Below are positions 1-64,000 of a stretch of DNA of 64,000 bases, piece by piece (the first letter of the stretch is position 1; every line of letters starts with the position of its first letter). The position numbers were made by a program, and so were the translations under genes. The stretch spans positions 2,790,001-2,854,000 of the forward strand of contig NZ_BAAAWH010000001.1 of assembly GCF_039534975.1 (NCBI RefSeq), in the 5' to 3' direction. The notes beneath the pieces were generated by a model. It saw nothing but the letters and a program-made list of their open reading frames with translations, was not told the DNA's origin and did no database searches. Source of the DNA: Microbacterium terregens (GTDB lineage: Bacteria > Actinomycetota > Actinomycetes > Actinomycetales > Microbacteriaceae).

Positions 1-1110
1 CGTATCGGCGAGATTCGCGAGATAGTGATCGGTCACGAGCGCCTCGATTCGGACCGCTGCCGGGCTCCCGCCGGCGTAGATCTCACGAACGCGCTCGCCG
101 AGTTCCTGCAGGCTTGCCCGCTGAAACCCGAGCAGCCTCACCTGCGGGGCGCGAGGGTTATCCCAGCGCGGATCCCCGCTGAAGTCCACACCGATGCGAG
201 CCGCGAGCGGGGGAAGTCGCTGCACGCCCTGGGTCCCGTCGAAGAATGCGGGCGTTCCCGTGATGAGCACGTAAAGCCCGGGAAAGCGGCCGGCATCCAC
301 CTCATCGAGCAGCTGACGCAGAGCGTTCAGCGCCTTCTCGCGCACGTCGCTGCGCACCCGCTGCAGCGTCTCCACCTCGTCCAGCACCAGCACGAGGCCG
401 CGGTAGTCCGTATCGCGGAGCACTGCGAGCAACCCCTGCATGAAGCCGAACGCCCCGAAGTGGTCGAGGTCTCCGCGGATCCCCGCTCCACGCCGGATCG
501 CCGCAGCGACATGGGGCTGTCCGCCCAGCCAGGCAATGAGACCATCTGCGGTCTCAATTTCACCGCGGACAGTGGCCGCGTGATAGCCGCGCAGCGCCGC
601 TGCGAACGCCGGGGCCGTACGGGAGACGACGGCGAGCCGCTGTTCCAACAGCTGCTGCGCATGCTCCGCGAGCGAGGCTCGGTCGACGGCGCTCGCGCCG
701 GCGGCGACGGCGTCCTCCTCCAGCACGCGCAGCCACTCGTCGATCACTTCGCGGAAGGCGCTGGGTGCAGTGGATTCCGTGGCGAGGTTTTCGGTGACGC
801 GCCGATAGATGGTCTCCAGACGATGAAGCGGAGTCTCGGTCTCCGAGATCTGCACCTCTGCGGTCGCGAAACCCCGCTGCTTCGCGGACTCGATGAGCCA
901 ACGCGCGAAGAACGTCTTCCCCGCGCCGTACTCACCCCGGACGGCCTTGAACACTGCGCCGCCCTCGGCGACGCCGTCCAACTCATCGCCGAGCGCATCC
1001 TGGAATCGATCGAGCCCAACCGCCATAATGTCCAGCCCGCGTTGGGGCACCGTTCCACGTCGCAGCGCATCGATGATCTCGCGTCGGCGACGGGGGCTCA
1101 CGGTCGTCAT
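1..1110 (-). CDS. brxD: BREX-2 ATP-binding protein BrxD (3' end outside window)
   Basis: The frame is open from an ATG at 1110 down to base 1 (370 codons), so the C-terminus is missing only because the window ends. A Walker A motif (GEYGAGKT, residues 59-66) and a Walker B-like stretch (LVLVLDEVE, about residues 239-247) mark a P-loop ATPase of the BREX BrxD/DUF2791 type. The start overlaps the pglZ stop as ATGA, which implies translational coupling. In type 2 BREX loci brxD follows pglZ and is itself followed by the helicase brxHI, so brxHI is expected to the left of the window. The exact biochemical role of BrxD is not established; ATP-dependent action with the other BREX proteins is an inference from the family. 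Confidence 0.9.
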   Translation of the reverse strand, partial: MTTVSPRRRREIIDALRRGTVPQRGLDIMAVGLDRFQDALGDELDGVAEGGAVFKAVRGEYGAGKTFFARWLIESAKQRGFATAEVQISETETPLHRLETIYRRVTENLATESTAPSAFREVIDEWLRVLEEDAVAAGASAVDRASLAEHAQQLLEQRLAVVSRTAPAFAAALRGYHAATVRGEIETADGLIAWLGGQPHVAAAIRRGAGIRGDLDHFGAFGFMQGLLAVLRDTDYRGLVLVLDEVETLQRVRSDVREKALNALRQLLDEVDAGRFPGLYVLITGTPAFFDGTQGVQRLPPLAARIGVDFSGDPRWDNPRAPQVRLLGFQRASLQELGERVREIYAGGSPAAVRIEALVTDHYLANLADT

Positions 1111-3764
1111 CGCTGGCTCCCCAGTCCGAACTGCTCACGAAGCAGCGACTCATCGAGCGTGACGGTGACTTGATCAGCGTCGAGTTCGATGACGGGGTAT
1201 CCATCTACGTTCAGCAGTCGACGCAAGGACGCTAGCAACCCCGGAAGAGACGTCGCCGCCACACCCGCCGCGACAGCGATCGTGTCACGGTGGGCGCGGC
1301 CGCCTCCTGCCAGAAGCGACGACACTATCGCTCGCACGGTCTGGTCCTCGATCGGATGCCGACCGCCATGGCGTTGCCTGTCCAGGTAGGTTTCGCTACT
1401 CACAAGCCGCTCGTCGAGAGCGACAGCGAGACTCGCAGCCGGTACAGCTGGAGTGGCGGGCAGTTCGTCAAAGAGCGCTGGCCCCGCTGGAGCCTGCTTG
1501 CGGGCGCGAGACTTCGCCGGTGCGACAGACACCACGGACTCCGCCCGCACAGGCTCGTTCCACCACACCGGCTCCTGCGGCGGTGCGTCTACCCAGCAGA
1601 CAGGGTTCTCGACACCGTTCGGCTTGATCACGACGATCGGAATGGCGATCTCGGCCATCGCCGCGCCACCGTGATAGCCAGCCTTCTTGGCCGCGAATCG
1701 CACGCCGTCTGACACCGCGAGCACGCTCACGCCACCCGGCACGAGCACGCGCGGGCCGCTCACGAGCACCTCATCGCCCTGCACTGCCCCCGTAGCCGGG
1801 TCCCTGAATCGCGCGACTGCTCCGGGAGCACTGCGCAGCTCACTGCCTCGCTCAACCATGTGTCCGTGGTCGGAGGTCAAGATCACGATGCGCCCAGCGT
1901 CGCGCGCGGCCGCGAGCAGCGCCGACAGGTTGGCGATCTGATCGATGTGCCAGCGCAGAGAATCAACCTCGGCGGTCGCGAGCGCGTCGTCGATGGTGTT
2001 GAGCACGACGCCAACGAGCTTGCGTCCAGGGTCGGCGATGGCATCAGTGACGGTCGGCGGCAGCGCATGACCCGCGTCAGATCTCAAGTCGTCCTTGTGG
2101 AACACGATTCCGTGGGCCACCGCCGCGAAGCGGGATTTCTCGGTCTGTTGGTTGCCGCCACGCAGCTCCCCCGCAAACAGCGAGGTGCGTGAATACTCGG
2201 TGATCGTCGGCAGTGCGGCGACGGCGGCCCCGCGCCACGGGTTCGTCGACCGAACAATCTCTGACCAGCCACGGCCGGGCAATTCGGGTGCCAGCTCGGT
2301 CGCAGTGGCGAAGCTCATCCCGTCGAGCACAACGAGCAGCACATTGTGCTGCGCGGTGAGAGGCACGACAACCTGCGCCAACAGGTTCTCAACCCCCGGC
2401 ACAGGACCGTCGGCACTTGCCGCGCCCGTAAGGAGGCCGGCGGCAATGCGGTCCTGCTCACGGCGCACCAGCTGCACGGTGTGAGCGAGCGCCCCATATG
2501 CCCGAGCGAGCGCAGCGTTGTGATCACCATCCCAAATGTCACCCAGCGCGCGCTCGACCCACGCACCGTCCGCCGCATACGCCTCAACGGCCGCAGAGAA
2601 GTTCGCGGGCGCCGTGCGCGGTTCGCTCAGCCACCGCACGAGCCGTACCGCCATCGCCGCGATCGGGAGCGACTGCGCGATGGTCGATGCGGCATGGTGC
2701 CGTTCAACGGTGGCGAAGGCGCGCTCGACCTCTGCCGCACCATCCGTGCCGGGCGAGGCCGCTGAGACTTCGATCGCTGCCGCCAGTGACGCAACGCGCA
2801 CGCGCAGGCCCGCAGGCAGAAAGTCGGATGCCTCGGCGCCCGCCACCCAGTCAAGCTCCGCACAGAGAGCCTCCGCCTGCTCGAGCACCTCGCGCCCATG
2901 CGCATCGGCGAGCAGGCGCAGGGTAATCCGTCTCGACGCGTCGCCGAATCGCTGTGCGGCAGCTGCTGGCGCTCCGGTGCCGATGTATGGTTCGATCCGC
3001 ACGCGCGCAGCCGCCGTCGGGCCATCCGGCGCACCTAAGCCAGAAGCCCACAGCTCGCCAACGACGAGCCCGATGGCAGTTACTGCGATGTGGCCACTGC
3101 CCACCGCCGCGCGCAGGGCGAGACCGAAGTGCGCGCCGATGTAGGTAGAGGCCGCACGGATCAGCGACTCGCGCGTTTCTGGAGCGAGCTCCCGGAGCCG
3201 TGCGCGTACACCCGGATCGTCGAGCGGCGTCAGGAAGGTGACCAGGTCAAGGTCATCGGGCCTGCTGAGTCCGAGCATCGCAACGATAAGTGACCGCACG
3301 ACGTGGTCTGGAGTGAGAACCGCTCCGGGGGCCGGGGGAAAGCCACGATCCGGTCGCAACGACATCAGCAGTCCCGGCACCCATGCACCAAGATCGTGGA
3401 CATGCCGCGGGACGATCTGGTCGCGCACGCCGAACAACCCGGGAACCATGCTCCATTCGTCGAGTTCACTCACCCGCTGACGATGAGCATCGAGCACCAC
3501 CGCCGAACCGAGCTCGCGTTCAGTGAGCGATGTCAGCACCACGACGACTCCGTTATCGGGCGCAGCTCGCATCGCATCAAGCGCCGCCATGCCAGACACG
3601 CCTTCGACCACTCGCACAGGGGTGTCACGTACCACGATGACGGCCGGACCCGCCCACCTCGGCTGCCCTCGCACGAGCAACATGCGAGCCTGTCTGCGTG
3701 CCGACGAGAGCCATGCGTCGACGTACTGACGCAGGGCTGTCTCCGTGATGGTGGGGGCAGCCAT
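1107..3764 (-). CDS. pglZ: BREX-2 phosphatase-superfamily protein PglZ
   Basis: An 885-residue protein with the alkaline-phosphatase-superfamily core of PglZ: a metal-binding strand LLVVLDGMS near residues 476-484 and a second metal site around SDHGHM near residues 631-636. PglZ is the signature protein shared by BREX systems and is needed for phage exclusion and for BREX methylation in studied systems. The gene starts 3 nt after the pglY stop, and its own stop overlaps the brxD start, so it is an internal cistron of one operon. Length and position (pglY-pglZ-brxD) fit type 2 (Pgl) systems. Both metal motifs look intact. Confidence 0.94.
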   Translation of the reverse strand: MAAPTITETALRQYVDAWLSSARRQARMLLVRGQPRWAGPAVIVVRDTPVRVVEGVSGMAALDAMRAAPDNGVVVVLTSLTERELGSAVVLDAHRQRVSELDEWSMVPGLFGVRDQIVPRHVHDLGAWVPGLLMSLRPDRGFPPAPGAVLTPDHVVRSLIVAMLGLSRPDDLDLVTFLTPLDDPGVRARLRELAPETRESLIRAASTYIGAHFGLALRAAVGSGHIAVTAIGLVVGELWASGLGAPDGPTAAARVRIEPYIGTGAPAAAAQRFGDASRRITLRLLADAHGREVLEQAEALCAELDWVAGAEASDFLPAGLRVRVASLAAAIEVSAASPGTDGAAEVERAFATVERHHAASTIAQSLPIAAMAVRLVRWLSEPRTAPANFSAAVEAYAADGAWVERALGDIWDGDHNAALARAYGALAHTVQLVRREQDRIAAGLLTGAASADGPVPGVENLLAQVVVPLTAQHNVLLVVLDGMSFATATELAPELPGRGWSEIVRSTNPWRGAAVAALPTITEYSRTSLFAGELRGGNQQTEKSRFAAVAHGIVFHKDDLRSDAGHALPPTVTDAIADPGRKLVGVVLNTIDDALATAEVDSLRWHIDQIANLSALLAAARDAGRIVILTSDHGHMVERGSELRSAPGAVARFRDPATGAVQGDEVLVSGPRVLVPGGVSVLAVSDGVRFAAKKAGYHGGAAMAEIAIPIVVIKPNGVENPVCWVDAPPQEPVWWNEPVRAESVVSVAPAKSRARKQAPAGPALFDELPATPAVPAASLAVALDERLVSSETYLDRQRHGGRHPIEDQTVRAIVSSLLAGGGRAHRDTIAVAAGVAATSLPGLLASLRRLLNVDGYPVIELDADQVTVTLDESLLREQFGLGSQR

Positions 3765-3767
3765 GAC

Positions 3768-6700
3768 TCAGTCGATCTTCCAGCTGATCGTGACGTTCAT
3801 GCCAGCGCCCGCCTTGTCACCGATCTCGGTCCTCAACTCGGCGAGAACTTGATCGAGATCCGTCAACGGGACGTGGCGGACCCCAGATGATGCGGTCTCC
3901 TCAGGGGCCGGAGCTACTGGGGCCGGAGTCGCTGGCCCAGGCCCAACCGGCGCAGGTCCCGGTTGCACGACAAGCGCCCGCGCCCTCGCAGCAACGTCCT
4001 TCAACCTGGGCTCCAGCGGCACGACCGACTCGTCCACCGCCGCAGCCGTTCGCAGTTCGGCCAGCGCTGCTTCGAAGGACGCGTCTGCTCGGGACTGCGC
4101 AGCGGAGATGATGCCCCAATCGAGTCCGCTGAGTTCGCGCGCCAACCGGTCAGCAGAACCGAATGTGCGGCCGAATGCGCTTAGCTCCATCGGCAAATCG
4201 AACGTTGCGAGGGTCTCGATGAGGTCCTTGTCCGAGCGAGCTTTCGTCACCGCCATCACGAGACCGTCCACTCGCCGCGCCGTCGCCAGCCGTCCAGCTT
4301 CAGCCGTTGCCTCGACGCCAAGCACTGCAGCATGCCCATCTAGCTGCGCGACCAGATCCGCCACTGCACTCGCCGCTGCATTCGAGCGCACCGCGGCCGC
4401 GAATCTTGCGACGGCCCGCGGCGTCAGGTTCGTCTCAGGAGCAACCCCGAAGACTCCTCCAGCGCGCGTCTTCGCAACTTCCCAGTCCTCGCTCGTCGGA
4501 AGGTTGGCTTTTCGCGCGGCGGCGCCGTCCGGCAGCGACTGCAGGCTCGGTTGATCCACGCCGACGAACTCCCAGTTGCCGAGCGACGCCCATGTGAGCA
4601 GAACTGCATTCTCCATCATCGCGGTCATACCCCAGGCGCTGAGCTTGGACCGCAGCCCACCGACGGTGATCCCCGCGCCGAGCTCTCCCTCCCAGCGCGC
4701 GAAGTCCGCGGTCCATCCGAAGTGCGCAGCATCGACGACGACGACGTTCTCGTTGAGCGCTCCGAGACGCAACGGCACCACGATCTCACGCGCGAGCTTT
4801 TGCTCTGTCGAGCCGAGCCCTTGACGCCGTCCGCCCGCTTCGATCGTTGCCGTGACGAGGTCGAAAGCGTCCACGAGACGGCGGGGTGAAACTTCTTCGG
4901 CTCCGAGATCGGGGTGATTCGGAAACTCATGCTTCCAGGCCGTATCGAGCGCGTGCCGCAGACCCGCAAGAAGCGTACCGGTTGGCGGCGGGGCGATGAT
5001 GAGTCCATCGATGAGCGGAGAGAATATCTGGTTCCCAGCGAGATCGGTGCCGACGTTGACATCATCCGGTGCGTTGACACCGTACGCCTGCCGCAGCGCC
5101 GTCGTCAGTCCCTCCCGAAGCGTGCGCTGCCGTGACTCCAACGTCTGCCTGGCCGGCCCTCTGTCGGCAAGCGGCAGGTGGTCGGAGTTCGCATCGAAGC
5201 GGCTGCCAGTGAGCAAGTAGTCCAGCAGAACGAGCTTGCCGAGGTCTTCCTGGCGAACCTCGGAGAGGAAGTTGGGAATCCAGGCGATCGTGTTCGCTGA
5301 CCTCCCCTGCTCGCGCAGCTTCTGCAAACGGACGACGTCGTACGCCGGCGAGTAGGTGCCGCTGTCGTACGGGAAGTCGACGACGACGCGCCACTGGTCA
5401 TCGCTGTGGATCAAGTCGCTGTCGAGCACTTCGGTGTCGTCGCGCACATTGCCGAACTTCACCGTCACCGAGCGCTTGTGGCCGCGCCACACGTGACCGA
5501 GCTGCAACCCGACAAGACTGACGGATGCCGCGGGCAGGCCCAGCTCGTCGGTGATGAGTCGACGCACGAGCTCACGCCTGGTCTGCAGATTGTCTTCGGT
5601 ACTCACGCGCTCCAGGATCGAGTCATAGTCGACGCCGCTAAGGGTGGCAGTGATGATCGGATCATGCCCGTCACCGATGCTGATCTCGCCGAACTCGGTC
5701 GCCCACTGGCGCACCGTGCCGAGTACCTGGCCAGCTTCATCGCCGGGAATGAAGGCCGAGATGGTGCCCCAGTTGAGTGCGGCGAGCTTCGCGGCGGTGA
5801 GGTTCGCGAGCGACCGCGCCTCTGGGGCGAGTGAAGCAATGAGCACGGTCTTCGCGAGGCGATCTTCCGTGACGAACGGATGCCCGCGGTCGAGGTCGGT
5901 GGCCTGGCTTTCGGTGAGCCCGTGCTTGCGCAGCAGGTACGGCCGCATCTTGTCACGGTAGAACTTGGCCGAGACGGCGAAGTGCCGCTTCATCTCTTCG
6001 GTGAGCGGCTGCGATCCGCCGAGAACGATGGGTGTGTATAGATCGCCAACCGGAATGACGTCGCGGACCAGCAAGCTGTCTCGGCCATCGCTGAGCAGTT
6101 CGGCCATGAGCTTGAGGGCGGTGCGCTCGCGCTGCATGAGAGTCGACAGCGCCACCATCGTGTCGACGAGAGCGGGGCTGAACGGGTAAACGTCAGCGAA
6201 TGCTTTCTCGTCGGAATTCGCCTCGTCGGAGAGTAGATACCCCCACGCCGCGTAGTCGCGCTTGACCTCGGCGAGCGCCGTCGCAAGGGTGAGTTTCGCC
6301 TCCGCATCGATGGGGCGAAGGAGTCTCTGCTTGACGATCTTGGGAAGGTCGGCGGCGTGCAAGCGGATCTTATCGAATCGGTCTTCCCAGTACGCGAACA
6401 GTTGGCCCTGGGCGACTCGTTGCGCGCCCGCGACGTGCGTCCCGAGGAAGTCGCGCAGATCACGCTGGCGCGCAAGAAACGACGTGATCGGAATCGGGAG
6501 GTTGGCGGCCGCGTTTTCGGCGAGCTGGACAACCTTTTCGATCTCGTTCTGCACCCATGCCTGGTCGGCGAGGTGTTGGCCGAGCCAGAGCACGATCTCG
6601 TCGATAAGGAGGACGAGCCCCTGGTAACCAAGGCTCTTCGCGTGCGCTGTCAGCGCGCGAAGACCGTCGGCCATGGGCAACCACTCACCGGCGCGGACGG

Positions 6701-7385
6701 ACGAGGAGTAGTACGCCGACACGAGGTCACCGACAAGACGTTCCCGATCGGCATTCCCCGGCTCAGAGCTCGCGGCCGCATCAAAGGTCTGCGGGTCCCA
6801 CGCCGAGCCCAAGTCACCCCACGCAGAGTCCCCTCCGCCGAGCCCATCGAAGAATGACTCGTCTCCCATGCGCTCGCGCAGGGTGCGCGCGTCAGCGAGC
6901 AGCCCGTCGCTCACATGCAAAACGGGAGGCGGAGCGTCGGGATGCTTCACTGCGATCGTGGTGAGATAGCCACCAAACAGCGCGTCTTCGAAGGACTTCG
7001 CTCCAAGAAGGTTGTAGTCCAGCACGAGCAGACGACGTTCGAGTGTCTCTTGCCGCGCCGCAACGACCGCTTCAAGGCCCGGGATCTGCCGTGCCCCGAT
7101 GTCACCCGAGAGCAACAGGTGCAGCACCGCCATGTAGTGCGACTTACCGGAACCGAACGATCCATCCAGGAACGCACCGCGCGATGACTGCCTGCTGAGC
7201 GAGCCGGCGACGAGGTCTAGTCCTTCGCCGACCGCCTCGGCGATCGCGTCGGTGACGACGTAGTCGCGGATGGTCTGCTCGTGTCGAGCAACGCTCTCGT
7301 CGAGCTTGATGACGAAGTCCGCCGCTTCGACCCGTTTTGGCAGATCGATAAGCTCGCGCAGCGGAGAGTTGAGCGTGAAGGTCAT
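3768..7385 (-). CDS. pglY: BREX-2 large P-loop ATPase PglY (BrxC-like)
   Basis: A 1205-residue protein. The start is the ATG at 7385, which overlaps the pglX stop as ATGA; an upstream in-frame ATG at 7424 lies inside pglX and is less likely. Walker A (GSFGSGKSH) is at residues 75-83, and a Walker B-like LVLLIDEIVLWLG follows around residues 255-270. The size, the N-terminal ATPase and the place between pglX and pglZ identify PglY, the type 2 counterpart of BrxC. A C-terminal proline/alanine-rich linker (about residues 1140-1165) precedes a short final domain. The ATPase probably organises or remodels the BREX complex on DNA; this is inferred from the family. Confidence 0.93.
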   Translation of the reverse strand: MTFTLNSPLRELIDLPKRVEAADFVIKLDESVARHEQTIRDYVVTDAIAEAVGEGLDLVAGSLSRQSSRGAFLDGSFGSGKSHYMAVLHLLLSGDIGARQIPGLEAVVAARQETLERRLLVLDYNLLGAKSFEDALFGGYLTTIAVKHPDAPPPVLHVSDGLLADARTLRERMGDESFFDGLGGGDSAWGDLGSAWDPQTFDAAASSEPGNADRERLVGDLVSAYYSSSVRAGEWLPMADGLRALTAHAKSLGYQGLVLLIDEIVLWLGQHLADQAWVQNEIEKVVQLAENAAANLPIPITSFLARQRDLRDFLGTHVAGAQRVAQGQLFAYWEDRFDKIRLHAADLPKIVKQRLLRPIDAEAKLTLATALAEVKRDYAAWGYLLSDEANSDEKAFADVYPFSPALVDTMVALSTLMQRERTALKLMAELLSDGRDSLLVRDVIPVGDLYTPIVLGGSQPLTEEMKRHFAVSAKFYRDKMRPYLLRKHGLTESQATDLDRGHPFVTEDRLAKTVLIASLAPEARSLANLTAAKLAALNWGTISAFIPGDEAGQVLGTVRQWATEFGEISIGDGHDPIITATLSGVDYDSILERVSTEDNLQTRRELVRRLITDELGLPAASVSLVGLQLGHVWRGHKRSVTVKFGNVRDDTEVLDSDLIHSDDQWRVVVDFPYDSGTYSPAYDVVRLQKLREQGRSANTIAWIPNFLSEVRQEDLGKLVLLDYLLTGSRFDANSDHLPLADRGPARQTLESRQRTLREGLTTALRQAYGVNAPDDVNVGTDLAGNQIFSPLIDGLIIAPPPTGTLLAGLRHALDTAWKHEFPNHPDLGAEEVSPRRLVDAFDLVTATIEAGGRRQGLGSTEQKLAREIVVPLRLGALNENVVVVDAAHFGWTADFARWEGELGAGITVGGLRSKLSAWGMTAMMENAVLLTWASLGNWEFVGVDQPSLQSLPDGAAARKANLPTSEDWEVAKTRAGGVFGVAPETNLTPRAVARFAAAVRSNAAASAVADLVAQLDGHAAVLGVEATAEAGRLATARRVDGLVMAVTKARSDKDLIETLATFDLPMELSAFGRTFGSADRLARELSGLDWGIISAAQSRADASFEAALAELRTAAAVDESVVPLEPRLKDVAARARALVVQPGPAPVGPGPATPAPVAPAPEETASSGVRHVPLTDLDQVLAELRTEIGDKAGAGMNVTISWKID

Positions 7386-10300
7386 GCCTTCTTCCTTCCA
7401 CGGGTTGCGGGTGCGGGTCGCCACGCGAGAACAGTGTCGGCACCAATGCCCAGGCGACCGAGCAGCGCGGTGGTGGCGCCGGAGATGGCGGATGCCGGGC
7501 TCACACCTGATCGTGCGTCGATATCACTGTGCCACTGGTCGAGCCACGGCTGAAGTTCGAGCAGCGCTCCGACGAGCGGCATAACCTGATCGTCCGGCGC
7601 GGCGGCGCGAGACAGGTCGTTGGCGAGTCGTGCGATCGCCTGCCCTCGTTCCGCGTGGTCCCAACGGGCCCAGCCATACAGCTCGGTAGTGTCGTCAGCG
7701 AGTCGCGACCCAGGGAACGAAAGGAACCGCTCTTTGGGAACGTCCAGCTTGCCCCGCGCCGACCAGTAGCTCGGCCTCAAGAAGTCCGCCTGCCCGTACT
7801 TGGGCGGCACAGGAATATCCACCTTCTCGCCCCGATCCTCTGCACGCTGCAGCTCCCAGGTGTGCTGCCACGCACGGAACTTCTCGATACCGGCCGGTTT
7901 GTACCGCAGCGGCGCGAACGCCGGTACCGCCTCGCCCACGAGGAGTTTGCCGACCTCGATCGTCAAGTCGAAGTCCTGCGACCCCGTGTGAAGTGTGAGC
8001 AGCTCACGGAATCGCTCGTCGTGACGCAGATCATCCGCGACCTGCGCCGCGGAGCGGATGAGCGGGCGTCCGGAGCCATCGCTCCAAACATCGGTCGCCT
8101 CCAGCTGGTCCAGGAGCGCGGTTTTGACCGCGTCGGCAAGCAACTCTTCCCACGTGGCTCCAGCCCACCGACGCTTGTACTCGGGGCGCTCCAGGAGCCG
8201 GAGAGAGGGGTCCTCTTGAATCGCCAAGTATCGATCCATCCAGAGCTCGAAGTACCACTTTGGCCACTGCGCGGGCGGACCGGCGGCGTTCGCTGCCCGG
8301 CGATGCCGCTCGAACCAGGCCGTGTTCTCCCAGCCCGGTACGGCGCCTCGAGCTAGTCCCACATCCATAACCCGCTCATTCGGGTCGATGGGGACGAGCT
8401 CGGATACTTCTGGTGCGAGCGCAGGATCAGCGAGCCCATAGGCTACGTATGTTCGCCAATCGACCTCTTCTTGTAGCGCGACCATCTCGCGGCCCAGTCG
8501 GAGCCATTCGCACTTCGAACGTTGAAGATCTAAACGGCCCGCCGCGCCAACGACTGCAGCTGGGGCGACCGTGCCGCGCACGCGAGCCAACTCGTCGATC
8601 TGGCGCGCGAGATCACCAGTCGTGTTTTGCGCTGGAAGAGGGAATTCCTGCAGCTTTGTCGAAGTGAATTCATAGAAGCGCTCCCACTCCTGGTCGGCGA
8701 TTCCGCCGCCGATTCCGCCATTCCCCTTGTCGTGGCTCACTTGTTTGAGCCAGAAGCAGGCGGTGGATGAGTTGAGAACGCCGAGCAGGTCGTAGTGGTC
8801 GTCCTCGGTAGCGCCCTCCGGCAGCTTGATCACCGGCGCCGACTGCTTGAACACCTTCCCGCCCCGGTCGAGCACGAAGTGATTGTGCGTAGCGACAAAG
8901 GCGAACGTGATCGACAGTGGCGTTGCGTACCGCGCCGGAACCCAGCGATACCACGCCCACCATGCGCCATCGGCGTTCGCCACAACCTCACCATCAAAAC
9001 CACGGGTCGAGCGAAGCGACATCCGGTATGACCACAGATGCCGCGCCCACGCAGTGGAAGCATCGAGTGGCACCGGTGACGAGTCTGCTTGACGCGGGGC
9101 AAGTGCGACGACGCCTCCTTGAACTGTCCAATCACGGACATACTCTCCGAGCACAAGGTCCTTTCCGACATGGCGGGAGTCGACATGCCGCAAGAACCAA
9201 GCTCGGTCGAGAAAAAACGGCTCATCGTTTCCGGGGAAGCTTGCGAAGCCAATCGGCATTGGTAGATGGTTGCGAAGAACGGTTGTCGAAGCTCCTTCAA
9301 TCGCCACCTTCAGCTCCGCGGCCCCGCCTCCCGACAGGGACCACGGGAATGACGCGAAATCCTCCCTTCTGACATCTGCAACCGACACGAACCTGCCACC
9401 GTATCCGGGTAACTCAAGATGATCGACGATGTCCCGCCACACGAGACCATTTGCGGGATCACTGGGCTTTTCTGGCTCGCCTCTTACCCCAAGAACAGCT
9501 CGAATGACATCGCTTTGTGGCTTTCGCGGACGGCCGACGAGAATCGCCGTCGGCGTCCCATGGCCAGGGACGTGCGCGCCTGACGTATCGATGATGTGGC
9601 TCAACTCAACGTAGTCCGGCGAGATACCTGTGTACTGCCCCGACAGGAAGTTTTGGATCAGCTTCTTGCCAAACTCTCGCTTCATGAAAGAGTTGGAGGT
9701 GATCTGGCCGACGTAACCGGCGCCACCACCTTCTGCCCTCCGCGCGAGCCGGAAGAGGAGTTCCATGAAAGGTACCGACAGTGCATAGGTGCCAGAGCAC
9801 GTCGAATAGAACTCCCGGTACCGTCGATTAAGGGCGCGGTCCTTCACTGTTATGTACGGCGGGTTCGCGACCACCACGTGGTACTGCCCGGGCGCCAGAA
9901 TGTTCGCGTGCTCCTGCAGGTCCTCTGCCTGGTAGGCGAAATATTCGCCGTCCCCCATATCGAGCTTCGCTTTTGGGCTGTACCCGCCAAGCAGTGAGTC
10001 ACCGATGGCCAGGTGGTATCGGAACGCCGGCGCTGCAGCGAGTGTGGGTATCCCGGCGGCCTTGATCGCCGCGACGGTGAGACGGAAGCGTGCGATCGCG
10101 ATCGCGAACGGGTTGATGTCGACACCATAGATCGAATCGAGCGCGCGTTGGGCGCGATCGCCCTTGTCGAGCCCTGGCGCGGTCGTGCTCCACTTGGCCA
10201 TGAGCCGATTGAACGCGCCGAGCAGGAAGTGTCCCGAACCGCATGCAGGGTCGATCACTTTGAGGCCCGTGAGCCCGAACTCCTTGATCGCTGGAGTGAG

Positions 10301-10978
10301 TGTCAGGTCAAGGATGAACTGCTCGACGAACACGGGCGTCTGCAACAGCGCATAGGTCTTCTTCGCGTGATCGGAGAGGTCTTGGTACAGGTCGCCCAGA
10401 AAGCGCGTGTCGAGATCGGGGTCGCTGAAGTCATGGATGAGCGTGCCCTCGGGCGTCGTCCGCCGGAAGAACGTCAGCAGACCGTCCGACGCGGTCGCCG
10501 AGATCTCGGAGTGCCACACCGCCGAGTGCGCCCGGTCGACCAACGGGGCGCCCGCGGGCAAGTCGGCGAGGGTGGCGAATGCCCGCTGCAGCCAATCGCG
10601 TGACGTCATCGTCGGCGCTGCGGCGTAGAAGGCTGCTTCGTTCTCGACCGCTCGTTCCAGCCCATCGCCGGGTGCCGCGATCCACGGCTGCGCAACGGCC
10701 CGACCATCCTTGGTTGCGCCGAGGAGCAGCCTGTTGTCCTCGCTGAACCGGATGAAGACGGTCGCGATGATCCATGCCACACCGGCTTGGGCGACCTCGC
10801 CGTTGCGCCAGTCGATCCACGCGAGTCCGGTGCGCTCCTTGGCCTGAGCCCGCTGATACTCGTCGCGTAGCCGTGCGCCCCAAACGGAGTAGCCGTCTTC
10901 GGCGCGCACGCGCAGGTCAGCCTCGAGCGCTTTGAGTTCACGCTTGAGGTCGGCAAGAAGTGCGGCTGAATCGATCAC
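7382..10978 (-). CDS. pglX: BREX-2 adenine-specific DNA methyltransferase PglX
   Basis: A 1198-residue protein read from a GTG at 10978 that overlaps the pglW stop as GTGA; a longer frame up to 11299 would lie inside pglW and is rejected. Methyltransferase motif I (DPACGSG, residues 243-249) and the catalytic motif IV (NPPY, residues 372-375) are intact, as expected for an N6-adenine enzyme. PglX supplies the BREX methylation mark that separates host from phage DNA and is also required for defence in studied systems. The long C-terminal half probably holds target recognition. I saw no long homopolymer tract of the sort that drives phase variation in some pgl loci; the longest noticed is an A6 near 9213. 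Confidence 0.95.
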   Translation of the reverse strand: MIDSAALLADLKRELKALEADLRVRAEDGYSVWGARLRDEYQRAQAKERTGLAWIDWRNGEVAQAGVAWIIATVFIRFSEDNRLLLGATKDGRAVAQPWIAAPGDGLERAVENEAAFYAAAPTMTSRDWLQRAFATLADLPAGAPLVDRAHSAVWHSEISATASDGLLTFFRRTTPEGTLIHDFSDPDLDTRFLGDLYQDLSDHAKKTYALLQTPVFVEQFILDLTLTPAIKEFGLTGLKVIDPACGSGHFLLGAFNRLMAKWSTTAPGLDKGDRAQRALDSIYGVDINPFAIAIARFRLTVAAIKAAGIPTLAAAPAFRYHLAIGDSLLGGYSPKAKLDMGDGEYFAYQAEDLQEHANILAPGQYHVVVANPPYITVKDRALNRRYREFYSTCSGTYALSVPFMELLFRLARRAEGGGAGYVGQITSNSFMKREFGKKLIQNFLSGQYTGISPDYVELSHIIDTSGAHVPGHGTPTAILVGRPRKPQSDVIRAVLGVRGEPEKPSDPANGLVWRDIVDHLELPGYGGRFVSVADVRREDFASFPWSLSGGGAAELKVAIEGASTTVLRNHLPMPIGFASFPGNDEPFFLDRAWFLRHVDSRHVGKDLVLGEYVRDWTVQGGVVALAPRQADSSPVPLDASTAWARHLWSYRMSLRSTRGFDGEVVANADGAWWAWYRWVPARYATPLSITFAFVATHNHFVLDRGGKVFKQSAPVIKLPEGATEDDHYDLLGVLNSSTACFWLKQVSHDKGNGGIGGGIADQEWERFYEFTSTKLQEFPLPAQNTTGDLARQIDELARVRGTVAPAAVVGAAGRLDLQRSKCEWLRLGREMVALQEEVDWRTYVAYGLADPALAPEVSELVPIDPNERVMDVGLARGAVPGWENTAWFERHRRAANAAGPPAQWPKWYFELWMDRYLAIQEDPSLRLLERPEYKRRWAGATWEELLADAVKTALLDQLEATDVWSDGSGRPLIRSAAQVADDLRHDERFRELLTLHTGSQDFDLTIEVGKLLVGEAVPAFAPLRYKPAGIEKFRAWQHTWELQRAEDRGEKVDIPVPPKYGQADFLRPSYWSARGKLDVPKERFLSFPGSRLADDTTELYGWARWDHAERGQAIARLANDLSRAAAPDDQVMPLVGALLELQPWLDQWHSDIDARSGVSPASAISGATTALLGRLGIGADTVLAWRPAPATRGRKKA

Positions 10979-13900
10979 GAGGTATCGGCCTTTCGGGTGA
11001 GCGCGGGGGCCGTATCGTGCAGTGCGATCGACGGAGATTCGGGTGCCGCCGCGGAGGTTGCTACGGCGACAGCATCGGGAGCGAGTTCCAGCCAACCATC
11101 GGCACCGTAGGGCATGGGCACGCCATCGAGGTCGGGCGTGCCACCCGACAGCGGGCGAGGGAGCACGAACCAGCGCGCCGCCGCGCGCTGAGTCGACATA
11201 TCCATCACGGTGTTGATCAGATCTGCCAGTCCCAAGCGTGCCAACACTGCGGTGTTGACGAAGACGGTCGGCTGCGAAAGCGCCATCAGTTCGTCCCACA
11301 CCGGGGTAATCGCAATGCGCGCAAGCTGGTGCAGGTTACGGCGGTCTTTGGCGCCGGCATCCTGAGCGTCGGCATTAAGCACCGTCTGCCACTGGATGTT
11401 CCGTTCACTGGCGGCCTTGCGCAGAGCGTCGAGAGCGACATCCGCCAGATCAACCACGCGCAGGTCGTATCCGTACGAGAGCATCGCCGTCGCCACCGAC
11501 ACCGGGCGACGCCGAGAGACAACCAGTACCAGCGCGCTACGATCGCGGACTGACGCTTGCAACCGTGCCGCGACGGCGGGGTCCCCGGCCGCGCGTCCCC
11601 ACGTCGTCGACGACCCGGTCGCGGTACCGGATGCCGCTTCAGCCGTGCGCATCGCGTACTTGCCAAGGTCGGCGCGCCACTCCAGGTACGGCATCGCTGC
11701 CCGTACCGCACTGTCGAGTGCCGGGCGGGAAGGGATGCTGTCAACCGCGGGGAAGCGCGCGCGCACCCGCTGCTCGATCGTCACGATGGCGAGTTCGCGT
11801 GTCGCGGCCGAGCGAAGTGCAAACGCAATTGCTCGCTCAGGCGAAAGCGTCGAACGATACGCCTCACCCATCGACGACATCCGTCCGCCATTCGACAGCC
11901 CGATGGCGAGTTGTGCAACGCGTGCATCACTCAACCGCAGTGGCTGGCTCGCATCCCCCCGCACCTCCTCCCGGAGCCGCGACGCCGTCACCACGTCATC
12001 TGTCGCGAGTAGCGAATCGACAGTCGCGGCGCGGTGCAGGAGCGACTCAAGGTGTGCCTCCGCATCGTCGAAACTCAGACCGGAACCGTCGTCGGGCGCG
12101 TACGCAACGACGATGCGCGTGCGGTCGGCCGCACGCTGGAAAACGAACTTAGGCTCACGGTAACGGGCATCCAGCTCGAGGATCGCCTGCACAACAGCCG
12201 TTGCGACCTTCGTACGCTTCATCTCCTCGTCGATCGTCGATCCATATTCGCGCAGCAGTTTCGCGGCGAGTTCGTCGACCGTCGCGATCCCCTCGAGGTC
12301 GCGGAGCCACCGGGCCACATCATCCGCTGCGGTCCTGAGTGTTCCGCCCTTGCGCAACCTCTTGAATCGATCTTCCGGCGACTCGCCCGGCTTGGCCGAA
12401 ATCGCGTTCAGGAACGTCTCTACGGCAGCGCGACCGGCGACCGGCGGAACTTCAGTGGTCGTATGGGCGAGCCGCTCTCGCCACTCCCTGATGCGGGAGC
12501 TGATCTCGCGACGCACCTGTTCGCCACTGCCACGGATCTGATTGATGACCATCGGGGGTACGCCGAGAAGCTCACCCACGGTCGTCGCGTTGACGCGTGC
12601 TACAACCGACAAAGCACGGGCGCTGAGTCCTGCCTCGGCGAGTGTGGTGTCAAGAGACGCGGCCCCGGCCCGAGCATCGTTCGCCTCGGCTGCATCGTCG
12701 TCGAGGATCGCGCCCACGAGCGCGGTTTCCCACGCCGCGCGCATCGCGTCGAGCGACGGATGCCGGTCCTTCGCTTCCGGAAAGAGCGCAGTCTGGAAGA
12801 AGGCCACCAGTCCGTCGGTGACACCCTTGTCGAACATGCTCGCCTGAACAATCGGGGCATCCACTGCGCTTTCTGGCGCATCCCCCGATTGCCACCAGAC
12901 CTGGTCACCCGACGCGAGCTCAAAGAGTGTCGCGGCGATTGCGAACCGCTCGGCAGCTGAGTCGTACTGGCGCCGAGTGCCAGCGCCGAGATACGGGTCG
13001 AGGTAGGGCCGCGATCCCGACCGCGTGTTCGCCAACGGCTCCTCAGAGAGGGAGAAGTCGAACAGCGTGAGGCGGGGTTTGCGGTTGCCTGGATCAGGTT
13101 TCACTGCGAGGTTCGAGGGCTTGATGTCGCGGTGGAACACTCCCCGGCCTTCGAGGTGCGCCACCATCTCGAACAGGTCGGCCCCGTAGCGCTCCAGCTG
13201 CTCGATCGTCGCGCGACCCTCGAGACGGATGCGATCGGCGAGCGTCTCGACACCAGCATCCGTCAGCAGTAGCCCTTGCCGGTTGCCGACAGGAAGCGGG
13301 CCGTCCAACCGTTTGACGATGCGGGGGTGGTCGAGTCGGTCGAGCACCGACGCCTCAGTCTGCAATCGCGCGGCCGCCGCGTCATCCTTGGCGAGTTTGA
13401 GGATGTCGCCCTCGCGCCCGGTCTCGTAGTCGAGCACTTCGAGCGCCACGCCGGTCGAACCCGCACCGCGGCGACGCGCGATCTCGAAGCGTCCGCCGAT
13501 GATCTCGCCCACCGATGCATCGAGCGGGTCTGATAGCGCAGCGACCGGCTCATCCTCGCGTGTCTCTCGACGAGCGTCCTCGAACCCCGACTGGAACTCG
13601 GCGATGTCGAGCGTGCGGTGTATTTCGTCGAAAGCCGCCGCTTGGGCGACGACCGCGGCGAGCCGATCCGAGATCTCCGGCATGACCGCGCGTGGGTCAA
13701 GACCTGAGGCACCCGATGCCACCAGGGACTCCAGCGCCGGAAGGTTCATTGCTGGCGGGCGGCCAGTCAGGACGGTGAAAGCGACAGCGCCCACGCCATA
13801 GACATCGAGCGTCTGCGCCGACGCTGGGGTGGCGTTTCGCAGAGTCTCGGGTGCGAGGTAGAGGAGGGCGGCCGAATCGACCACGCCCACGAGATCGGTG

Positions 13901-15039
13901 ATGCCCCGCGAGACGACCGTTGCGGGCGTGGTTTCGGAGTCTGGGCGTCGCGCGAGATCCCAGTCACGAATGCGCACGGCGACAGTTCCGTCGGAAGCAT
14001 CCTTCACCCGTACGCTGACCGGAGACAGTGCACGATGGGTGAGTCGCTGGCCGTGCGCGAACCGCACGAGCTCGGCAAGCTCTTGAACGATGCGCTCACG
14101 CGCGTCGAACGTCAGGTCGTCGGCGTGGCGGGTGAGGTACTCGTCGAGACTGAGTTCGTCAGCGTCATGCGCGAAGACGAGCGCGGCCCCCTCTTCGGGG
14201 GTCAACAGTTCGCGGGGACCGATGATGCCCGGATGGTCGATGCCATCCGTGAGTCTGAACTCACGTCGCGCGCGCAGATCGACCGCAGCACGCGTCTCGC
14301 GGTCCGCCCCCTTCGGGTAGGGGAACAGGCGGATGCGACGCTTGGTTCCTGCCACCGGGTGCGTGACGAGATAGTCCTGCCATCCCGGTCCATCGCCGAG
14401 CGGCTCACCGGAATCGAGCGCGTACTGGCCGATCATGCGCTGCTTCGCTCGGGGCATCAGGCCCGCGGCATCCATGAGCGCATCAATCGCCTTCGCCTGC
14501 GTTCCATCGATCGGGTGTGATGCAGTCTGGGCCAGGAGCTGGGAGAACTGAGCGTCGGCGGCGAGCCCTCTCACGCGGAAACTGTCAAGGGCCCACACAT
14601 GCTCGGCACCGAACTGGTCGAGCCTGACTTTCGAGTCACGCCCGTGCAATACAACGGCTTCGTTGACGAACGGGACCGTGTACGGCGGCGCGCCGGCCCG
14701 ATCGGCGAGATCCTTGAGAACGCTCGCCAGTCGTTTCGCCTTATCGTTCGCGAGCTTGCGCGGATTCGGGTGACGCCTGCCCGCGTGAAACCAGTCCCGC
14801 TGGTTTCCGGTGATGTCCCCGTGCCAGCCCTTGAGTTCGACGATGTATAGACCTGCACGCGTGAGAAGGAGAACATCAACCTCGTGGAGCCGACCATCGT
14901 GGTCGGTGAAGGTGACGTTCGCCCAGGCACGGGCGATCCCGTCGTCGGGGAGTAGTTCGCGAACCTTGGCGAGCGCTTCGGCCTCCTGCGCCTGCGCGGC
15001 ATCGCCCATCACGCGCCACAGTGGGGAGTCTGTCCTCAT
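10975..15039 (-). CDS. pglW: BREX-2 NERD/serine-threonine kinase PglW with an extra degenerate kinase domain
   Basis: A 1354-residue protein and the first gene of the operon. Residues about 15-130 form a NERD nuclease-related domain with a VDVLLL...YIVELKG core. Residues about 245-480 look kinase-like, but the catalytic loop reads HRALSP (near 335) and lacks the catalytic Asp, so this part looks like a pseudokinase. Residues about 513-770 form a second kinase domain: Gly-rich loop RRRGAGSTG, a candidate Lys at 548, HRDIKPSN at 636-643, and DFS instead of DFG at 661-663. A helix-hairpin-helix-like stretch follows near 800-840. PglW is the kinase of Pgl/type 2 BREX. The family role in sensing or signalling is known only in outline. 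Confidence 0.93.
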   Translation of the reverse strand: MRTDSPLWRVMGDAAQAQEAEALAKVRELLPDDGIARAWANVTFTDHDGRLHEVDVLLLTRAGLYIVELKGWHGDITGNQRDWFHAGRRHPNPRKLANDKAKRLASVLKDLADRAGAPPYTVPFVNEAVVLHGRDSKVRLDQFGAEHVWALDSFRVRGLAADAQFSQLLAQTASHPIDGTQAKAIDALMDAAGLMPRAKQRMIGQYALDSGEPLGDGPGWQDYLVTHPVAGTKRRIRLFPYPKGADRETRAAVDLRARREFRLTDGIDHPGIIGPRELLTPEEGAALVFAHDADELSLDEYLTRHADDLTFDARERIVQELAELVRFAHGQRLTHRALSPVSVRVKDASDGTVAVRIRDWDLARRPDSETTPATVVSRGITDLVGVVDSAALLYLAPETLRNATPASAQTLDVYGVGAVAFTVLTGRPPAMNLPALESLVASGASGLDPRAVMPEISDRLAAVVAQAAAFDEIHRTLDIAEFQSGFEDARRETREDEPVAALSDPLDASVGEIIGGRFEIARRRGAGSTGVALEVLDYETGREGDILKLAKDDAAAARLQTEASVLDRLDHPRIVKRLDGPLPVGNRQGLLLTDAGVETLADRIRLEGRATIEQLERYGADLFEMVAHLEGRGVFHRDIKPSNLAVKPDPGNRKPRLTLFDFSLSEEPLANTRSGSRPYLDPYLGAGTRRQYDSAAERFAIAATLFELASGDQVWWQSGDAPESAVDAPIVQASMFDKGVTDGLVAFFQTALFPEAKDRHPSLDAMRAAWETALVGAILDDDAAEANDARAGAASLDTTLAEAGLSARALSVVARVNATTVGELLGVPPMVINQIRGSGEQVRREISSRIREWRERLAHTTTEVPPVAGRAAVETFLNAISAKPGESPEDRFKRLRKGGTLRTAADDVARWLRDLEGIATVDELAAKLLREYGSTIDEEMKRTKVATAVVQAILELDARYREPKFVFQRAADRTRIVVAYAPDDGSGLSFDDAEAHLESLLHRAATVDSLLATDDVVTASRLREEVRGDASQPLRLSDARVAQLAIGLSNGGRMSSMGEAYRSTLSPERAIAFALRSAATRELAIVTIEQRVRARFPAVDSIPSRPALDSAVRAAMPYLEWRADLGKYAMRTAEAASGTATGSSTTWGRAAGDPAVAARLQASVRDRSALVLVVSRRRPVSVATAMLSYGYDLRVVDLADVALDALRKAASERNIQWQTVLNADAQDAGAKDRRNLHQLARIAITPVWDELMALSQPTVFVNTAVLARLGLADLINTVMDMSTQRAAARWFVLPRPLSGGTPDLDGVPMPYGADGWLELAPDAVAVATSAAAPESPSIALHDTAPALTRKADTS

Positions 15040-15331
15040 CCACGCCTCACTCGTCGCCGACCCGCGTCTTTGCTGAGCAGCCGCAGCAAGGCAGTAAGAA
15101 TCGAAGCGACTGCGGGTCCCTCTAGCCTATCGATCCGGCTTGACGTCCTAGGACGCAACGTGTCATAGGAACACGTAGCAGCAAGACCGCTGAACGACTC
15201 ACGGCTGGTACGGCTCGACGTGCGCGACGTGATGCGGCAACTGCGCCGGTCTTTTTTGTGGCCGGAGTTTTCGCCCTTGGAGCCAAGGCAAGGTTCGGGA
15301 CTCAGCGGTTTGGTGTCTGTCGCCGAGACGG
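15040..15331. promoter_or_regulatory. Leader/promoter region of the BREX operon
   Basis: This 292-bp gap between the nuclease-like gene and pglW holds no convincing gene. It contains a perfect 12-bp palindrome CGTCCTAGGACG at 15144-15155, followed by an imperfect dyad CGTGT-N7-ACACG at 15159-15175. Both are plausible operator sites for whatever controls the defence operon. Further left-to-right, a hairpin ending in T6 lies at 15183-15257 (listed separately). I could not pick a confident -10/-35 pair for pglW. Confidence 0.45.
15183..15257 (+). ncRNA. Possible small RNA or terminator-like hairpin opposite the pglW leader
   Basis: On the plus strand the segment begins AAGACCG (15183-15189) and ends with the complementary CGGTCTT (15247-15253) running into six T residues (15252-15257). 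A TTGACG at 15140-15145 could serve as a -35 for a short plus-strand transcript. The roughly 57-nt loop is long for a simple terminator and folds only weakly by eye. It may be a small RNA, an antisense terminator, or chance pairing. Confidence 0.25.
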
Positions 15332-15970
15332 TCACGCGAGGACGGCCGCATACGCTGGAGTGACGTCGATGCCGTCTCGCTCGGCGGTCAGCATTCGAAG
15401 CAGGTGACCGTTGACGTGGGGCGACCATCGTGACGATGCCTCGACCTGCTGCGGTGTCATCTCACGAGCCCACAACAAGCCATACGATGATGCATCCAGA
15501 ACTAGCAGAGAGGCGACGTCGAAGTCGAAAGACCGAAACACGGAGAAAACCGCACTGGGGCTGGTGCCCGGCCCGACGGTCCGCGCCTTCACCTGCACAC
15601 GTCGACCATCGCTCGCCGTAAGGTCGTAGGACTTCGCAGAGTTCGGAGCGAGTTGGCCGCCGTAAACGTCCAAAGCCACATACTCGGCGTAGTCGCCGAG
15701 CGGCGCGTTCCCAGTGCGTACGACATCCCGTGCGCGGAGTTCCGCAAGGATTGCTGCGTACCGGCCGAGGAGATCCGCGGTCGAGAACCCGGCGAGCGGC
15801 CGATCGGCTGACTTGGCCAGCTCTTGAGTCACGAGGCCTATTTGTTCGTCCGTGAGGTTCCACCTAGACACATCTGGTGGGAGGCTCCCAGAATGCGCTC
15901 GCAAGACCTCACGCACCCGCTTCGGAGAAACATCGAGCCGCTTCGCTACGTCATTTGGCGTCGTCACCAT
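15332..15970 (-). CDS. Putative PD-(D/E)XK-like nuclease domain protein next to BREX
   Basis: A 212-residue protein of unknown exact family. The N-terminus (residues 1-30, NDVAKRLDVSP...VREVLR) looks like a helix-turn-helix. The central part has a conserved-looking Glu (YAEYVALD, about residue 95), then SYDLTASDG and QVKART (about residues 113-128). This E...D...QxK layout is typical of PD-(D/E)XK nuclease folds, and DUF6998-type proteins look similar as far as I recall. It lies upstream of pglW in the same orientation, separated by 292 bp, so it is probably a separate transcription unit inside the defence island. A restriction-like or DNA-repair-like role is an inference. Confidence 0.6.
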   Translation of the reverse strand: MVTTPNDVAKRLDVSPKRVREVLRAHSGSLPPDVSRWNLTDEQIGLVTQELAKSADRPLAGFSTADLLGRYAAILAELRARDVVRTGNAPLGDYAEYVALDVYGGQLAPNSAKSYDLTASDGRRVQVKARTVGPGTSPSAVFSVFRSFDFDVASLLVLDASSYGLLWAREMTPQQVEASSRWSPHVNGHLLRMLTAERDGIDVTPAYAAVLA

Positions 15971-16009
15971 ATCGTCACGGTAGCGCTGAAAGCGTCTAAA
16001 CCGCGCTCG

Positions 16010-16798
16010 CTACACGAATCCCTCATCGACGAGCGTCGTCCGGTCTGCTGTGATCACGTAAGCGCGCCCCGAGCCGCGGACAACGCGGCTCCAACTCTCG
16101 ACGTGCAGCCGCTGCTTCACAAGCTTCACCACGAAGCCGCCATACATCCCAGGAATCGGGAACCACACCTCGTCATCACGCTCAGCGAGACACAAAACAT
16201 CGAGGTGGCGGATCTCGACGCGCGGCTCGAGTACCTCGCCGACGGCTTCCTCAACGAGCACTGCAAGGCGGCGACTCATCGCGACCGCGTCATCGGCGGA
16301 GAGCGCGACGTTGTAGATAGGCACGAGCGCATCCGCCAGCGTATCGAAGCCACGTTCACGCGCAATGTCGACGGGTCGGCGGCCAACGGAGTCTCGGAGG
16401 GAACGCCACGCGCCCCGATCCAGGAGAGCTCGGACGACATCCTCCGGAGCACCGAACCACGCCGCTTGATGAAGCGGCCCGAACCAGCTCGAGCCTGAGA
16501 CACGCCAATCATTCGCTGCAGGCGTGAACCTCATGTCGCCGTCAAGCGCCGCCAGAACTGCGGGCCAATCTCCCACCTTCGCTCTGTTCGCCAGTCGATC
16601 GCGAGCCTCGACCAAGCTCGGGTTGTAGGCGGTGCGGGGAATGAGAACACCTGGCCACTCGATTACGTCCTTCTCCGACACGATCCTCCTGAAGGTAATT
16701 CGATCCCACCGCGGAAATCTACATCCCGACGGCATCCCGGCCAGGTACGACTTGTGATCTGAAACACTCACCTTTGACGGTTGTGTGGCCCGAGTCAC
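16010..16798 (-). CDS. Ankyrin-repeat domain protein
   Basis: A 262-residue reading frame. Two ankyrin-like helical pairs are visible in the middle: GPLHQAAWFGAPEDVVRALLDRGA, whose core TPLH-like motif sits near residue 107, and SVGRRPVDIARERGFDTLADAL near 135-160. The C-terminal third contains a beta-rich region. No signal peptide or membrane segment is seen. The start is uncertain: ATG 16798 is the longest frame, while an ATG at 16735 would leave more room for a promoter facing the plus-strand gene at 16848. Ankyrin proteins mediate protein contacts; the partner here is unknown. The location 40 bp upstream of the nuclease-like gene suggests a shared transcript. Confidence 0.6.
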   Translation of the reverse strand: MTRATQPSKVSVSDHKSYLAGMPSGCRFPRWDRITFRRIVSEKDVIEWPGVLIPRTAYNPSLVEARDRLANRAKVGDWPAVLAALDGDMRFTPAANDWRVSGSSWFGPLHQAAWFGAPEDVVRALLDRGAWRSLRDSVGRRPVDIARERGFDTLADALVPIYNVALSADDAVAMSRRLAVLVEEAVGEVLEPRVEIRHLDVLCLAERDDEVWFPIPGMYGGFVVKLVKQRLHVESWSRVVRGSGRAYVITADRTTLVDEGFV

Positions 16799-16847
16799 CG
16801 TTCGGAGTGGCCGAAGGATCTAACTGAGCAACATGGAGAATGGACTC

Positions 16848-17162
16848 ATGAACGATCTCTTGTCGGTCTTCGACAGCGATGGTACCGAATCCACCGAGAA
16901 TCGGCCGCTTCTCATGACCGCGCATCAACGCGCCGAGATCAGGTCGCTCTTCGCGAAGCTGGGACTCGAAACGGCCGACCTCCAGTTCGACTTCGCCGCT
17001 GAACTAACAGGAGTGAGAATCGCGTCGGTGGGTGAGCTGGAGGCCACCACCGCTCAACGGCTCATTGAAGGCCTGCATCGCCGCATCCACAACATGGGCC
17101 GCACGACAACCGGCAACTCTTGGGATGATCGCGAAGAGGACACCTGGATCGACCGCCTCTAG
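16848..17162 (+). CDS. Small acidic hypothetical protein
   Basis: A 104-residue acidic protein of unknown function. ATG 16848 is preferred because GGAG lies 9 nt upstream (16835-16838); an ATG at 16833 lacks a well-placed site. The C-terminal half contains the pattern LTGVRIASVGELEATTAQRLIEGL, whose middle resembles the small helical module that ends several phage and mobile-element single-strand DNA-handling proteins (a tail after 'sxxELtxxeAxxLI'). That resemblance is weak. It is the only plus-strand cargo gene before the integrase, so it may belong to the mobile module. Confidence 0.55.
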   Translation: MNDLLSVFDSDGTESTENRPLLMTAHQRAEIRSLFAKLGLETADLQFDFAAELTGVRIASVGELEATTAQRLIEGLHRRIHNMGRTTTGNSWDDREEDTWIDRL

Positions 17163-17546
17163 TCTTCGGCCGCGTGGCAATCTACGCGAGTGCGTGCGTC
17201 CCCCGGTCAGCGACTGAGGCCCAGCTGCCGGAGTTCGCGTTCAGGTCTCCGGCCGCTCCGACATTCAGCCCGTAGGCGATCGGGCGCGGCGGAGTGCCGG
17301 GACCGTGAAATAGCGCAGGAACGGAGCGCAGCGGAGGACCGAGCTTATGTCGCGAAAGCCCGGAACGGAGACGCGATCGATCGCTACACTCTCGGCGTCG
17401 GAGGGACGCGCTCCTCTCCCCTAACGCAAGTTGACGACGTTCTCCGTCATCTATCCACATCTGTCGTCGACGGCGTTGACGGCGCCCAATCAGTGTCGGA
17501 CACTGGCCCGATACTGACCATCAAGCCGGCACGAGCGGAGGTCGAG
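17163..17546. other. Gene-free stretch upstream of the integrase
   Basis: No supported gene is seen in these 384 bp; the integrase frame is open through most of it but has no better start than ATG 17547. It contains the 15-bp palindrome at 17491-17505 listed separately and a TTGAC element near 17430. Confidence 0.5.
17491..17505. promoter_or_regulatory. Palindromic operator candidate before the integrase gene
   Basis: CAGTGTC-G-GACACTG is a perfect dyad with a single central base, 42 bp upstream of the integrase ATG. It is well placed to bind a dimeric regulator or to act as an arm-type site of the integrase. Function is inferred from position and symmetry only. Confidence 0.35.
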
Positions 17547-18674
17547 ATGGGCAGCATCACTTCGTACGAAACGGTGAAGGGCCGCCGCTACCGCGTTCGC
17601 TACCGCAAGCCTGATCGCACCGAAACGCAGAAGCGCGGCTTCACGACGATGCGCGAGGCGAAGCTCTACCTGTCCATGGTCACCGTGTCCAAGTCGAAGG
17701 GCGAGTACATCGATCCCGTGGCGTCGCGGGTGCCGGTCCGGATGTTCGCCGACAGCTGGCTCCGGTCGAAGCAGCCGCCGATGTCGAAGCCTTCGTACTA
17801 GACGCTTGAGCGGGCGTGGAAGAACCACGTCGCTCCAGTCTGGGCAGACAGGGAGATCTGGTCGATCCGGCGGTCTGAAGTTCAGGACTGGGTGTCAGAG
17901 CTCGCGACGGAGAAGTCGCGCACGGTCGTCCTTCGCGCGCTGGGAGTCCTCGCAGGCATCCTCGATGTCGCCATCGATGATCGTCGCCTTGCGAACAATC
18001 CGGCGCGACACATCCGCAATCTCCCTCGGAGCGGACCAGGCAAGCGCCGCGTCTATCTCTCGCACGACCAGGTGGCGACGTTGGCGGCATGCTCGGCGTA
18101 TCCGACAATGGTCCTCACCTTGGCCTACACCGGCCTGCGCTGGGGCGAGGCGACCGGGCTGCGCGTGCGGAGTGTGAATCGACTGCGTCGACGCTTCGTG
18201 ATCGAGGAGAACGCGGTGATGATCGCCTACGAGATCCACGTCGGCACGCCCAAGACCCACGAGAAGCGCTCGGTCCCTTACCCGGAGCGCCTCGCTCCGA
18301 TGATTGAACAGGCTTGCGCCGGCAAGGGCCCGGAAGGACTGCTCTTCGGCGACGGCGTCAACCACATGCGCAACTCAGGCGCACAGGGATGGTTCGCGAA
18401 CGCGGTCCGCCGCGCGCAGGCTGTGGACCCATCGATCCCGCGGCTGACGCCTCACGACCTCCGCCACACCGCCGCGTCGCTCGCCATCAGCTCGGGCGCG
18501 AACGTGAAGGCCGTGCAGCGCATGCTCGGGCACGCGTCGGCGGCCATGACGCTCGACACCTACGCCGACCTCTTCGACGACGATCTGGATGCCGTCGCAT
18601 CGCGCCTCAACGACGCAATGCCGCTCGTGGCGCTGCCGGCGGGTCCGCAGACCCGCTACCGCCAGCCGAAGTGA
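17547..18674 (+). pseudogene. Tyrosine recombinase/integrase with an in-frame amber stop
   Basis: The frame starting at ATG 17547 encodes an N-terminal AP2-like DNA-binding arm (SYETVKGRRYRVRYR) and then stops at TAG 17799-17801 (codon 85). The same frame resumes at once and runs to 18674 with a complete phage-integrase core-binding and catalytic domain: Arg in TGLRWGEA (about residue 197), HDLRHTA (about 306-312), LGHAS (about 329-333) and catalytic Tyr in LDTYADL (about 339). There is no frameshift, so this looks like a nonsense change (for example CAG to TAG) or a base error. A truncated product could start at GTG 17892. It lies 208 bp from the tRNA-Arg 3' end, the expected place for a tRNA-targeting island integrase. 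Confidence 0.85.
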
Positions 18675-18882
18675 TCGCAGAGAGCAGATTGCTCAGTTTT
18701 CCGACGCGGCGCGAGACGCTCAAAGTGCTCGTTTTCGGCGTTCGGAGACGCCGGACGCAGCGCTGCGAAGGGCCTTGTCGTCGGCTCACAGCTTTCTCAA
18801 ATGCGGCCAACAAGCGGCCAAAAAGGCATTCGAAGTGGCCTGAACACAGACGAAACACCTGGTCAGAGGCAAAAAAAGACTG

Positions 18883-18954
18883 TGCCCCTGGAGGGACTCG
18901 AACCCCCAACCCTCTCCTTAGGACGGAGCAGCTCTTCCATTGAGCTACAGAGGC
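18883..18954 (-). tRNA. tRNA-Arg (anticodon CCT), probable island attachment site
   Basis: Reading the minus strand from 18954 gives a full cloverleaf. The 7-bp acceptor stem is GCCTCTG/CAGGGGC with one G-T pair, and the D-stem is GCTC/GAGC. The anticodon loop GTCCTAA gives CCT, and the T-arm loop is TTCGAGT between GGGGG and CCCTC. The CCA end is not encoded. The 3' end faces the integrase, so the T-arm/3' half is the likely attB/attL core of the BREX-bearing island. Confidence 0.95.
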
Positions 18955-18999
18955 TTGCGGCATCCAGTCTAACCAAGCACCTGGTGGGCAAACGAAGCG

Positions 19000-19965
19000 T
19001 CACGTCACCGAAGGGTCGACCGCGATCACCACCTTGCCCTGCGCTCGGCCCTCGCCGACGTACGCGAGCGCCTCGGGCACCTGCGCGAGCGGGAAGGTGC
19101 GATCGATGTGGATCTGCACATCACCCTCCGCGCACTGCGATCCCAGTGGCGAGAAGTGTTCCGGACCCTGTTTGACCGCGAGAACACCGAGCCTCCGCCC
19201 GGTCAGCGCGCCGGCCAGTGCGCCGATCGTCACGACCCGCAGCAGCGCTCGCAGGGTTCCTCCGACGATGAGGTAGCTGCCACCCGCGGCAAGCGCGCGA
19301 CGGTAGGCGAACACGGATCGCTGCGCGACGAGGTCGACGATCAGGTCGTAGGGACCGGTATCCGTGAAGTCGTTCATGCGGTAGTCGATGACCTCGTCGG
19401 CACCGAGCGAGCGCATGAAGTCGAGCTTCCAGGTGTTGTCCACCCCGGTGACGTGGATGCCGGCGGCGGATGCCAGCTGCAGTGCGAAAGCGCCCGTCCC
19501 ACCGCCGGCGCCGTTCACCAGCACCCGGTCCCCCGGCTTCGCACGCGCGATCGCCTGCACGGCGATGGCGCCCGACTGCGGAAGGGCCGACGCTTGCGCG
19601 AAAGACAGTCCAGCCGGCTTGAGAGCAAGGGCGTGTTCGGGGGCGACGGCGTACTCCGCGAACCCGCCGAGCACCGCGAGGATGTCGCCGTAGACCGCGT
19701 CTCCGACCTTGAACCGGGTCACGTCGGCGCCGAGGGACACGACGAGCCCCGCGATGTCGGATCCGAGGACATGGCGCGACGGGCGGAACAGCCCGCCGAG
19801 ACGCGCGTAGCCGGGCGATCCGCGCAGGCCCTCCCAGTCGCTGAGGTTGATCGAGGTCGCCATCACCCGGACAAGGACTTGCCCGGCACGCGGCGTCGGC
19901 ACCGGCACGTCTTCGATGCGGAGCACCGTAGGCGGGCCGTAACGGTCGCGGACGACAGCCTTCAT
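19000..19965 (-). CDS. MDR-family NAD(P)-dependent oxidoreductase (quinone oxidoreductase type)
   Basis: A 321-residue medium-chain dehydrogenase/reductase. The N-terminal GroES-like catalytic domain (about residues 1-125) has the NLSDWEGLRG and VLGSDIAG signatures. The Rossmann domain carries a variant nucleotide loop NGAGGGTGAFALQLA (about 150-164). The structural zinc cysteines of classical alcohol dehydrogenases are absent, which points to a quinone oxidoreductase/enoyl reductase subgroup; NADPH is the likely cofactor. The substrate is unknown. It is the first core gene beyond the island junction. Confidence 0.85.
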   Translation of the reverse strand: MKAVVRDRYGPPTVLRIEDVPVPTPRAGQVLVRVMATSINLSDWEGLRGSPGYARLGGLFRPSRHVLGSDIAGLVVSLGADVTRFKVGDAVYGDILAVLGGFAEYAVAPEHALALKPAGLSFAQASALPQSGAIAVQAIARAKPGDRVLVNGAGGGTGAFALQLASAAGIHVTGVDNTWKLDFMRSLGADEVIDYRMNDFTDTGPYDLIVDLVAQRSVFAYRRALAAGGSYLIVGGTLRALLRVVTIGALAGALTGRRLGVLAVKQGPEHFSPLGSQCAEGDVQIHIDRTFPLAQVPEALAYVGEGRAQGKVVIAVDPSVT

Positions 19966-20055
19966 GCGAACGTCCTGTCAACCATGGGCAACAGGCTCAT
20001 GGCCACAGCGTATGCCTCACACGCGCTGAGATCACGGGGGCAACGCTCGCGGCGC

Positions 20056-23000
20056 TCACCGGAAGTCCCGGGAACGGTGCTCGACACCGACCCGGAGGTC
20101 TTCGAACTTGTCGGCGACGAGGTTGGTGACTCCCTCGACGGAGCGCTCCAGCATCCCCCGCACGATCAACGCCGGAGCGTCCCGCACGACGCGGCGATAC
20201 CTGTTCCACACCCCCACCGAGCAGATCACGTTCACCAGGCCGTGCTCGTCCTCGAGGTTCATGAACGTGATTCCGGATGCCGTCGCCGGCCGCTGCCGGT
20301 GGGTGACAAGTCCGGCGACCTCGACCCGGCGCTCGGACTCGTGCTCGCGCAGCTCGTTCGAGGTGAGCACTCCCCGCGCATCCAGCCCCGCCCGGTAGTG
20401 CGTCATCGGATGGTCGTCGGTGGAGATGCCCGTCGCCCACAGGTCGCTGGCCAGCCGCTCGTAGCTCGTCGGATCGGTGAACAGCGGCGGCTGCACCGAG
20501 GTGACCGAGTTCGGCAGGAACTCGGCGCGGTCCATTGCCGCCGATCCGGCGAGCCAGATCGCCTCGCGGCGGCTGAGCCCCAAGCATTCGAAGGCACCCG
20601 CGGTCGCGAGCGCCTCGAGCTGCGCCTGGGTGACCCCGGCGCGACGCACCAGATCGCGCAGGTCGCGGTAGGCGCCGCCGCGGTCACGTTCGGCGACGAT
20701 GCGCTCGGCGACCACCTCGCCGATGCCCTTGACCGCGGCCAGCCCCAGCCGCACGGCGAACTGCCCGTCGCGGCGGTGCGCTGCGGACTCGTCCGGCTCG
20801 CTCCGGTCGAACAGGCCCACCGGGGGTTGGATGCGGTGCGCGCAGGTGGGGAGGCCGGTGGGTGGTGCGGGTCTGTCGGCGTCGCCTCCGGGTCTCGATA
20901 CGCCGGCTTCGCCGGCTACTCGACCGCCGGGAGTTTCGGTGGTCGAGTAGCGCCCGGAGGGCGCGTATCGAGACCCGTCGGCCGCCGCCCCCTCGGTAGT
21001 CGAGTAGCGCCCGGAGGGCGCGTATCGAGACCCGCCGGCCGGTCTCGATACGCCGGCTTCGCCGGCTACTCGACCGCCGCGCGCAGCGACCTCCCCCACC
21101 GGCTCCAGCACCGCCTGCGCGCCCGACGACAGCAGGTCGGGCCTGCGCACCTCGACGCCGTGCCGCCGCGCATCCGAGGTGAGCGTCGCGGGTGAGTAGA
21201 AGCCCATCGGCTGTGCGCGCAGCAGCCCGGCGAGGAACGCGGCGGGATAGTGCAGCTTGATCCACGAGCTCGCGTAGACGAGAAGACCGAAAGAGAGCGA
21301 GTGCGATTCGGCGAACCCGAAGTTCGCGAACGCCTGGATCTTGGCGTAGATCGCATCCGCCTCTTCACCGACCAGCCCGTTGGTCTCCATGCCGGCGTAG
21401 AGCTTCTCTCGGAGCGATTCGATCTTCTCGATGCCGCGCTTGGAGCCCATCGCACGACGCAGCAGATCGGCATCCTCTCCCGAGCATTCGCCCACGGCCA
21501 TCGCCATCTGCATGAGCTGCTCCTGGAACACCGGGATGCCGAGCGTGCGCTCGAGCACCGGCTCGAGCTTGGGGTGCGGGTAGGTGACCTCCTCGTAGCC
21601 GAGCTTGCGGCGCACGAACGGATGTACCGCACCGCCCTGAATGGGCCCGGGGCGGATGAGCGCGATCTCGATCACGAGGTCGTAGAACTTTCGGGGCTGC
21701 AGGCGCGGCAGCAGCCCCATCTGTGCGCGGGATTCGACCTGGAACACACCGATCGAGTCGGCGCGGCACAGCATGTCGTAGACCGCCTTCTCTTCCTTCG
21801 GGATGGTGGCCAGCTCCCACCGCTCCCCCGTCGCCCGATCGATCAGGTCGAAGCAGTACTGCAGGGCGGCGAGCATCCCCAGGCCGAGCAGGTCGAACTT
21901 GACCAGTCCCATCCAGGCCGCGTCGTCCTTGTCCCACTGGATCACCGTGCGGTCCTCCATGCGCGCGTGCTCGATGGGCACGACCTCGCCGACGGGCCGA
22001 TCGGTCAGCACCATCCCGCCGGAGTGGATGCCCAGATGCCGTGGCGCCTTCAGCAGCTCCGACGCGTACTCGATCACCTGGTCGGGGATGTCGTGGTCGG
22101 GTCCGGTCTCCAGCGAGGCGCCCCATCCCTCGACCTGCTTCGACCAGGCATCCTGCTGCCCCGGCGAGTGCCCGAGCGCCTTGGCCATGTCGCGCACCGC
22201 GTTCTTCGGTCGGTACTGGATGACGTTCGCGACCTGCGCCGCCCGCTCCCGCCCATAGGTCGTGTACACCCACTGGATGATCTCCTCACGACGGTCGGAG
22301 TCGAAGTCCACGTCGATGTCGGGCTCCTCGTCACGCAGCGAGGAGAGGAACCGCTCGAACGGCAGCTGATAGGCGATCGAATCGACCGCGGTGATGTCCA
22401 GCAGGTAGCAGACCGCGCTGTTGGCCGCGGAACCCCGCCCCTGACACAGGATGCCGCGGCGCCGCGCCTCTTGCACGATGCCGTGCACGATCAGGAAGTA
22501 CCCGGGAAAGTCCTTCATCTCGATGACGCCGAGTTCCTTCTCGATGCGCGTGCGATCCTCCGGCGTGAGGTCGGGGTACTTGCGCGGCACCGCCTCCCAC
22601 ACCAGGTGCTTCAGCCACGACATCGGGGTATGCCCGGCCGGCACCTTCTGCTTGGGCAGTGCGGGCTTGGCCCGCCGCAGCGGGAAGGCCAGCTCGTCGG
22701 CGAGGGTGACCGTGCGCGCGACGGCGCCGGGATAGCGCGCGAAACGCTCCTGCATCTCGGCGCCGGAGCGCAGGTGCGCGCCGTCGTGCGCGGGCAGCCA
22801 GCCGTCCAGCTCGTCCAGACCCCGATTGGCGCGCACGGCGGCGACCGCGGCGGCCAGCTGCTGGCGCTCGGGCACGGAGTAGTGCACGTTGTTGCTGGCC
22901 AGCACCGGCAGTCCGCGCTCGGCGGCCATCGCCGCCAGCAGGTCGTTGTCGCGCGTGTCCAGCGGCCCGCCGTGGTCGATGAGCTCGACGTGCACGGCAT

Positions 23001-23688
23001 CCCTTCCGAACAGGGTCACGAGTCGATCGAGTGCGGATGCCGCGGCATCCTTCCCCCGCTCGGCGAGCGCGCGGCGCACCGCGCCCTTGCGGCACCCGGT
23101 CAGCACCGCCCAGGCTCCGCCGGCCTGATCGGCGAGCTCGTCGAGGTCGTAGACGGGTCGCCCCTTCTCGGCACCGTTGAGTTGCGCGTGTGTGAGAGCG
23201 GCTGCGAGGCGGTGGTAGCCCTCTTCTCCGCGGGCGAGGACGAGCAGGTGTGCGCCGACGGGGTCGGGCGCATGCTTCACCCGGTCGCTGAGCTTGTCGA
23301 AGCGGGGCAGCTCGAGTGAGAGCTCGGCGCCGAAGACCGTCTTGACCTGCAGCGACTCGGCGGCCTCGGCGAAGCGCACGATGCCGTAGAAGCCGTCGTG
23401 ATCCGTGATCGCCAGGGCATGCAAGCCGAGGCGCTCGGCCTCTTCGGCGAGCTCTTCGGGCGACGAGGCGCCGTCGAGGAACGAGAACGACGAGTGCGCG
23501 TGTAGCTCCGCGTAGGGCACCGGGTCGTCGGGCCGGACGATCGCCTGCGACACGTAGGGGCCGCGCTTGCGCGACCACGCCGGACTGTCGCCGCCGTCGG
23601 CGTTCGCGGGAACGTTGCCCGGCCGACGCCGGTCGCTGAGCAGCCGCTCCATCTCGGACCAGGGGACGGACGGGTTGTTGAAGCCCAT
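20056..23688 (-). CDS. dnaE2: Error-prone DNA polymerase III alpha subunit DnaE2 with repeat-derived insert
   Basis: A 1210-residue C-family polymerase. The PHP domain is at about residues 50-290 (YAELHAHSSFSFLDG, AITDHDG). The palm catalytic motif PDIDVDFDSDRR is near residue 455, and a helix-hairpin-helix and OB-like C-terminus (VAGLVTHRQRP...) follow. DnaE2 is the damage-inducible translesion polymerase that works with ImuA' and ImuB. Between VRRPDLLSSGAQAVLEP and AVRLGLAAVKGIGE, about residues 870-935, the protein contains low-complexity sequence encoded by four copies of a 35-bp palindromic repeat (20891-21075) that keep the frame. The insertion is between conserved blocks, so the enzyme may still fold. 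The gene lies 339 bp downstream of imuB and may have its own promoter. Confidence 0.95.
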   Translation of the reverse strand: MGFNNPSVPWSEMERLLSDRRRPGNVPANADGGDSPAWSRKRGPYVSQAIVRPDDPVPYAELHAHSSFSFLDGASSPEELAEEAERLGLHALAITDHDGFYGIVRFAEAAESLQVKTVFGAELSLELPRFDKLSDRVKHAPDPVGAHLLVLARGEEGYHRLAAALTHAQLNGAEKGRPVYDLDELADQAGGAWAVLTGCRKGAVRRALAERGKDAAASALDRLVTLFGRDAVHVELIDHGGPLDTRDNDLLAAMAAERGLPVLASNNVHYSVPERQQLAAAVAAVRANRGLDELDGWLPAHDGAHLRSGAEMQERFARYPGAVARTVTLADELAFPLRRAKPALPKQKVPAGHTPMSWLKHLVWEAVPRKYPDLTPEDRTRIEKELGVIEMKDFPGYFLIVHGIVQEARRRGILCQGRGSAANSAVCYLLDITAVDSIAYQLPFERFLSSLRDEEPDIDVDFDSDRREEIIQWVYTTYGRERAAQVANVIQYRPKNAVRDMAKALGHSPGQQDAWSKQVEGWGASLETGPDHDIPDQVIEYASELLKAPRHLGIHSGGMVLTDRPVGEVVPIEHARMEDRTVIQWDKDDAAWMGLVKFDLLGLGMLAALQYCFDLIDRATGERWELATIPKEEKAVYDMLCRADSIGVFQVESRAQMGLLPRLQPRKFYDLVIEIALIRPGPIQGGAVHPFVRRKLGYEEVTYPHPKLEPVLERTLGIPVFQEQLMQMAMAVGECSGEDADLLRRAMGSKRGIEKIESLREKLYAGMETNGLVGEEADAIYAKIQAFANFGFAESHSLSFGLLVYASSWIKLHYPAAFLAGLLRAQPMGFYSPATLTSDARRHGVEVRRPDLLSSGAQAVLEPVGEVAARGGRVAGEAGVSRPAGGSRYAPSGRYSTTEGAAADGSRYAPSGRYSTTETPGGRVAGEAGVSRPGGDADRPAPPTGLPTCAHRIQPPVGLFDRSEPDESAAHRRDGQFAVRLGLAAVKGIGEVVAERIVAERDRGGAYRDLRDLVRRAGVTQAQLEALATAGAFECLGLSRREAIWLAGSAAMDRAEFLPNSVTSVQPPLFTDPTSYERLASDLWATGISTDDHPMTHYRAGLDARGVLTSNELREHESERRVEVAGLVTHRQRPATASGITFMNLEDEHGLVNVICSVGVWNRYRRVVRDAPALIVRGMLERSVEGVTNLVADKFEDLRVGVEHRSRDFR
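20891..21075. repeat. Four 35-bp REP-like palindromes inside dnaE2
   Basis: Copies are at 20891-20925, 20941-20975, 20998-21032 and 21041-21075. Each has the ends GGTCTCGATACG and CTACTCGACC (or the reverse complement) around a short GC-rich inner hairpin: GCCGGCTTCGCCGGC in the outer copies and GCGCCCGGAGGGCGC in the inner ones. The first and last are in one orientation and the middle two in the other. The cluster is translated as part of DnaE2 without breaking the frame. Confidence 0.95.
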
Positions 23689-23738
23689 CAGCGGGGTCCT
23701 TCGCGCGAGGTCGGGCGGGTGCTGCGGAGCGGCCCGGG

Positions 23739-23947
23739 GGTCTCGATACGCGCCCTGCGGGCGCTACTCGACCGCCGGGGGGTGGGGGTCGCGTTGGTGC
23801 GGCAGAGCGGCCTGGGGGTCGGCAGCGGCGGACGGGCAGCCACCCGGTGACGATCCGAACACTCCCGGTGGTCGAGTAGCCGGCAAAGCCGGCGTATCGA
23901 GACCGGCCGACGGGTCTCGATACGCGCCCTGCGGGCGCTACTCGACC
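23739..23947. repeat. Three REP-like 35-bp palindromes between dnaE2 and imuB
   Basis: Copies at 23739-23773, 23870-23904 and 23913-23947 share the same outer arms as the repeats inside dnaE2; the inner hairpin is CGCCCTGCGGGCG in two and CCGGCAAAGCCGG in the third. They fill the 339-bp gap from 23689 to 24027, which has no gene. The rest is G-rich short direct repeats around GGGGGGTGGGG and GACCGCCG. Confidence 0.95.
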
Positions 23948-24027
23948 ACCGGGGGGTGGGGGTCGCCGACCGCCGGAGGGTGGGGCTCGACCGCCGGGTG
24001 GTCTTCCCCGACCGCCGGGGGGTGGGG

Positions 24028-25611
24028 TCAGTCATAGCGGGCCTCGGCGCTCCAGCGGTCGTTCTCGCAGACCAGCAGCCACGCGGTCTGGTCGGCGTCG
24101 ACGATCTGGAACCGATGCGCGTGACGGGAGCGCGCGGCATCCCATCCCCGCTCGATCACCGGCCACGGCCCGGCCCACGCCTCGATGTCGCGGCGGCGCC
24201 CGCCCTCTGTGAGAACCGTCGGCGCACCGGTGACGCGCCCGCGCCGGTCGACGCCGACCGCCGCTCCGGTCTCGGCGGACACCTCGACGGGTACCGGCTC
24301 GGCGAAGACCGTCCCCGGCAGCGGATCGGGCAGGCTCCCCGGCCAGGGTCGGGCGCGCTCCTTGTCGACCACGACCCGGTCTCCCCAGGGGACGAGGACC
24401 TGACGCTCGGCGAGCCACCGCCCACCGCCGATCGCGGGCGTCAGCACTCCGCGATGCCCGAGCATCGCCTGCACGCGAGACAGCGCGTGGTGCACCCGCT
24501 CGTCGGTGCCGGCTCCGAAGATGGCGGGGGCGTGGTGGGATGCCGCATCCACCGCCGCCGGTGCGATCCGCACCCGGGCGACCCCGCTGCGCAGTCCCCC
24601 TTCGCTCCCGCCTCCTCCGAGCTTGCCGGCATCCTCTCCCAGCTGCCACCGCACCCGGTCGACGACGGATGCCGCATCGAACGACCCGGGATGCAGCCAG
24701 ACCCGCTCGCTGTGCTCACCCCGTTCTCCGGTCAGCTCGACCCTCAGTTCGGTGCAGACCAGATCGAGAGCGCCGAGATTCGCGATGAAGGCGTCGGCGG
24801 CCATGCGCATGCCGAACGCGACCTGGTCGGCGATCTCGAGCGGCGGTTCGAACACCACCTCGCGGTGCAGCTCGGGGGGCGGCACCCGCGGCTCGACGGC
24901 GCGCGAGTCGCGCCCCGCCGACAGCGCGTGCAGGCGGATGCCGCGTTCCCCGAACCTCTCGCGGACACGGTCGGCCTCCATCGCGGCGAAATCCCCGAGC
25001 GTCTGCACCCCCAGGCGGGCCAGCAGCCCGGCGAGCTCCGGATCCTCCAGCGACGCGATCGGCAGCGGCGCGAGGAAGCCCGCCGCCCCGCCCGAGGGCA
25101 CGAGGAACACCGGTTCGGTCGGCGTGGCGCCGACCCGTGCGGCCTGCTCGGCCGTGAACGGCCCGTCCGCGATGCCGGCCCGGGTGCCCTCGAGCCCGAG
25201 GTCGCGCAGCGTGCCGAGCAGCACGTGTGCCGCCTCGGCCTCGCCCCCGTAGTACCGGGCGGGGCCCCGGGCGCGCAGGGCGCAGAGTCCCGCACGCACG
25301 ATCTGCACGCCGGGGGCGCGCTCCTCGATGCCGGCGACGATCGGCGCGAAGACCCGATGATCGCGTACCGGATCGGCGGCGACCACCGTCAGCCGCGGGC
25401 AGCGGGCCTGGGCATCGCGCCGACGCTGTCCGCGTCGCACCCCCTCGGCCCGCGCCGAGGCCGAGCACGCCACGACGGCGTTGTGCTCCATCACCGCGAT
25501 CGGCAGCGCTGCGTCCAACGGCTCGGGAAGGGAGCCGTCCCGGGTCAGTGCCGTGACCGGCCAGTCCGGGAACCACAGCACGAGGCTGCGGACCGGAGCA
25601 TCGGCACGCAT
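24028..25611 (-). CDS. imuB: DNA polymerase Y-family protein ImuB
   Basis: A 527-residue Y-family-related protein. The N-terminus reads SLVLWFPDWPVTAL, which replaces the catalytic acidic motif (DMDAFF) of active Y-family polymerases; this is the hallmark of ImuB, the inactive adaptor that links DnaE2 to the beta clamp. Palm-like blocks (GVRRGQRRRDAQARCP) and a C-terminal extension follow. It starts 1 nt after the imuA' stop, so the two are one operon. Together with dnaE2 it forms the SOS mutasome. Confidence 0.88.
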   Translation of the reverse strand: MRADAPVRSLVLWFPDWPVTALTRDGSLPEPLDAALPIAVMEHNAVVACSASARAEGVRRGQRRRDAQARCPRLTVVAADPVRDHRVFAPIVAGIEERAPGVQIVRAGLCALRARGPARYYGGEAEAAHVLLGTLRDLGLEGTRAGIADGPFTAEQAARVGATPTEPVFLVPSGGAAGFLAPLPIASLEDPELAGLLARLGVQTLGDFAAMEADRVRERFGERGIRLHALSAGRDSRAVEPRVPPPELHREVVFEPPLEIADQVAFGMRMAADAFIANLGALDLVCTELRVELTGERGEHSERVWLHPGSFDAASVVDRVRWQLGEDAGKLGGGGSEGGLRSGVARVRIAPAAVDAASHHAPAIFGAGTDERVHHALSRVQAMLGHRGVLTPAIGGGRWLAERQVLVPWGDRVVVDKERARPWPGSLPDPLPGTVFAEPVPVEVSAETGAAVGVDRRGRVTGAPTVLTEGGRRRDIEAWAGPWPVIERGWDAARSRHAHRFQIVDADQTAWLLVCENDRWSAEARYD

Positions 25612-25612
25612 G

Positions 25613-26314
25613 TCAGCCCACCGCTTCCAGCGGCACGTAGGCGACCGACGGTGGCCGCGTCGAGACGAGCGTGCCGTCGACGTCGGGCAGCAGCATCCGC
25701 CCTCGTCGGGGAACGGGCGTGCGCCTGCTCGTCACCGTCACCGTCAGCTCGCGGCCGGCCAGGTATCCGTGGCCCTGGCCCAGGCCGGTCCACCCGGGGT
25801 CGGCGACATCGATGGACGCCTCGGCCTGTGCCCACGCTCCCTGCACGAGAAGGACCGCGCCGCGATCGCGCAGTCGCGCGGCGAGGCGGGAGACGTCGCC
25901 ATCGGTTGCTCTGCCGGAGGGACGCACGGCCACCACCGGAAGGACCTCGGCGATGGTCGCGGTCACGGCGAGCCAGCGGGGTCCGGGATCGGGGATGAGC
26001 ACGAGCCGGGTCAGGTCCACCCCCAGCCGCTCGGCCGCCTCGGTGCCCAGCTGGGGCATGCCGACCACGCCGCACCACGATCCCGCCTGGGACGCCTCCG
26101 CGAGCAGGGCGAACAGGAGCGACGAGGACGCAGCGACCGAGTACGCGGACCCCGGGCGCAAGCCTCCCCCCGGCAGGAGTGCGGCGAGGGCAGGGTGCAC
26201 CGGCAGCACAGGAGCATCCAGCCGTCGGCCCTGCACCCGCTCGAGCTGGGCGCGCAGACGGACGACATCTCCCTCGGGATGCACCTCGCTCCGCACAGCT
26301 GCCCTCACTCCCAC
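25613..26314 (-). CDS. ImuA'-like mutasome protein
   Basis: A 233-residue protein related in position and general build to RecA-like ImuA'. The central part (HPALAALLPGGGLRPGSAYSV... and LVLIPDPGPRWLAVTATIAEVL) resembles a RecA-type core, but a clear Walker A is missing. The longest start is GTG 26314, only 4 bp from the LexA palindrome at 26318-26335, so the mRNA may be leaderless or a later GTG (26308 or 26296) may be used. It forms the first gene of imuA'-imuB. In mycobacteria ImuA' binds ImuB and RecA; this is the inferred role. Confidence 0.75.
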   Translation of the reverse strand: MGVRAAVRSEVHPEGDVVRLRAQLERVQGRRLDAPVLPVHPALAALLPGGGLRPGSAYSVAASSSLLFALLAEASQAGSWCGVVGMPQLGTEAAERLGVDLTRLVLIPDPGPRWLAVTATIAEVLPVVAVRPSGRATDGDVSRLAARLRDRGAVLLVQGAWAQAEASIDVADPGWTGLGQGHGYLAGRELTVTVTSRRTPVPRRGRMLLPDVDGTLVSTRPPSVAYVPLEAVG

Positions 26315-26317
26315 AGG

Positions 26318-26335
26318 CTAGAACAGATGTTCTAG
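26318..26335. promoter_or_regulatory. LexA (SOS) box
   Basis: CTAGAACAGATGTTCTAG is a perfect palindrome apart from its 4-base centre and contains the actinobacterial/Gram-positive LexA core GAAC-N4-GTTC. It sits directly in front of imuA'-imuB, so damage-induced derepression is expected. Confidence 0.9.
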
Positions 26336-26398
26336 TGGGTCAATGTCATGAGGAACGCTACCGCCGCCTTCCGACATCGAAAGCGGGCGAAACATGCA

Positions 26399-26971
26399 TT
26401 ATGTTCGATTCTCGCCGATCATCTCGGCCGTGGTCGCGATCCGCGCGAATCCGCCCGCCTGCAGGTCCAGAGCCGTGGTTGCCATGAGCTCGGCAGCTGT
26501 CCGCGTCACGACACCCAGGCCCGCGACATCCGCCCGCAAGTCGAAGGTCCGCGTCGCATCGAGCACCACCGTCACGTCGTAGCCGAGGTTGCCGGCCATG
26601 CGCGCGGTGGTCTCGACGCACATATTCGTCTGGATGCCGCAGATCACCAGATCGCGGATCGCCCGCCCGTCGAGCCAGGCCCGCAGGTCGGGGTCGCCGT
26701 AGAACGCGGAGTTGACGTTCTTGGTCACCAGCAACGCCGGCTCGATGCGCGCCACCGGGTCGACCAGGGCGTTGCCGGGGTTGTCAGGATGCAGCGGCGA
26801 CTGCGGCGACATCGAATCATGGCGCACCACGACGATCGGTTCGTTCGCGGTCGTCCACGCGTCGATCAGCGCCGCGACGTTGGCCTCGCAGTCCGGGTTG
26901 GTCGTGGCGCCCCAGAAGTCCAGGTCGTCGAAGGCGCGCTGCATGTCGATCACGAGAAGAGCTCGGGTCAT
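26399..26971 (-). CDS. Isochorismatase-family cysteine hydrolase
   Basis: A 190-residue protein from ATG 26971 (MTRALLVIDMQ); an ATG at 26980 is also possible. The catalytic triad of the family is visible: Asp in LLVIDMQ (residue 9), Lys in LVTKNVNS and the nucleophile Cys in GIQTNMCVE. These enzymes hydrolyse amides or related bonds of small molecules (nicotinamidase- and isochorismatase-like); the substrate cannot be read from sequence. It stands alone between the mutasome promoter and a repeat region. Confidence 0.85.
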   Translation of the reverse strand: MTRALLVIDMQRAFDDLDFWGATTNPDCEANVAALIDAWTTANEPIVVVRHDSMSPQSPLHPDNPGNALVDPVARIEPALLVTKNVNSAFYGDPDLRAWLDGRAIRDLVICGIQTNMCVETTARMAGNLGYDVTVVLDATRTFDLRADVAGLGVVTRTAAELMATTALDLQAGGFARIATTAEMIGENRT

Positions 26972-26998
26972 GGAACCCATCCCATCACGCCCGTCGGG

Positions 26999-27043
26999 GT
27001 TGGTGCGGGTTGGGTTGGTGCGGGTTGGGTTGGTGCGGGTTGG
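26999..27043. repeat. Three 15-bp tandem repeats
   Basis: The unit GTTGGTGCGGGTTGG is repeated exactly at 26999-27013, 27014-27028 and 27029-27043. It lies in the 594-bp gene-free stretch 26981-27574 and is a likely length-variable site. Confidence 0.9.
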
Positions 27044-27092
27044 GTTGCCGCGTGCCGGGTCGCGGCATCCCTCGCCCTCTCGCGTTGGCTCC

Positions 27093-27509
27093 CCTGTCGC
27101 AAACCGCCTGGCCCGGCGACAGTTTGCGACAGGCGAGCCCCCTTGGTCGGCGCGGCTCAGCAGCTCCGCTCGCCTCTAGGAGTTCCGCTGTCGCAAGTTG
27201 CCTGGCCCGGCCGCAGTTTGCGACAGGCGAGCCCCTGGGTCGGCGCGGCTTTGGGTTGCCGCGGGCCGGGTCGCGGCATCCCTCGCCCTCTCGCTTTGGC
27301 TCCCCTGTCGCAAGTGCCGGGCGCGGCGACAGTTTGCGACAGGCGAACCCCTAGGTCGGCGCGCCCCAGCAGCTCCGCTCGCCTCTAGGAGTTCCGCTGT
27401 CGCAAGTTGCCTGGCCCGGCGACAGTTTGCGACAGGCGAGCCCCCGAGTCGGCGCGCGCCCGCAGCTCCGCTGTCACAAGCGGCAGGCGCGGCCGCAGAT
27501 TGCGACAGG
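27093..27509. repeat. Array of five CTGTCGCAA/TTGCGACAG inverted-repeat elements
   Basis: Elements of about 40 bp occur at 27093-27133, 27187-27227, 27304-27343, 27396-27436 and 27470-27509. Each starts CTGTCGCAA (the last CTGTCACAA) and ends TTGCGACAGG, with a GC-rich 19-nt centre around CCTGGCCCGGC. Flanks repeat too (CAGCTCCGCTCGCCTCTAGG, twice). All point the same way. No gene was found in 26981-27574. Confidence 0.9.
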
Positions 27510-27574
27510 CGAGCAGCCAACCAGCCGACCACCCCGAGCAGCCACCACACGCCCCAGCCGTCCCCGCAGCAGCG

Positions 27575-28510
27575 CTACCGGCGCGAATCCGCCAGCGCGA
27601 ATCCGGCGGTGTTGAGCGGAGCGGCGACCACCGGCCCCGACCGAAGCCGCCGACGCACGGGCGGCAGCGCACCGAGCACGATGCCTCCCAGCACGAGGAC
27701 GAGGCCCACACCCTGCGCGACGCCGAAGACTTCGCCGGCGAGCGCAACGCCGAGCACGACTCCGGTGACCGGGTTGAGCAGCCCCACGACGCCGACCACA
27801 CCCGCCGGCAGACGGCGCAGTCCGGTGAACCAGGCGACATAGGCCACAGCCGTCGCGATCACAGTGAGGTAGGCGAAGCCCAGCGCGGACGAGAACGTGA
27901 GCGTCGGCGGCGGACCCTCGAGCAGCACCGCGAACGGAATCAGCAGCACGGAACCGCCGACCAGCTGCCAAGACGACATCGTGACGGCGGGGATCTCCGA
28001 GCCCCACCGCGCGGTGAGGATGTAGCCGAACGACGACGCGATCATCGCGACGAGCGAGGCGGCGACTCCCCACGGGTCCACGGGGCCTCCGCCGAGTCCG
28101 AGCATGATCGCGACTCCGGCAAGACCCACGGCCGCGCCGACGAGCGCGACCATCCTCGGTCGCTGGCGAAGGATCGCCCACGCGAGCAGGGTCATGACCA
28201 CGGCGGATGTCGACATCAGCGTCGCGGCCAGGCTCGACGGCAGCCGCTGACCGGCGATGTAGATCAGCACGAAGAAGCCGCCCACGTTCAAGGCCCCCAG
28301 GACCATCGACCGCCACCACCATGCCCCGGTGGGCAGGCGGCGCGAGATCAGCAGCAGGATGAGCCCGGCGGGCAGGGCGCGCAGCAGTCCGCCCCACAGC
28401 GGCGACTCGGCGGGCAGCAGCTGCCGGGTCACGACATAGCTGCTCCCCCAGGCGATCGGGGCGATTGCGGTGACCAGCATCCAGCCGATTCGCGAGAATT
28501 TATCTTCCAC
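27575..28510 (-). CDS. EamA-family (drug/metabolite) transporter
   Basis: A 311-residue membrane protein with about ten hydrophobic helices in two EamA-like halves (first half from about residue 8, second from about 150 at VAASLVAMIASSFGYILTA). It starts at GTG 28510. DMT/EamA proteins export metabolites or amino acids; the substrate is unknown. It is divergent from a MarR regulator 40 bp away, and two inverted repeats lie over the shared promoter, which suggests control by that regulator. Confidence 0.88.
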   Translation of the reverse strand: MEDKFSRIGWMLVTAIAPIAWGSSYVVTRQLLPAESPLWGGLLRALPAGLILLLISRRLPTGAWWWRSMVLGALNVGGFFVLIYIAGQRLPSSLAATLMSTSAVVMTLLAWAILRQRPRMVALVGAAVGLAGVAIMLGLGGGPVDPWGVAASLVAMIASSFGYILTARWGSEIPAVTMSSWQLVGGSVLLIPFAVLLEGPPPTLTFSSALGFAYLTVIATAVAYVAWFTGLRRLPAGVVGVVGLLNPVTGVVLGVALAGEVFGVAQGVGLVLVLGGIVLGALPPVRRRLRSGPVVAAPLNTAGFALADSRR

Positions 28511-28539
28511 GGAAGACAGTTTATCTTACTGGCAAGATA
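28503..28539. promoter_or_regulatory. Twin inverted repeats between eamA-like and marR-like genes
   Basis: TCTTCC-AC-GGAAGA (28503-28516) overlaps the EamA start, and TATCTT-N6-AAGATA (28522-28539) ends 11 bp before the MarR start. Both share the TCTT/AAGA arms. They are probable MarR operators that would repress both genes until ligand is bound. Confidence 0.65.
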
Positions 28540-28550
28540 CTATCGCCGGT

Positions 28551-29051
28551 ATGGATGCCGCCCCCGACCGCGTCGCTCGAATCCAAGCCGAGTGGCGCCG
28601 CGAACGCCCCGACCTCGATCCCTCCCCGCAGGGCGTGATCGGGCGCCTGCATCGGCTGGCCGGCCTGCTCACCGAAGAACTGGCGGTGGTGTACTCACGC
28701 TACGGGCTGACCGAGGCGGACTTCGATGTGCTCGCCGCGCTGCGGCGCTCCGGTGCTCCCTACGCCCGCGCCGCCGGCGACCTCGCCGACCACACCATGA
28801 TCACCAGCGGCGGCCTCACCAAACGCGTCGACCGGCTCGTCGAGCGCGGGCTCGTCGAGCGGCGTGCCGGTTCCACCGATGCCCGCCAGCGCATCATCGC
28901 CCTGACGCCGGCCGGGGTCGAGGCGATCGACGCCGCGTTCACCGCCCATATGGCCAACGAGCATCGCCTCATCGACGCGATCGGCCGCGCCGACGCCGCG
29001 CGGCTCGAGTTGCTGCTCGAGCGCTGGCTGCGGGTGCTCGGCGACGACTGA
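28551..29051 (+). CDS. MarR-family transcriptional regulator
   Basis: A 166-residue winged-helix protein from ATG 28551; an in-frame earlier start would cross the operator. The winged HTH lies at about residues 45-110 (LTEADFDVLAALRRSG...DHTMITSGGLTKRVDRLVERGLVERR), followed by the DxR wing (TDARQRI). Flanking helices form the usual dimer interface. It probably controls the divergent EamA transporter through the two repeats at 28503-28539. Confidence 0.9.
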   Translation: MDAAPDRVARIQAEWRRERPDLDPSPQGVIGRLHRLAGLLTEELAVVYSRYGLTEADFDVLAALRRSGAPYARAAGDLADHTMITSGGLTKRVDRLVERGLVERRAGSTDARQRIIALTPAGVEAIDAAFTAHMANEHRLIDAIGRADAARLELLLERWLRVLGDD

Positions 29052-29057
29052 GGCGCG

Positions 29058-29555
29058 CTATGCGGCCAGGGCCAGGTAGGGCTCCCAGCACGGATCCGTT
29101 CGGTCGGTGCCGCGCACCGTCCATTGGACCCCCCGCGGCGGCCGCGGCGTGATCAGCAGGTCCCACCGCATCTCCTGCGGCGTGCGGTCACCCTTGAGGT
29201 TGTTGCAGCGCAGGCAGCAGGCCACGAGGTTCTCCCACGTGTCCGCCCCGCCTCGGGATCTGGGCAGGATGTGGTCGATGGTGGATGCCGCCTTGCCGCA
29301 GTATCCGCAGCGGTGCGCGTCGCGGCGCAGCACTCCGCGTCTGGTCACCGGGACGTGCCTGCCCCCGGGGACGCGCACATAGCGCGTCAGCAGGATCACG
29401 GCAGGGCGGTCGTAGGGTCTGCGCGCAGCCCAGACGGGTTCACCGTCGACATGCTCGACGACCACGGCTTTCTCGTTCATCACGAGCACGAGAGCCCGCT
29501 TGAACGACACGACAGCGAGCGGTTCGTAGCCCGCGTTGAGCACCAGAGTGCGCAT
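29058..29555 (-). CDS. HNH endonuclease
   Basis: A 165-residue protein of a type found once in most actinobacterial genomes. The HNH core reads CGYCGKAASTIDHILPRSRGG...ENLVACCLRCNN (about residues 83-120), with two CxxC zinc pairs and the catalytic His in IDHI. The N-terminus (VLNAGYEPLAVVSFKRAL) is also typical. The natural target is unknown; its conservation argues for a housekeeping rather than a defence role. Confidence 0.9.
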   Translation of the reverse strand: MRTLVLNAGYEPLAVVSFKRALVLVMNEKAVVVEHVDGEPVWAARRPYDRPAVILLTRYVRVPGGRHVPVTRRGVLRRDAHRCGYCGKAASTIDHILPRSRGGADTWENLVACCLRCNNLKGDRTPQEMRWDLLITPRPPRGVQWTVRGTDRTDPCWEPYLALAA

Positions 29556-29894
29556 TCCTCATCCTCTCGAACGGCCGGGACGGCTTCCCGGTGATTCGAC
29601 TTTCGAGACGTTTCGAGGTGCGCAGGGGCATGAAAAAAGCGCTGTCTACAGACAGCGCCTTGGCGCCACGGCAATGCCGCGGCAGTCACTCGTGCAATGC
29701 CGAAGGACGTAGCGTCCAATCGCATCCATGGTTCGGATGCGTGGTGTGCGGTCCATCGGCGCCCTCCGCTTTCTTTCAGCGTCGGGTTTCAGGCTAACGC
29801 ACGCGAAACCTGCACGGGTCGCAGCACCGGATGAACATACCGGGGCGTGTCGGCCGATGACGGCGTTCGCAAGGCCTGCGAACGCCCGATCCGG
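29556..29894. other. Gene-free stretch with a terminator
   Basis: No gene is seen in these 339 bp. A strong hairpin followed by T's (minus strand) lies at 29633-29658. Upstream of it (about 29670-29700) is a second inverted repeat GCCACGGC/GCCGCGGC, so a short 3'-UTR-derived RNA cannot be excluded. Confidence 0.4.
29633..29658 (-). terminator. Intrinsic terminator downstream of the M23 peptidase gene
   Basis: On the minus strand GCGCTGTC-TGTA-GACAGCGC (29639-29658) is followed by six T residues (29633-29638). It lies 236 bp after the peptidase stop. Confidence 0.8.
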
Positions 29895-30875
29895 TCAGCC
29901 GGCGTTGGCCTGGAGCCACGCCCACGGGTCGACGACGCCACCGTTGATGTGCACCTCGAAGTGGAGGTGGTTGGCGGTGGAGCTGCCCGTGCTGCCGACG
30001 AGACCGATGATCTGCCCGGCCTCGACGTACTGTCCCGCGGACACCTGCCGGCTGCCGTAGGTCATGTGGCCGTAGAGGGTGTTGACCGACTGTCCGGCCA
30101 GAACGTGGTCGATCGAGACCGCCACGCCGTACCCGCCGTAGCTCTCCTGCGAGACGCTCACGACACCGGCGGCGGCGGCGTAGATCGGGGTGCCGCCCGA
30201 CGCGAGCAGGTCGACTCCCTGGTGATAGCCGGAGTCCCACAGTCCGCGACCGAGGGTGAAGTTCAGAAGGGGCCAGCGCACTTCGCCGCTGCCGGGCGAG
30301 ACGAGGGCGATGTTGACGGGAAGTCCCGCCGACACGGACGTGGTCAGACGCGCACGGGCCTCGGCGGCTGCTGCCGCTGCCTCTTCGGCCTTGCGCTGAT
30401 CGATCTCTTCCTGCGTCGTGGCCGAATAGCTCTCGCGTGCGAAGGCTGCTCCGGTGGAGTCCGAGGCGACCAGCAGCGACTGCGCATCGTCGGCGGCGAC
30501 CTGCTGCAGCGTGACGGAATCGGACTCGGGGCTCCAGGCGCCGTACGCGGGCAGAGCGACCGTGGCGATCAGACCGCCGACCATGCTGAGGATGACCAGA
30601 CTGCGCAGCGGTCCGGATTTCTTGCCCGACGCACGCCCCGCAGGTGCCGTACGAGCGGCTCGCTGCTTCTTGGGACGGGGGGCGACAGCAGTCTTGGTGC
30701 GCGCCGCAGCGCTGCTTCGTCCGCGGACGCGGCGCGTGAGACTGGTCTCTTCGCGCTGGGGGTCGGTCGCGGGCGAGTGTATTTCTTCAGCCAATAGTTC
30801 CTCCGGCGCCTCCGCACCCGCAGGTACTGGCTCGTCAGCATTCGATGTCGGGGCACGATGCAGGTGGGACCACAT
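29895..30875 (-). CDS. M23-family peptidase (LytM-type), membrane-anchored
   Basis: A 326-residue protein from ATG 30875. It has a charged, Ala/Lys-rich cytoplasmic N-terminus, one membrane segment (about residues 92-114), a coiled-coil-like Ala/Glu-rich stretch (155-178) and a C-terminal LytM domain. Zinc and catalytic residues are visible: H218 and D222 in HQGVD, H303 and H305 in HLHFEV. The domain normally cuts peptide cross-links in peptidoglycan, outside the cell membrane. A frame extending to 31028 exists, but it would overlap the likely promoter. Confidence 0.88.
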   Translation of the reverse strand: MWSHLHRAPTSNADEPVPAGAEAPEELLAEEIHSPATDPQREETSLTRRVRGRSSAAARTKTAVAPRPKKQRAARTAPAGRASGKKSGPLRSLVILSMVGGLIATVALPAYGAWSPESDSVTLQQVAADDAQSLLVASDSTGAAFARESYSATTQEEIDQRKAEEAAAAAAEARARLTTSVSAGLPVNIALVSPGSGEVRWPLLNFTLGRGLWDSGYHQGVDLLASGGTPIYAAAAGVVSVSQESYGGYGVAVSIDHVLAGQSVNTLYGHMTYGSRQVSAGQYVEAGQIIGLVGSTGSSTANHLHFEVHINGGVVDPWAWLQANAG

Positions 30876-30959
30876 GGACGACGAACCGGGGAGGCAATCC
30901 GTGTGGCGTCCGACGGCGGGCTTCTCGCCTGTGGACTCCCTCACGCTACCTGAAGGTAA

Positions 30960-30987
30960 CGAATATGTCACGCTGGGCGACTGGCAA
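30960..30987 (-). promoter_or_regulatory. Possible promoter of the M23 peptidase gene
   Basis: On the minus strand TTGCCA (30982-30987) and TATTCG (30960-30965) are separated by 16 nt, about 85 bp upstream of the ATG at 30875. The match is moderate. Confidence 0.35.
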
Positions 30988-31054
30988 GGTCCTGCGCATG
31001 TGATGCACGGTGAGGGATGCCGCGGCATCCCTCACCGCACATCGACGGCGCGAC

Positions 31055-31756
31055 TCAGCGGGAGTCGTCGACGAGGAAGATGTGGGACGCGATCTCGACG
31101 GGCAACTCGAGGCCTTCGTCGTTGCCGTCCATCTGCACCAGGACGTAGCCCTCGCTGTAGCGGTAGTCGCCGGTTCTTCCCGGCAGGACGCCCGCGGCCT
31201 TGAGCTGCTGCAGCAGCTCGGGATCGACCTGCACGGGCTCGGCGAGTCGTCGCACGGTGCCGGTGATCGGCCCGCCCGCATCGTTGAGGCGCCGCACGAG
31301 ACCGATGACCCCCTGCTCGAAGGTCTTGGCCGGCATGTCGCCGAGCTGGTCCAGCCCCGGGATCGGGTTGCCGTACGGGGATTCGGTGGGATGCCCGAGC
31401 AGCTCGACCAGGCGCCGCTCGACCTGCTCACTCATGACGTGCTCCCAGCGGCAGGCCTCTTCGTGCACATAAGCCCAGTCCAGGCCGATGACGTCGGAGA
31501 GCAGCCGCTCGGCGAGCCGATGCTTGCGCATCACGTCCGCGGCCTTCTGACGACCGCTGTCGGTCAGCTCGAGGGTGCGGTCTTCGGAGACGACGACGAG
31601 ACCGTCGCGCTCCATCCGTCCGACGGTCTGCGACACCGTGGGACCCGAGTGACCGAGTCGCTCGGAGATGCGCGCACGCAGGGGAACGATGTTCTCTTCC
31701 TCGAGTTCGAGGATCGTGCGCAGATACATCTCTGTCGTGTCGATCAGGTCGGTCAT
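31055..31756 (-). CDS. DtxR/IdeR-family metal-dependent regulator
   Basis: A 233-residue repressor. The winged HTH is at residues about 5-65 (TTEMYLRTILELEEE...GHSGPTVSQTVGRMERDGLV). The metal-binding/dimerisation domain follows, with HRLAERLL, YVHEEACRWEHVMSE and the GNPIPG motif (about 75-140). A C-terminal SH3-like FeoA domain ends the protein. Metal ligands in the E..C..EH region are intact as in DtxR. It likely represses iron-uptake or manganese genes. A DtxR-like box 22 bp upstream suggests autoregulation. Confidence 0.9.
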   Translation of the reverse strand: MTDLIDTTEMYLRTILELEEENIVPLRARISERLGHSGPTVSQTVGRMERDGLVVVSEDRTLELTDSGRQKAADVMRKHRLAERLLSDVIGLDWAYVHEEACRWEHVMSEQVERRLVELLGHPTESPYGNPIPGLDQLGDMPAKTFEQGVIGLVRRLNDAGGPITGTVRRLAEPVQVDPELLQQLKAAGVLPGRTGDYRYSEGYVLVQMDGNDEGLELPVEIASHIFLVDDSR

Positions 31757-31777
31757 TGTGCCTCGCAGACGCGGAAA

Positions 31778-31796
31778 TAGTGCAAGGCAAGCCTAG
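31778..31796. promoter_or_regulatory. Possible DtxR/IdeR box
   Basis: On the minus strand CTAGGCTTGCCTTGCACTA matches the 19-bp DtxR consensus (TWAGGTTAGSCTWACCTWA) at 13 positions by my alignment. It is placed between the likely promoter and the start of the dtxR-like gene. Confidence 0.45.
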
Positions 31797-31907
31797 CCAG
31801 TCCTGCACGGACGACGGCCGGCGGGTGCTGGCACGTACTCAGCCTCGCGGCGCGCGCTCTCTTACGGGCCGCGAGGACGAAACCGGGCCGCGAGCGCGGC
31901 CCCGGGT

Positions 31908-32042
31908 CTACTTGCGTGTCGCGTCGGTCACGTCGTTGCCGGCGCGACCTGCGCCCTTGGCCTTCTTGTCGGCGCGCTTCTCTTTCAGAGTGCGCGACGC
32001 GGCGGTCTTGGCGGACGATTTCTTGGGGGACTTATCTGACAC
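31908..32042 (-). CDS. Small, very basic hypothetical protein
   Basis: A 44-residue protein from GTG 32042, with AGAGGG about 7 nt upstream. It is rich in Lys, Ala and Ser (SDKSPKKSSAKTAASRTLKEKR) and ends NDVTDATRK. Such short lysine-rich proteins are common in Microbacteriaceae, but no function is known to me; nucleic-acid binding would suit the charge. A longer frame to 32123 lacks the composition upstream. Confidence 0.55.
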   Translation of the reverse strand: MSDKSPKKSSAKTAASRTLKEKRADKKAKGAGRAGNDVTDATRK

Positions 32043-32196
32043 GATGACGCCCTCTGCTCGGGAGCCCGACCGGGCCCCGTGCGGCAACCATAGCCGCGCC
32101 ATCCGGGAAACACCGGTGCGCACCGGCGCCTGTCATCGGCGGTGCACGCGTCCCGGTATGACACGGCGAGAAAGGGCACCGTGCTCGCGACCTTAG

Positions 32197-33336
<1,140 letters not shown>

Positions 33337-33351
33337 CGCGCTTCGGGTCAA

Positions 33352-33558
33352 GGTCGAGTAGGGCGCGCAGCGCCCGTATCGAGACCTCTCCCGAGTTCCA
33401 ACGTCGAACGGTCCAGGTCCAAGTCCAAGGTCGAGTAGGGCGCGCAGCGCCCGTATCGAGACCTCTACCGGGTTCCGACGTCGAACGGTCCAAGTCCAAG
33501 GCCAAGCCCAGGTCCAGGTCCAACGTCGAGTAGGGCGCGCAGCGCCCGTACCGAGACC
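33352..33558. repeat. Three REP-like 35-bp palindromes after serC
   Basis: Copies at 33352-33386, 33429-33463 and 33524-33558 carry arms GGTCGAGTAG/CGTATCGAGACC and the inner hairpin GGCGCGCAGCGCC; the third has two changes (CGTCGAG, CGTACCGAG). Spacers repeat TCGAACGGTCCAGGTCC-like sequence. They separate serC from the convergent DUF3027 gene; no gene lies in 33337-33567. Confidence 0.95.
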
Positions 33559-33567
33559 TCTACTCAG

Positions 33568-34206
33568 TCACGACCTCGAGCGGTCCTGGATCGCGAAGTC
33601 CGCATCCGACTCGTCATCGTCGTCGTCGTCATCGTCATCGTCATCATCGTCGTCGTCGTCGTCATCATCGTCATCGTCATCGTCATCGTCATCATCGTCG
33701 TCGTCGTCCGCGTCATCCGAGAGTTCGTCGATGTCGACGCCGTCCACATCGCCGGAGTGCAGGATCGGCGAGCCGTCGTTGTCGAAGTCCGCGGCATCCA
33801 GATCGTCCACGTCGTCGAGATCGTCATCGTCATCGTCCTCGTCGGCGACGTCCAGATCATCGGTGGCGAGGCCCTGGGCCGCCAGCGCGGCCTGCGTCGC
33901 CTGATACTCGGCCAGGCGCTCGGCCCACGGCAGCCAGTCCGGCGCGATCAGCGCGCCGTTACCGGGGACGAGCTCGACTTCGAGCACCGTCGGCGCGGAA
34001 TCCTCGACCTGCGCGAGGCTCACGGTCCAGAACCAGCCCGGATACCCCTCCATGCGGTTGTCGAACCTCAGCGTGAGAACGCCGTCGTCATGCACCGTCG
34101 CCTCGGCGAGGTCTCCGATGGTCGACGCCGGCGTGATCTCGCGCAGAGCGGCCAGCGCCAGCTCCCGTGCTGTCGTCTCGTCGATCGGCTCAGGCGTCGA
34201 AGTCAT
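33568..34206 (-). CDS. DUF3027-type protein with a 32-residue poly-aspartate tract
   Basis: A 212-residue protein from ATG 34206. The N-terminal 110 residues (ARELALAALREI...VTVHDDGVLTLRF...YPGWFWTVSLAQ) match what I know as DUF3027, a small actinobacterial family of unknown function. The C-terminal half is extremely acidic and includes an uninterrupted run of 32 Asp codons (33613-33708), then DESDADFAIQDRSRS. The start lies inside the end of the upstream cold-shock gene (17-nt overlap), so the two are coupled. The GAT/GAC tract is a likely slippage site. Confidence 0.85.
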   Translation of the reverse strand: MTSTPEPIDETTARELALAALREITPASTIGDLAEATVHDDGVLTLRFDNRMEGYPGWFWTVSLAQVEDSAPTVLEVELVPGNGALIAPDWLPWAERLAEYQATQAALAAQGLATDDLDVADEDDDDDDLDDVDDLDAADFDNDGSPILHSGDVDGVDIDELSDDADDDDDDDDDDDDDDDDDDDDDDDDDDDDDDDDESDADFAIQDRSRS

Positions 34207-34573
34207 CGGCGACCTTGCGCAGCACGGCCGCGACCTTCTTGCCGTGCGCACCGCTCGGGTAGCGGCCCCGGCGGAGATCTCCACCGATGCCGTCGAGCAG
34301 CTTCACGAGATCCTCGACGATGATCGCCATGTCGTCGGCGGGCTTGCGCTGCGCCTTGGCAAGACTCGGAGGGGCCTCCAGGACCCGCACGGACAGTGCC
34401 TGAAGTCCGCGCTTGCCGTCTGCCACGCCGAACTCCAGACGGGTTCCCGCCTTCGGTGCTGGTGCGTCGGCGGGCAGGGCGGTCGCATGCAGGAAGACGT
34501 CCTGGCCGTCATCGGATGCGATGAAGCCGAACCCCTTCTCCTCGTCGTAGAACCTGACCTTGCCGGTGGGCAT
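34190..34573 (-). CDS. Cold-shock-domain protein with a C-terminal extension
   Basis: A 127-residue protein from ATG 34573. Residues 1-65 are a cold-shock domain with RNP1-like EKGFGFIAS and RNP2-like DVFLHAT motifs, which binds single-stranded nucleic acid. An extra 60 residues (KPADDMAIIVEDLVKLLDGIGGDL...VLRKVADDFDA) form a probable helical tail. It overlaps the DUF3027 gene by 17 nt, an association common in Actinobacteria. Role: RNA chaperone by family. Confidence 0.9.
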   Translation of the reverse strand: MPTGKVRFYDEEKGFGFIASDDGQDVFLHATALPADAPAPKAGTRLEFGVADGKRGLQALSVRVLEAPPSLAKAQRKPADDMAIIVEDLVKLLDGIGGDLRRGRYPSGAHGKKVAAVLRKVADDFDA

Positions 34574-34682
34574 GGAAACCTCGCTGTGTCGTGCGCCCTC
34601 GTGCGATGGGCATGGCGGAACCGGAGCCGATCGGCCCTGCCCACAGCCTACGGCACGCCCGACACCCGATAGGCTGTGCCCA

Positions 34683-34952
34683 ATGAGCACGCGCACCCCT
34701 GGCGGGGACATTCCGATTCGCCGCCTCGACCGCATTCTGGCCTTCATGTCACTGGGTCTGGCGGTCTTGTCGATCGGGTGCTTCGTCGCGGTCATCATCG
34801 CTCGTCCTGCCGGCGTGACTGACTTCACCGAGGGCCTCTGGCCCGTCGTGGCTCTGCTTCCGCTGATCGCCCTTCCCGTCGCGTTCCTCATGATCGTGGC
34901 GCTGCTGATCATGACTTTCGTGCGAAGGGCGCGAGCCAACCGGGGGAACTGA
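34683..34952 (+). CDS. Small membrane protein with two helices
   Basis: An 89-residue protein from ATG 34683. Two hydrophobic segments are clear (about residues 18-40 and 52-80), followed by a basic end RRARANRGN. There is no recognised family. It ends directly before the ATG of the helicase-associated gene (TGA followed by ATG with no gap), so they are probably cotranscribed. Confidence 0.7.
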   Translation: MSTRTPGGDIPIRRLDRILAFMSLGLAVLSIGCFVAVIIARPAGVTDFTEGLWPVVALLPLIALPVAFLMIVALLIMTFVRRARANRGN

Positions 34953-36686
34953 ATGGTCTCCGACGAGCGCGCACTCGCCATACGCCTCGCGTCCACCGAC
35001 GACGACGCACTCGCTCACACGTTCGCTGAGCGCGGTGTCGCTCCGGCGGCGAATTGGCACGACTTCTTCGACGCCGCGGCCGGGATGCTGGATCCCGCGT
35101 CGGTGGAACGCGCTGTGGCACGCCTCCCCCGCACCGCCCTCGTGTCACTGGCCGAAGCCCTGGAGGGCTCGGCAGTCGACGCGAGCGACGCCGAACTGCT
35201 GCAGTCTCTGGCCCTCGTCGGCGACACCGCCGCGCCCTACGCCGCGGTCGGCGCACGGGTGCGCTCGCTCGTCGCGGCGCGCCCCGAGGCATTCGTGGCC
35301 GAGCCCGACAGCTCCGTCGCCCTCGCCGACGCCGCCGATGCCGCCGCTGCGGCCGAACGTGCGTTCACGACGGTCGGCATCGTCGCGGACGTCCTGCTCG
35401 CGGGGCTGCACACGCCGCTGTCGCGCACCGGCACGGGTGCGGTGAGTGCGGTCGATCGTCGGCGCCTGATGGATGCCGGAGTCCTGGGCTCCGCCGAGGA
35501 CATCGACGACCTTGTGGCCGCGGCCGAGGCAGCCGACCTCGTGATGCCGGTGGGCCGCGAATGGATCGTCACCGGCGCGGGGCTGGAGTGGCTCGAAGCG
35601 ACGACGACTCGCCGCTGGTCGAGCGTCGCCGTCGGACTGCGGGCGGCTCTTCCCCCCGGCCTGCGCACCCCCGAGGGCGGATTCCGAACACCGGACGCGT
35701 GGGCGGACGCCTACCCCCTGCACACGGAGTGGGCCGACCGCGCGGCGCGTCTGCGGCGCATCGCCGAGATGTGGGGCCTGATCACGCCCGCCGGCACGGA
35801 GCCGGCGTGGACGTCATCCCTCCGCGCGGGCGGAGAGCCCGACACCGAGACGCTCGCCGCGCACCTGCCCGCCGAGATCGACCGCGTCTACCTGCAGGCG
35901 GATCTGACGGCGATCGCCCCGGGCCCCCTCGCGCCCGCGCTCGACCTGCGACTCCGCACGATCGCGGTCCGCGAATCGAGGGCCCAGGCCTCCACCTACC
36001 GGTTCAGCACGGAGTCCCTCGGCGCGGGCATGACCGAGGGCGAGACGGCCGAGTCGATCCGCTCATTCCTCGGTGCCATCTCGCTGACCGGCATCCCCCA
36101 GCCTCTGGACTACCTCGTCGACAGCACCGCCGCGCGGCATGGGCTGATCCGGGTACGCACGGACGAGGCATCCGGTCGCACGCGCCTCGAAGCCACCGAT
36201 CTGGCACTGCGCGACACGATCCTGGTCGACCAGGCCCTGCGGCCACTCGGCTTCGTACGCGACGGGCACGAGCTCGTCTCCCGGGCCGTCCGCGACTCCG
36301 TGTACTGGGCTCTCGCTGACGCCCGCTATCCGGTCGTGGCGCTGGATGCCGCCGGCGCACCCGAATCCCTTCATCGCCGTGCACGCGCCGCTGAGGCCGC
36401 AGCTCCGGCGGAGCCTCGCGATGTGTACGCGCGTCTGATCGGCGCACTCCGCGCCGGGCACGAATCGGATGCCGATGCGGCGTGGCTGGGCCGTGAGCTG
36501 GAACAGGCCGTCCGCATGAAGTCGGCGATCATCGTCGTCGTCCTGATGCCGGACGGCACCGAGCGGTCACTCACACTCGAAGCCTCGGGGCTCGGCGGCG
36601 GCCGCCTGCGCGGGCGCGACCGCGGCGCGGACGTGGAGCGCACCCTTCCCGTCTCGAGCATCGTCAGCGTCCGTCCCGCGCTCTGA
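34953..36686 (+). CDS. Helicase-associated domain protein (partner of XPB)
   Basis: A 577-residue protein. The C-terminal 300 residues (IDRVYLQADLTAIAPGPLAPALD... and FSTESLGAGMTEGETAESIRSFL...) match the XPB/Ssl2-like helicase-associated domain seen in Actinobacteria. No Walker motifs are present, so it is not itself a helicase. The N-terminus is alpha-helical and acidic. It lies 66 bp upstream of the XPB helicase gene in the same direction, a conserved pair; a shared role in DNA repair is inferred. Confidence 0.8.
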   Translation: MVSDERALAIRLASTDDDALAHTFAERGVAPAANWHDFFDAAAGMLDPASVERAVARLPRTALVSLAEALEGSAVDASDAELLQSLALVGDTAAPYAAVGARVRSLVAARPEAFVAEPDSSVALADAADAAAAAERAFTTVGIVADVLLAGLHTPLSRTGTGAVSAVDRRRLMDAGVLGSAEDIDDLVAAAEAADLVMPVGREWIVTGAGLEWLEATTTRRWSSVAVGLRAALPPGLRTPEGGFRTPDAWADAYPLHTEWADRAARLRRIAEMWGLITPAGTEPAWTSSLRAGGEPDTETLAAHLPAEIDRVYLQADLTAIAPGPLAPALDLRLRTIAVRESRAQASTYRFSTESLGAGMTEGETAESIRSFLGAISLTGIPQPLDYLVDSTAARHGLIRVRTDEASGRTRLEATDLALRDTILVDQALRPLGFVRDGHELVSRAVRDSVYWALADARYPVVALDAAGAPESLHRRARAAEAAAPAEPRDVYARLIGALRAGHESDADAAWLGRELEQAVRMKSAIIVVVLMPDGTERSLTLEASGLGGGRLRGRDRGADVERTLPVSSIVSVRPAL

Positions 36687-36752
36687 GCGTGACTCACTCC
36701 CCCACAGCCGCCGCGAGCCGCCGACGCCGCTGCCGGGCTAGAATTGACCCTT

Positions 36753-38393
36753 ATGTCTGACGGCCCTCTCATCGTGCAGAGCGACCGGACTGTGCTCCTC
36801 GAAGTGGCACACCCGGACGCCGAGTCGGCGCGCCACGAGCTCGCGATCTTCGCGGAACTCGAGCGCGCCCCCGAGCACATCCACACCTACCGCATCACTC
36901 GACTGGGCCTGTGGAACGCACGCGCGGCCGGTCACGATGCCGAAGACATGCTCGAGACGCTCGAGCGCTGGTCGCGCTTTCCGGTACCGCCCTCGGTGTC
37001 TATCGACATCCGCGAGACCGTGGGACGCTATGGGCGCCTGACGATCGAGCGCAACCCGGAGGGCGAGCTCCTCCTGACCGCGACGGACACGGCGGTCCTG
37101 ACCGAGGTGTCACGCAACAAGCGCATTCAGCCGCTGCTGATCGGACGTCCGTCCCCGGAGTCGTTCGTGATCGACGCCTGGGCCCGCGGGCAGATCAAAC
37201 AGGAGCTGCTCAAGATCGGCTGGCCGGCCGAGGACCTCGCCGGCTACACACCGGGCACGCCCCACCCGATCGAGCTCGATGAGACCAACTGGACGCTGCG
37301 TCCGTACCAGCGTCAGGCCGTGGACATCTTCACCGAAGGAGGGTCCGGTGTCGTCGTGCTTCCCTGTGGGGCCGGCAAGACCCTGGTCGGTGCTGCCGCG
37401 ATGGCCGACACGAAGACGACGACCCTGATCCTGGTGACGAACACGGTGAGCGCGCGCCAGTGGCGCGACGAGCTGCTCAAGCGCACCTCCCTGACCGCCG
37501 AAGAGATCGGCGAGTACTCGGGGCAGATGAAGGAGATCAAGCCCGTGACGATTGCGACGTACCAGATCCTCACCGCCAAGCGGTCCGGGCAGTACGCGCA
37601 CCTCGCCCTGCTGGACGCGCTGGACTGGGGCCTCATCGTCTACGACGAGGTCCACCTGCTCCCCGCGCCGGTCTTCAAGCTGACCGCCGATCTGCAGGCG
37701 CGCCGTCGCCTGGGCCTGACGGCGACCCTCGTGCGCGAGGACGGCCGCGAGGGGGATGTCTTCAGCCTCATCGGGCCGAAGCGGTTCGACGCCCCGTGGA
37801 AAGAGATCGAGGCCCAGGGCTTCATCTCCCCCGCAGCCTGCTACGAGGTGCGCGTGGATCTGCCGGCCGACGATCGCCTCGAGTACGCGGCGGCCGCCGA
37901 CGACGAGCGCTACCGGCTCGCGGCCACCGCGCACGCGAAGATCGGCGTGGTCCGCCAGCTCGTCGAACGCCACGAGGGCGAGCGGATCCTCGTCATCGGG
38001 CAGTACCTCGACCAGATCGACATCCTCGCCGAGGCCCTCGACGCCCCCCAGATCACCGGTGCGACACCGGTCGACGAGCGGGAGCGGCTCTACGGCGCCT
38101 TCCGCGAAGGGGAGATCACCCTGCTCGTGGTCTCCAAGGTCGCCAACTTCTCGATCGACCTGCCCGAGGCATCCGTCGCCATCCAGGTGTCCGGATCGTT
38201 CGGATCACGCCAAGAAGAGGCGCAGCGCCTCGGACGGCTGCTGCGGCCCAAGGAATCCGGTCGCACGGCGAGCTTCTACACGCTCATCGCGCGGGACACC
38301 GTGGATCAGGACTTCGCGCAGAACCGGCAGCGGTTCCTCGCCGAGCAGGGCTACAGCTACACGATCCTGGACGCGCACGCGATCGCGGCGTGA
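36753..38393 (+). CDS. DNA repair helicase XPB
   Basis: A 546-residue superfamily 2 helicase from ATG 36753. Motif I (LPCGAGKTLVGAA) is near residues 203-215, motif II is DEVH (about 296-299), motif III GLTATLVREDG, and motif VI QRLGRLLRP. The N-terminal DNA damage-recognition-like domain precedes the helicase core. Bacterial XPB unwinds DNA 3' to 5'; its repair pathway in bacteria is not settled. It follows its helicase-associated partner. Confidence 0.93.
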   Translation: MSDGPLIVQSDRTVLLEVAHPDAESARHELAIFAELERAPEHIHTYRITRLGLWNARAAGHDAEDMLETLERWSRFPVPPSVSIDIRETVGRYGRLTIERNPEGELLLTATDTAVLTEVSRNKRIQPLLIGRPSPESFVIDAWARGQIKQELLKIGWPAEDLAGYTPGTPHPIELDETNWTLRPYQRQAVDIFTEGGSGVVVLPCGAGKTLVGAAAMADTKTTTLILVTNTVSARQWRDELLKRTSLTAEEIGEYSGQMKEIKPVTIATYQILTAKRSGQYAHLALLDALDWGLIVYDEVHLLPAPVFKLTADLQARRRLGLTATLVREDGREGDVFSLIGPKRFDAPWKEIEAQGFISPAACYEVRVDLPADDRLEYAAAADDERYRLAATAHAKIGVVRQLVERHEGERILVIGQYLDQIDILAEALDAPQITGATPVDERERLYGAFREGEITLLVVSKVANFSIDLPEASVAIQVSGSFGSRQEEAQRLGRLLRPKESGRTASFYTLIARDTVDQDFAQNRQRFLAEQGYSYTILDAHAIAA

Positions 38394-38403
38394 CCGGCGC
38401 ACC

Positions 38404-39108
38404 TCAGGTCGCGTAGCGCAGCAGGACGAAGCCCTCGTCGTCGGGGATCGCGTGGAGCAGACGCACCTGCCCCGCCTCCTCGTCGACGCCGCGCAGGATG
38501 CGGCCGGCATCCCCGCCCACCAGTCGCGGGGCCACCGTGAGACACACCTCGTCCACCAGCCGCGCGTCGCGCAGCGCGCCGAACAGGTGCGGGCCGCCCT
38601 CGCACAGCACTTGCCGCAAGCCGCGGTCGGCCAGCGCGTCGCGCATCGCGACCAGGTCGACGGCTGCCGCCCCGCACACGAGCACGTCGGCCACTCGCTC
38701 CAGCTCCGCCCGCCGCTCGGCATCCGCCCCTGCGCACGTCACGACGAGGGGGCGCACGACGGCATCGGCGAAGAACGGATGCTGCGGCTCGATGCGCAGT
38801 GAGCGGGAGACCACCGCGAGCCGAGGTTGTGCGGGCAGCCCCCGGGCCAGCCGCCACTCAGCATCCGCGCCCTCGACGCGTGTGCCGCCGTAGCCCTCGG
38901 CCCGCACGGTGCCGGCCCCCACCAGGATCACGTCGGCCATCGCGCGCAGAATCTGCATCAGCATCCGGTCCGAACGCCCGCCGAGGTCGCCGCTGCGCCC
39001 TCCCAGGGTTGCGGCGCCGTCGAGACTCGCGATGAAGTTCATCCGGATCCGCGGGGTCTTCCGGTCCGGCAGCGCGTACATCGCTCCCAGCTCTTCACGC
39101 GACGGCAT
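38404..39108 (-). CDS. RibD C-terminal-type (dihydrofolate reductase-fold) reductase
   Basis: A 234-residue protein with the RibD-C/DHFR fold: IRMNFIASLDGAATLGG near residue 20, the NADPH loop DVILVGAGTVRAEGYGG, and VLCEGGPHLFGAL (about 167-179). It has no deaminase domain, so it is not a complete RibD. NADPH reduction of a pyrimidine or pterin-like ring is the family activity. It overlaps the end of folP by 14 nt, the last gene of a folE-FAD oxidoreductase-folP-reductase operon, which suggests a reduced-pterin product. Confidence 0.85.
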   Translation of the reverse strand: MPSREELGAMYALPDRKTPRIRMNFIASLDGAATLGGRSGDLGGRSDRMLMQILRAMADVILVGAGTVRAEGYGGTRVEGADAEWRLARGLPAQPRLAVVSRSLRIEPQHPFFADAVVRPLVVTCAGADAERRAELERVADVLVCGAAAVDLVAMRDALADRGLRQVLCEGGPHLFGALRDARLVDEVCLTVAPRLVGGDAGRILRGVDEEAGQVRLLHAIPDDEGFVLLRYAT

Positions 39109-40015
39109 CCGTCACCTCCTCCGGTGGCATGTTGTGCGCCAGGTACGCCGGCTCCCGCCACCCCAGGATCGCCTCGACCATGCGCATCGCGTCCACGGCC
39201 TCGGGAACGTTGTGCGCGCGGATGATCCGAGCGCCCTGGATCGCACAGTAGACGGCCGCCGACAGCGAGCCGGCCACCCGTTCGCCGATGTCGCGATCGA
39301 GCGTCTCGCCCACGAAGTCCTTGTTCGAGAGTGCGACCAGCAGCGGCAGACCGAGGCCGTCGGGACCGGTGAGCTCGGCGAGCCGGGCGGTCAGTTCCAG
39401 CGAGTGGAGCGTGTTCTTGTGCAGGTCGTGTCCGGGATCGACGATGATCCGCTCGCGCGGGATGCCTCGCGCGACCGCGAACTCGACGCGCTCCCGGAGG
39501 AAGCTCGCGACCTCCGCGACCACATCGTCGTACTGCGGCGGGGCGAAGCGTGTTCGCGGCGTCGTTCCCAGGCTGTGCGCGATCACGACGGTGGCCTCGC
39601 TCTCGGCGATGACCTCGGCCATCGCCGGATCGCGCAGGCCCGAGGTGTCGTTGATGATGCTCGCCCCTGCCGCGATCGCGGCGCGTGCGACGTCGGCGTG
39701 GAACGTGTCGACGCTCACGACGGCGCGCGGCGCGAGTGCGCGCACGACCGGGATGACCCGGGCGATCTCGTCGTCGATCGGGACCGCGGGACCGGCGGCG
39801 AACTTCACGCCGCCGATGTCGACGATCTCGGCGCCGGAACTGATGGCCCCGTGCCCTGCGTCGATCGCGGCATCCAGCGTGAAGGTCGCACCGCGGTCGT
39901 AGAACGAGTCGGGGGTGCGGTTGACGATCGCCATGACCGCGATGTGTCGCGAGAAGTCGAACGGGTGGCCTCCGATGCGGCGCATCGGCGAGTCGATCCT
40001 CGGCGCGGTCATCAC
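39095..40015 (-). CDS. Dihydropteroate synthase homologue, FolP2 type
   Basis: A 306-residue TIM-barrel protein of the pterin-binding family. Motifs: MAIVNRTPDSFYDRG (residues about 28-42), DIGGVKFAAG (66-75), SVDTFHADVA, INDTSG, IIVDPGHDLHKN and ALSNKDFVGE. The usual DHPS loop GGESTRPG is replaced by GGVKFAAG, which is also seen in mycobacterial FolP2 proteins that are not the main sulfonamide target. So it may not make dihydropteroate. Its start overlaps the FAD-oxidoreductase stop (ATGA), and its end overlaps the RibD-C gene. Confidence 0.88.
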   Translation of the reverse strand: MMTAPRIDSPMRRIGGHPFDFSRHIAVMAIVNRTPDSFYDRGATFTLDAAIDAGHGAISSGAEIVDIGGVKFAAGPAVPIDDEIARVIPVVRALAPRAVVSVDTFHADVARAAIAAGASIINDTSGLRDPAMAEVIAESEATVVIAHSLGTTPRTRFAPPQYDDVVAEVASFLRERVEFAVARGIPRERIIVDPGHDLHKNTLHSLELTARLAELTGPDGLGLPLLVALSNKDFVGETLDRDIGERVAGSLSAAVYCAIQGARIIRAHNVPEAVDAMRMVEAILGWREPAYLAHNMPPEEVTDAVA

Positions 40016-41235
40016 GCGGCGAGCACGCTCTGCAGCGGGATGGACGGATCACCGAGGGCGTGGGGATCGACCACCTGACCCGTCCGGATCAGGTCCTGAA
40101 CGGTTTCGTTGACCTCCCACACGTTGACGTTCATGCCGCCCACGACCCGCTTTCGGTCAACCCAGAACGCGACGAACTCCCGCGCGGCCAGGTCGCCCCG
40201 CACGATCAGCTCGGCCTCAGCCATCAGCGGTGCGTAACCGGACAGCTCCATCCCGAGGTCGAACTGATCGGTGTAGAAGTACGGGATGTCGGCGAACGAC
40301 ACGCGCTCGCCGAGCATCGACCGGGCGGCCACGGGTCCGGCGTTCAGTGCGTTGGCCCAGTGCTCGCTGCGCAGGTGCCGTTGGATGACCGGGTGGTACG
40401 CGTTCGCGACGTCGCCCGCGGCGAAGACGTCCGGCGCGCTCGTGCGCAGCGCCGCGTCGGTGAGGATGCCGTTGTTGATCTGCAGCCCCGCCTGCGCGGC
40501 GAGGGCGGTGTTCGGCACCGCGCCGACCCCGATCAGCACGATGTCGGCGGGCACGATCTCTCCGTCTACGAGCACGCCCTCGGCCCGATCCGTTCCCACG
40601 ATCCGCTCCACGTTCACCGACGTGCGCAGATCGACGCCGTGCTGCAGATGCAAGGCGCGGAAGACCTCGCCCATCTCCGCGCCGAGCGCGACCGCCAGCG
40701 GAACCGCGGCGCGTTCGAGCACGGTGACCTCGTTGCCCAGCTCGCGCGCCGTGGCCGCCACTTCCATCCCGATCCACCCCGAGCCGATCACGACCAGGCG
40801 CTTGTCTCCCCCGCGCAGCTCACCCGCAAGGTCGTCCGAGTCGTCGAGTCGTCGCAGCATCCGGACGCCGGGCAGGTCGGCGCCCTCGATCGGCAGCGAC
40901 CGTGGCGAGGCGCCCGTCGCCAGAAGCAGCGAGTCGTACTCCAACCGGGAACCGTCGTCGAGACCGACCTGGTGCGCCGCGGTGTCGAGCTCGACCGCTC
41001 GCGTCGACGTGCGCAGGTCTATGCCGTGGTCGGCATACCATTCCCGGGGACGCAGGATCACGGCATCCACCCCCTCCTTGCCGGCGAGGTATCCCTTCGA
41101 CAGGGGCGGGCGCTGGTACGGCGGGTACTCCTCCTCGGTGACGATCGTCGCGTCGCCGGCGTAGCCCTCGGCGGCGAGGGTCTTCGCGGCCGTGCCGGCG
41201 GCCACGCCACCGCCGATGATCACGATGTTGGTCAT
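40012..41235 (-). CDS. FAD-dependent pyridine nucleotide-disulfide-type (ferredoxin) reductase
   Basis: A 407-residue flavoprotein from ATG 41235, with GAGGAGCG 3-10 nt upstream. FAD-binding GGGVAAGTAAKTLA is at residues 8-21, the PPYQRPPLSKGYLAG block is typical of ferredoxin/rubredoxin reductases, the NAD-binding GSGWIGMEVA is at about 151-160, and a second FAD motif is DVFAAGDVAN (about 266-275). A C-terminal reductase domain follows. The electron acceptor is not encoded next to it. It lies between folE and folP2 in one operon. Confidence 0.9.
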   Translation of the reverse strand: MTNIVIIGGGVAAGTAAKTLAAEGYAGDATIVTEEEYPPYQRPPLSKGYLAGKEGVDAVILRPREWYADHGIDLRTSTRAVELDTAAHQVGLDDGSRLEYDSLLLATGASPRSLPIEGADLPGVRMLRRLDDSDDLAGELRGGDKRLVVIGSGWIGMEVAATARELGNEVTVLERAAVPLAVALGAEMGEVFRALHLQHGVDLRTSVNVERIVGTDRAEGVLVDGEIVPADIVLIGVGAVPNTALAAQAGLQINNGILTDAALRTSAPDVFAAGDVANAYHPVIQRHLRSEHWANALNAGPVAARSMLGERVSFADIPYFYTDQFDLGMELSGYAPLMAEAELIVRGDLAAREFVAFWVDRKRVVGGMNVNVWEVNETVQDLIRTGQVVDPHALGDPSIPLQSVLAA

Positions 41236-41254
41236 GTCCGCTCCTCGGCCTGAA

Positions 41255-41860
41255 TCAGGTTGCGCCTTCGAATCGGCGCAGCATCCGCTCGTCCCCCGCG
41301 ATCGCGCCTCGGAACACGGAGGTCTCGGTCACCGCCCCCGCGGCGCGAATGCCGCGCATCGACATGCACCGGTGTTCCGCACGCAGCACCACACCCAGGC
41401 CGGCCGGCCGAAGCTGGTGCTCCAGGTGGTCGGCGATCTGCACGGTGAGGCGCTCTTGCACCTGCAGGTCTCGGGCGTACCAGTCCACGATCCGGGCGAG
41501 CTTCGAGAGCCCCACCAGACGGTCGCCGGGAAGGTAGCCGACGTCCGCGATCCCTTGGAACGGCAGCATGTGGTGCTCGCACAGGGAGGTGAACGGAATG
41601 CCGCGCACCAGCACGAGGTCGCGGTAGTCCTCGTCGTTCGGGAACGTCGTCATCGCGAATTCCTGTGGAGTCAGCAGCTCAACCAGGCTGTCCACGACCC
41701 GGCGCGGCGTGTCGGTGAGGTGCTCCGCCGCGACGTCCCGTCCCAGCGCACGAAGCAGCTCCTCGACCGCGGCTCGCGCACGCGGCTCGTCGACGCGGGG
41801 GGTCGCGCCCACGACCTGGAGCATGCGATCGGTGTCGGACGACAACGCCGGAAGGGACAT
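41255..41860 (-). CDS. folE: GTP cyclohydrolase I
   Basis: A 201-residue enzyme from ATG 41860, with GAGGAG seven nt upstream; GTG 41866 is less likely. It converts GTP to dihydroneopterin triphosphate. The zinc ligands C94 and H97 (CEHHMLPF) and C165 (HRCMSMRG) are present, as is the substrate region ERLTVQIADHL. It is the first gene of the pterin-like operon with a good promoter at 41891-41919. The regulator on the opposite strand starts about 90 bp away. Confidence 0.95.
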   Translation of the reverse strand: MSLPALSSDTDRMLQVVGATPRVDEPRARAAVEELLRALGRDVAAEHLTDTPRRVVDSLVELLTPQEFAMTTFPNDEDYRDLVLVRGIPFTSLCEHHMLPFQGIADVGYLPGDRLVGLSKLARIVDWYARDLQVQERLTVQIADHLEHQLRPAGLGVVLRAEHRCMSMRGIRAAGAVTETSVFRGAIAGDERMLRRFEGAT

Positions 41861-41890
41861 GGGCACGCTCCTCTGACTGCTCTTGGCCTG

Positions 41891-41919
41891 ACCTTAGGGC
41901 GGCAGAATTCTTTTGTCAA
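41891..41919 (-). promoter_or_regulatory. Promoter of the folE operon, overlapping a divergent promoter
   Basis: On the minus strand the -35 TTGACA (41914-41919) and -10 TAAGGT (41891-41896) are separated by 17 nt. On the plus strand TTGTCA (41913-41918) and TTATGC (41936-41941) are also 17 nt apart, which would start transcription at about the ATG 41950. The two -35 elements overlap, so a repressor bound here would control both directions. The stretch 41908-41940 is markedly AT-rich. Confidence 0.7.
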
Positions 41920-41949
41920 GATTTCTATTTTTAGATTATGCTCGGATGC

Positions 41950-42612
41950 ATGACGGGCCTCGCGCGAAACAACCTGGACGCGCTGGCCGCGCTCGGAGAA
42001 CCGGTGCGGCGCGCGCTGTATCGCGCGGTCGTCGCGTCCGCGTCGCCGTTGAGTCGGGATGCCGCGGCCGGCGCGGTGGGCATCCCCCGCAGCACCGCGG
42101 CGGTTCATCTCGATCGCCTGGTCGAGGCCGGACTGCTGACCGCCGAGCATCGCCGCCTCTCGGGCCGAAACGGGCCGGGGGCGGGCCGGCCGACCAAGCT
42201 CTACAGCGCCGCACCCGGCGATCTTCTCGCCAGCGCGCCCGAGCGTCACTACGAACTCGCCGGAGACCTCCTGGCATCGGCGGCCGAGCGCGCCGACCGA
42301 GAAGGTATTCCGGTGCGCACCGCCCTCGCCGAGGAAGCACGCGAGACCGGCTCCGAGATCGGGCGCGCCCACGCGCCGTTCGAGACCGCCCTGCGCGCGT
42401 GCGGGTACGGGCCGCGCGATGACGGTGACGGCGGCATCGTGCTCGAGAACTGCCCGTTCCACGCGCTCGCCGGGCGGCACACCGACCTCATCTGCGGGGC
42501 GAACCTCGAACTGGTGCGCGGCATCGCCGACGGGGCGGGCGACGATCGCGAGGTCGCCCTCGAGCCGCGGGCCGGGCACTGCTGCGTCGCCGTCCATCCG
42601 CGCGGCACCTGA
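41950..42612 (+). CDS. Cysteine-rich HTH regulator (COG2345/SufR-like)
   Basis: A 220-residue regulator. The N-terminal winged HTH (about 12-65: LAALGEPVRRALYRAVV... GIPRSTAAVHLDRLVEAGLL) is ArsR-like. The C-terminal part has C168 (ENCPF), C182 (LICGAN) and C211-C212 (GHCC), spacing that matches COG2345/SufR-like proteins that hold an Fe-S cluster. ATG 41950 is preferred because ATG 41938 falls inside the predicted -10 element. It is divergent from the folE operon and likely senses iron, redox or Fe-S status to control it; this is an inference. Confidence 0.8.
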   Translation: MTGLARNNLDALAALGEPVRRALYRAVVASASPLSRDAAAGAVGIPRSTAAVHLDRLVEAGLLTAEHRRLSGRNGPGAGRPTKLYSAAPGDLLASAPERHYELAGDLLASAAERADREGIPVRTALAEEARETGSEIGRAHAPFETALRACGYGPRDDGDGGIVLENCPFHALAGRHTDLICGANLELVRGIADGAGDDREVALEPRAGHCCVAVHPRGT

Positions 42613-42954
42613 CGCCCGTGCGCGCCTGCTTGGCCTGAAGCCGACCTCGCGATACCCGGCATCCGCCCCTCCCCGCGCCGCGCCTGCCCGGCCCGCGCTC
42701 CCCCGCCCCCGCCGCTCCGCTGTCACGACACGCCGACCCACGCCGCGGGTCGTGACAGGGGAACGCGGCGCTTCCCTGCCCACCTCCGCTCCGCTGTCAC
42801 AACACGCCGACGCACGCCGCGGGTCGTGACAGGGGAACGACGCGCTTCCCTGCCCACCGCCGCTCCGCTGTCACAACACGCCGACGCACGCCGCGGGTCG
42901 TGACAGGGGAACGACGCGCTTCCCTGCCCACCGCCGCGAGCAGGACAGAGGCGA
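42613..42954. other. Gene-free stretch holding a tandem palindrome array
   Basis: No gene is seen in these 342 bp between two genes that converge on it. The 74-bp tandem repeat listed separately fills most of it. Confidence 0.6.
42720..42906. repeat. Three 74-bp tandem units with CTGTCAC dyads
   Basis: Dyads at 42720-42758, 42794-42832 and 42868-42906 begin 74 bp apart. Each runs from CTGTCAC(G/A)AC to GTCGTGACAG around CGCCGACCCACGCCGCGG-like centre, and the spacers (GGGAACG...CTTCCCTGCCCAC) repeat as well. A degenerate copy occurs near 44530 (CTGCCACAACACGCCG). The general build is like the CTGTCGCAA array at 27093-27509. Confidence 0.9.
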
Positions 42955-43842
42955 TCAGCCCTGATCGGGTGGCCGCAACTCGAGAAAGGCCTGCACGCGA
43001 CGAGCGACCTCGACCGGATTGTCGTCGACGAGGAAGTGCGCACCGCCCGGTACGAATTCGACCGTCGTATGGGGTGCGTCCTCCGGCCGAACCGTCAGCG
43101 CGTCCTTGGGCAGCAGCGCATCGTCCGACCCGAACAGCACCAGCGTCGGCGTCTGCAGGACTCGGCCGAGATACTTTCCCCTGATGACATTGACGAATCC
43201 CGGGAGGATGAGGCCCCGGTAGAGCTTCGAGGCCGCTCGTGCCCGGGCAGGATCGCGCAGAGCCTGAACGTACTCAGCCACATCCGCGTCGTTCATCGGC
43301 CGTATCTCGAAGCCACGAAGGAGCCACCGCGCGAGTCGCTGTCGCCCTTTCGACAGCAGGGCCGGCCCCAGCCCCGGAGTGGCGATCACCCACTGGAACC
43401 ACAGGTGCGGCATCGCCTTCATCAGCCCCCGCATGAGCGCCGGGCTCATTCGAAAGTACGGCGCCGGAACCGCGACGGCGACGTACCGACGGATGCGCTC
43501 AGGATGATCCAGGCACAAGTCGAAGCCGACGAGGGCGCTCCAGTCGTGAGCGACCAGATCGACACGGTCCAGGCCGAGCGCGTCCAGGAGGGCGATCACG
43601 TCGCCCTTGACCGTGGCCGGCTCGTATCCGGTCGTCGGCGCGTCGGTCTGACCGGCACCCCGCAGGTCGGGGGCGATCAGGTGCGCACGCCCGGCGAGCG
43701 CCTTCATCACCGGCGCCCATTCCCGGGAGCTCTGCGGAAATCCGTGCAGCAGCAGCACCGGCATCCCCGACCCCGCCTCGCGAATGCGCACGTTCAATCC
43801 GCGAATCTCGAGCGTCCGATCGGCGATGGCGACGGCATCCAT
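42955..43842 (-). CDS. Alpha/beta hydrolase of the epoxide hydrolase/dehalogenase group
   Basis: A 295-residue enzyme from ATG 43842 (an ATG at 43854 is possible). The oxyanion motif HGFPQSSREW is at about 35-45; the nucleophile elbow VAHDWSALVGF carries Asp (about residue 98), which is typical of epoxide hydrolases and haloalkane dehalogenases rather than serine esterases. A cap domain with PAPYFRMSP lies between, and the catalytic His is in GGAHFLVDDNP near the end. It is divergent from a TetR regulator with two palindromic operators between them, so induction by a xenobiotic-like ligand is plausible. Confidence 0.88.
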   Translation of the reverse strand: MDAVAIADRTLEIRGLNVRIREAGSGMPVLLLHGFPQSSREWAPVMKALAGRAHLIAPDLRGAGQTDAPTTGYEPATVKGDVIALLDALGLDRVDLVAHDWSALVGFDLCLDHPERIRRYVAVAVPAPYFRMSPALMRGLMKAMPHLWFQWVIATPGLGPALLSKGRQRLARWLLRGFEIRPMNDADVAEYVQALRDPARARAASKLYRGLILPGFVNVIRGKYLGRVLQTPTLVLFGSDDALLPKDALTVRPEDAPHTTVEFVPGGAHFLVDDNPVEVARRVQAFLELRPPDQG

Positions 43843-43866
43843 CTTCTCTTCCATGGCGGAAGGATA

Positions 43867-43903
43867 CTACTTTCATAGTACCGTGTCACTACTTCCGTAG
43901 TAG
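43867..43903. promoter_or_regulatory. Twin TetR operator candidates
   Basis: CTACTTTCATAGTA (43867-43880) and the perfect palindrome CTACT-TCCGT-AGTAG (43889-43903) share arms and start 22 bp apart, about two helical turns. They fill the intergenic space between the alpha/beta hydrolase and the TetR gene, so they are probable operators for both. Confidence 0.75.
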
Positions 43904-43927
43904 GGACGCGCAGCCTATCGTCGGCGT

Positions 43928-44476
43928 GTGAGCAGGACACGTGAGAGAGCACTGGATGCCGCCCTCGAGCTCGTCGGAGACGAAGGCATACGCTCTCTCA
44001 CCCACGCGCGCGTGGACGAGCGGGCCGGCCTGCCGAAGGGGTCGACGTCGAACTGGTTCCGGACACGAGATGCACTCGTCGCCGGTCTCGTCACGTGGAT
44101 CGCGGAGAACGAGCGCGCCGACTTCGCCGATGCGGGCGCACCCGCGATCAGCACACCGGACGAGCTGATCGATGCGCTTTCCGCGGTCATCATCGCGCAG
44201 ACGCAGCTGTTCGCCGGGCGCACCCGAGCGCGGTATGCCCTTTTCCTCGAGGGCATGAACGACCCGCAGCTGCTCGCGCCGCTCGTTCAGCAGCGCGCGT
44301 TGTACGTCGAGTGGACGACCGCCCTTCTCCGCGGCATCGGCGCCGTCCACCCGACGGAGGCCGTTCGCACGCTCATGGCCGCCGGCGACGGGCTCATCTT
44401 CCACCGCCTGACGATCGACCCGGATGCCGATGTGCGCCCCGTCGTGGAGCGCGCCGTGCACGCCTGCTTGGACTGA
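43928..44476 (+). CDS. TetR/AcrR-family transcriptional regulator
   Basis: A 182-residue regulator from GTG 43928. The HTH is at about residues 4-50 (TRERALDAALELVGDEGIRSLTHARVDERAGLPKGSTSNWFRTRDAL). A TetR-type ligand domain follows. It is divergent from the epoxide-hydrolase-like gene and faces the two CTACT operators, so it is likely the repressor of both. Confidence 0.9.
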   Translation: MSRTRERALDAALELVGDEGIRSLTHARVDERAGLPKGSTSNWFRTRDALVAGLVTWIAENERADFADAGAPAISTPDELIDALSAVIIAQTQLFAGRTRARYALFLEGMNDPQLLAPLVQQRALYVEWTTALLRGIGAVHPTEAVRTLMAAGDGLIFHRLTIDPDADVRPVVERAVHACLD

Positions 44477-44641
44477 AGCCGGCGTCGCGATACCCGCCGC
44501 CCGCCCCTTGCCCGCGCGCACCCTCGCTCGCCTGCCACAACACGCCGCCGCGGCCCGCAGAGCGGGACAGCGGAGCCCCCGCCCGGCGGTCGCCACGCCA
44601 GCTTCCCACCTCTTGACCTGAGACCACGCAATAATGAGGGC

Positions 44642-45334
44642 ATGACCGCACCGCGCATCCTGGTCGTCGACGACGAGCCGAACATCCGCGACCTGCTCAT
44701 CACGAGCCTCAGGTTCGCCGGATTCCAGGTCAGGGCCGTCTCCAACGGCGCCCAGACGATCTCGGCCGTCCTCGAAGAAGAACCAGACCTGATCATCCTC
44801 GACGTCATGCTGCCCGACATGAACGGCTTCAGCGTGACCAAGCGCCTCCGCGGCGCCGGCTACACCGCTCCGATCCTGTTCCTCACCGCGAAGGACGAGA
44901 CCGAGGACAAGATCGCCGGGCTCAACGCCGGCGGCGACGACTACGTCACCAAGCCGTTCAGCCTCGACGAGATCGTCGCGCGCATCCAGGCGATCCTGCG
45001 CCGCACCATGCAGGCCGACGAGGAATCCGTCATCCGCGCCGGCGAGCTCACGATGGACCAGGACACCCACGACGTGCTGGTCGGCGACGTCTCGATCGAC
45101 CTCAGCCCCACCGAGTTCAAGTTGCTGCGCTACCTGATGCTGAATCCCAACCGCGTGCTGTCCAAGGCGCAGATCCTCGACCACGTGTGGGAGTACGACT
45201 TCAACGGGGATGCCGGCATCGTCGAGAGCTACATCTCCTACCTGCGACGCAAGATCGATCCGCACTCCACAGAACCCCTCATCCAGACCAAGCGCGGCTT
45301 CGGGTACATGCTCAAAGCCGGCAAGACCGCCTGA
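44642..45334 (+). CDS. OmpR/PhoB-family response regulator
   Basis: A 230-residue protein. The receiver domain is complete (VVDDEP at 8-13, phosphoacceptor D54 in IILDVMLPD, K104 in VTKPF). The C-terminal winged-helix DNA-binding domain is at about 135-228 (LSPTEFKLLRYLMLNPNRVLSKAQILDHVW...YISYLRRKI). It is followed by its histidine kinase gene in the same direction, with a 27-nt gap to the inferred CTG start, so the pair is one two-component system. The signal is unknown. Confidence 0.93.
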   Translation: MTAPRILVVDDEPNIRDLLITSLRFAGFQVRAVSNGAQTISAVLEEEPDLIILDVMLPDMNGFSVTKRLRGAGYTAPILFLTAKDETEDKIAGLNAGGDDYVTKPFSLDEIVARIQAILRRTMQADEESVIRAGELTMDQDTHDVLVGDVSIDLSPTEFKLLRYLMLNPNRVLSKAQILDHVWEYDFNGDAGIVESYISYLRRKIDPHSTEPLIQTKRGFGYMLKAGKTA

Positions 45335-45361
45335 CGCGGTCCCTGATCCAAGGGGGCCGCC

Positions 45362-47113
45362 CTGGCGAAGAAGACGGACGCGGTCACCCGAGGGTGGCGT
45401 GGCCTGAGCCTGCGCGCGAAGGTGACCGGCGTCACGGTCGCGGTGCTCGCCATCGGCCTGTTCGCGACGGGTGCCGGTGCGACCGTCTTCTTCCGCAATG
45501 CACTGATCGCCAACCTTGAAAGCACGGTCCAGCAGGCGGCCACGGCGGAAACCGCCTCGGGACTGTTCGACATCGAGGTGGTCAACGGGGTCCCCCAGGT
45601 GTCCGACAAGAGCGATCCGCCGCGCACCGACTACCACGTCGCCCTGTACGCCGCGGAGCCACCCGGGGTGCTTCTGATCAGCGGCGGCGGCGGGACCCCG
45701 ACGCCGGACTTCCCCGCGGAGTTCGCACTCGAGAAGACCTTGATCGTCGGTATCGACACGTTCGCGCTCGAAGACGCCGAGACCGGCGCGCAGTTCCGCG
45801 CCAGCGTCGCTCCGCTCGAGGTCAACGGCAGTCTGCTCACGCAGATGGTGGCGCTGCCGACCGCACCCGTCAATCAGGCGATCGCCACGTTCCTCGGGAT
45901 CTACAGCATCCTGTCGGTGATCGCCATCATCAGCGGTGCGCTGCTGACGCGCTGGCTCGTGACCCTGACGTTCCGCAGCCTGGGCCAGGTCGAAAAGACC
46001 GCGATGGCCATCGCTGCGGGTGATTTCAGTCAGCGGCTGACCGACATCGAACCGATGAGCACCGAGGTCGGCCGTCTCAAGTCGGCCATCAACGCCATGC
46101 TCGGCCGGGTGGATGCCGCGCTGCACCAGCGCGACGCATCGGTGCGGCAGATGCGACGCTTCATCGGCGATGCGAGCCACGAGCTGCGCACGCCGCTGGT
46201 CACCGTCCGCGGCTACGCCGAGCTGTATCGGATGGGCGCCATCTCGGGCGATGACGATGTCGCGCAGGCGATGGACCGCATCGAGAAAGAAGCGGTGCGC
46301 ATGGGCGTGCTCGTCGAGGACCTGCTCGCGCTGGCCCGGCTCGACGAACGTCGCGACGTCATCATCGCCCCCGTCGATCTGCGACCGATCGCGCGGGATG
46401 CCGCGCTCGACCTGCGTGCGACGTCTCCGCATCGTCCGGTCACCGTCATCGATTTGACGCTCGAGGCGCCCGCCTCGCGCTCCGACTGGCGTGCCGAAAC
46501 AGCGGCGGAGTCCGAGCAGAACGCACGTCGACGCGCGGGCCTGCCCACGTCGGCGATCGCCCGCGTGAGCGGCGGCGCGCTCTCGCTGCTGCGTCGCCGG
46601 CAACGCATCGCCGCCTCCGGTGAGCAGGCGCATCCCGATCAGATCGTGCCTCCCGAGCCGGCGGCAGCCGCCGAGCCGGTTCGCCCGATCGTGCTCGGGG
46701 ACGAGAACCGGATCCGCCAGGTGGTCGCGAACCTGCTCGGAAACGCGCGACGCTTCACCGCCGAGGACTCCCCGATCGACCTGCGCGTCGGTGTCGACGC
46801 CGAAGCCGGGATGGGCTGGATCGAGGTCGCCGATCACGGCGAGGGGATCCCGCCCCAGATCCGCGAGAAGATCTTCCAGCGATTCTGGCGTGCCGACACC
46901 TCCCGCGCCCGGGAGACGGGCGGCACCGGACTCGGCCTGTCGATCGTCGCGTCGATCGTCGAGGCACTGCACGGCACCGTCTCTGTACGGGACACTCCCG
47001 GCGGCGGCGCGACGTTCCGTGTCGGTATCCCCCTGGCAGGCGACCGGGATGCCGAGGAGCACCTGTTCATCGAGACGCAGCCGCTCACGCGGTTCGAGTC
47101 CCCCGTCGACTGA
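45362..47113 (+). CDS. Sensor histidine kinase
   Basis: A 583-residue kinase if translation starts at CTG 45362: an in-frame stop lies 18 bp upstream, AAGGGGG sits 6-12 nt before this CTG, and the added segment TRGWRGLSLRAK gives the expected basic edge before the first membrane helix. GTG 45422 is the only alternative and lacks a good ribosome site. Order: membrane helix (about 22-46), extracellular sensor (47-175), second helix (about 176-198), HAMP, phospho-His H273 (DASHELRTPL) and an ATPase domain with NLLGNARRF and GGTGLGLSI. About 75 extra residues rich in Arg and Ala (about 368-442) interrupt the ATPase domain. Confidence 0.88.
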   Translation: MAKKTDAVTRGWRGLSLRAKVTGVTVAVLAIGLFATGAGATVFFRNALIANLESTVQQAATAETASGLFDIEVVNGVPQVSDKSDPPRTDYHVALYAAEPPGVLLISGGGGTPTPDFPAEFALEKTLIVGIDTFALEDAETGAQFRASVAPLEVNGSLLTQMVALPTAPVNQAIATFLGIYSILSVIAIISGALLTRWLVTLTFRSLGQVEKTAMAIAAGDFSQRLTDIEPMSTEVGRLKSAINAMLGRVDAALHQRDASVRQMRRFIGDASHELRTPLVTVRGYAELYRMGAISGDDDVAQAMDRIEKEAVRMGVLVEDLLALARLDERRDVIIAPVDLRPIARDAALDLRATSPHRPVTVIDLTLEAPASRSDWRAETAAESEQNARRRAGLPTSAIARVSGGALSLLRRRQRIAASGEQAHPDQIVPPEPAAAAEPVRPIVLGDENRIRQVVANLLGNARRFTAEDSPIDLRVGVDAEAGMGWIEVADHGEGIPPQIREKIFQRFWRADTSRARETGGTGLGLSIVASIVEALHGTVSVRDTPGGGATFRVGIPLAGDRDAEEHLFIETQPLTRFESPVD

Positions 47114-47234
47114 GCGTCCCCTCCTCCCCAGCCGGGAGTGTGCGCAGGCCTCTGACAAGCGCGCCCGGTGAGCGGACCAGTGCCACCGCCGGCTTCTAGC
47201 GTGGGAACCCCGATCAACCGATCAAGGAGCCCTC

Positions 47235-47522
47235 ATGGCCGTCTTCTCCGTCGACAGCGACGCCGTCCTTGCCACCACGACCGCCGTGCGCGGCACCATC
47301 GACCGACTGCAGGGCGAGACGCAGGCGATGCTCACCCAGCTCACTCAGCTGCAGGCCACCTGGACAGGAAGCGCGTCGGTCGCCTTCTCCACGGTCATCG
47401 ACCAGTGGCGCGCGACCCAGCGGCAGGTGGAGGACAGCCTGACCGCCATCAACACGGCTCTGGCCGCGGCGGGTCGTCAGTACGCGGACGCCGAGCAGGC
47501 CACCACGAGCCTGTTCCGCTGA
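47235..47522 (+). CDS. WXG100-family type VII secretion target
   Basis: A 95-residue helical hairpin protein with the WXG motif as WTG at about residues 45-47, between two long amphipathic helices (TTTAVRGTIDRLQGETQAML and VIDQWRATQRQVEDSLTAIN). Such ESAT-6-like proteins form dimers and are exported by the ESX/type VII machinery. No secretion genes are in the window. A strong terminator follows 22 bp after the stop. Confidence 0.92.
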   Translation: MAVFSVDSDAVLATTTAVRGTIDRLQGETQAMLTQLTQLQATWTGSASVAFSTVIDQWRATQRQVEDSLTAINTALAAAGRQYADAEQATTSLFR

Positions 47523-47544
47523 GCCGGGCCCCCACCGGCAACGA

Positions 47545-47574
47545 CGAAGGCCCCTCCCGGAGGAGGGGCCTTCG
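47545..47574. terminator. Bidirectional terminator between the WXG100 gene and groEL
   Basis: A 13-bp stem (CGAAGGCCCCTCC and GGAGGGGCCTTCG) with loop CGGA. It lies between convergent genes and can serve both; T tracts are short. Confidence 0.85.
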
Positions 47575-47607
47575 TTTCATGCTTTTACTGCGTGCTACTC
47601 GCTGGAC

Positions 47608-49289
<1,682 letters not shown>

Positions 49290-49295
49290 TCCATT

Positions 49296-49322
49296 CTGGC
49301 ACTCGGCACTACCGAGTGCAAG
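49296..49322. promoter_or_regulatory. Second, degenerate CIRCE element
   Basis: CTGGCACTC-N9-GAGTGCAAG keeps the inner GCACTC/GAGTGC arms and the 9-nt centre and begins 33 bp after the start of the perfect element. It may give cooperative HrcA binding. Confidence 0.75.
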
Positions 49323-49431
49323 CCGCGGGAAGCGAGTGCGACCTCGGGCGTCATCTGCGTCGGGAGGAAATGCTGCCGTCGGCGTCGACGGGCGACTGCG
49401 TGGGGATGCCGCGCTTCGAACGAGAAGCGGG

Positions 49432-49635
49432 TCAGACGACGACGCGAACGGACTCCGCCTGGGGGCCTTTCTGCCCGGCACCCACGGTGAACTCCACGGT
49501 CTGCCCCTCCTCGAGGACACGAAAACCGCTCATGTCGATGTTGGAGTAGTGGACGAAGACGTCCTGCCCCTCTGCCACGGTGATGAAGCCGAAGCCCTTC
49601 TCGGCGTTGAACCACTTCACGGTGCCCTGGGTCAT
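49432..49635 (-). CDS. Cold-shock protein (CspA family)
   Basis: A 67-residue cold-shock-domain protein from ATG 49635 ([18 protein letters not shown]). RNP1 (KGFGFITV) and RNP2 (DVFVHYS) are intact. It binds single-stranded RNA/DNA as an RNA chaperone. Upstream sequence that keeps the frame open to 49677 lacks the conserved start and is not used. Confidence 0.95.
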
Positions 49636-49760
49636 GAGACTCTCCTGTATTGCGGGGAACACCGCCATCGTATGCACGCGGATGGGCCCGGAATCAGGTC
49701 GGGAACGACTGTTGACACACGTGCATCGAACTGTTTACCGGCGTGTAACACGCCGTGCCG

Positions 49761-50336
49761 TCACGGTGCGGGAGTGGCATCCGGCGGCGTCGATGTGCGA
49801 TCGAGTCCGATGACGATCGTCAGCTGCCTCGCTTCGGGATCGTCCGCCGGCTGGTACACGTCGCTCTGCTCGATCCTCGCGCCGCCGATCACCTCCGCCA
49901 GGCCGGCCGCGGCCGCCTCGTCGGCGGGGAGGTAGTAGTAGATCGTCGTCTCCGCGAAGTCGGTCGAGCCGGCCTCGCTGGCAAGCACGGTGTCCTCGGC
50001 CCAGCCTGCGGCGATCACGACATCCTTCGTCTGCGTCGCCAACCCGGCCTCCGGGGTGGCGTTCAGGACCAGGACGTCGAAGGTGGGGTCGACGACCGGC
50101 GTCACGATCGGCAGCGGGGCGACGGTCGGCTCAGGGGTCGGGAACAGCACCACCCGGCCACTGACCAGAAGCGTTCCGAAGATGCCGACCGTGATGAGGA
50201 CCACCGTCGCGAGCACCGCCCAGAACAGGACGACCCACCCGCGCATCCGTGGGTTCTCGGCTCGATGAGCGCCGACCCGGCCCACATCCGCGGGAAGGTC
50301 GTCGAAGCGGTCCCGCGGGAAGGTCGTTCTCGGCAC
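49761..50336 (-). CDS. LytR C-terminal domain protein, membrane-anchored
   Basis: A 191-residue protein from GTG 50336. A basic/cytoplasmic N-terminus is followed by one membrane helix (about residues 33-57, WVVLFWAVLATVVLITVG), a Pro/Thr-rich linker, and a LytR_C domain (FDVLVLNATPEAGLATQTKDVVIAAGW...) at about 90-175. The LytR_C domain is a cell-wall-associated fold of unclear activity. It lies downstream of DUF3263, a pair common in Microbacteriaceae. Confidence 0.85.
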   Translation of the reverse strand: MPRTTFPRDRFDDLPADVGRVGAHRAENPRMRGWVVLFWAVLATVVLITVGIFGTLLVSGRVVLFPTPEPTVAPLPIVTPVVDPTFDVLVLNATPEAGLATQTKDVVIAAGWAEDTVLASEAGSTDFAETTIYYYLPADEAAAAGLAEVIGGARIEQSDVYQPADDPEARQLTIVIGLDRTSTPPDATPAP

Positions 50337-50413
50337 CCCCCGATGGTACCTGCCCGCGGCCCACGACCGTGCTGACTGCTGGGCCGGCATCGGGGGCGGC
50401 GGCGGCGCGTCGG

Positions 50414-50665
50414 CTAGCGGGGACTGCCCGAGGCGCGTGCGACGCGTGCCCGCTGCCGCTCGTCGCGAATGCGGCGCAGTCGCTTCACGAGCATGGGATC
50501 CTGCTCCTGCGCATCGGTGGTGTCGATCAGCCGGGCCAGGAGCTGGTAGTAGCGTGCCGGCGACAGACCGAGATCGGCGCGGATCGCCTCCTCCTTCGCC
50601 CCGGCGTGCCGGAGCCACTCCGCCTCGAACTTGAGGATGGCGCGGTCGCGGTCGCTGAGGGGCAC
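50414..50665 (-). CDS. DUF3263 protein
   Basis: An 83-residue basic protein (RDRAILKFEAEWLRHAGAKEEAIRADLGLSPARYYQLLARL). The pattern is a helix-turn-helix of the DUF3263 family of Actinobacteria; a DNA-binding role is likely but not shown. It lies between the LytR_C and DUF2332 genes with short gaps. Confidence 0.88.
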   Translation of the reverse strand: MPLSDRDRAILKFEAEWLRHAGAKEEAIRADLGLSPARYYQLLARLIDTTDAQEQDPMLVKRLRRIRDERQRARVARASGSPR

Positions 50666-50674
50666 GCGCTCACG

Positions 50675-51661
50675 CTAGCGCCGCTCGCCCGCCTCATCCG
50701 CGCGCCACTCCACGGAGGCCCCGAGCGGGTCGACCGTCGCGAGCGCCACCCCGTCGCGGCCGAGGATGAATCCCCCCGGCACGGCGTCGTCGATGCCGGG
50801 GTTCCACTGCCGGTGCAATCCCGACGGGTCGATCGAGACCCAGACCGCGTCCAGCCCCGCGATGATCGAGAGCAGCCGGTCTCGGCCGGGCCGCGGAATG
50901 TGTGGGAGCACCCCCGGTGTGGTCACCACGAGGGTCGCATCCGCCGGCGCGGACGCGGCAAGCCGTTCGAGCACCCCGGGCATCGTCGCGTCGCGGCGCG
51001 CCAGCAGCGGCCGCTCGCGGGCGACCAGGTCGAGCGCGGCTTCTATCCGCGCGGCGCGGCCCTCCTCCCCCGGCCAGACCAGGCTGAGCAGGAAGCGGCG
51101 GTCGTCGGCATCCGACGCATCGAGGGGTGCCAGGTCGACGCCGGCGCGCCAGATCACCTCCGGCATGCGCAGAGGCGGATGTCCGCGGACCGCCGATTCG
51201 AGGATCACCGCCGAGGCACCGTCGGGCGGGTCGAGGTCGGGTCCACCGCGGTAGCGGTACGAGTAGCGGTCGGGATACAGGCACAGGCCGGCACTCGCCC
51301 CGACCTCCAGCAGTGCGAGAGGACCGTCGATGCCGCTGAGCGCAGGCAGCAGTGCGGCGCATCGCAGCGGGTCGTTGGTCTGCAGGCTGCGCTGCGTGCA
51401 CTCCGCCACGACAGCGTCCTGATGCGCGACCACCCACTCCGCCCACTCCGGGTAGCGCCCCTCCGGTGCCCCGAGCATCCGCGTGACGGCGAACACGAGC
51501 GGCGGCTGCCGACGCGCGGGCGGGATGCGCCCGAGGATGCCCTGCAGAACGTCGTCGTCCGCGACGCCCGACGCCCACTCGGCGTAGAGGGCCGACCGAC
51601 CTGCCGCCTCTTCGAGTGCGAAGCGCTGATAGCGTTCGGCGACAGCGGCGGCGGCATCCAC
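50675..51661 (-). CDS. DUF2332 protein
   Basis: A 328-residue protein from GTG 51661 (DAAAAVAERYQRFALEEAAGRS). It matches the DUF2332 family of Actinobacteria; no catalytic residues are known to me. Conserved blocks are LLEVGASAGLCLYPDRY (about 118-134), which looks like an AdoMet-type loop, and DPSGLHRQWN. The function is unknown. It ends 9 bp before the DUF3263 gene and may share its transcript. Confidence 0.83.
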   Translation of the reverse strand: MDAAAAVAERYQRFALEEAAGRSALYAEWASGVADDDVLQGILGRIPPARRQPPLVFAVTRMLGAPEGRYPEWAEWVVAHQDAVVAECTQRSLQTNDPLRCAALLPALSGIDGPLALLEVGASAGLCLYPDRYSYRYRGGPDLDPPDGASAVILESAVRGHPPLRMPEVIWRAGVDLAPLDASDADDRRFLLSLVWPGEEGRAARIEAALDLVARERPLLARRDATMPGVLERLAASAPADATLVVTTPGVLPHIPRPGRDRLLSIIAGLDAVWVSIDPSGLHRQWNPGIDDAVPGGFILGRDGVALATVDPLGASVEWRADEAGERR

Positions 51662-51749
51662 TGTTCCATTGTCGTGGTGATCCGGTACACGCGCGCGACC
51701 CGGGGGCCCTCCGGTGGGCGAGAATGGACACTGGCTAAGGAGGACTCCC

Positions 51750-52157
51750 ATGACCTACAGCGTTCAGAAGAGCGACGAGCAGTGGCGTGCCGAACTCGCT
51801 CCCGAGCAGTACGAGGTGCTGCGCGAGGCTGCCACCGAGCGCCCGTGGACGGGTGAGCTTCTCGACGAGAGTCGCGCCGGGCTCTACACCTGCGCGGCGT
51901 GCGGCACGGAGCTGTTTCAGAGCGGGACCAAGTTCGACTCGCACTGCGGCTGGCCGAGCTTCTACGAGTCGGTGCGTCCCGAGGCGGTCGAGCTGATCGA
52001 AGACCGCACGCACGGGATGCTGCGCACAGAGGTGCGCTGCGCGACGTGCGGGTCGCACCTGGGACATGTCTTCCCCGATGGTGTGGGCACCCCCACGGGC
52101 GACCGCTACTGCATGAACTCGCTCGCACTCGATTTCACCCCCGAATCCGGGTCATGA
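51750..52157 (+). CDS. msrB: Peptide-methionine (R)-S-oxide reductase
   Basis: A 135-residue MsrB from ATG 51750 with a strong AAGGAGGA upstream. It reduces methionine-R-sulfoxide in proteins. Zinc-binding pairs CAAC (about 49-52) and CATC (about 97-100) and the catalytic block GDRYCMNSLAL with the active Cys near residue 120 are present. It overlaps the nitroreductase start as ATGA. Confidence 0.95.
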   Translation: MTYSVQKSDEQWRAELAPEQYEVLREAATERPWTGELLDESRAGLYTCAACGTELFQSGTKFDSHCGWPSFYESVRPEAVELIEDRTHGMLRTEVRCATCGSHLGHVFPDGVGTPTGDRYCMNSLALDFTPESGS

Positions 52158-52741
52158 GCGTCCCCGTGCTGGAGGCGGTGCGCGCGCGCCGCTCCTGGTC
52201 GAAGGTGACGGATGCCGCGCCGACACACGCTCAGCTGCTGACGCTCGTCTCGGCCGCAGGGCGCGTCGCCGACCACTCGTCGCTGCAGCCCTGGCGTCTG
52301 ATCGAGCTGCGCGGAGCCGACCGGGAGCGCCTCGGCAGGGCGATCAACAAGGCCAACGGAGACAAGGGCTCGTCGACGAAGCCGCTTCGCGCGCCTCTGC
52401 TGATCGCGGTTGTGGCCAGTTACCGCAAGAGCGACAAGGTCCCCCGCTGGGAGCAGGAGGCCGTGGCGTCGGGCGTGGCGCACGTGCTGAGCCTGCTGCT
52501 GGATGAGGCCGGCTGGGGCGTCATCTGGCGCACCGGTCACTACACCCGCAGCAAGGCGGTCGCCAAGCTGCACGGCCTGGACAAGCGCGAAGAACTGCTG
52601 GGCTGGCTGTACGTCGGCGGCAAGCCGGCGAAGGCGCGGCTCGGACGACGGAAGGGCATCGACGCTCGCCGCCACCTCACGCGTCTGCCCGCCGATGCGC
52701 ACTCGATCGAGCGCATCGACGCCGCCGCGGACGAGGTCTGA
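52154..52741 (+). CDS. Nitroreductase-family protein
   Basis: A 195-residue FMN-dependent oxidoreductase from ATG 52154, coupled to msrB. RARRSWSKV at the N-terminus and HSSLQPWRLIEL (about 42-55) are nitroreductase-fold landmarks, and ASGVAHVLSLLLDEAGWGVIWRTG (about 108-132) forms the dimer/FMN site. The substrate is unknown. Linkage to msrB suggests a redox or stress role. Confidence 0.87.
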   Translation: MSVPVLEAVRARRSWSKVTDAAPTHAQLLTLVSAAGRVADHSSLQPWRLIELRGADRERLGRAINKANGDKGSSTKPLRAPLLIAVVASYRKSDKVPRWEQEAVASGVAHVLSLLLDEAGWGVIWRTGHYTRSKAVAKLHGLDKREELLGWLYVGGKPAKARLGRRKGIDARRHLTRLPADAHSIERIDAAADEV

Positions 52742-52744
52742 CCG

Positions 52745-53689
52745 CTAGCGCCGCAGACGGCGCCACGGCACCGTCGCGACGACGACAGACAGCAGAGCGA
52801 CGATCACCATGCTGATCGCCTGCGCAAAGCCCGGGCCCGCGGGTGCCGGCCAGACCACGTCGATCACGAACGAGGCGATCAGCTGTCCGGCGACGACTCC
52901 GAGCCCGAGCAGGAGCACGCCGGTGTGCGCGACCAGCGCGGCCGACAGCACGATGTAGACCACGCCGATCCCGCCGCCGACGTACAGCCACGGATCCGTC
53001 GGCGCCGACGCCGGCAACCCGACGAGCGCGACGTGGATCGCTGCGGCGACGACCAGGATGATCGTCCCGCCGATGAAGTTGACCAGCGTCGCGGTGAACG
53101 GCGATCCGACCCGCTGCTTGAGCCGCCCGTTGGTCGCCTGCTGCCACGCGACGCCGACACCGGTCACCAGGGGCAGCACCAGCAGCCACAGCGGGATGCC
53201 GCTCAGCCCGTCACCGACCACGGCGATGCCGACGGCGACGAGCGCGAGGCCGCCGCCGGCCAGCCGCGGCAGTGTCACGGCGACCACTCCCGCCGGTCCG
53301 AACCCGGCGCGATCCAGCACGAGCCCGCACACGGTCTGGCCCGCGACCACGCCGACGGTGAACAGCGAGACGCCGATGATGCCCACGGCCAACCCCTGTG
53401 TCGCCACGGTCAGGGCTCCCGCGGCACCGCCTGCCAGCATCCACCACGGGATGCCGCGGGACCGAACCCCGGAGATGAGCGCGGTGAATCCGCGGCGTCC
53501 GGACGGCACGGCGAGGGACACGACGATGAGGATCAGCAGCCCGGACCCGAAGGATATGAGACCTGCCACGAGGCCGTCGTCGAGACGAACACCGAGCTGC
53601 CCGTTGATGCGTGCCTGTGCCGCGGTCAGCACCCCGACCAGCACGGCACCGCCGAGCGATATCCAGGCGGGCATTTGTCGTCGCGTCAC
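52745..53689 (-). CDS. DMT-family transporter (DUF606/YdcZ type, duplicated)
   Basis: A 314-residue membrane protein from GTG 53689, with GGGGAA upstream. About ten hydrophobic helices form two DUF606-like halves, each beginning with an LVGVLTAAQARINGQLG-like or VAWQQATNGRLKQRVG-like segment. Such proteins are small-metabolite exporters; the substrate is unknown. Confidence 0.86.
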   Translation of the reverse strand: MTRRQMPAWISLGGAVLVGVLTAAQARINGQLGVRLDDGLVAGLISFGSGLLILIVVSLAVPSGRRGFTALISGVRSRGIPWWMLAGGAAGALTVATQGLAVGIIGVSLFTVGVVAGQTVCGLVLDRAGFGPAGVVAVTLPRLAGGGLALVAVGIAVVGDGLSGIPLWLLVLPLVTGVGVAWQQATNGRLKQRVGSPFTATLVNFIGGTIILVVAAAIHVALVGLPASAPTDPWLYVGGGIGVVYIVLSAALVAHTGVLLLGLGVVAGQLIASFVIDVVWPAPAGPGFAQAISMVIVALLSVVVATVPWRRLRR

Positions 53690-53754
53690 TTCCCCATCAT
53701 GCCGTGATGCCGGCCGCGCACCCGCCCGAGCGAGGTGTGTGGTTACCCTGAAGT

Positions 53755-54414
53755 GTGTCTGTCTCCAAGCGTCGGCGCGGTCTGCTGACATGGTTGCCGG
53801 CCGCGATCCTCGTGCTCGTGATCTTGCTCGTGGTCGTGGCGGCATTCGCCGTGCAGGGTTCCTGGTGGGCGGAGGAGAACCCGGCTGCGTCCTCGGACCA
53901 GAAGGCCTCGGACGGTTCCAGCATGCTCACCGACGCAGGGTTCGACTACGTCAACGTCGAGGGCACCGTCCGAGTGCGCATCGGCGAGGGCGCACTGGCC
54001 GCGGATCAACTCGGCCTGGGCGGCGACGCGCAGAAGTCGGCGGAGTTCCGGCGCCCGGTACGGGCGGTCATCGCGGGCCGCGACGACGTCTACGTCGTCG
54101 ATGACGTCATCGCGCTGACCACGGCGAGCCGAGACGGCGAGCTCGCGTCGGTGACGCTGACCCTGGACAACCCTGGGACGTGGTCGGATGCCGTGGCCGA
54201 GGTCCGCGGCCTCGCGCCGACGTTCGGCTGGGATGAGACGCAGATCGACGCCCTGGATGATGAGCTCGGCCGCTTCAACCGGAACGCAACGGACGGTGCT
54301 TTCACAGCCACCGTCGGTCCTTCCGACGGTGGCGCTCGGGTCACTGCGACGTTGGTCTTCGATCGCGGCAACGGCACCATGCTCGTGAGCCTCACCTTCG
54401 AGCCGGGCAGTTGA
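53755..54414 (+). CDS. Membrane-anchored hypothetical protein
   Basis: A 219-residue protein from GTG 53755. A basic N-terminus and one membrane helix (about residues 12-35, LPAAILVLVILLVVVAAFAV) are followed by an extracytoplasmic beta-rich domain. No known domain is recognised. It stands alone between two other genes. Confidence 0.75.
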   Translation: MSVSKRRRGLLTWLPAAILVLVILLVVVAAFAVQGSWWAEENPAASSDQKASDGSSMLTDAGFDYVNVEGTVRVRIGEGALAADQLGLGGDAQKSAEFRRPVRAVIAGRDDVYVVDDVIALTTASRDGELASVTLTLDNPGTWSDAVAEVRGLAPTFGWDETQIDALDDELGRFNRNATDGAFTATVGPSDGGARVTATLVFDRGNGTMLVSLTFEPGS

Positions 54415-54637
54415 GGGGGCGGGGAGAACGCCGCATCCATTGCCGCTTTGGACCGACGGGGTTATCCTCAGGGTGACGTTCGGACGGGTGGGATCACCGG
54501 TCGGGGCCGCGCGGCGGGGCAGGGTGGCTCCAGCGCAGAGGACCTCGTCGACGAACCGTCCGATGTCAGTGGGCCGCGCCGATCGTCAGGTGGCGCGTGG
54601 CCCGCTCAGGGCTGGGCACCTGACCTTGGGAGTGGAC

Positions 54638-54931
54638 ATGGCAAGAGCGGTGGACTCCAGGTTCGAACTGAAGCGATTGACTGCGACGGAATGGGTGATC
54701 AACGACAACTGGTTCGCATTCAACGATCCACGACGCGCGGTCGCGTGCGTCGATGAGATCAGCGAGGTCGAGGTCGAGGTGATCTGGTTGCGGGAGTTGT
54801 CGCTGCCGGACCGCTACCCCTCGGTCCGGGCGGTTCTCGAGGACGTCTTCACGACGGTCTCGGCATCCACCAAGCCGACGCCGATTCCGCACCGGCGCCC
54901 CGCGACGCACAACTCAGCCATGGCAGGGTGA
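54638..54931 (+). CDS. Small hypothetical protein
   Basis: A 97-residue protein from ATG 54638, which follows TTGGGAGTGG. The core (FELKRLTATEWVINDNWFAFNDPRRAVACVDEISEVEVEVIWLRE) looks like a compact alpha/beta protein; the end is disordered and basic. Function unknown; codon use looks coding up to about residue 85. Confidence 0.6.
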   Translation: MARAVDSRFELKRLTATEWVINDNWFAFNDPRRAVACVDEISEVEVEVIWLRELSLPDRYPSVRAVLEDVFTTVSASTKPTPIPHRRPATHNSAMAG

Positions 54932-55100
54932 GCCGACCCATCCGGCGACATCTCTCGCGACACGCCGCGGATCGTTCCCCGGAAGCCGAAGAGGGAACGT
55001 GAACCCGGAACATCGGATGTGAGGATCCGGCAGCGACGTGGTCCGGGGCGCCCCGTCTGCGCGTGCGAGCGAGCAATCCGCGCGCTGATACGGTGACCGG

Positions 55101-55457
55101 ATGGGGATGCCGACGAAGACCGCTAATTCGATCAAGGTGGGTGTCGTCGGAGACATCGACGAGGACGAGGCGCTGGTGGTTCCGCGCGCGACCGCAGGCA
55201 CACTCGACGACATCGCAGTGATCTTCAGCGACGGCCGATACTTCGCGATCGACGACACATGCACGCACGAGCAGACCTCCCTCGCCGAGGGGTGGATCGA
55301 GGCGGGGTGCGTGGAGTGCCCGCTGCACTCGTCCACGTTCCGGCTCACTGATGGTGCGGTGCTCTCACCCCCGGCGCAGCGGGGTGTCGTGGCGCACACC
55401 ATCGAGGTCGTGGGTGAGGATCTGATGCTCACCCCGAACCCCGAGCGCCTGGCGTGA
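55101..55457 (+). CDS. Rieske [2Fe-2S] ferredoxin
   Basis: A 118-residue Rieske-type ferredoxin. The cluster ligands are CTHEQ (about 53-57) and CPLHSS (about 74-79), with the usual spacing. It would carry electrons from the reductase whose start overlaps its stop (GTGA) to an oxygenase. No classical Rieske oxygenase alpha subunit is in the window. Confidence 0.93.
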   Translation: MGMPTKTANSIKVGVVGDIDEDEALVVPRATAGTLDDIAVIFSDGRYFAIDDTCTHEQTSLAEGWIEAGCVECPLHSSTFRLTDGAVLSPPAQRGVVAHTIEVVGEDLMLTPNPERLA

Positions 55458-56659
55458 GCGACCACCGACGAATCGTCATCGTCGGCGGGGGGATCGCGGG
55501 GTGGACCGTCGCCTCGTCCCTGCGCGAAGGCGGCTACGACGGAGCGATCACGGTCATCGAACGAGAGCCGGCCTGCTACGACAGACCACCGCTGTCGAAG
55601 ACCGCGCTCGTCGATCGCTCCCCCTTGGCCGCGCTGGCGTTCGCCGACGATGCGAAGCTCGTCGAGCTTCGCATCGATGCACGCGTCGGCCGCACCGTGA
55701 CGAGACTGGATGCCGCGAACCTGTCCGTGCTCCTCGACGACGGCGAAAGCCTCATCGGCGACGCGGTGGTCCTGGCGACCGGCGCGCTCGCACGGGTGCC
55801 TTCTTTTCCCGGTGCTCACCTGCCCGGTGTGAGCACGCTGAGAACATATGCGGATGCCGCGACCCTCCAGGCGCTCATCGGCCGCACCGTGGCCGTGGTC
55901 GGTGCCGGGCTCATCGGTGCGGAAGCGGCCGCGGCCCTCCGCCAGGCCGGTTCGGAGGTCGTGCTGATCGACCCGAACGAGGTGCCCGGCATACGAGCCT
56001 TCGGCCCCACCATGGCAGAGCACCTTCACGGGATGCACGCCGCGCATGGCGTCGACACGCGCGCGGACAGCATCGCCGGTGTCACGACAGCAGGCGGAAG
56101 ACTCCGCGTCGCGCTCACGCGCGGGGGTTCGATCGACGTGGACGGAGTCCTGGTGGGAACGGGGATCGTCATCGACACCGCTCTCGCAGAGGCGGCAGGC
56201 CTCGAGGTCGACGAAGGCATCGTCGTCGACGACGCGGGCCGCACCTCGGCACCGCGCGTCTTCGCCGTCGGCGACGCGACGCGCCGGCGCCTGCCCGGCG
56301 ACCTCGCCGCCTCCCGAGGTCATTGGGAAGCGGCGAGGCTGGACGGTCGAGCGGTCGCGGCGGAGATCCTGAACTCCACCCCGGAACCGCGCGGGGCCGA
56401 CTGGTTCTGGTCAGACCGCTACGGGAGCCACATCGAGGTCGTCGGAGACATGACCGGAGACGGTCGTGAGGTCGTGCGACCTGGTCCGCATCCCACCGCC
56501 TTCCGGATCGATGGCGGCCTGTTGGTCGGCGCATGCAGCGTCGATGACCCGATGGCCGTGCGCGCGGCACGGCGGCTGATCGATCGCTCGGTGCTACTCA
56601 GCGCCGACCAGCTCACCGATCCGAACCTGCCGCTGCGCTCACTGGTGCCCCGGGGCTGA
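55454..56659 (+). CDS. Ferredoxin reductase (FAD/NAD)
   Basis: A 401-residue flavoprotein from GTG 55454. FAD motif VGGGIAGWTVASSL is at about 9-22, PACYDRPPLSK is a ferredoxin-reductase signature, NAD motif VVGAGLIGAEAAAAL is at about 147-161, and FAVGDATRR at about 273-281. It is coupled to the Rieske ferredoxin and probably reduces it with NAD(P)H. Its 3' end overlaps the convergent MpaB-type gene by 47 nt. Confidence 0.92.
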   Translation: MSDHRRIVIVGGGIAGWTVASSLREGGYDGAITVIEREPACYDRPPLSKTALVDRSPLAALAFADDAKLVELRIDARVGRTVTRLDAANLSVLLDDGESLIGDAVVLATGALARVPSFPGAHLPGVSTLRTYADAATLQALIGRTVAVVGAGLIGAEAAAALRQAGSEVVLIDPNEVPGIRAFGPTMAEHLHGMHAAHGVDTRADSIAGVTTAGGRLRVALTRGGSIDVDGVLVGTGIVIDTALAEAAGLEVDEGIVVDDAGRTSAPRVFAVGDATRRRLPGDLAASRGHWEAARLDGRAVAAEILNSTPEPRGADWFWSDRYGSHIEVVGDMTGDGREVVRPGPHPTAFRIDGGLLVGACSVDDPMAVRAARRLIDRSVLLSADQLTDPNLPLRSLVPRG

Positions 56660-57542
56660 CTGGCGCTCCGGCCGACTTCTTGACACGGACCTTCTGATAG
56701 GGCTTCGCGATCGAGTCGCCGATGGCCTGCGCCATGAGCTGTTCGGCGGTCTGATTCTTGCGGGAGAGCTTCGCGATCCACTTGGTGAACCGTGCGCCTC
56801 GGGCGAGCTCCTTCGCACTGCGGTCCTCCAGCGCGTAGAAAAGCAGCGCGCTCGGGGGAAGCAGCGAGAGCACGCCGTTGAGCACCTGACGGGTGACCCA
56901 CTTCGCGACGGGACCCTTCACGTCGGGATGACGGAGCGAGTGGCCGGCCAGAGCGGCGAAGATGGTCAGCGACTTGGTGTTCAGGTCGCTCTTGATGTAC
57001 TCGTCCAGCTCCGCGAAGGTGTCGAAGTACGGCCCCGGGACGAACAGCTTCTGTGCGCCCAGCCGGGACTCGACCACGACTCGGTCGGCGTCCGCAGTGG
57101 ACAGGCCCGGTCCGAACTCCTGGTAACCGCGCACGGCCGACCAGATGTACGTCCACCAGGTCCAGCGCTGCCACGCCGGCTGCTTCGCGCTCACCACCTC
57201 GCCGGTCTCCGGGTTGGTCCACGAGGAGCGGTCGTGGAGCTTGTCCACATGTGCTGCCGCGGCATCCGAGTGCGCCTTGTCGGCGAAGACCGCGTCGCGC
57301 AGATAGGCGGAGGTCCGGTCGAACCGGGCCGCCATCGCCTCCGGGCCGTCACTGGTCACAGAAACGCGTTCGAAGTGGGTCATCATGCCCGCCTCGAGCA
57401 TCTGCAGGAAGATCGCGTTCTTCGCCCCCAGCATCGAGCCGGGATCGGAGAAGACCCGCCACGAAACGCTGTCGGGACCGTAGTACCCGTCGTCAGCGCG
57501 TGGTGCGTCGGCCAGTGATCGGCTTGGGTAGACGTCCGTCAT
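56613..57542 (-). CDS. Oxygenase MpaB/DUF2236-family protein
   Basis: A 309-residue protein from ATG 57542; a frame extends to 57665 but lacks conserved sequence there. Features: DDGYYGPDSVSWRVFSDPGSMLGAKNAIFLQML (about 15-47) and HFERVSVTSDG with conserved His, and RGYQEFGPGLS in the centre. MpaB/Lcp relatives are haem oxygenases that cleave carbon chains (rubber and polyketides); here the haem ligands are not proven. It converges with the ferredoxin reductase, and the Rieske/FdR pair may or may not serve it. Confidence 0.85.
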   Translation of the reverse strand: MTDVYPSRSLADAPRADDGYYGPDSVSWRVFSDPGSMLGAKNAIFLQMLEAGMMTHFERVSVTSDGPEAMAARFDRTSAYLRDAVFADKAHSDAAAAHVDKLHDRSSWTNPETGEVVSAKQPAWQRWTWWTYIWSAVRGYQEFGPGLSTADADRVVVESRLGAQKLFVPGPYFDTFAELDEYIKSDLNTKSLTIFAALAGHSLRHPDVKGPVAKWVTRQVLNGVLSLLPPSALLFYALEDRSAKELARGARFTKWIAKLSRKNQTAEQLMAQAIGDSIAKPYQKVRVKKSAGAPVSPGAPVSAAAGSDR

Positions 57543-57704
57543 TGCATGTTCCCCTTCCGGAACGAGCACCCGGCGCCCCCTGCGCCATTCGACCCCAGCC
57601 ACGCGTACGGTGCGTGGGGCCTGGCGCTTCTTTTCGACCCTATTCCAAAGCGACCCCTCGCTCACCGCGACACGGCCGGGGCGAACGTCACCTGTCGAGC
57701 CCGA

Positions 57705-58301
57705 CTACGGCCGCGGGCTCGCGCTGGGCACGTTCATGCGGAGGGTGTTCGCCTCTCGGACCATCGACGGGAGGAGGAACAGGTCCACGAGCAGCCAGAT
57801 GCCGCCCGCGATGACGAGCGGGATCCCGATGAGGATGGGAGACAGCAGCCAACCGCCCATCCAGAGGCACAGCAGAAGCACAGCCGAGCCGGTGCGCCCC
57901 AGGTAGAAGCGGTGTGCCGCGACTCCGCCCAGCAGGAAGAAGAAGAGGTACGCGATGCCGATCTCTTTCGCCGGACGTGCCGCCTGTGGTGCGTATGGCC
58001 CCCACATCTGCCCGTCCCACCACTGCATCATCCCGGCCGGGCCGGGGTACCAGCCGGCGGATGGGGTCCGCGGCACGACGGAGGCGTGAGCCTGCGGCGG
58101 CGGGTAGAGAGGCACCTGGGGCCTCGGTGCCAGCACCACCGTGCGCGGTGCGGGCAGGTCGGGTGCGAGCGCCGCGAACTCCGCCTTCGCATCGGGGGCG
58201 CCGATGACGTCGGGGGTCCACTCACGCCCGTTCCAGAAACGATTGCCGCCGCCGGGGACGGGATACCAACCAGGCAGTGCGGCCGGGGCGTTGCCTGTCA
58301 T
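57705..58301 (-). CDS. TM2 domain protein with two DUF2510 motifs
   Basis: A 198-residue protein. Two DUF2510-type motifs, GWYPVPGGGNRFWNGREWTPD and GWYPGPAGMMQWWDGQMWGPY (each given once, about residues 11-31 and 83-103), precede a TM2 domain with two membrane helices (about 115-180) around a conserved loop (GRTGSAVLLL...). TM2/DUF2510 proteins are small membrane proteins of unknown function. ATG 58301 is a good start. Confidence 0.87.
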   Translation of the reverse strand: MTGNAPAALPGWYPVPGGGNRFWNGREWTPDVIGAPDAKAEFAALAPDLPAPRTVVLAPRPQVPLYPPPQAHASVVPRTPSAGWYPGPAGMMQWWDGQMWGPYAPQAARPAKEIGIAYLFFFLLGGVAAHRFYLGRTGSAVLLLCLWMGGWLLSPILIGIPLVIAGGIWLLVDLFLLPSMVREANTLRMNVPSASPRP

Positions 58302-58764
58302 TGTGATCCTCTTCTCCGAGACTGCCTGCCGCTCAACCTAACGGGTTCGACATGCTGGCGAACGCACAGGCGCCTGTTCGACGACGAGGCCGGACGACGC
58401 GGGACGGGCTCGCGGTCACGATCTATGACGGCCACAGCGAAACGGATGTCGTCGTCAGTGAGCCCAGCGCCGGGGCGATGGTGCGCCGGAACGTCGGCCG
58501 TTATCGATCGGGCTTCGAACGATCTAGAGCGGTCTGGGCGCAATAGACGGTGAATAGGTGTGGACGAATCAAGTGGGACGCAACGTCGCGAAACGTCGCG
58601 CGTGACGGAGCACATGATCCACCCTCAGAGGGCATTTTCGCGGGCGACTCATACGGCGTTCGAGTGATGAGCCGTGCGACGAGACCGGCGGCGTCTAATA
58701 AGACCCAGCGCAGACGATCCCTGAGGACCCTCCTCGGGGAGGATCATCACATCGCGATTAGCAT
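58302..58764. other. Gene-free stretch before the APH-like gene
   Basis: No convincing gene is seen in these 463 bp. A 64-codon plus-strand frame (58352-58546) has no recognisable features or good ribosome site. A short direct repeat AACGTCGCGA/AACGTCGCGC is near 58580-58610, and an imperfect GC hairpin lies near 58728-58748 just before the APH-like gene. Confidence 0.5.
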
Positions 58765-58770
58765 GTGGTC

Positions 58771-59493
58771 ATGCCGGAAGCGTCTGAGTTCGCGGATCTG
58801 GCTCGGTTCCGCGATCAGCGAGATGATCCCGTGCCCGACGTGGTCTTCACGCTTCATCCCGAACCTGAACTCGTGTGGCGGAACGAGCTGGGCGGTCTGA
58901 CCTACCGAGTGGGCGATCGGTACGTGAAATGGAGCCCACGCACAGCGGGCATCGAGCTCGCCCGCGAACGCAACCGGCTGTTGTGGCTCGAGGGTCGGCA
59001 CCCCGCACCGCGAGTCGCGGCGTACGGGGAAGATCACGAGGCCGAGTGGCTCGTAACGGACGGCCTCGCCGGCGAACACGCCGTAGGCGATACCTGGCGC
59101 GAGCGACCATCGGAGGCGATCACGGCCATCGCGCACGGACTGCAAGCGATCCACGCCGTGCCCGTCGACGATATAGCGCGGGGATGGGAGTCGTGGCTCC
59201 TGCGCACGCCGCCCGAACTTGGGACGAGGCCGCCGATCCTCAACCCCGTGCTCGTACATGGGGACGCATGCGCGCCGAACACTCTGATCTCCCATGACGG
59301 CGCATGGGTCGGCAATGTGGATTTCGGCGACCTCGCCGTCGGCGACCGATGGGCTGATCTCGCGATCGCGTCAATGAGTCTGGACTGGAACTTTGGCGAA
59401 GGCCACCAGGACGAGTTCTTCGCGGCCTACGGAACCGGACGCGATGACGAACGCATCCGGTATTACCGCGCGCTGTGGGATCTCGAATCCTGA
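58771..59493 (+). CDS. APH-like aminoglycoside phosphotransferase family protein
   Basis: A 240-residue protein from ATG 58771 (GTG 58765 is also possible). The kinase-like fold is complete: VKWSP with the ATP-binding Lys (about 56), the catalytic HGDACAPNTLI (about 167-177) and the metal-binding VDFGDLAVGDRWADLA (about 187-203). This set matches APH(3')-type enzymes that phosphorylate aminoglycosides such as kanamycin, though many relatives have other small-molecule substrates. No mobile element is next to it. No ribosome site is clear, so a leaderless transcript is possible. Confidence 0.85.
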   Translation: MPEASEFADLARFRDQRDDPVPDVVFTLHPEPELVWRNELGGLTYRVGDRYVKWSPRTAGIELARERNRLLWLEGRHPAPRVAAYGEDHEAEWLVTDGLAGEHAVGDTWRERPSEAITAIAHGLQAIHAVPVDDIARGWESWLLRTPPELGTRPPILNPVLVHGDACAPNTLISHDGAWVGNVDFGDLAVGDRWADLAIASMSLDWNFGEGHQDEFFAAYGTGRDDERIRYYRALWDLES

Positions 59494-59666
59494 ACCATTC
59501 GTCCACAGCATCAGCTCGTCCAGACGCGAACAGCGAGGGCCGAGAGAGGACCGTGCTCCGGGCGGGAAGCATTCGAATCGGAAACCAAGGCTCGCTCAAG
59601 GACGGGCTAACGAGATGGTTCTTCTCGAGAGGTTCTGTCTGCTGAGGTGATCGCGGACGATTCGAC

Positions 59667-60599
59667 CTAGGGCACGCTTCGAAATTGGCTGGGGGCCGTG
59701 TCGGCGATCTGCTGTCGGTGCCGGCGCTCGATGGCTTGCCCGGCATAGCTCGCGGCGACGATCAAGACAGCGCCGCCTATTCCGAGCGGTCCGATCGCTT
59801 CGCCGGCGATGAGGACTCCGACGAGCAGGGCCCACACCGGTTCGGTTCCCATCAGGATGCTCGCGCGGGAAGCCGAGGTGCGCCTCACCGCCCAGAGCTG
59901 CACGATGAAGGCGAACACGGAACACAGCAGACCCAGGAAGAGCACGTTCGCCCACTGGTGCGCATCGAGCTGTGCGGCGGCGGCGGGCAGCTCGGGTCCG
60001 GCCATGGCGGTGAATACGGCTGCGCAGACGACCATCTGGACGAGCACCACGCCGAAGGTGCCCTCCGCGCTGCCGCGCGTCAAATGCGCGCTTGCCGTCA
60101 CGTGGATGGCTCGGACGGTCGCGGCGGCGATCACGAGGCCGTCACCGACGGTCGGTGTGCGGAGGCCGCCCTCGGAGACGAGGAGCGCAACGCCGACCAC
60201 GGCAGCGACGGCGGCGGCGAAGTACGACCGTGGTAGCCACGACCGGGACGCCATGCCATCCAGGACGGGAGTCATCACCAACGCCAGACTGATCAACAAC
60301 CCCGCATTGGTCGCGGAGGTCAGGTGCACGCCCCAGGTCTCGAGCCCGATGACGGCAGCCTGCGAGCAGCCCAGGCAGGCGGCGATCACAAGACCTCGCC
60401 CCCGTGGGAGTCGTTCCCTTCGCGCGAGGCATATGAGCCACGTCGCGGCTGCGGCGACGAGGAAGCGCAGGGCGACGGCCGCGGGTACACCTGTCTCGGC
60501 GGCAAGATCCTTCGCCGCAAGAAAGCTGGCACCCCAGACTGCGGCGACGCCGAGCAGGAGCAGATCGACGACGGGTTCGGAGCGCATACGAGGTGCCAT
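59667..60599 (-). CDS. EamA-family transporter
   Basis: A 310-residue DMT transporter from ATG 60599 with ten hydrophobic helices in two EamA halves. It is divergent from a LysR-type regulator 71 bp away, so it is probably its target. The substrate is unknown. Confidence 0.9.
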   Translation of the reverse strand: MAPRMRSEPVVDLLLLGVAAVWGASFLAAKDLAAETGVPAAVALRFLVAAAATWLICLARRERLPRGRGLVIAACLGCSQAAVIGLETWGVHLTSATNAGLLISLALVMTPVLDGMASRSWLPRSYFAAAVAAVVGVALLVSEGGLRTPTVGDGLVIAAATVRAIHVTASAHLTRGSAEGTFGVVLVQMVVCAAVFTAMAGPELPAAAAQLDAHQWANVLFLGLLCSVFAFIVQLWAVRRTSASRASILMGTEPVWALLVGVLIAGEAIGPLGIGGAVLIVAASYAGQAIERRHRQQIADTAPSQFRSVP

Positions 60600-60670
60600 G
60601 CCACTACTCTTTGAGAGCTGATACGGAAGAGCAACAGCCAATGTCTTGATCGACGATTTAGGGAAACCTT

Positions 60671-61585
60671 ATGGATCCTGCCCGCCTACGTCTTCTTCGC
60701 GAGCTAGGGGACCGGGGCAGTGTCGCGGCCGTCGCGACCGCGTTGCACGTCAGCGCATCCGCCCTGTCCCAGCAGCTCACGGCATTGCAGGCCGGCATAC
60801 CGGTCCCACTGACCGTAAAGCAGGGGCGCCGACTCGTGCTGACGGAAGCCGGTGAAGCGCTTGCGGTCGCCTCGGCACGCGTCGACGAGGCCCTCGCTCA
60901 GGCCCGAGACGCCGTCGGGTCTTTCCTTGACCAGGAAGAACGACCCGTCACCGTCTCCGCATTCCACAGCGCCGGTCTCGCGCTGTACGGCCCGCTTCTC
61001 ACCGAGCTGGGCACAGGCCCGCGTGTCTCCCTCGCGGACGCCGACGTCGCGCAAGACAAGTTCGCCGGCCTCGCCGCGGACTACGACCTCGTCATCGCGC
61101 ACCGTCTCGCGCACGACCCCGCATGGCCGACTGCACGCCTGGTCGTGACACAGCTTCTCGTCGAACCGCTCGAGATCGCCCTGCACGCCGGGCACCCCTT
61201 GGCGGCGTATCCCGGCATCAGACCTGAGCAGTTGCGGGATGAGCGTTGGATTTCCACCCACGAGGGATTCCCCCTCACCGGTGTGCTCGCCCATCTAGGA
61301 GCCATGATCGGCCAAGCTCCTCAGATTGATCACCGCATCAACGAGTTCTCCGTCGCCGCCGAAGTCGTCCGCACCGGGGCGGCGATCGCGGTGATGCCAC
61401 GAACGACTGCCGCCCCACTGGCGGTCAACGGGATGGTGCTACGCCCGGTCACGGGCGTCTCACTCGTCCGCCACGTCGACGCGCTCGCCCGCCCAGACGC
61501 CATAGCGCACGGCCCCGTCCGCAGGGTCCTATCGGCACTACAAGAAGTTGCCGCCGTCGCCACACGACAAGCGAGCACGCCATAA
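60671..61585 (+). CDS. LysR-family transcriptional regulator
   Basis: A 304-residue regulator from ATG 60671. The N-terminal HTH (about 5-60: RLRLLRELGDRGSVAAVATALHVSASALSQQLTALQ) is followed by a LysR substrate-binding domain. It is divergent from the EamA transporter and likely controls it together with itself. Confidence 0.88.
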   Translation: MDPARLRLLRELGDRGSVAAVATALHVSASALSQQLTALQAGIPVPLTVKQGRRLVLTEAGEALAVASARVDEALAQARDAVGSFLDQEERPVTVSAFHSAGLALYGPLLTELGTGPRVSLADADVAQDKFAGLAADYDLVIAHRLAHDPAWPTARLVVTQLLVEPLEIALHAGHPLAAYPGIRPEQLRDERWISTHEGFPLTGVLAHLGAMIGQAPQIDHRINEFSVAAEVVRTGAAIAVMPRTTAAPLAVNGMVLRPVTGVSLVRHVDALARPDAIAHGPVRRVLSALQEVAAVATRQASTP

Positions 61586-62159
61586 CCTCTTGGTGCCCCG
61601 CATCCTGCGTGCCGACAGCGTTGCGAAAAAGCCGCCATCTAGTGCTGCTATTCACAATGTGCACTTCCCGCCTCGAATCAAAGCAGCCGCGATCATCGAG
61701 CTCTGATGCACGTCGAGGGACCGGCCTGCGAACGGAGACCGCGATCGCCGGGGCCGGCACAGCGAGCGCCGTGAGTGCGATTCCCAGGATCGCCGCTGCA
61801 CCGAGTCGTTTCCGCGTCGCGAACATCGTGACCACCTAGTCGTAATGCGGCATGGATTCTCGAGCGCAGCGAGCGGGTCATGCACGGCCCAGGGTGCCGC
61901 TGCCAGCAGTGTGGTACTCGGCGGGACGATCGACAACGCCCGCATCTCGGGAATGCAGGCGCCGTGTTCGCGGCGAAGGTAGTTCGCCGTGGCGGGACGA
62001 ACCGTTGACCAGTTCCTCTTCGACGGCCCACGGACACGCACGAAGCTACGCTTGACCTATGAGATGCTCAACTTTGGAGCAGCCAGAGAACTCTCTGCAA
62101 GCCACGACGCGGACGAACGGCGCCACGCTGATTCGGCGCGACCCGCTTATCGGTGCGGC
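61586..62159. other. Gene-poor stretch with a secretion-signal remnant
   Basis: No intact gene is seen in these 574 bp. A minus-strand signal-peptide-like fragment lies at 61700-61835 (listed separately). Sequence after 61990 keeps an open frame leading into the PPOX gene but has no conserved content before 62160. Confidence 0.5.
61700..61835 (-). pseudogene. Remnant of a secreted-protein gene (signal peptide only)
   Basis: From ATG 61826 (or GTG 61835) the frame reads MFATRKRLGAAAILGIALTA followed by a VPAPAIAVS-type signal-peptidase site, a clear Sec signal. Beyond about codon 45 the frame loses any coding character and runs into the 3' end of the lysR gene. It looks like the 5' relic of a lost exported protein, or a decayed fragment; a short functional peptide is less likely. 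Confidence 0.5.
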
Positions 62160-62576
62160 GTGAGCAGTTTGACGCCAGCTGATCGAGAACTGCTCTCACG
62201 GCCGTTGCAAGCGATGGTGACCGTGCAGCCAGCGCGTCGCAGATGGCCAGCGCCGCGGCCGGTGTGGTTTGAGCTAACGAACTCGGACGCGATTCAGATA
62301 TTCTCGTTCGCCTCTACAACGCGCGTCGCCCGCTTGCGAGAGGTTCCTCGCGCATCGATCGTTGTGGCCGCGCCCTTAGGAGAAGCCGAGCAGTGGGTGT
62401 CGCTCGAAGGGTCAGTGACCTTGACCACTGAAGGTGCGTACGAACTGGCTGAACGATTGACGCTCCGGTACTACGCAGGCGAGCCTGCGAAGCTTGCCGT
62501 TCTGGACGATTGGCGCGCCGCCGAGCTGGTGCGGATCGTATTCTCGCCTGAGCGTGTATCGCGCTACGCGGTCTAG
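62160..62576 (+). CDS. Pyridoxamine 5'-phosphate oxidase-fold protein
   Basis: A 138-residue protein from GTG 62160 (SSLTPADRELLSRPLQAMVTV). The split beta-barrel pattern (PARRRWPAPRPVWFEL..., IQIFSFASTTRVARLRE, ASIVVAAP) matches the FMN/F420-binding PPOX fold used by small flavin or deazaflavin enzymes. The substrate is unknown. The frame is open upstream but shows no family sequence. Confidence 0.8.
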   Translation: MSSLTPADRELLSRPLQAMVTVQPARRRWPAPRPVWFELTNSDAIQIFSFASTTRVARLREVPRASIVVAAPLGEAEQWVSLEGSVTLTTEGAYELAERLTLRYYAGEPAKLAVLDDWRAAELVRIVFSPERVSRYAV

Positions 62577-62703
62577 CTCCCACGTCTTCGCCAGCGGCAT
62601 CGACACGGTGGGACCGAGAGCGTGCCGCCTCGTTGCCGCGACACCGCCCGCTGTGGGACGGCTTCCGGACGCGCGAGATCCGGCGGAAGCCGTCCTCGTG
62701 GAT

Positions 62704-63294
62704 TCAATCGGAGCGCGGTCGCGAAAGTCTGTCCTCCGCGCGCTCGGGTTCCTCGATGTCGACGAGCCAACCGATATGTGAGCGCGATGATCGCTCGGCC
62801 GGCGCGTCAGTCGTCAGATCGGCGGCAGACGGCGCGAACCCGTCCTGTGACGGTGCGGGTAGCCGTACCCCGAAAACGGTCTCCAGCGCGGCCGAACCAG
62901 GGACGGGCACGACTTCGATCACGTACCGGAACGGCCTCGATCCCACGAACACGCCATTTCCCAGCTCATGCCTCGCCATCGGCCACTCTGCGCCGTTCGC
63001 CGGCATTTGGGCGGTGGGCGGCGCACCATGACCAGGACGGCGCAACGTCCGCCGCTCGATGACCTCGTAAGTAACACGATGGACCGCCCTGACGCGACCC
63101 CGAACCCGATCGGTGAACTCAGCCTCATGGTGCGATTCGAGCGCGTCTACGGTAGCGGCGAGCGCGGCACCGAGCGTTTCAGCCAGCACCGATGACGGGT
63201 CTCGCGTCACGACTCCGAAGTCGACGTCATCACCGACCGCGAAGGGGTCCCCGCAGCATTCCCACTCCCAGTCCGCCAGCCACACGCGAGTCAT
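62704..63294 (-). CDS. DUF6578-like hypothetical protein
   Basis: A 196-residue protein. The N-terminus RVWLADWEWECCGDPFAVGDDVDF resembles DUF6578 proteins, with a conserved CCG(D/E)PF. The function is unknown. It begins 3 nt after the stop of a short upstream frame (63298-63513), so it may be coupled to it. The C-terminal 60 residues look disordered. Confidence 0.65.
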   Translation of the reverse strand: MTRVWLADWEWECCGDPFAVGDDVDFGVVTRDPSSVLAETLGAALAATVDALESHHEAEFTDRVRGRVRAVHRVTYEVIERRTLRRPGHGAPPTAQMPANGAEWPMARHELGNGVFVGSRPFRYVIEVVPVPGSAALETVFGVRLPAPSQDGFAPSAADLTTDAPAERSSRSHIGWLVDIEEPERAEDRLSRPRSD

Positions 63295-63297
63295 ACT

Positions 63298-63513
63298 TCA
63301 CACGCTATCGAGCGACACGTTCAGGTAGATCCCTCTCCCGGACTCGAAACGCAGACGTACGAGGCGAACGATTCCCGCCGGCACGGCGACGCCGGCAAGA
63401 TCGGCGGACACTGACACTCGAATACTGACGGTCGAGTCATTGCTGTCGCCCCTGCCAACCGACCCCTCATCACGCGCCTCACAACGCGCGCTGACGGACC
63501 GCCTGCGGTACAC
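63298..63513 (-). CDS. Small hypothetical ORF coupled to the DUF6578-like gene
   Basis: A 71-codon frame whose C-terminal half (VSIRVSVSADLAGVAVPAGI) is beta-strand-rich and plausibly coding, while the first 25 residues are not convincing; the true start is uncertain. It ends 3 nt before the next ATG, which is the main support. It could be spurious. Confidence 0.3.
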   Translation of the reverse strand: MYRRRSVSARCEARDEGSVGRGDSNDSTVSIRVSVSADLAGVAVPAGIVRLVRLRFESGRGIYLNVSLDSV

Positions 63514-63528
63514 CTTCGCTAGATTCGC

Positions 63529-63956
63529 GTGGTGGGTACTCTTCGTGGCGCAGCGTTAGCGCTTGTCGCGCTCATGCTGTCATCCGCACTGACCAGCTGT
63601 TCTATCGATTCGGTGATCTGGGGCCGGACGGCGCTCGCGTGATCCAGACAACCGAGGAATTCGTCGAGGCCATGGCCGACGGCAATCCGACTGATCTCAT
63701 CTGTGCGGACTCGGCCGCGGAGCTCGGAGAACCGAGCGATTGGCTCGGGCTGTCAGCGGGCGAGCCCGAGCACTTTTTCGCAGACTATTGGGACGAGCAG
63801 GTACCACTCGATCCTCACTGGAACATCAACCTCGAGGGCCAACCTCAGGGCCTGATACCGGGCTCCACGTTCCCTGGCGACGTCTTCTATCGAGAGACCG
63901 ACGAAGGCCTTTGCGTCATCGACATCGCATGGTCAACCATCGTGGCAGACGGCTGA
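63529..63956 (+). pseudogene. Putative lipoprotein gene split into two overlapping frames
   Basis: The first frame (GTG 63529 or 63532, 37 codons) encodes a lipoprotein signal peptide with the lipobox LTSC and stops at TGA 63640-63642. The second frame begins at GTG 63639, overlaps it as GTGA, and encodes 105 residues (IQTTEEFVEAMADG...) with soluble-domain character. In the second frame the sequence upstream of 63639 stays open to before 63520 but has no start codon. This suggests one lipoprotein broken by a frameshift, or two coupled small genes; programmed frameshifting is a third option. Confidence 0.5.
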
Positions 63957-64000
63957 CTCGCCGTCCGCTATCGCAGGCGGGGAGTGCTCCCGTCGGAGCT

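Follow-up and report, generated by a model that had tools for sequence, protein, structure and literature searches.

A complete six-gene operon of type 2 BREX (Pgl), pglW-pglX-pglY-pglZ-brxD-brxHI, was found beside a tRNA-Arg(CCT) gene of Microbacterium terregens. The analysis suggested that the operon is the cargo of a 38.7-kb element of an integrative and mobilizable family inserted at that tRNA gene, that the element is probably stranded now, and that both its cargo and the specificity of PglX are exchangeable; we assign this reading a probability of roughly 0.9. The window, namely the whole stretch of 64,000 nucleotides analyzed, carries five of the genes on the minus strand at positions 1–15039. 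The operon is complete because brxD continues into, and ends in, the DNA to the left of the window, where brxHI also lies (genome coordinates equal window coordinates plus 2790000). The genes are as follows:

10975..15039, minus strand: pglW, 1354 aa, with a NERD nuclease domain, a degenerate kinase-like domain, and a second kinase domain
7382..10978, minus strand: pglX, 1198 aa from GTG, N6-adenine methyltransferase with NPPY at 372–375
3768..7385, minus strand: pglY (BrxC-like ATPase), 1205 aa from ATG, Walker A GSFGSGKS
1107..3764, minus strand: pglZ, 885 aa, PglZ domain at 475–639
1..1110, minus strand, continuing past base 1 to genome position 2789800: brxD, 436 aa in all, Walker A GEYGAGKT
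genome 2787726–2789807, minus strand, directly left of the window: brxHI, 693 aa

The unidirectional order of the first five genes and their tight junctions, read from the sequence in the preliminary description, were confirmed, and brxHI lies where it had been predicted. The GTG start of pglX overlaps the pglW stop, the ATG start of pglY overlaps the pglX stop, pglZ starts 3 nt from the pglY stop, and the start of brxD (1110) overlaps the pglZ stop. PADLOC models matched PglW (1042 bits), PglX (1476 bits), BrxC-PglY (1189 bits), PglZ (741 bits), BrxD (564 bits for its window part only), and BrxHI (917 bits). NCBIfam profiles gave 708 bits for BREX-2 PglZ (NF033446, cut-off 200), 1459 bits for PglX (NF033451, cut-off 400), and 1024 bits for PglW (NF033442, cut-off 990). 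PglY scored 877 bits against NF047891, under the curated cut-off of 1700; its PADLOC BrxC-PglY match spanned residues 22–1217 of the 1218-aa frame. The second kinase domain of PglW carries an HRD motif (residue 636), and PglZ residues D481, D632, H633, and H635 were invariant in an alignment of four loci. In Streptomyces coelicolor, pglX contains a slippage switch. A search of the window part of the present operon revealed no tandem array and no homopolymer run of at least 7 nt, and the absence of such runs there means that, in contrast to S. coelicolor, no sign of a switch was detected.

The preliminary description had proposed a mobile defence island extending from at least 1 to 18.9 kb. An island was indeed recovered, but it measures 38.7 kb between its attachment sites, not 19 kb, and is a derivative of a mobilizable element with a relaxase. 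Its remaining features are listed below:

18882..18954, minus strand: tRNA-Arg(CCT), the integration target, with its 3' part on the element side of the core
18886..18903: right attachment site, an 18-bp core (CCCTGGAGGGACTCGAAC) in the 3' part of tRNA-Arg(CCT)
genome 2770194–2770211: left attachment site, a degraded copy of the core (14/18, 13 bp exact)
17547..18674, plus strand: tyrosine integrase running towards tRNA-Arg(CCT), Phage_integrase E 4e-20 for its second part
genome 2783071–2785815, minus strand: MobF-type relaxase, 914 aa, TrwC domain E 8e-27, HUH motif
genome 2770509–2771120, minus strand: left-end gene, 203 aa
15332..15970, minus strand: DUF6998/restriction-endonuclease-like protein with a weak HTH-like N-terminus, accessory cargo
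16833..17162, plus strand: 109-aa gene

The distal attachment repeat expected to the left is therefore present, although in degraded form, and was recognized through its alignment with sister-island left ends. Taken alone the left site is weak, as a 13-bp match could arise by chance in about 57 kb; its support is the adjoining 150–200 bp, which align with the sister left ends. Exact 18-bp repeats (18/18) were found in 7 of 13 islands; G017 and G072 combine exact repeats with an integrase that has no interruption. The comparison with relatives lacking the island, which had been proposed earlier, yielded an empty site in one relative, G013, where the left-flank DNA of the island ends about 140 bp from tRNA-Arg(CCT). 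Beyond the left end, a further 4.3 kb had no counterpart in G013 and is not explained by the empty site.

The integrase adjoins the 3' end of tRNA-Arg as initially described; however, it is split by an in-frame TAG (17799–17801), which the preliminary description did not report. In the region of the stop the gene is one codon shorter than three sister copies. The stop could also be an assembly error. The interrupted integrase and the eroded left site suggest that the island is probably stranded now, so that the word "mobile" likely belongs in the past tense. Since the integrase is not intact, the island was filed as a derivative of the mobilizable family and not as an active element. No conjugation-pore genes were detected among the part of the island proteins that was scanned with Pfam.

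A search of 198 genus genomes recovered the integrase together with the right end in 44 (35 in one alignment, 9 split). A BREX type that few members of the genus carry is thereby tied to a family of mobilizable elements that about one sampled species in five possesses. Three genes recurred in the 14 islands compared: the left-end gene, the MobF-type relaxase (14/14), and the tyrosine integrase, with gene calls of at least 376 aa in 12 islands and short calls in G000 and G010. This comparison left out G118, whose contig stops short of the left end, and G028, where the 20 kb examined yielded the right end alone. Both ends were present in 12 sister islands, which were 21–35 kb long. Defence models matched 20 of 30 large sister-island proteins versus none of 10 flank controls; one protein each was tested from the G017 and G019 islands, without a defence match. 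Judged by these sequence matches, sister strains carry other cargo on the same frame, mostly defence where tested, which suggests that cargo has been exchanged on a fixed chassis. Type 2 PglZ occurred in 3 of the 198 genomes, the present one included. Within this sample, the operon is thus no shared trait of the genus, and the same operon in all strains of the genus, an outcome that had been named as contradicting an island, was not observed.

These data bear on the other ways in which the locus could be read. It is scarcely credible that the operon is ancestral chromosomal DNA lying by chance near a tRNA gene and the remnant of an unrelated integrase. The interrupted integrase and the degraded left site do mean that no intact element is present at this locus, but the rarity of type 2 PglZ, the left-flank DNA standing beside the tRNA without the island in G013, and a shared relaxase, integrase, and left end that frame different cargo in the sister islands at that tRNA all argue against such an origin. 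We also consider it unlikely that the island is a composite of at least two elements stacked at one tRNA, with the BREX part inner and an OLD-nuclease part outer. Its length, greater than that of any two-ended sister island, and the unshared 4.3 kb past the left end would fit stacking, as would an attachment-like string at L003:11637, for which a count by eye gave 2 mismatches over 22 positions. However, that string was set aside as an internal junction, being located inside the open frame 10743–11666 with no element-end motif seen beside it, and gene calling gave the island a single relaxase and a single integrase.

The integrase interruption shows that the carrier has undergone some decay, and the operon itself might be a non-functional, decaying passenger. 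This is quite improbable, however: the six genes contain no internal stops, their products align nearly end to end with those of M. thalli at 69–88% identity, and the catalytic motifs that were sought are retained. The preferred reading remains a complete operon carried by a mobilizable-family element that is probably stranded now.

Several neighboring genes were considered as well. The DUF6998 gene upstream of pglW was rejected as a BREX-specific regulator or effector because it occurs in 13 of the 198 genomes, versus 3 for PglZ, and its protein has 203 relatives at E 0.001. The 109-aa gene also adjoins type 2 BREX in G075 and G141. Two minus-strand frames to the right of the relaxase, both without a family match, were dropped: L003:16373–17095 overlaps with a GTPase gene of higher score on the opposite strand, and L003:15830–16360 was discarded by a codon-usage gene caller.

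From the observed anatomy and the sister elements, we infer that a tyrosine integrase recombined the element into the 3' end of tRNA-Arg(CCT) at the 18-bp core, and integration would have rebuilt the tRNA end. For the operon, we infer a role in phage defence. PglX would place N6-methyladenine on the DNA of the host, with its recognition blocks determining the site. Upon entry of unmarked phage DNA, PglW, with its nuclease, pseudokinase, and kinase domains, may sense it and signal, after which PglY, PglZ, BrxD, and BrxHI would act on the foreign DNA, and the phage would adsorb without multiplying. PglZ may also restrain PglX, as it reportedly does in Streptomyces coelicolor, in which PglX is toxic when PglZ is missing.

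Two variable blocks were distinguished in PglX (residues 545–695 and 749–955). For the block statistics, each block was realigned pair by pair, since identities in these regions came out too low in the multiple alignment. Among 120 PglX homologues, the identity of block 545–695 showed no correlation with identity elsewhere in the protein, which is what cassette exchange would predict. The first block of the window PglX was nearest to those of P0122 (79%), P0124 (74%), and M. mitrae (70%), and was only 35% identical in the three PglX proteins with the nearest backbones (91/89%). Residues 6–200 of the G141 PglX matched exactly a protein named M. mitrae. In a sequence search against solved structures, PglX matched BrxX/PglX only weakly (E about 1e-4), and a comparison of folds was required. 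The DNA-recognition segments of PglX appear to be exchanged like cassettes. We somewhat favor a broader proposal, in which type 2 BREX would retarget by separate swapping of the two segments (~545–695 and ~749–955), while the stable operon itself would be swapped among mobilizable-element chassis, so that the DNA target changes combinatorially, much as in type I HsdS subunits. If so, the window PglX would be a mosaic. Natural PglX pairs differing almost only in one block (P0151/P0159, P0173/P0178, and P0180/P0199) make target recognition of type 2 BREX testable by methylome comparison.

The type 2 BREX gene order was the same in M. thalli NE2TL11, G141, and the more distant G075; Microbacterium sp. 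ISL-103 also has a type 2 BREX locus, on a contig of only 11.8 kb. Next to the M. thalli operon, the relaxase was only 60% identical and the integrase about 40% identical, and no tRNA-Arg(CCT) was present in the 80 kb examined around it, which suggests that the operon has changed carrier. As far as the available text of the S. coelicolor A3(2) report goes, PglW, PglX, PglY, and PglZ share the motif layout found here, with the PglY Walker A at residues 75–82 in both and the PglX NPPY at 378–381 compared with 372–375 in the window (PMC4365076). The S. coelicolor Pgl system is described on genomic island GI-4 (about 30 kb) as two loci, pglWX and pglYZ, unlike the single six-gene unit with brxD and brxHI found here, and a different islet with a 43-bp repeat is located at tRNA-Arg(CCT) (PMC1934918).

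Integrative mobilizable elements (IMEs), as outlined in the available parts of two accounts, share the integrase, the relaxase, attachment repeats in a tRNA gene, and the cargo (PMC5704250, PMC5357655); among the best literature matches listed, none described an IME family that targets tRNA-Arg(CCT) in Microbacterium. According to the available text of an actinobacterial defence survey, only plasmids and prophages were counted as carriers (PMC10482375), so elements of the present kind would be missed by such a count. Type 1 BREX of Salmonella leuX and E. coli thrW, in the portion of the source available, is likewise carried on variable islands that are associated with tRNA genes and have differing integrases (PMC9009780), although those islands differ from the present one in their type 1 gene set, hosts, and targets.

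The genome that contains the window comprises 3.57 Mb in 7 contigs. According to the preliminary description, pglW, pglX, pglY, pglZ and brxD are read in one direction with overlapping or near-touching junctions, and brxHI should lie to the left. Profile matches and the placement of start codons, which were set from the family alignment and the junctions, confirmed the arrangement, and brxHI was found in L003, the 20 kb directly left of the window. The operon consists of the following genes (window coordinates unless otherwise stated):

10975-15039, minus strand: pglW, profile matches.
7382-10978, minus strand: pglX, profile matches; the GTG start overlaps the pglW stop.
3768-7385, minus strand: pglY, profile matches; the ATG start overlaps the pglX stop.
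1107-3764, minus strand: pglZ, profile matches; the start lies 3 nt past pglY.
From 1110 leftwards, ending left of the window in L003, minus strand: brxD, profile matches; it overlaps the pglZ stop.
Genome 2787726-2789807, left of the window in L003: brxHI, 693 aa, PADLOC BrxHI 917 bits; it overlaps brxD by 8 nt.

All six BREX proteins are free of stops and are 69-88% identical to their counterparts in Microbacterium thalli, which, together with Microbacterium sp. ISL-103, provided the named PglZ relatives found. The catalytic motifs are kept: PglX has NPPY, PglY and BrxD each have Walker A, and the second of the PglW kinase domains has HRD; residues D481, D632, H633 and H635 of PglZ are invariant across four aligned loci. 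One NCBIfam curated threshold was missed, that of PglY (877 bits against 1700). The type 2 BREX system is ordinary but complete here.

A distal attachment repeat had also been expected to the left. Within the approximately 57 kb searched there, the 3' part of the tRNA was matched once, over 13 bp at genome 2770199, which is weak on its own. The ends were compared with regions from 14 relatives, 12 of them centred on tRNA-Arg(CCT) and two on tRNA-Arg(ACG). The same right-end sequence adjoins the tRNA 3' end in the window and in five of the 12 relatives with tRNA-Arg(CCT), and an exact 18-bp core, CCCTGGAGGGACTCGAAC, is repeated 21.0 kb away in relative G017 and 23.9 kb away in G019. The sequence inside the left repeat of these two relatives aligns with genome 2770194. 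Among the 13 islands whose left end could be recognised, the left core is retained at 18 of 18 positions in seven, 17 in four, 14 in the window genome and nine in G010; the expected repeat is thus present but degraded. The alignment of the left ends and the conservation of the core therefore delimit an element of 38.7 kb at genome 2770194-2808903, of which window positions 1-18903 are part. Another att-like string (L003:11637, two mismatches in 22) lies within an open frame and is probably due to chance, possibly an old junction.

A relative lacking the island was sought and found in G013, in which DNA matching the left flank (87% identity) stops approximately 140 bp short of tRNA-Arg(CCT), and the right-flank genes of the window lie on the other side. 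This comparison is limited to one genome because the left flank was matched at E 1e-100 in three of the 198 genus genomes, including that of the window. The shared left flank includes a gene that appears TetR-like by eye. An additional 4.3 kb (genome 2765893-2770193; L004:15894 to L003:193, in the stretches left of the window), missing in G013, separates the shared flank from the left attachment site and includes a BTAD-type regulator of 676 aa with relatives at E 1e-40 in four of the 198 genomes, the window genome included. The right flank at 20056-26314 is presumably a dnaE2-imuB-imuA mutagenesis cassette, judging by its N-terminal sequences.

The integrase frame contains an in-frame TAG at 17799-17801, where the integrase is one codon shorter than in G017, G018 and G019, whose copies are uninterrupted; integrase calls of at least 376 aa were obtained in 12 of 14 islands. 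Since the integrase is interrupted and the left site eroded, the island seems to be stranded, which suggests that it is no longer self-mobile. Its relaxase looks intact, with HUH and Walker A motifs. Elsewhere, at 2294383-2297103, 1091098-1093830 and 1096895-1097355, the same genome has two further relaxase relatives (72 and 57%) and one integrase relative (70% at the DNA level); perhaps they belong to other members of a wider element group. Help in trans for the movement of the island is therefore possible.

The carrier is widespread in the genus. The integrase, right end and tRNA 3' part align as a single piece in at least 35 of the 198 genomes, including that of the window, and as separate pieces in at least nine more; 76 of the genomes match the 914-aa relaxase with an E value of 1e-100 or lower. 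BLASTP clustering of gene calls from 14 islands, made with a simple codon-usage caller that may miss small genes, gave three frame families: the relaxase (14/14), a left-end gene (13/14; the contig of G018 ends before that end) and the integrase (13/14; only a remnant in G010). The next most widespread families occurred in four islands. The left-end gene had no matches other than sub-threshold ones of HTH type. In G019, G091, G129 and G068, approximately 4 to 7 kb separate the integrase from the tRNA-side right end; insertion of cargo or of a second element beside the tRNA is possible. Among the top-ranked results of the literature searches, no description of this carrier family was found.

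Around this frame the cargo turns over. From 11 of the 13 sister islands, 30 large proteins were sampled by size (at least 356 aa), mostly between relaxase and integrase; 20 of them, in nine islands, had a PADLOC match at E 1e-25, as did none of ten large right-flank proteins of the window used as a control. The matches comprised Mza proteins and a weaker Dsr1 match (G105), DrmA of DISARM (G153), type I restriction subunits (G201, G197, G072, G097), HEC-06/Orf5-like proteins (G197, G072, G110), type IIG-like proteins (G110), HamB of Hachiman (G160) and a type IV enzyme (G199). Two of these matches, in G201 and G097, are weak and to candidate families. G017 and G019, with one protein tested per island, had no match at this threshold. 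Because PADLOC includes broad families, these results indicate enrichment in defence-model matches rather than function. Besides BREX, the window's island carries a T5orf172 protein, a DUF6998 protein and the following:

L003:5041-7134 (genome 2775041-2777134), minus strand: OLD-type nuclease of the left cargo zone; AAA and TOPRIM domains, PADLOC Old 317 bits.
L003:16499-17635, plus strand, convergent with the operon: GTPase of 378 aa (MMR_HSR1, dynamin-like) between brxHI and the relaxase.

The operon has passed between different carriers. In M. thalli, it adjoins a 60%-identical relaxase, with an integrase of approximately 40% identity nearby, and no tRNA-Arg(CCT) was found within the 80 kb examined. 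The distant operon of G075 (34-63% identical) also adjoins a 60%-identical relaxase, and the only relaxase match within 80 kb in G141 was 33% identical and approximately 29 kb off. Thus, a relaxase of the same family follows brxHI within 2 kb in three of the four loci that were long enough, namely the window locus, M. thalli and G075. The G075 locus (C1, approximately 3727783-3748108) belongs to another type 2 BREX lineage of the genus, distant from the first (PglZ 34-36%), with the relaxase 145 bp past the brxHI match. A 109-aa gene without a family match adjoins type 2 BREX here (window 16833-17162), in G075 and in G141 (53-62% identity), in differing positions and orientations.

The most testable new point is the exchange of blocks within PglX. 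In 50-residue windows, identity to the M. thalli protein is 75-92% over residues 1-500, 58% at 501-550, 28-38% at 551-700, 84% at 701-750, 38-43% at 751-850, 66-74% at 851-950 and 76-90% beyond. The G141 protein is 66-76% identical in 551-700, yet more distant than that of M. thalli over most of the remainder. Blocks were realigned pairwise for the 120 homologues that were listed out of 7999 matches, giving 7140 pairs. Identities of the N- and C-terminal backbone were correlated (rho 0.82), whereas block 545-695 was uncoupled from both (0.04, 0.08) and from block 749-955 (0.07), the latter being weakly coupled to the backbone (0.35, 0.32). The conserved segment 696-748 was likewise uncoupled from the backbone (-0.07, -0.03); therefore, exchange may extend beyond the first block. 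Among the 113 pairs whose backbones were on average at least 90% identical, the first block was at most 45% identical in 94 pairs and the second at most 50% in 33; the counts are descriptive, as pairs are non-independent. Eight pairs were cleanly discordant, e.g., P0173/P0178 (99/36/100/100/100 along the protein) and P0180/P0199 (100/99/98/38/92). An earlier multiple-alignment count (50-residue windows, 44-71 close pairs each) found no close pair at or below 45% in windows within 1-450 or 951-1198, two pairs each in 451-500 and 501-550, one in 701-750 and 5 to 38 in the remaining windows of 551-950.

By analogy with its family, PglX would methylate sites in host DNA, and phage DNA without these marks would trigger the BREX complex, with PglW kinase activity as the signal; PglZ would restrain PglX and may be a nuclease, and BrxHI would provide an unwinding step. 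Phage defence would be the expected role in the window strain. In S. coelicolor, PglX is reported to be toxic without PglZ, and PglY ATPase and PglW kinase activity to be required; the same report states that methylated DNA was not detected in vivo by antibody, which calls for caution about the predicted methylation step (PMC4365076). The domain order of PglW, a NERD domain followed by a degenerate kinase and a kinase, is the order described for type 2 BREX (PMC12839542).
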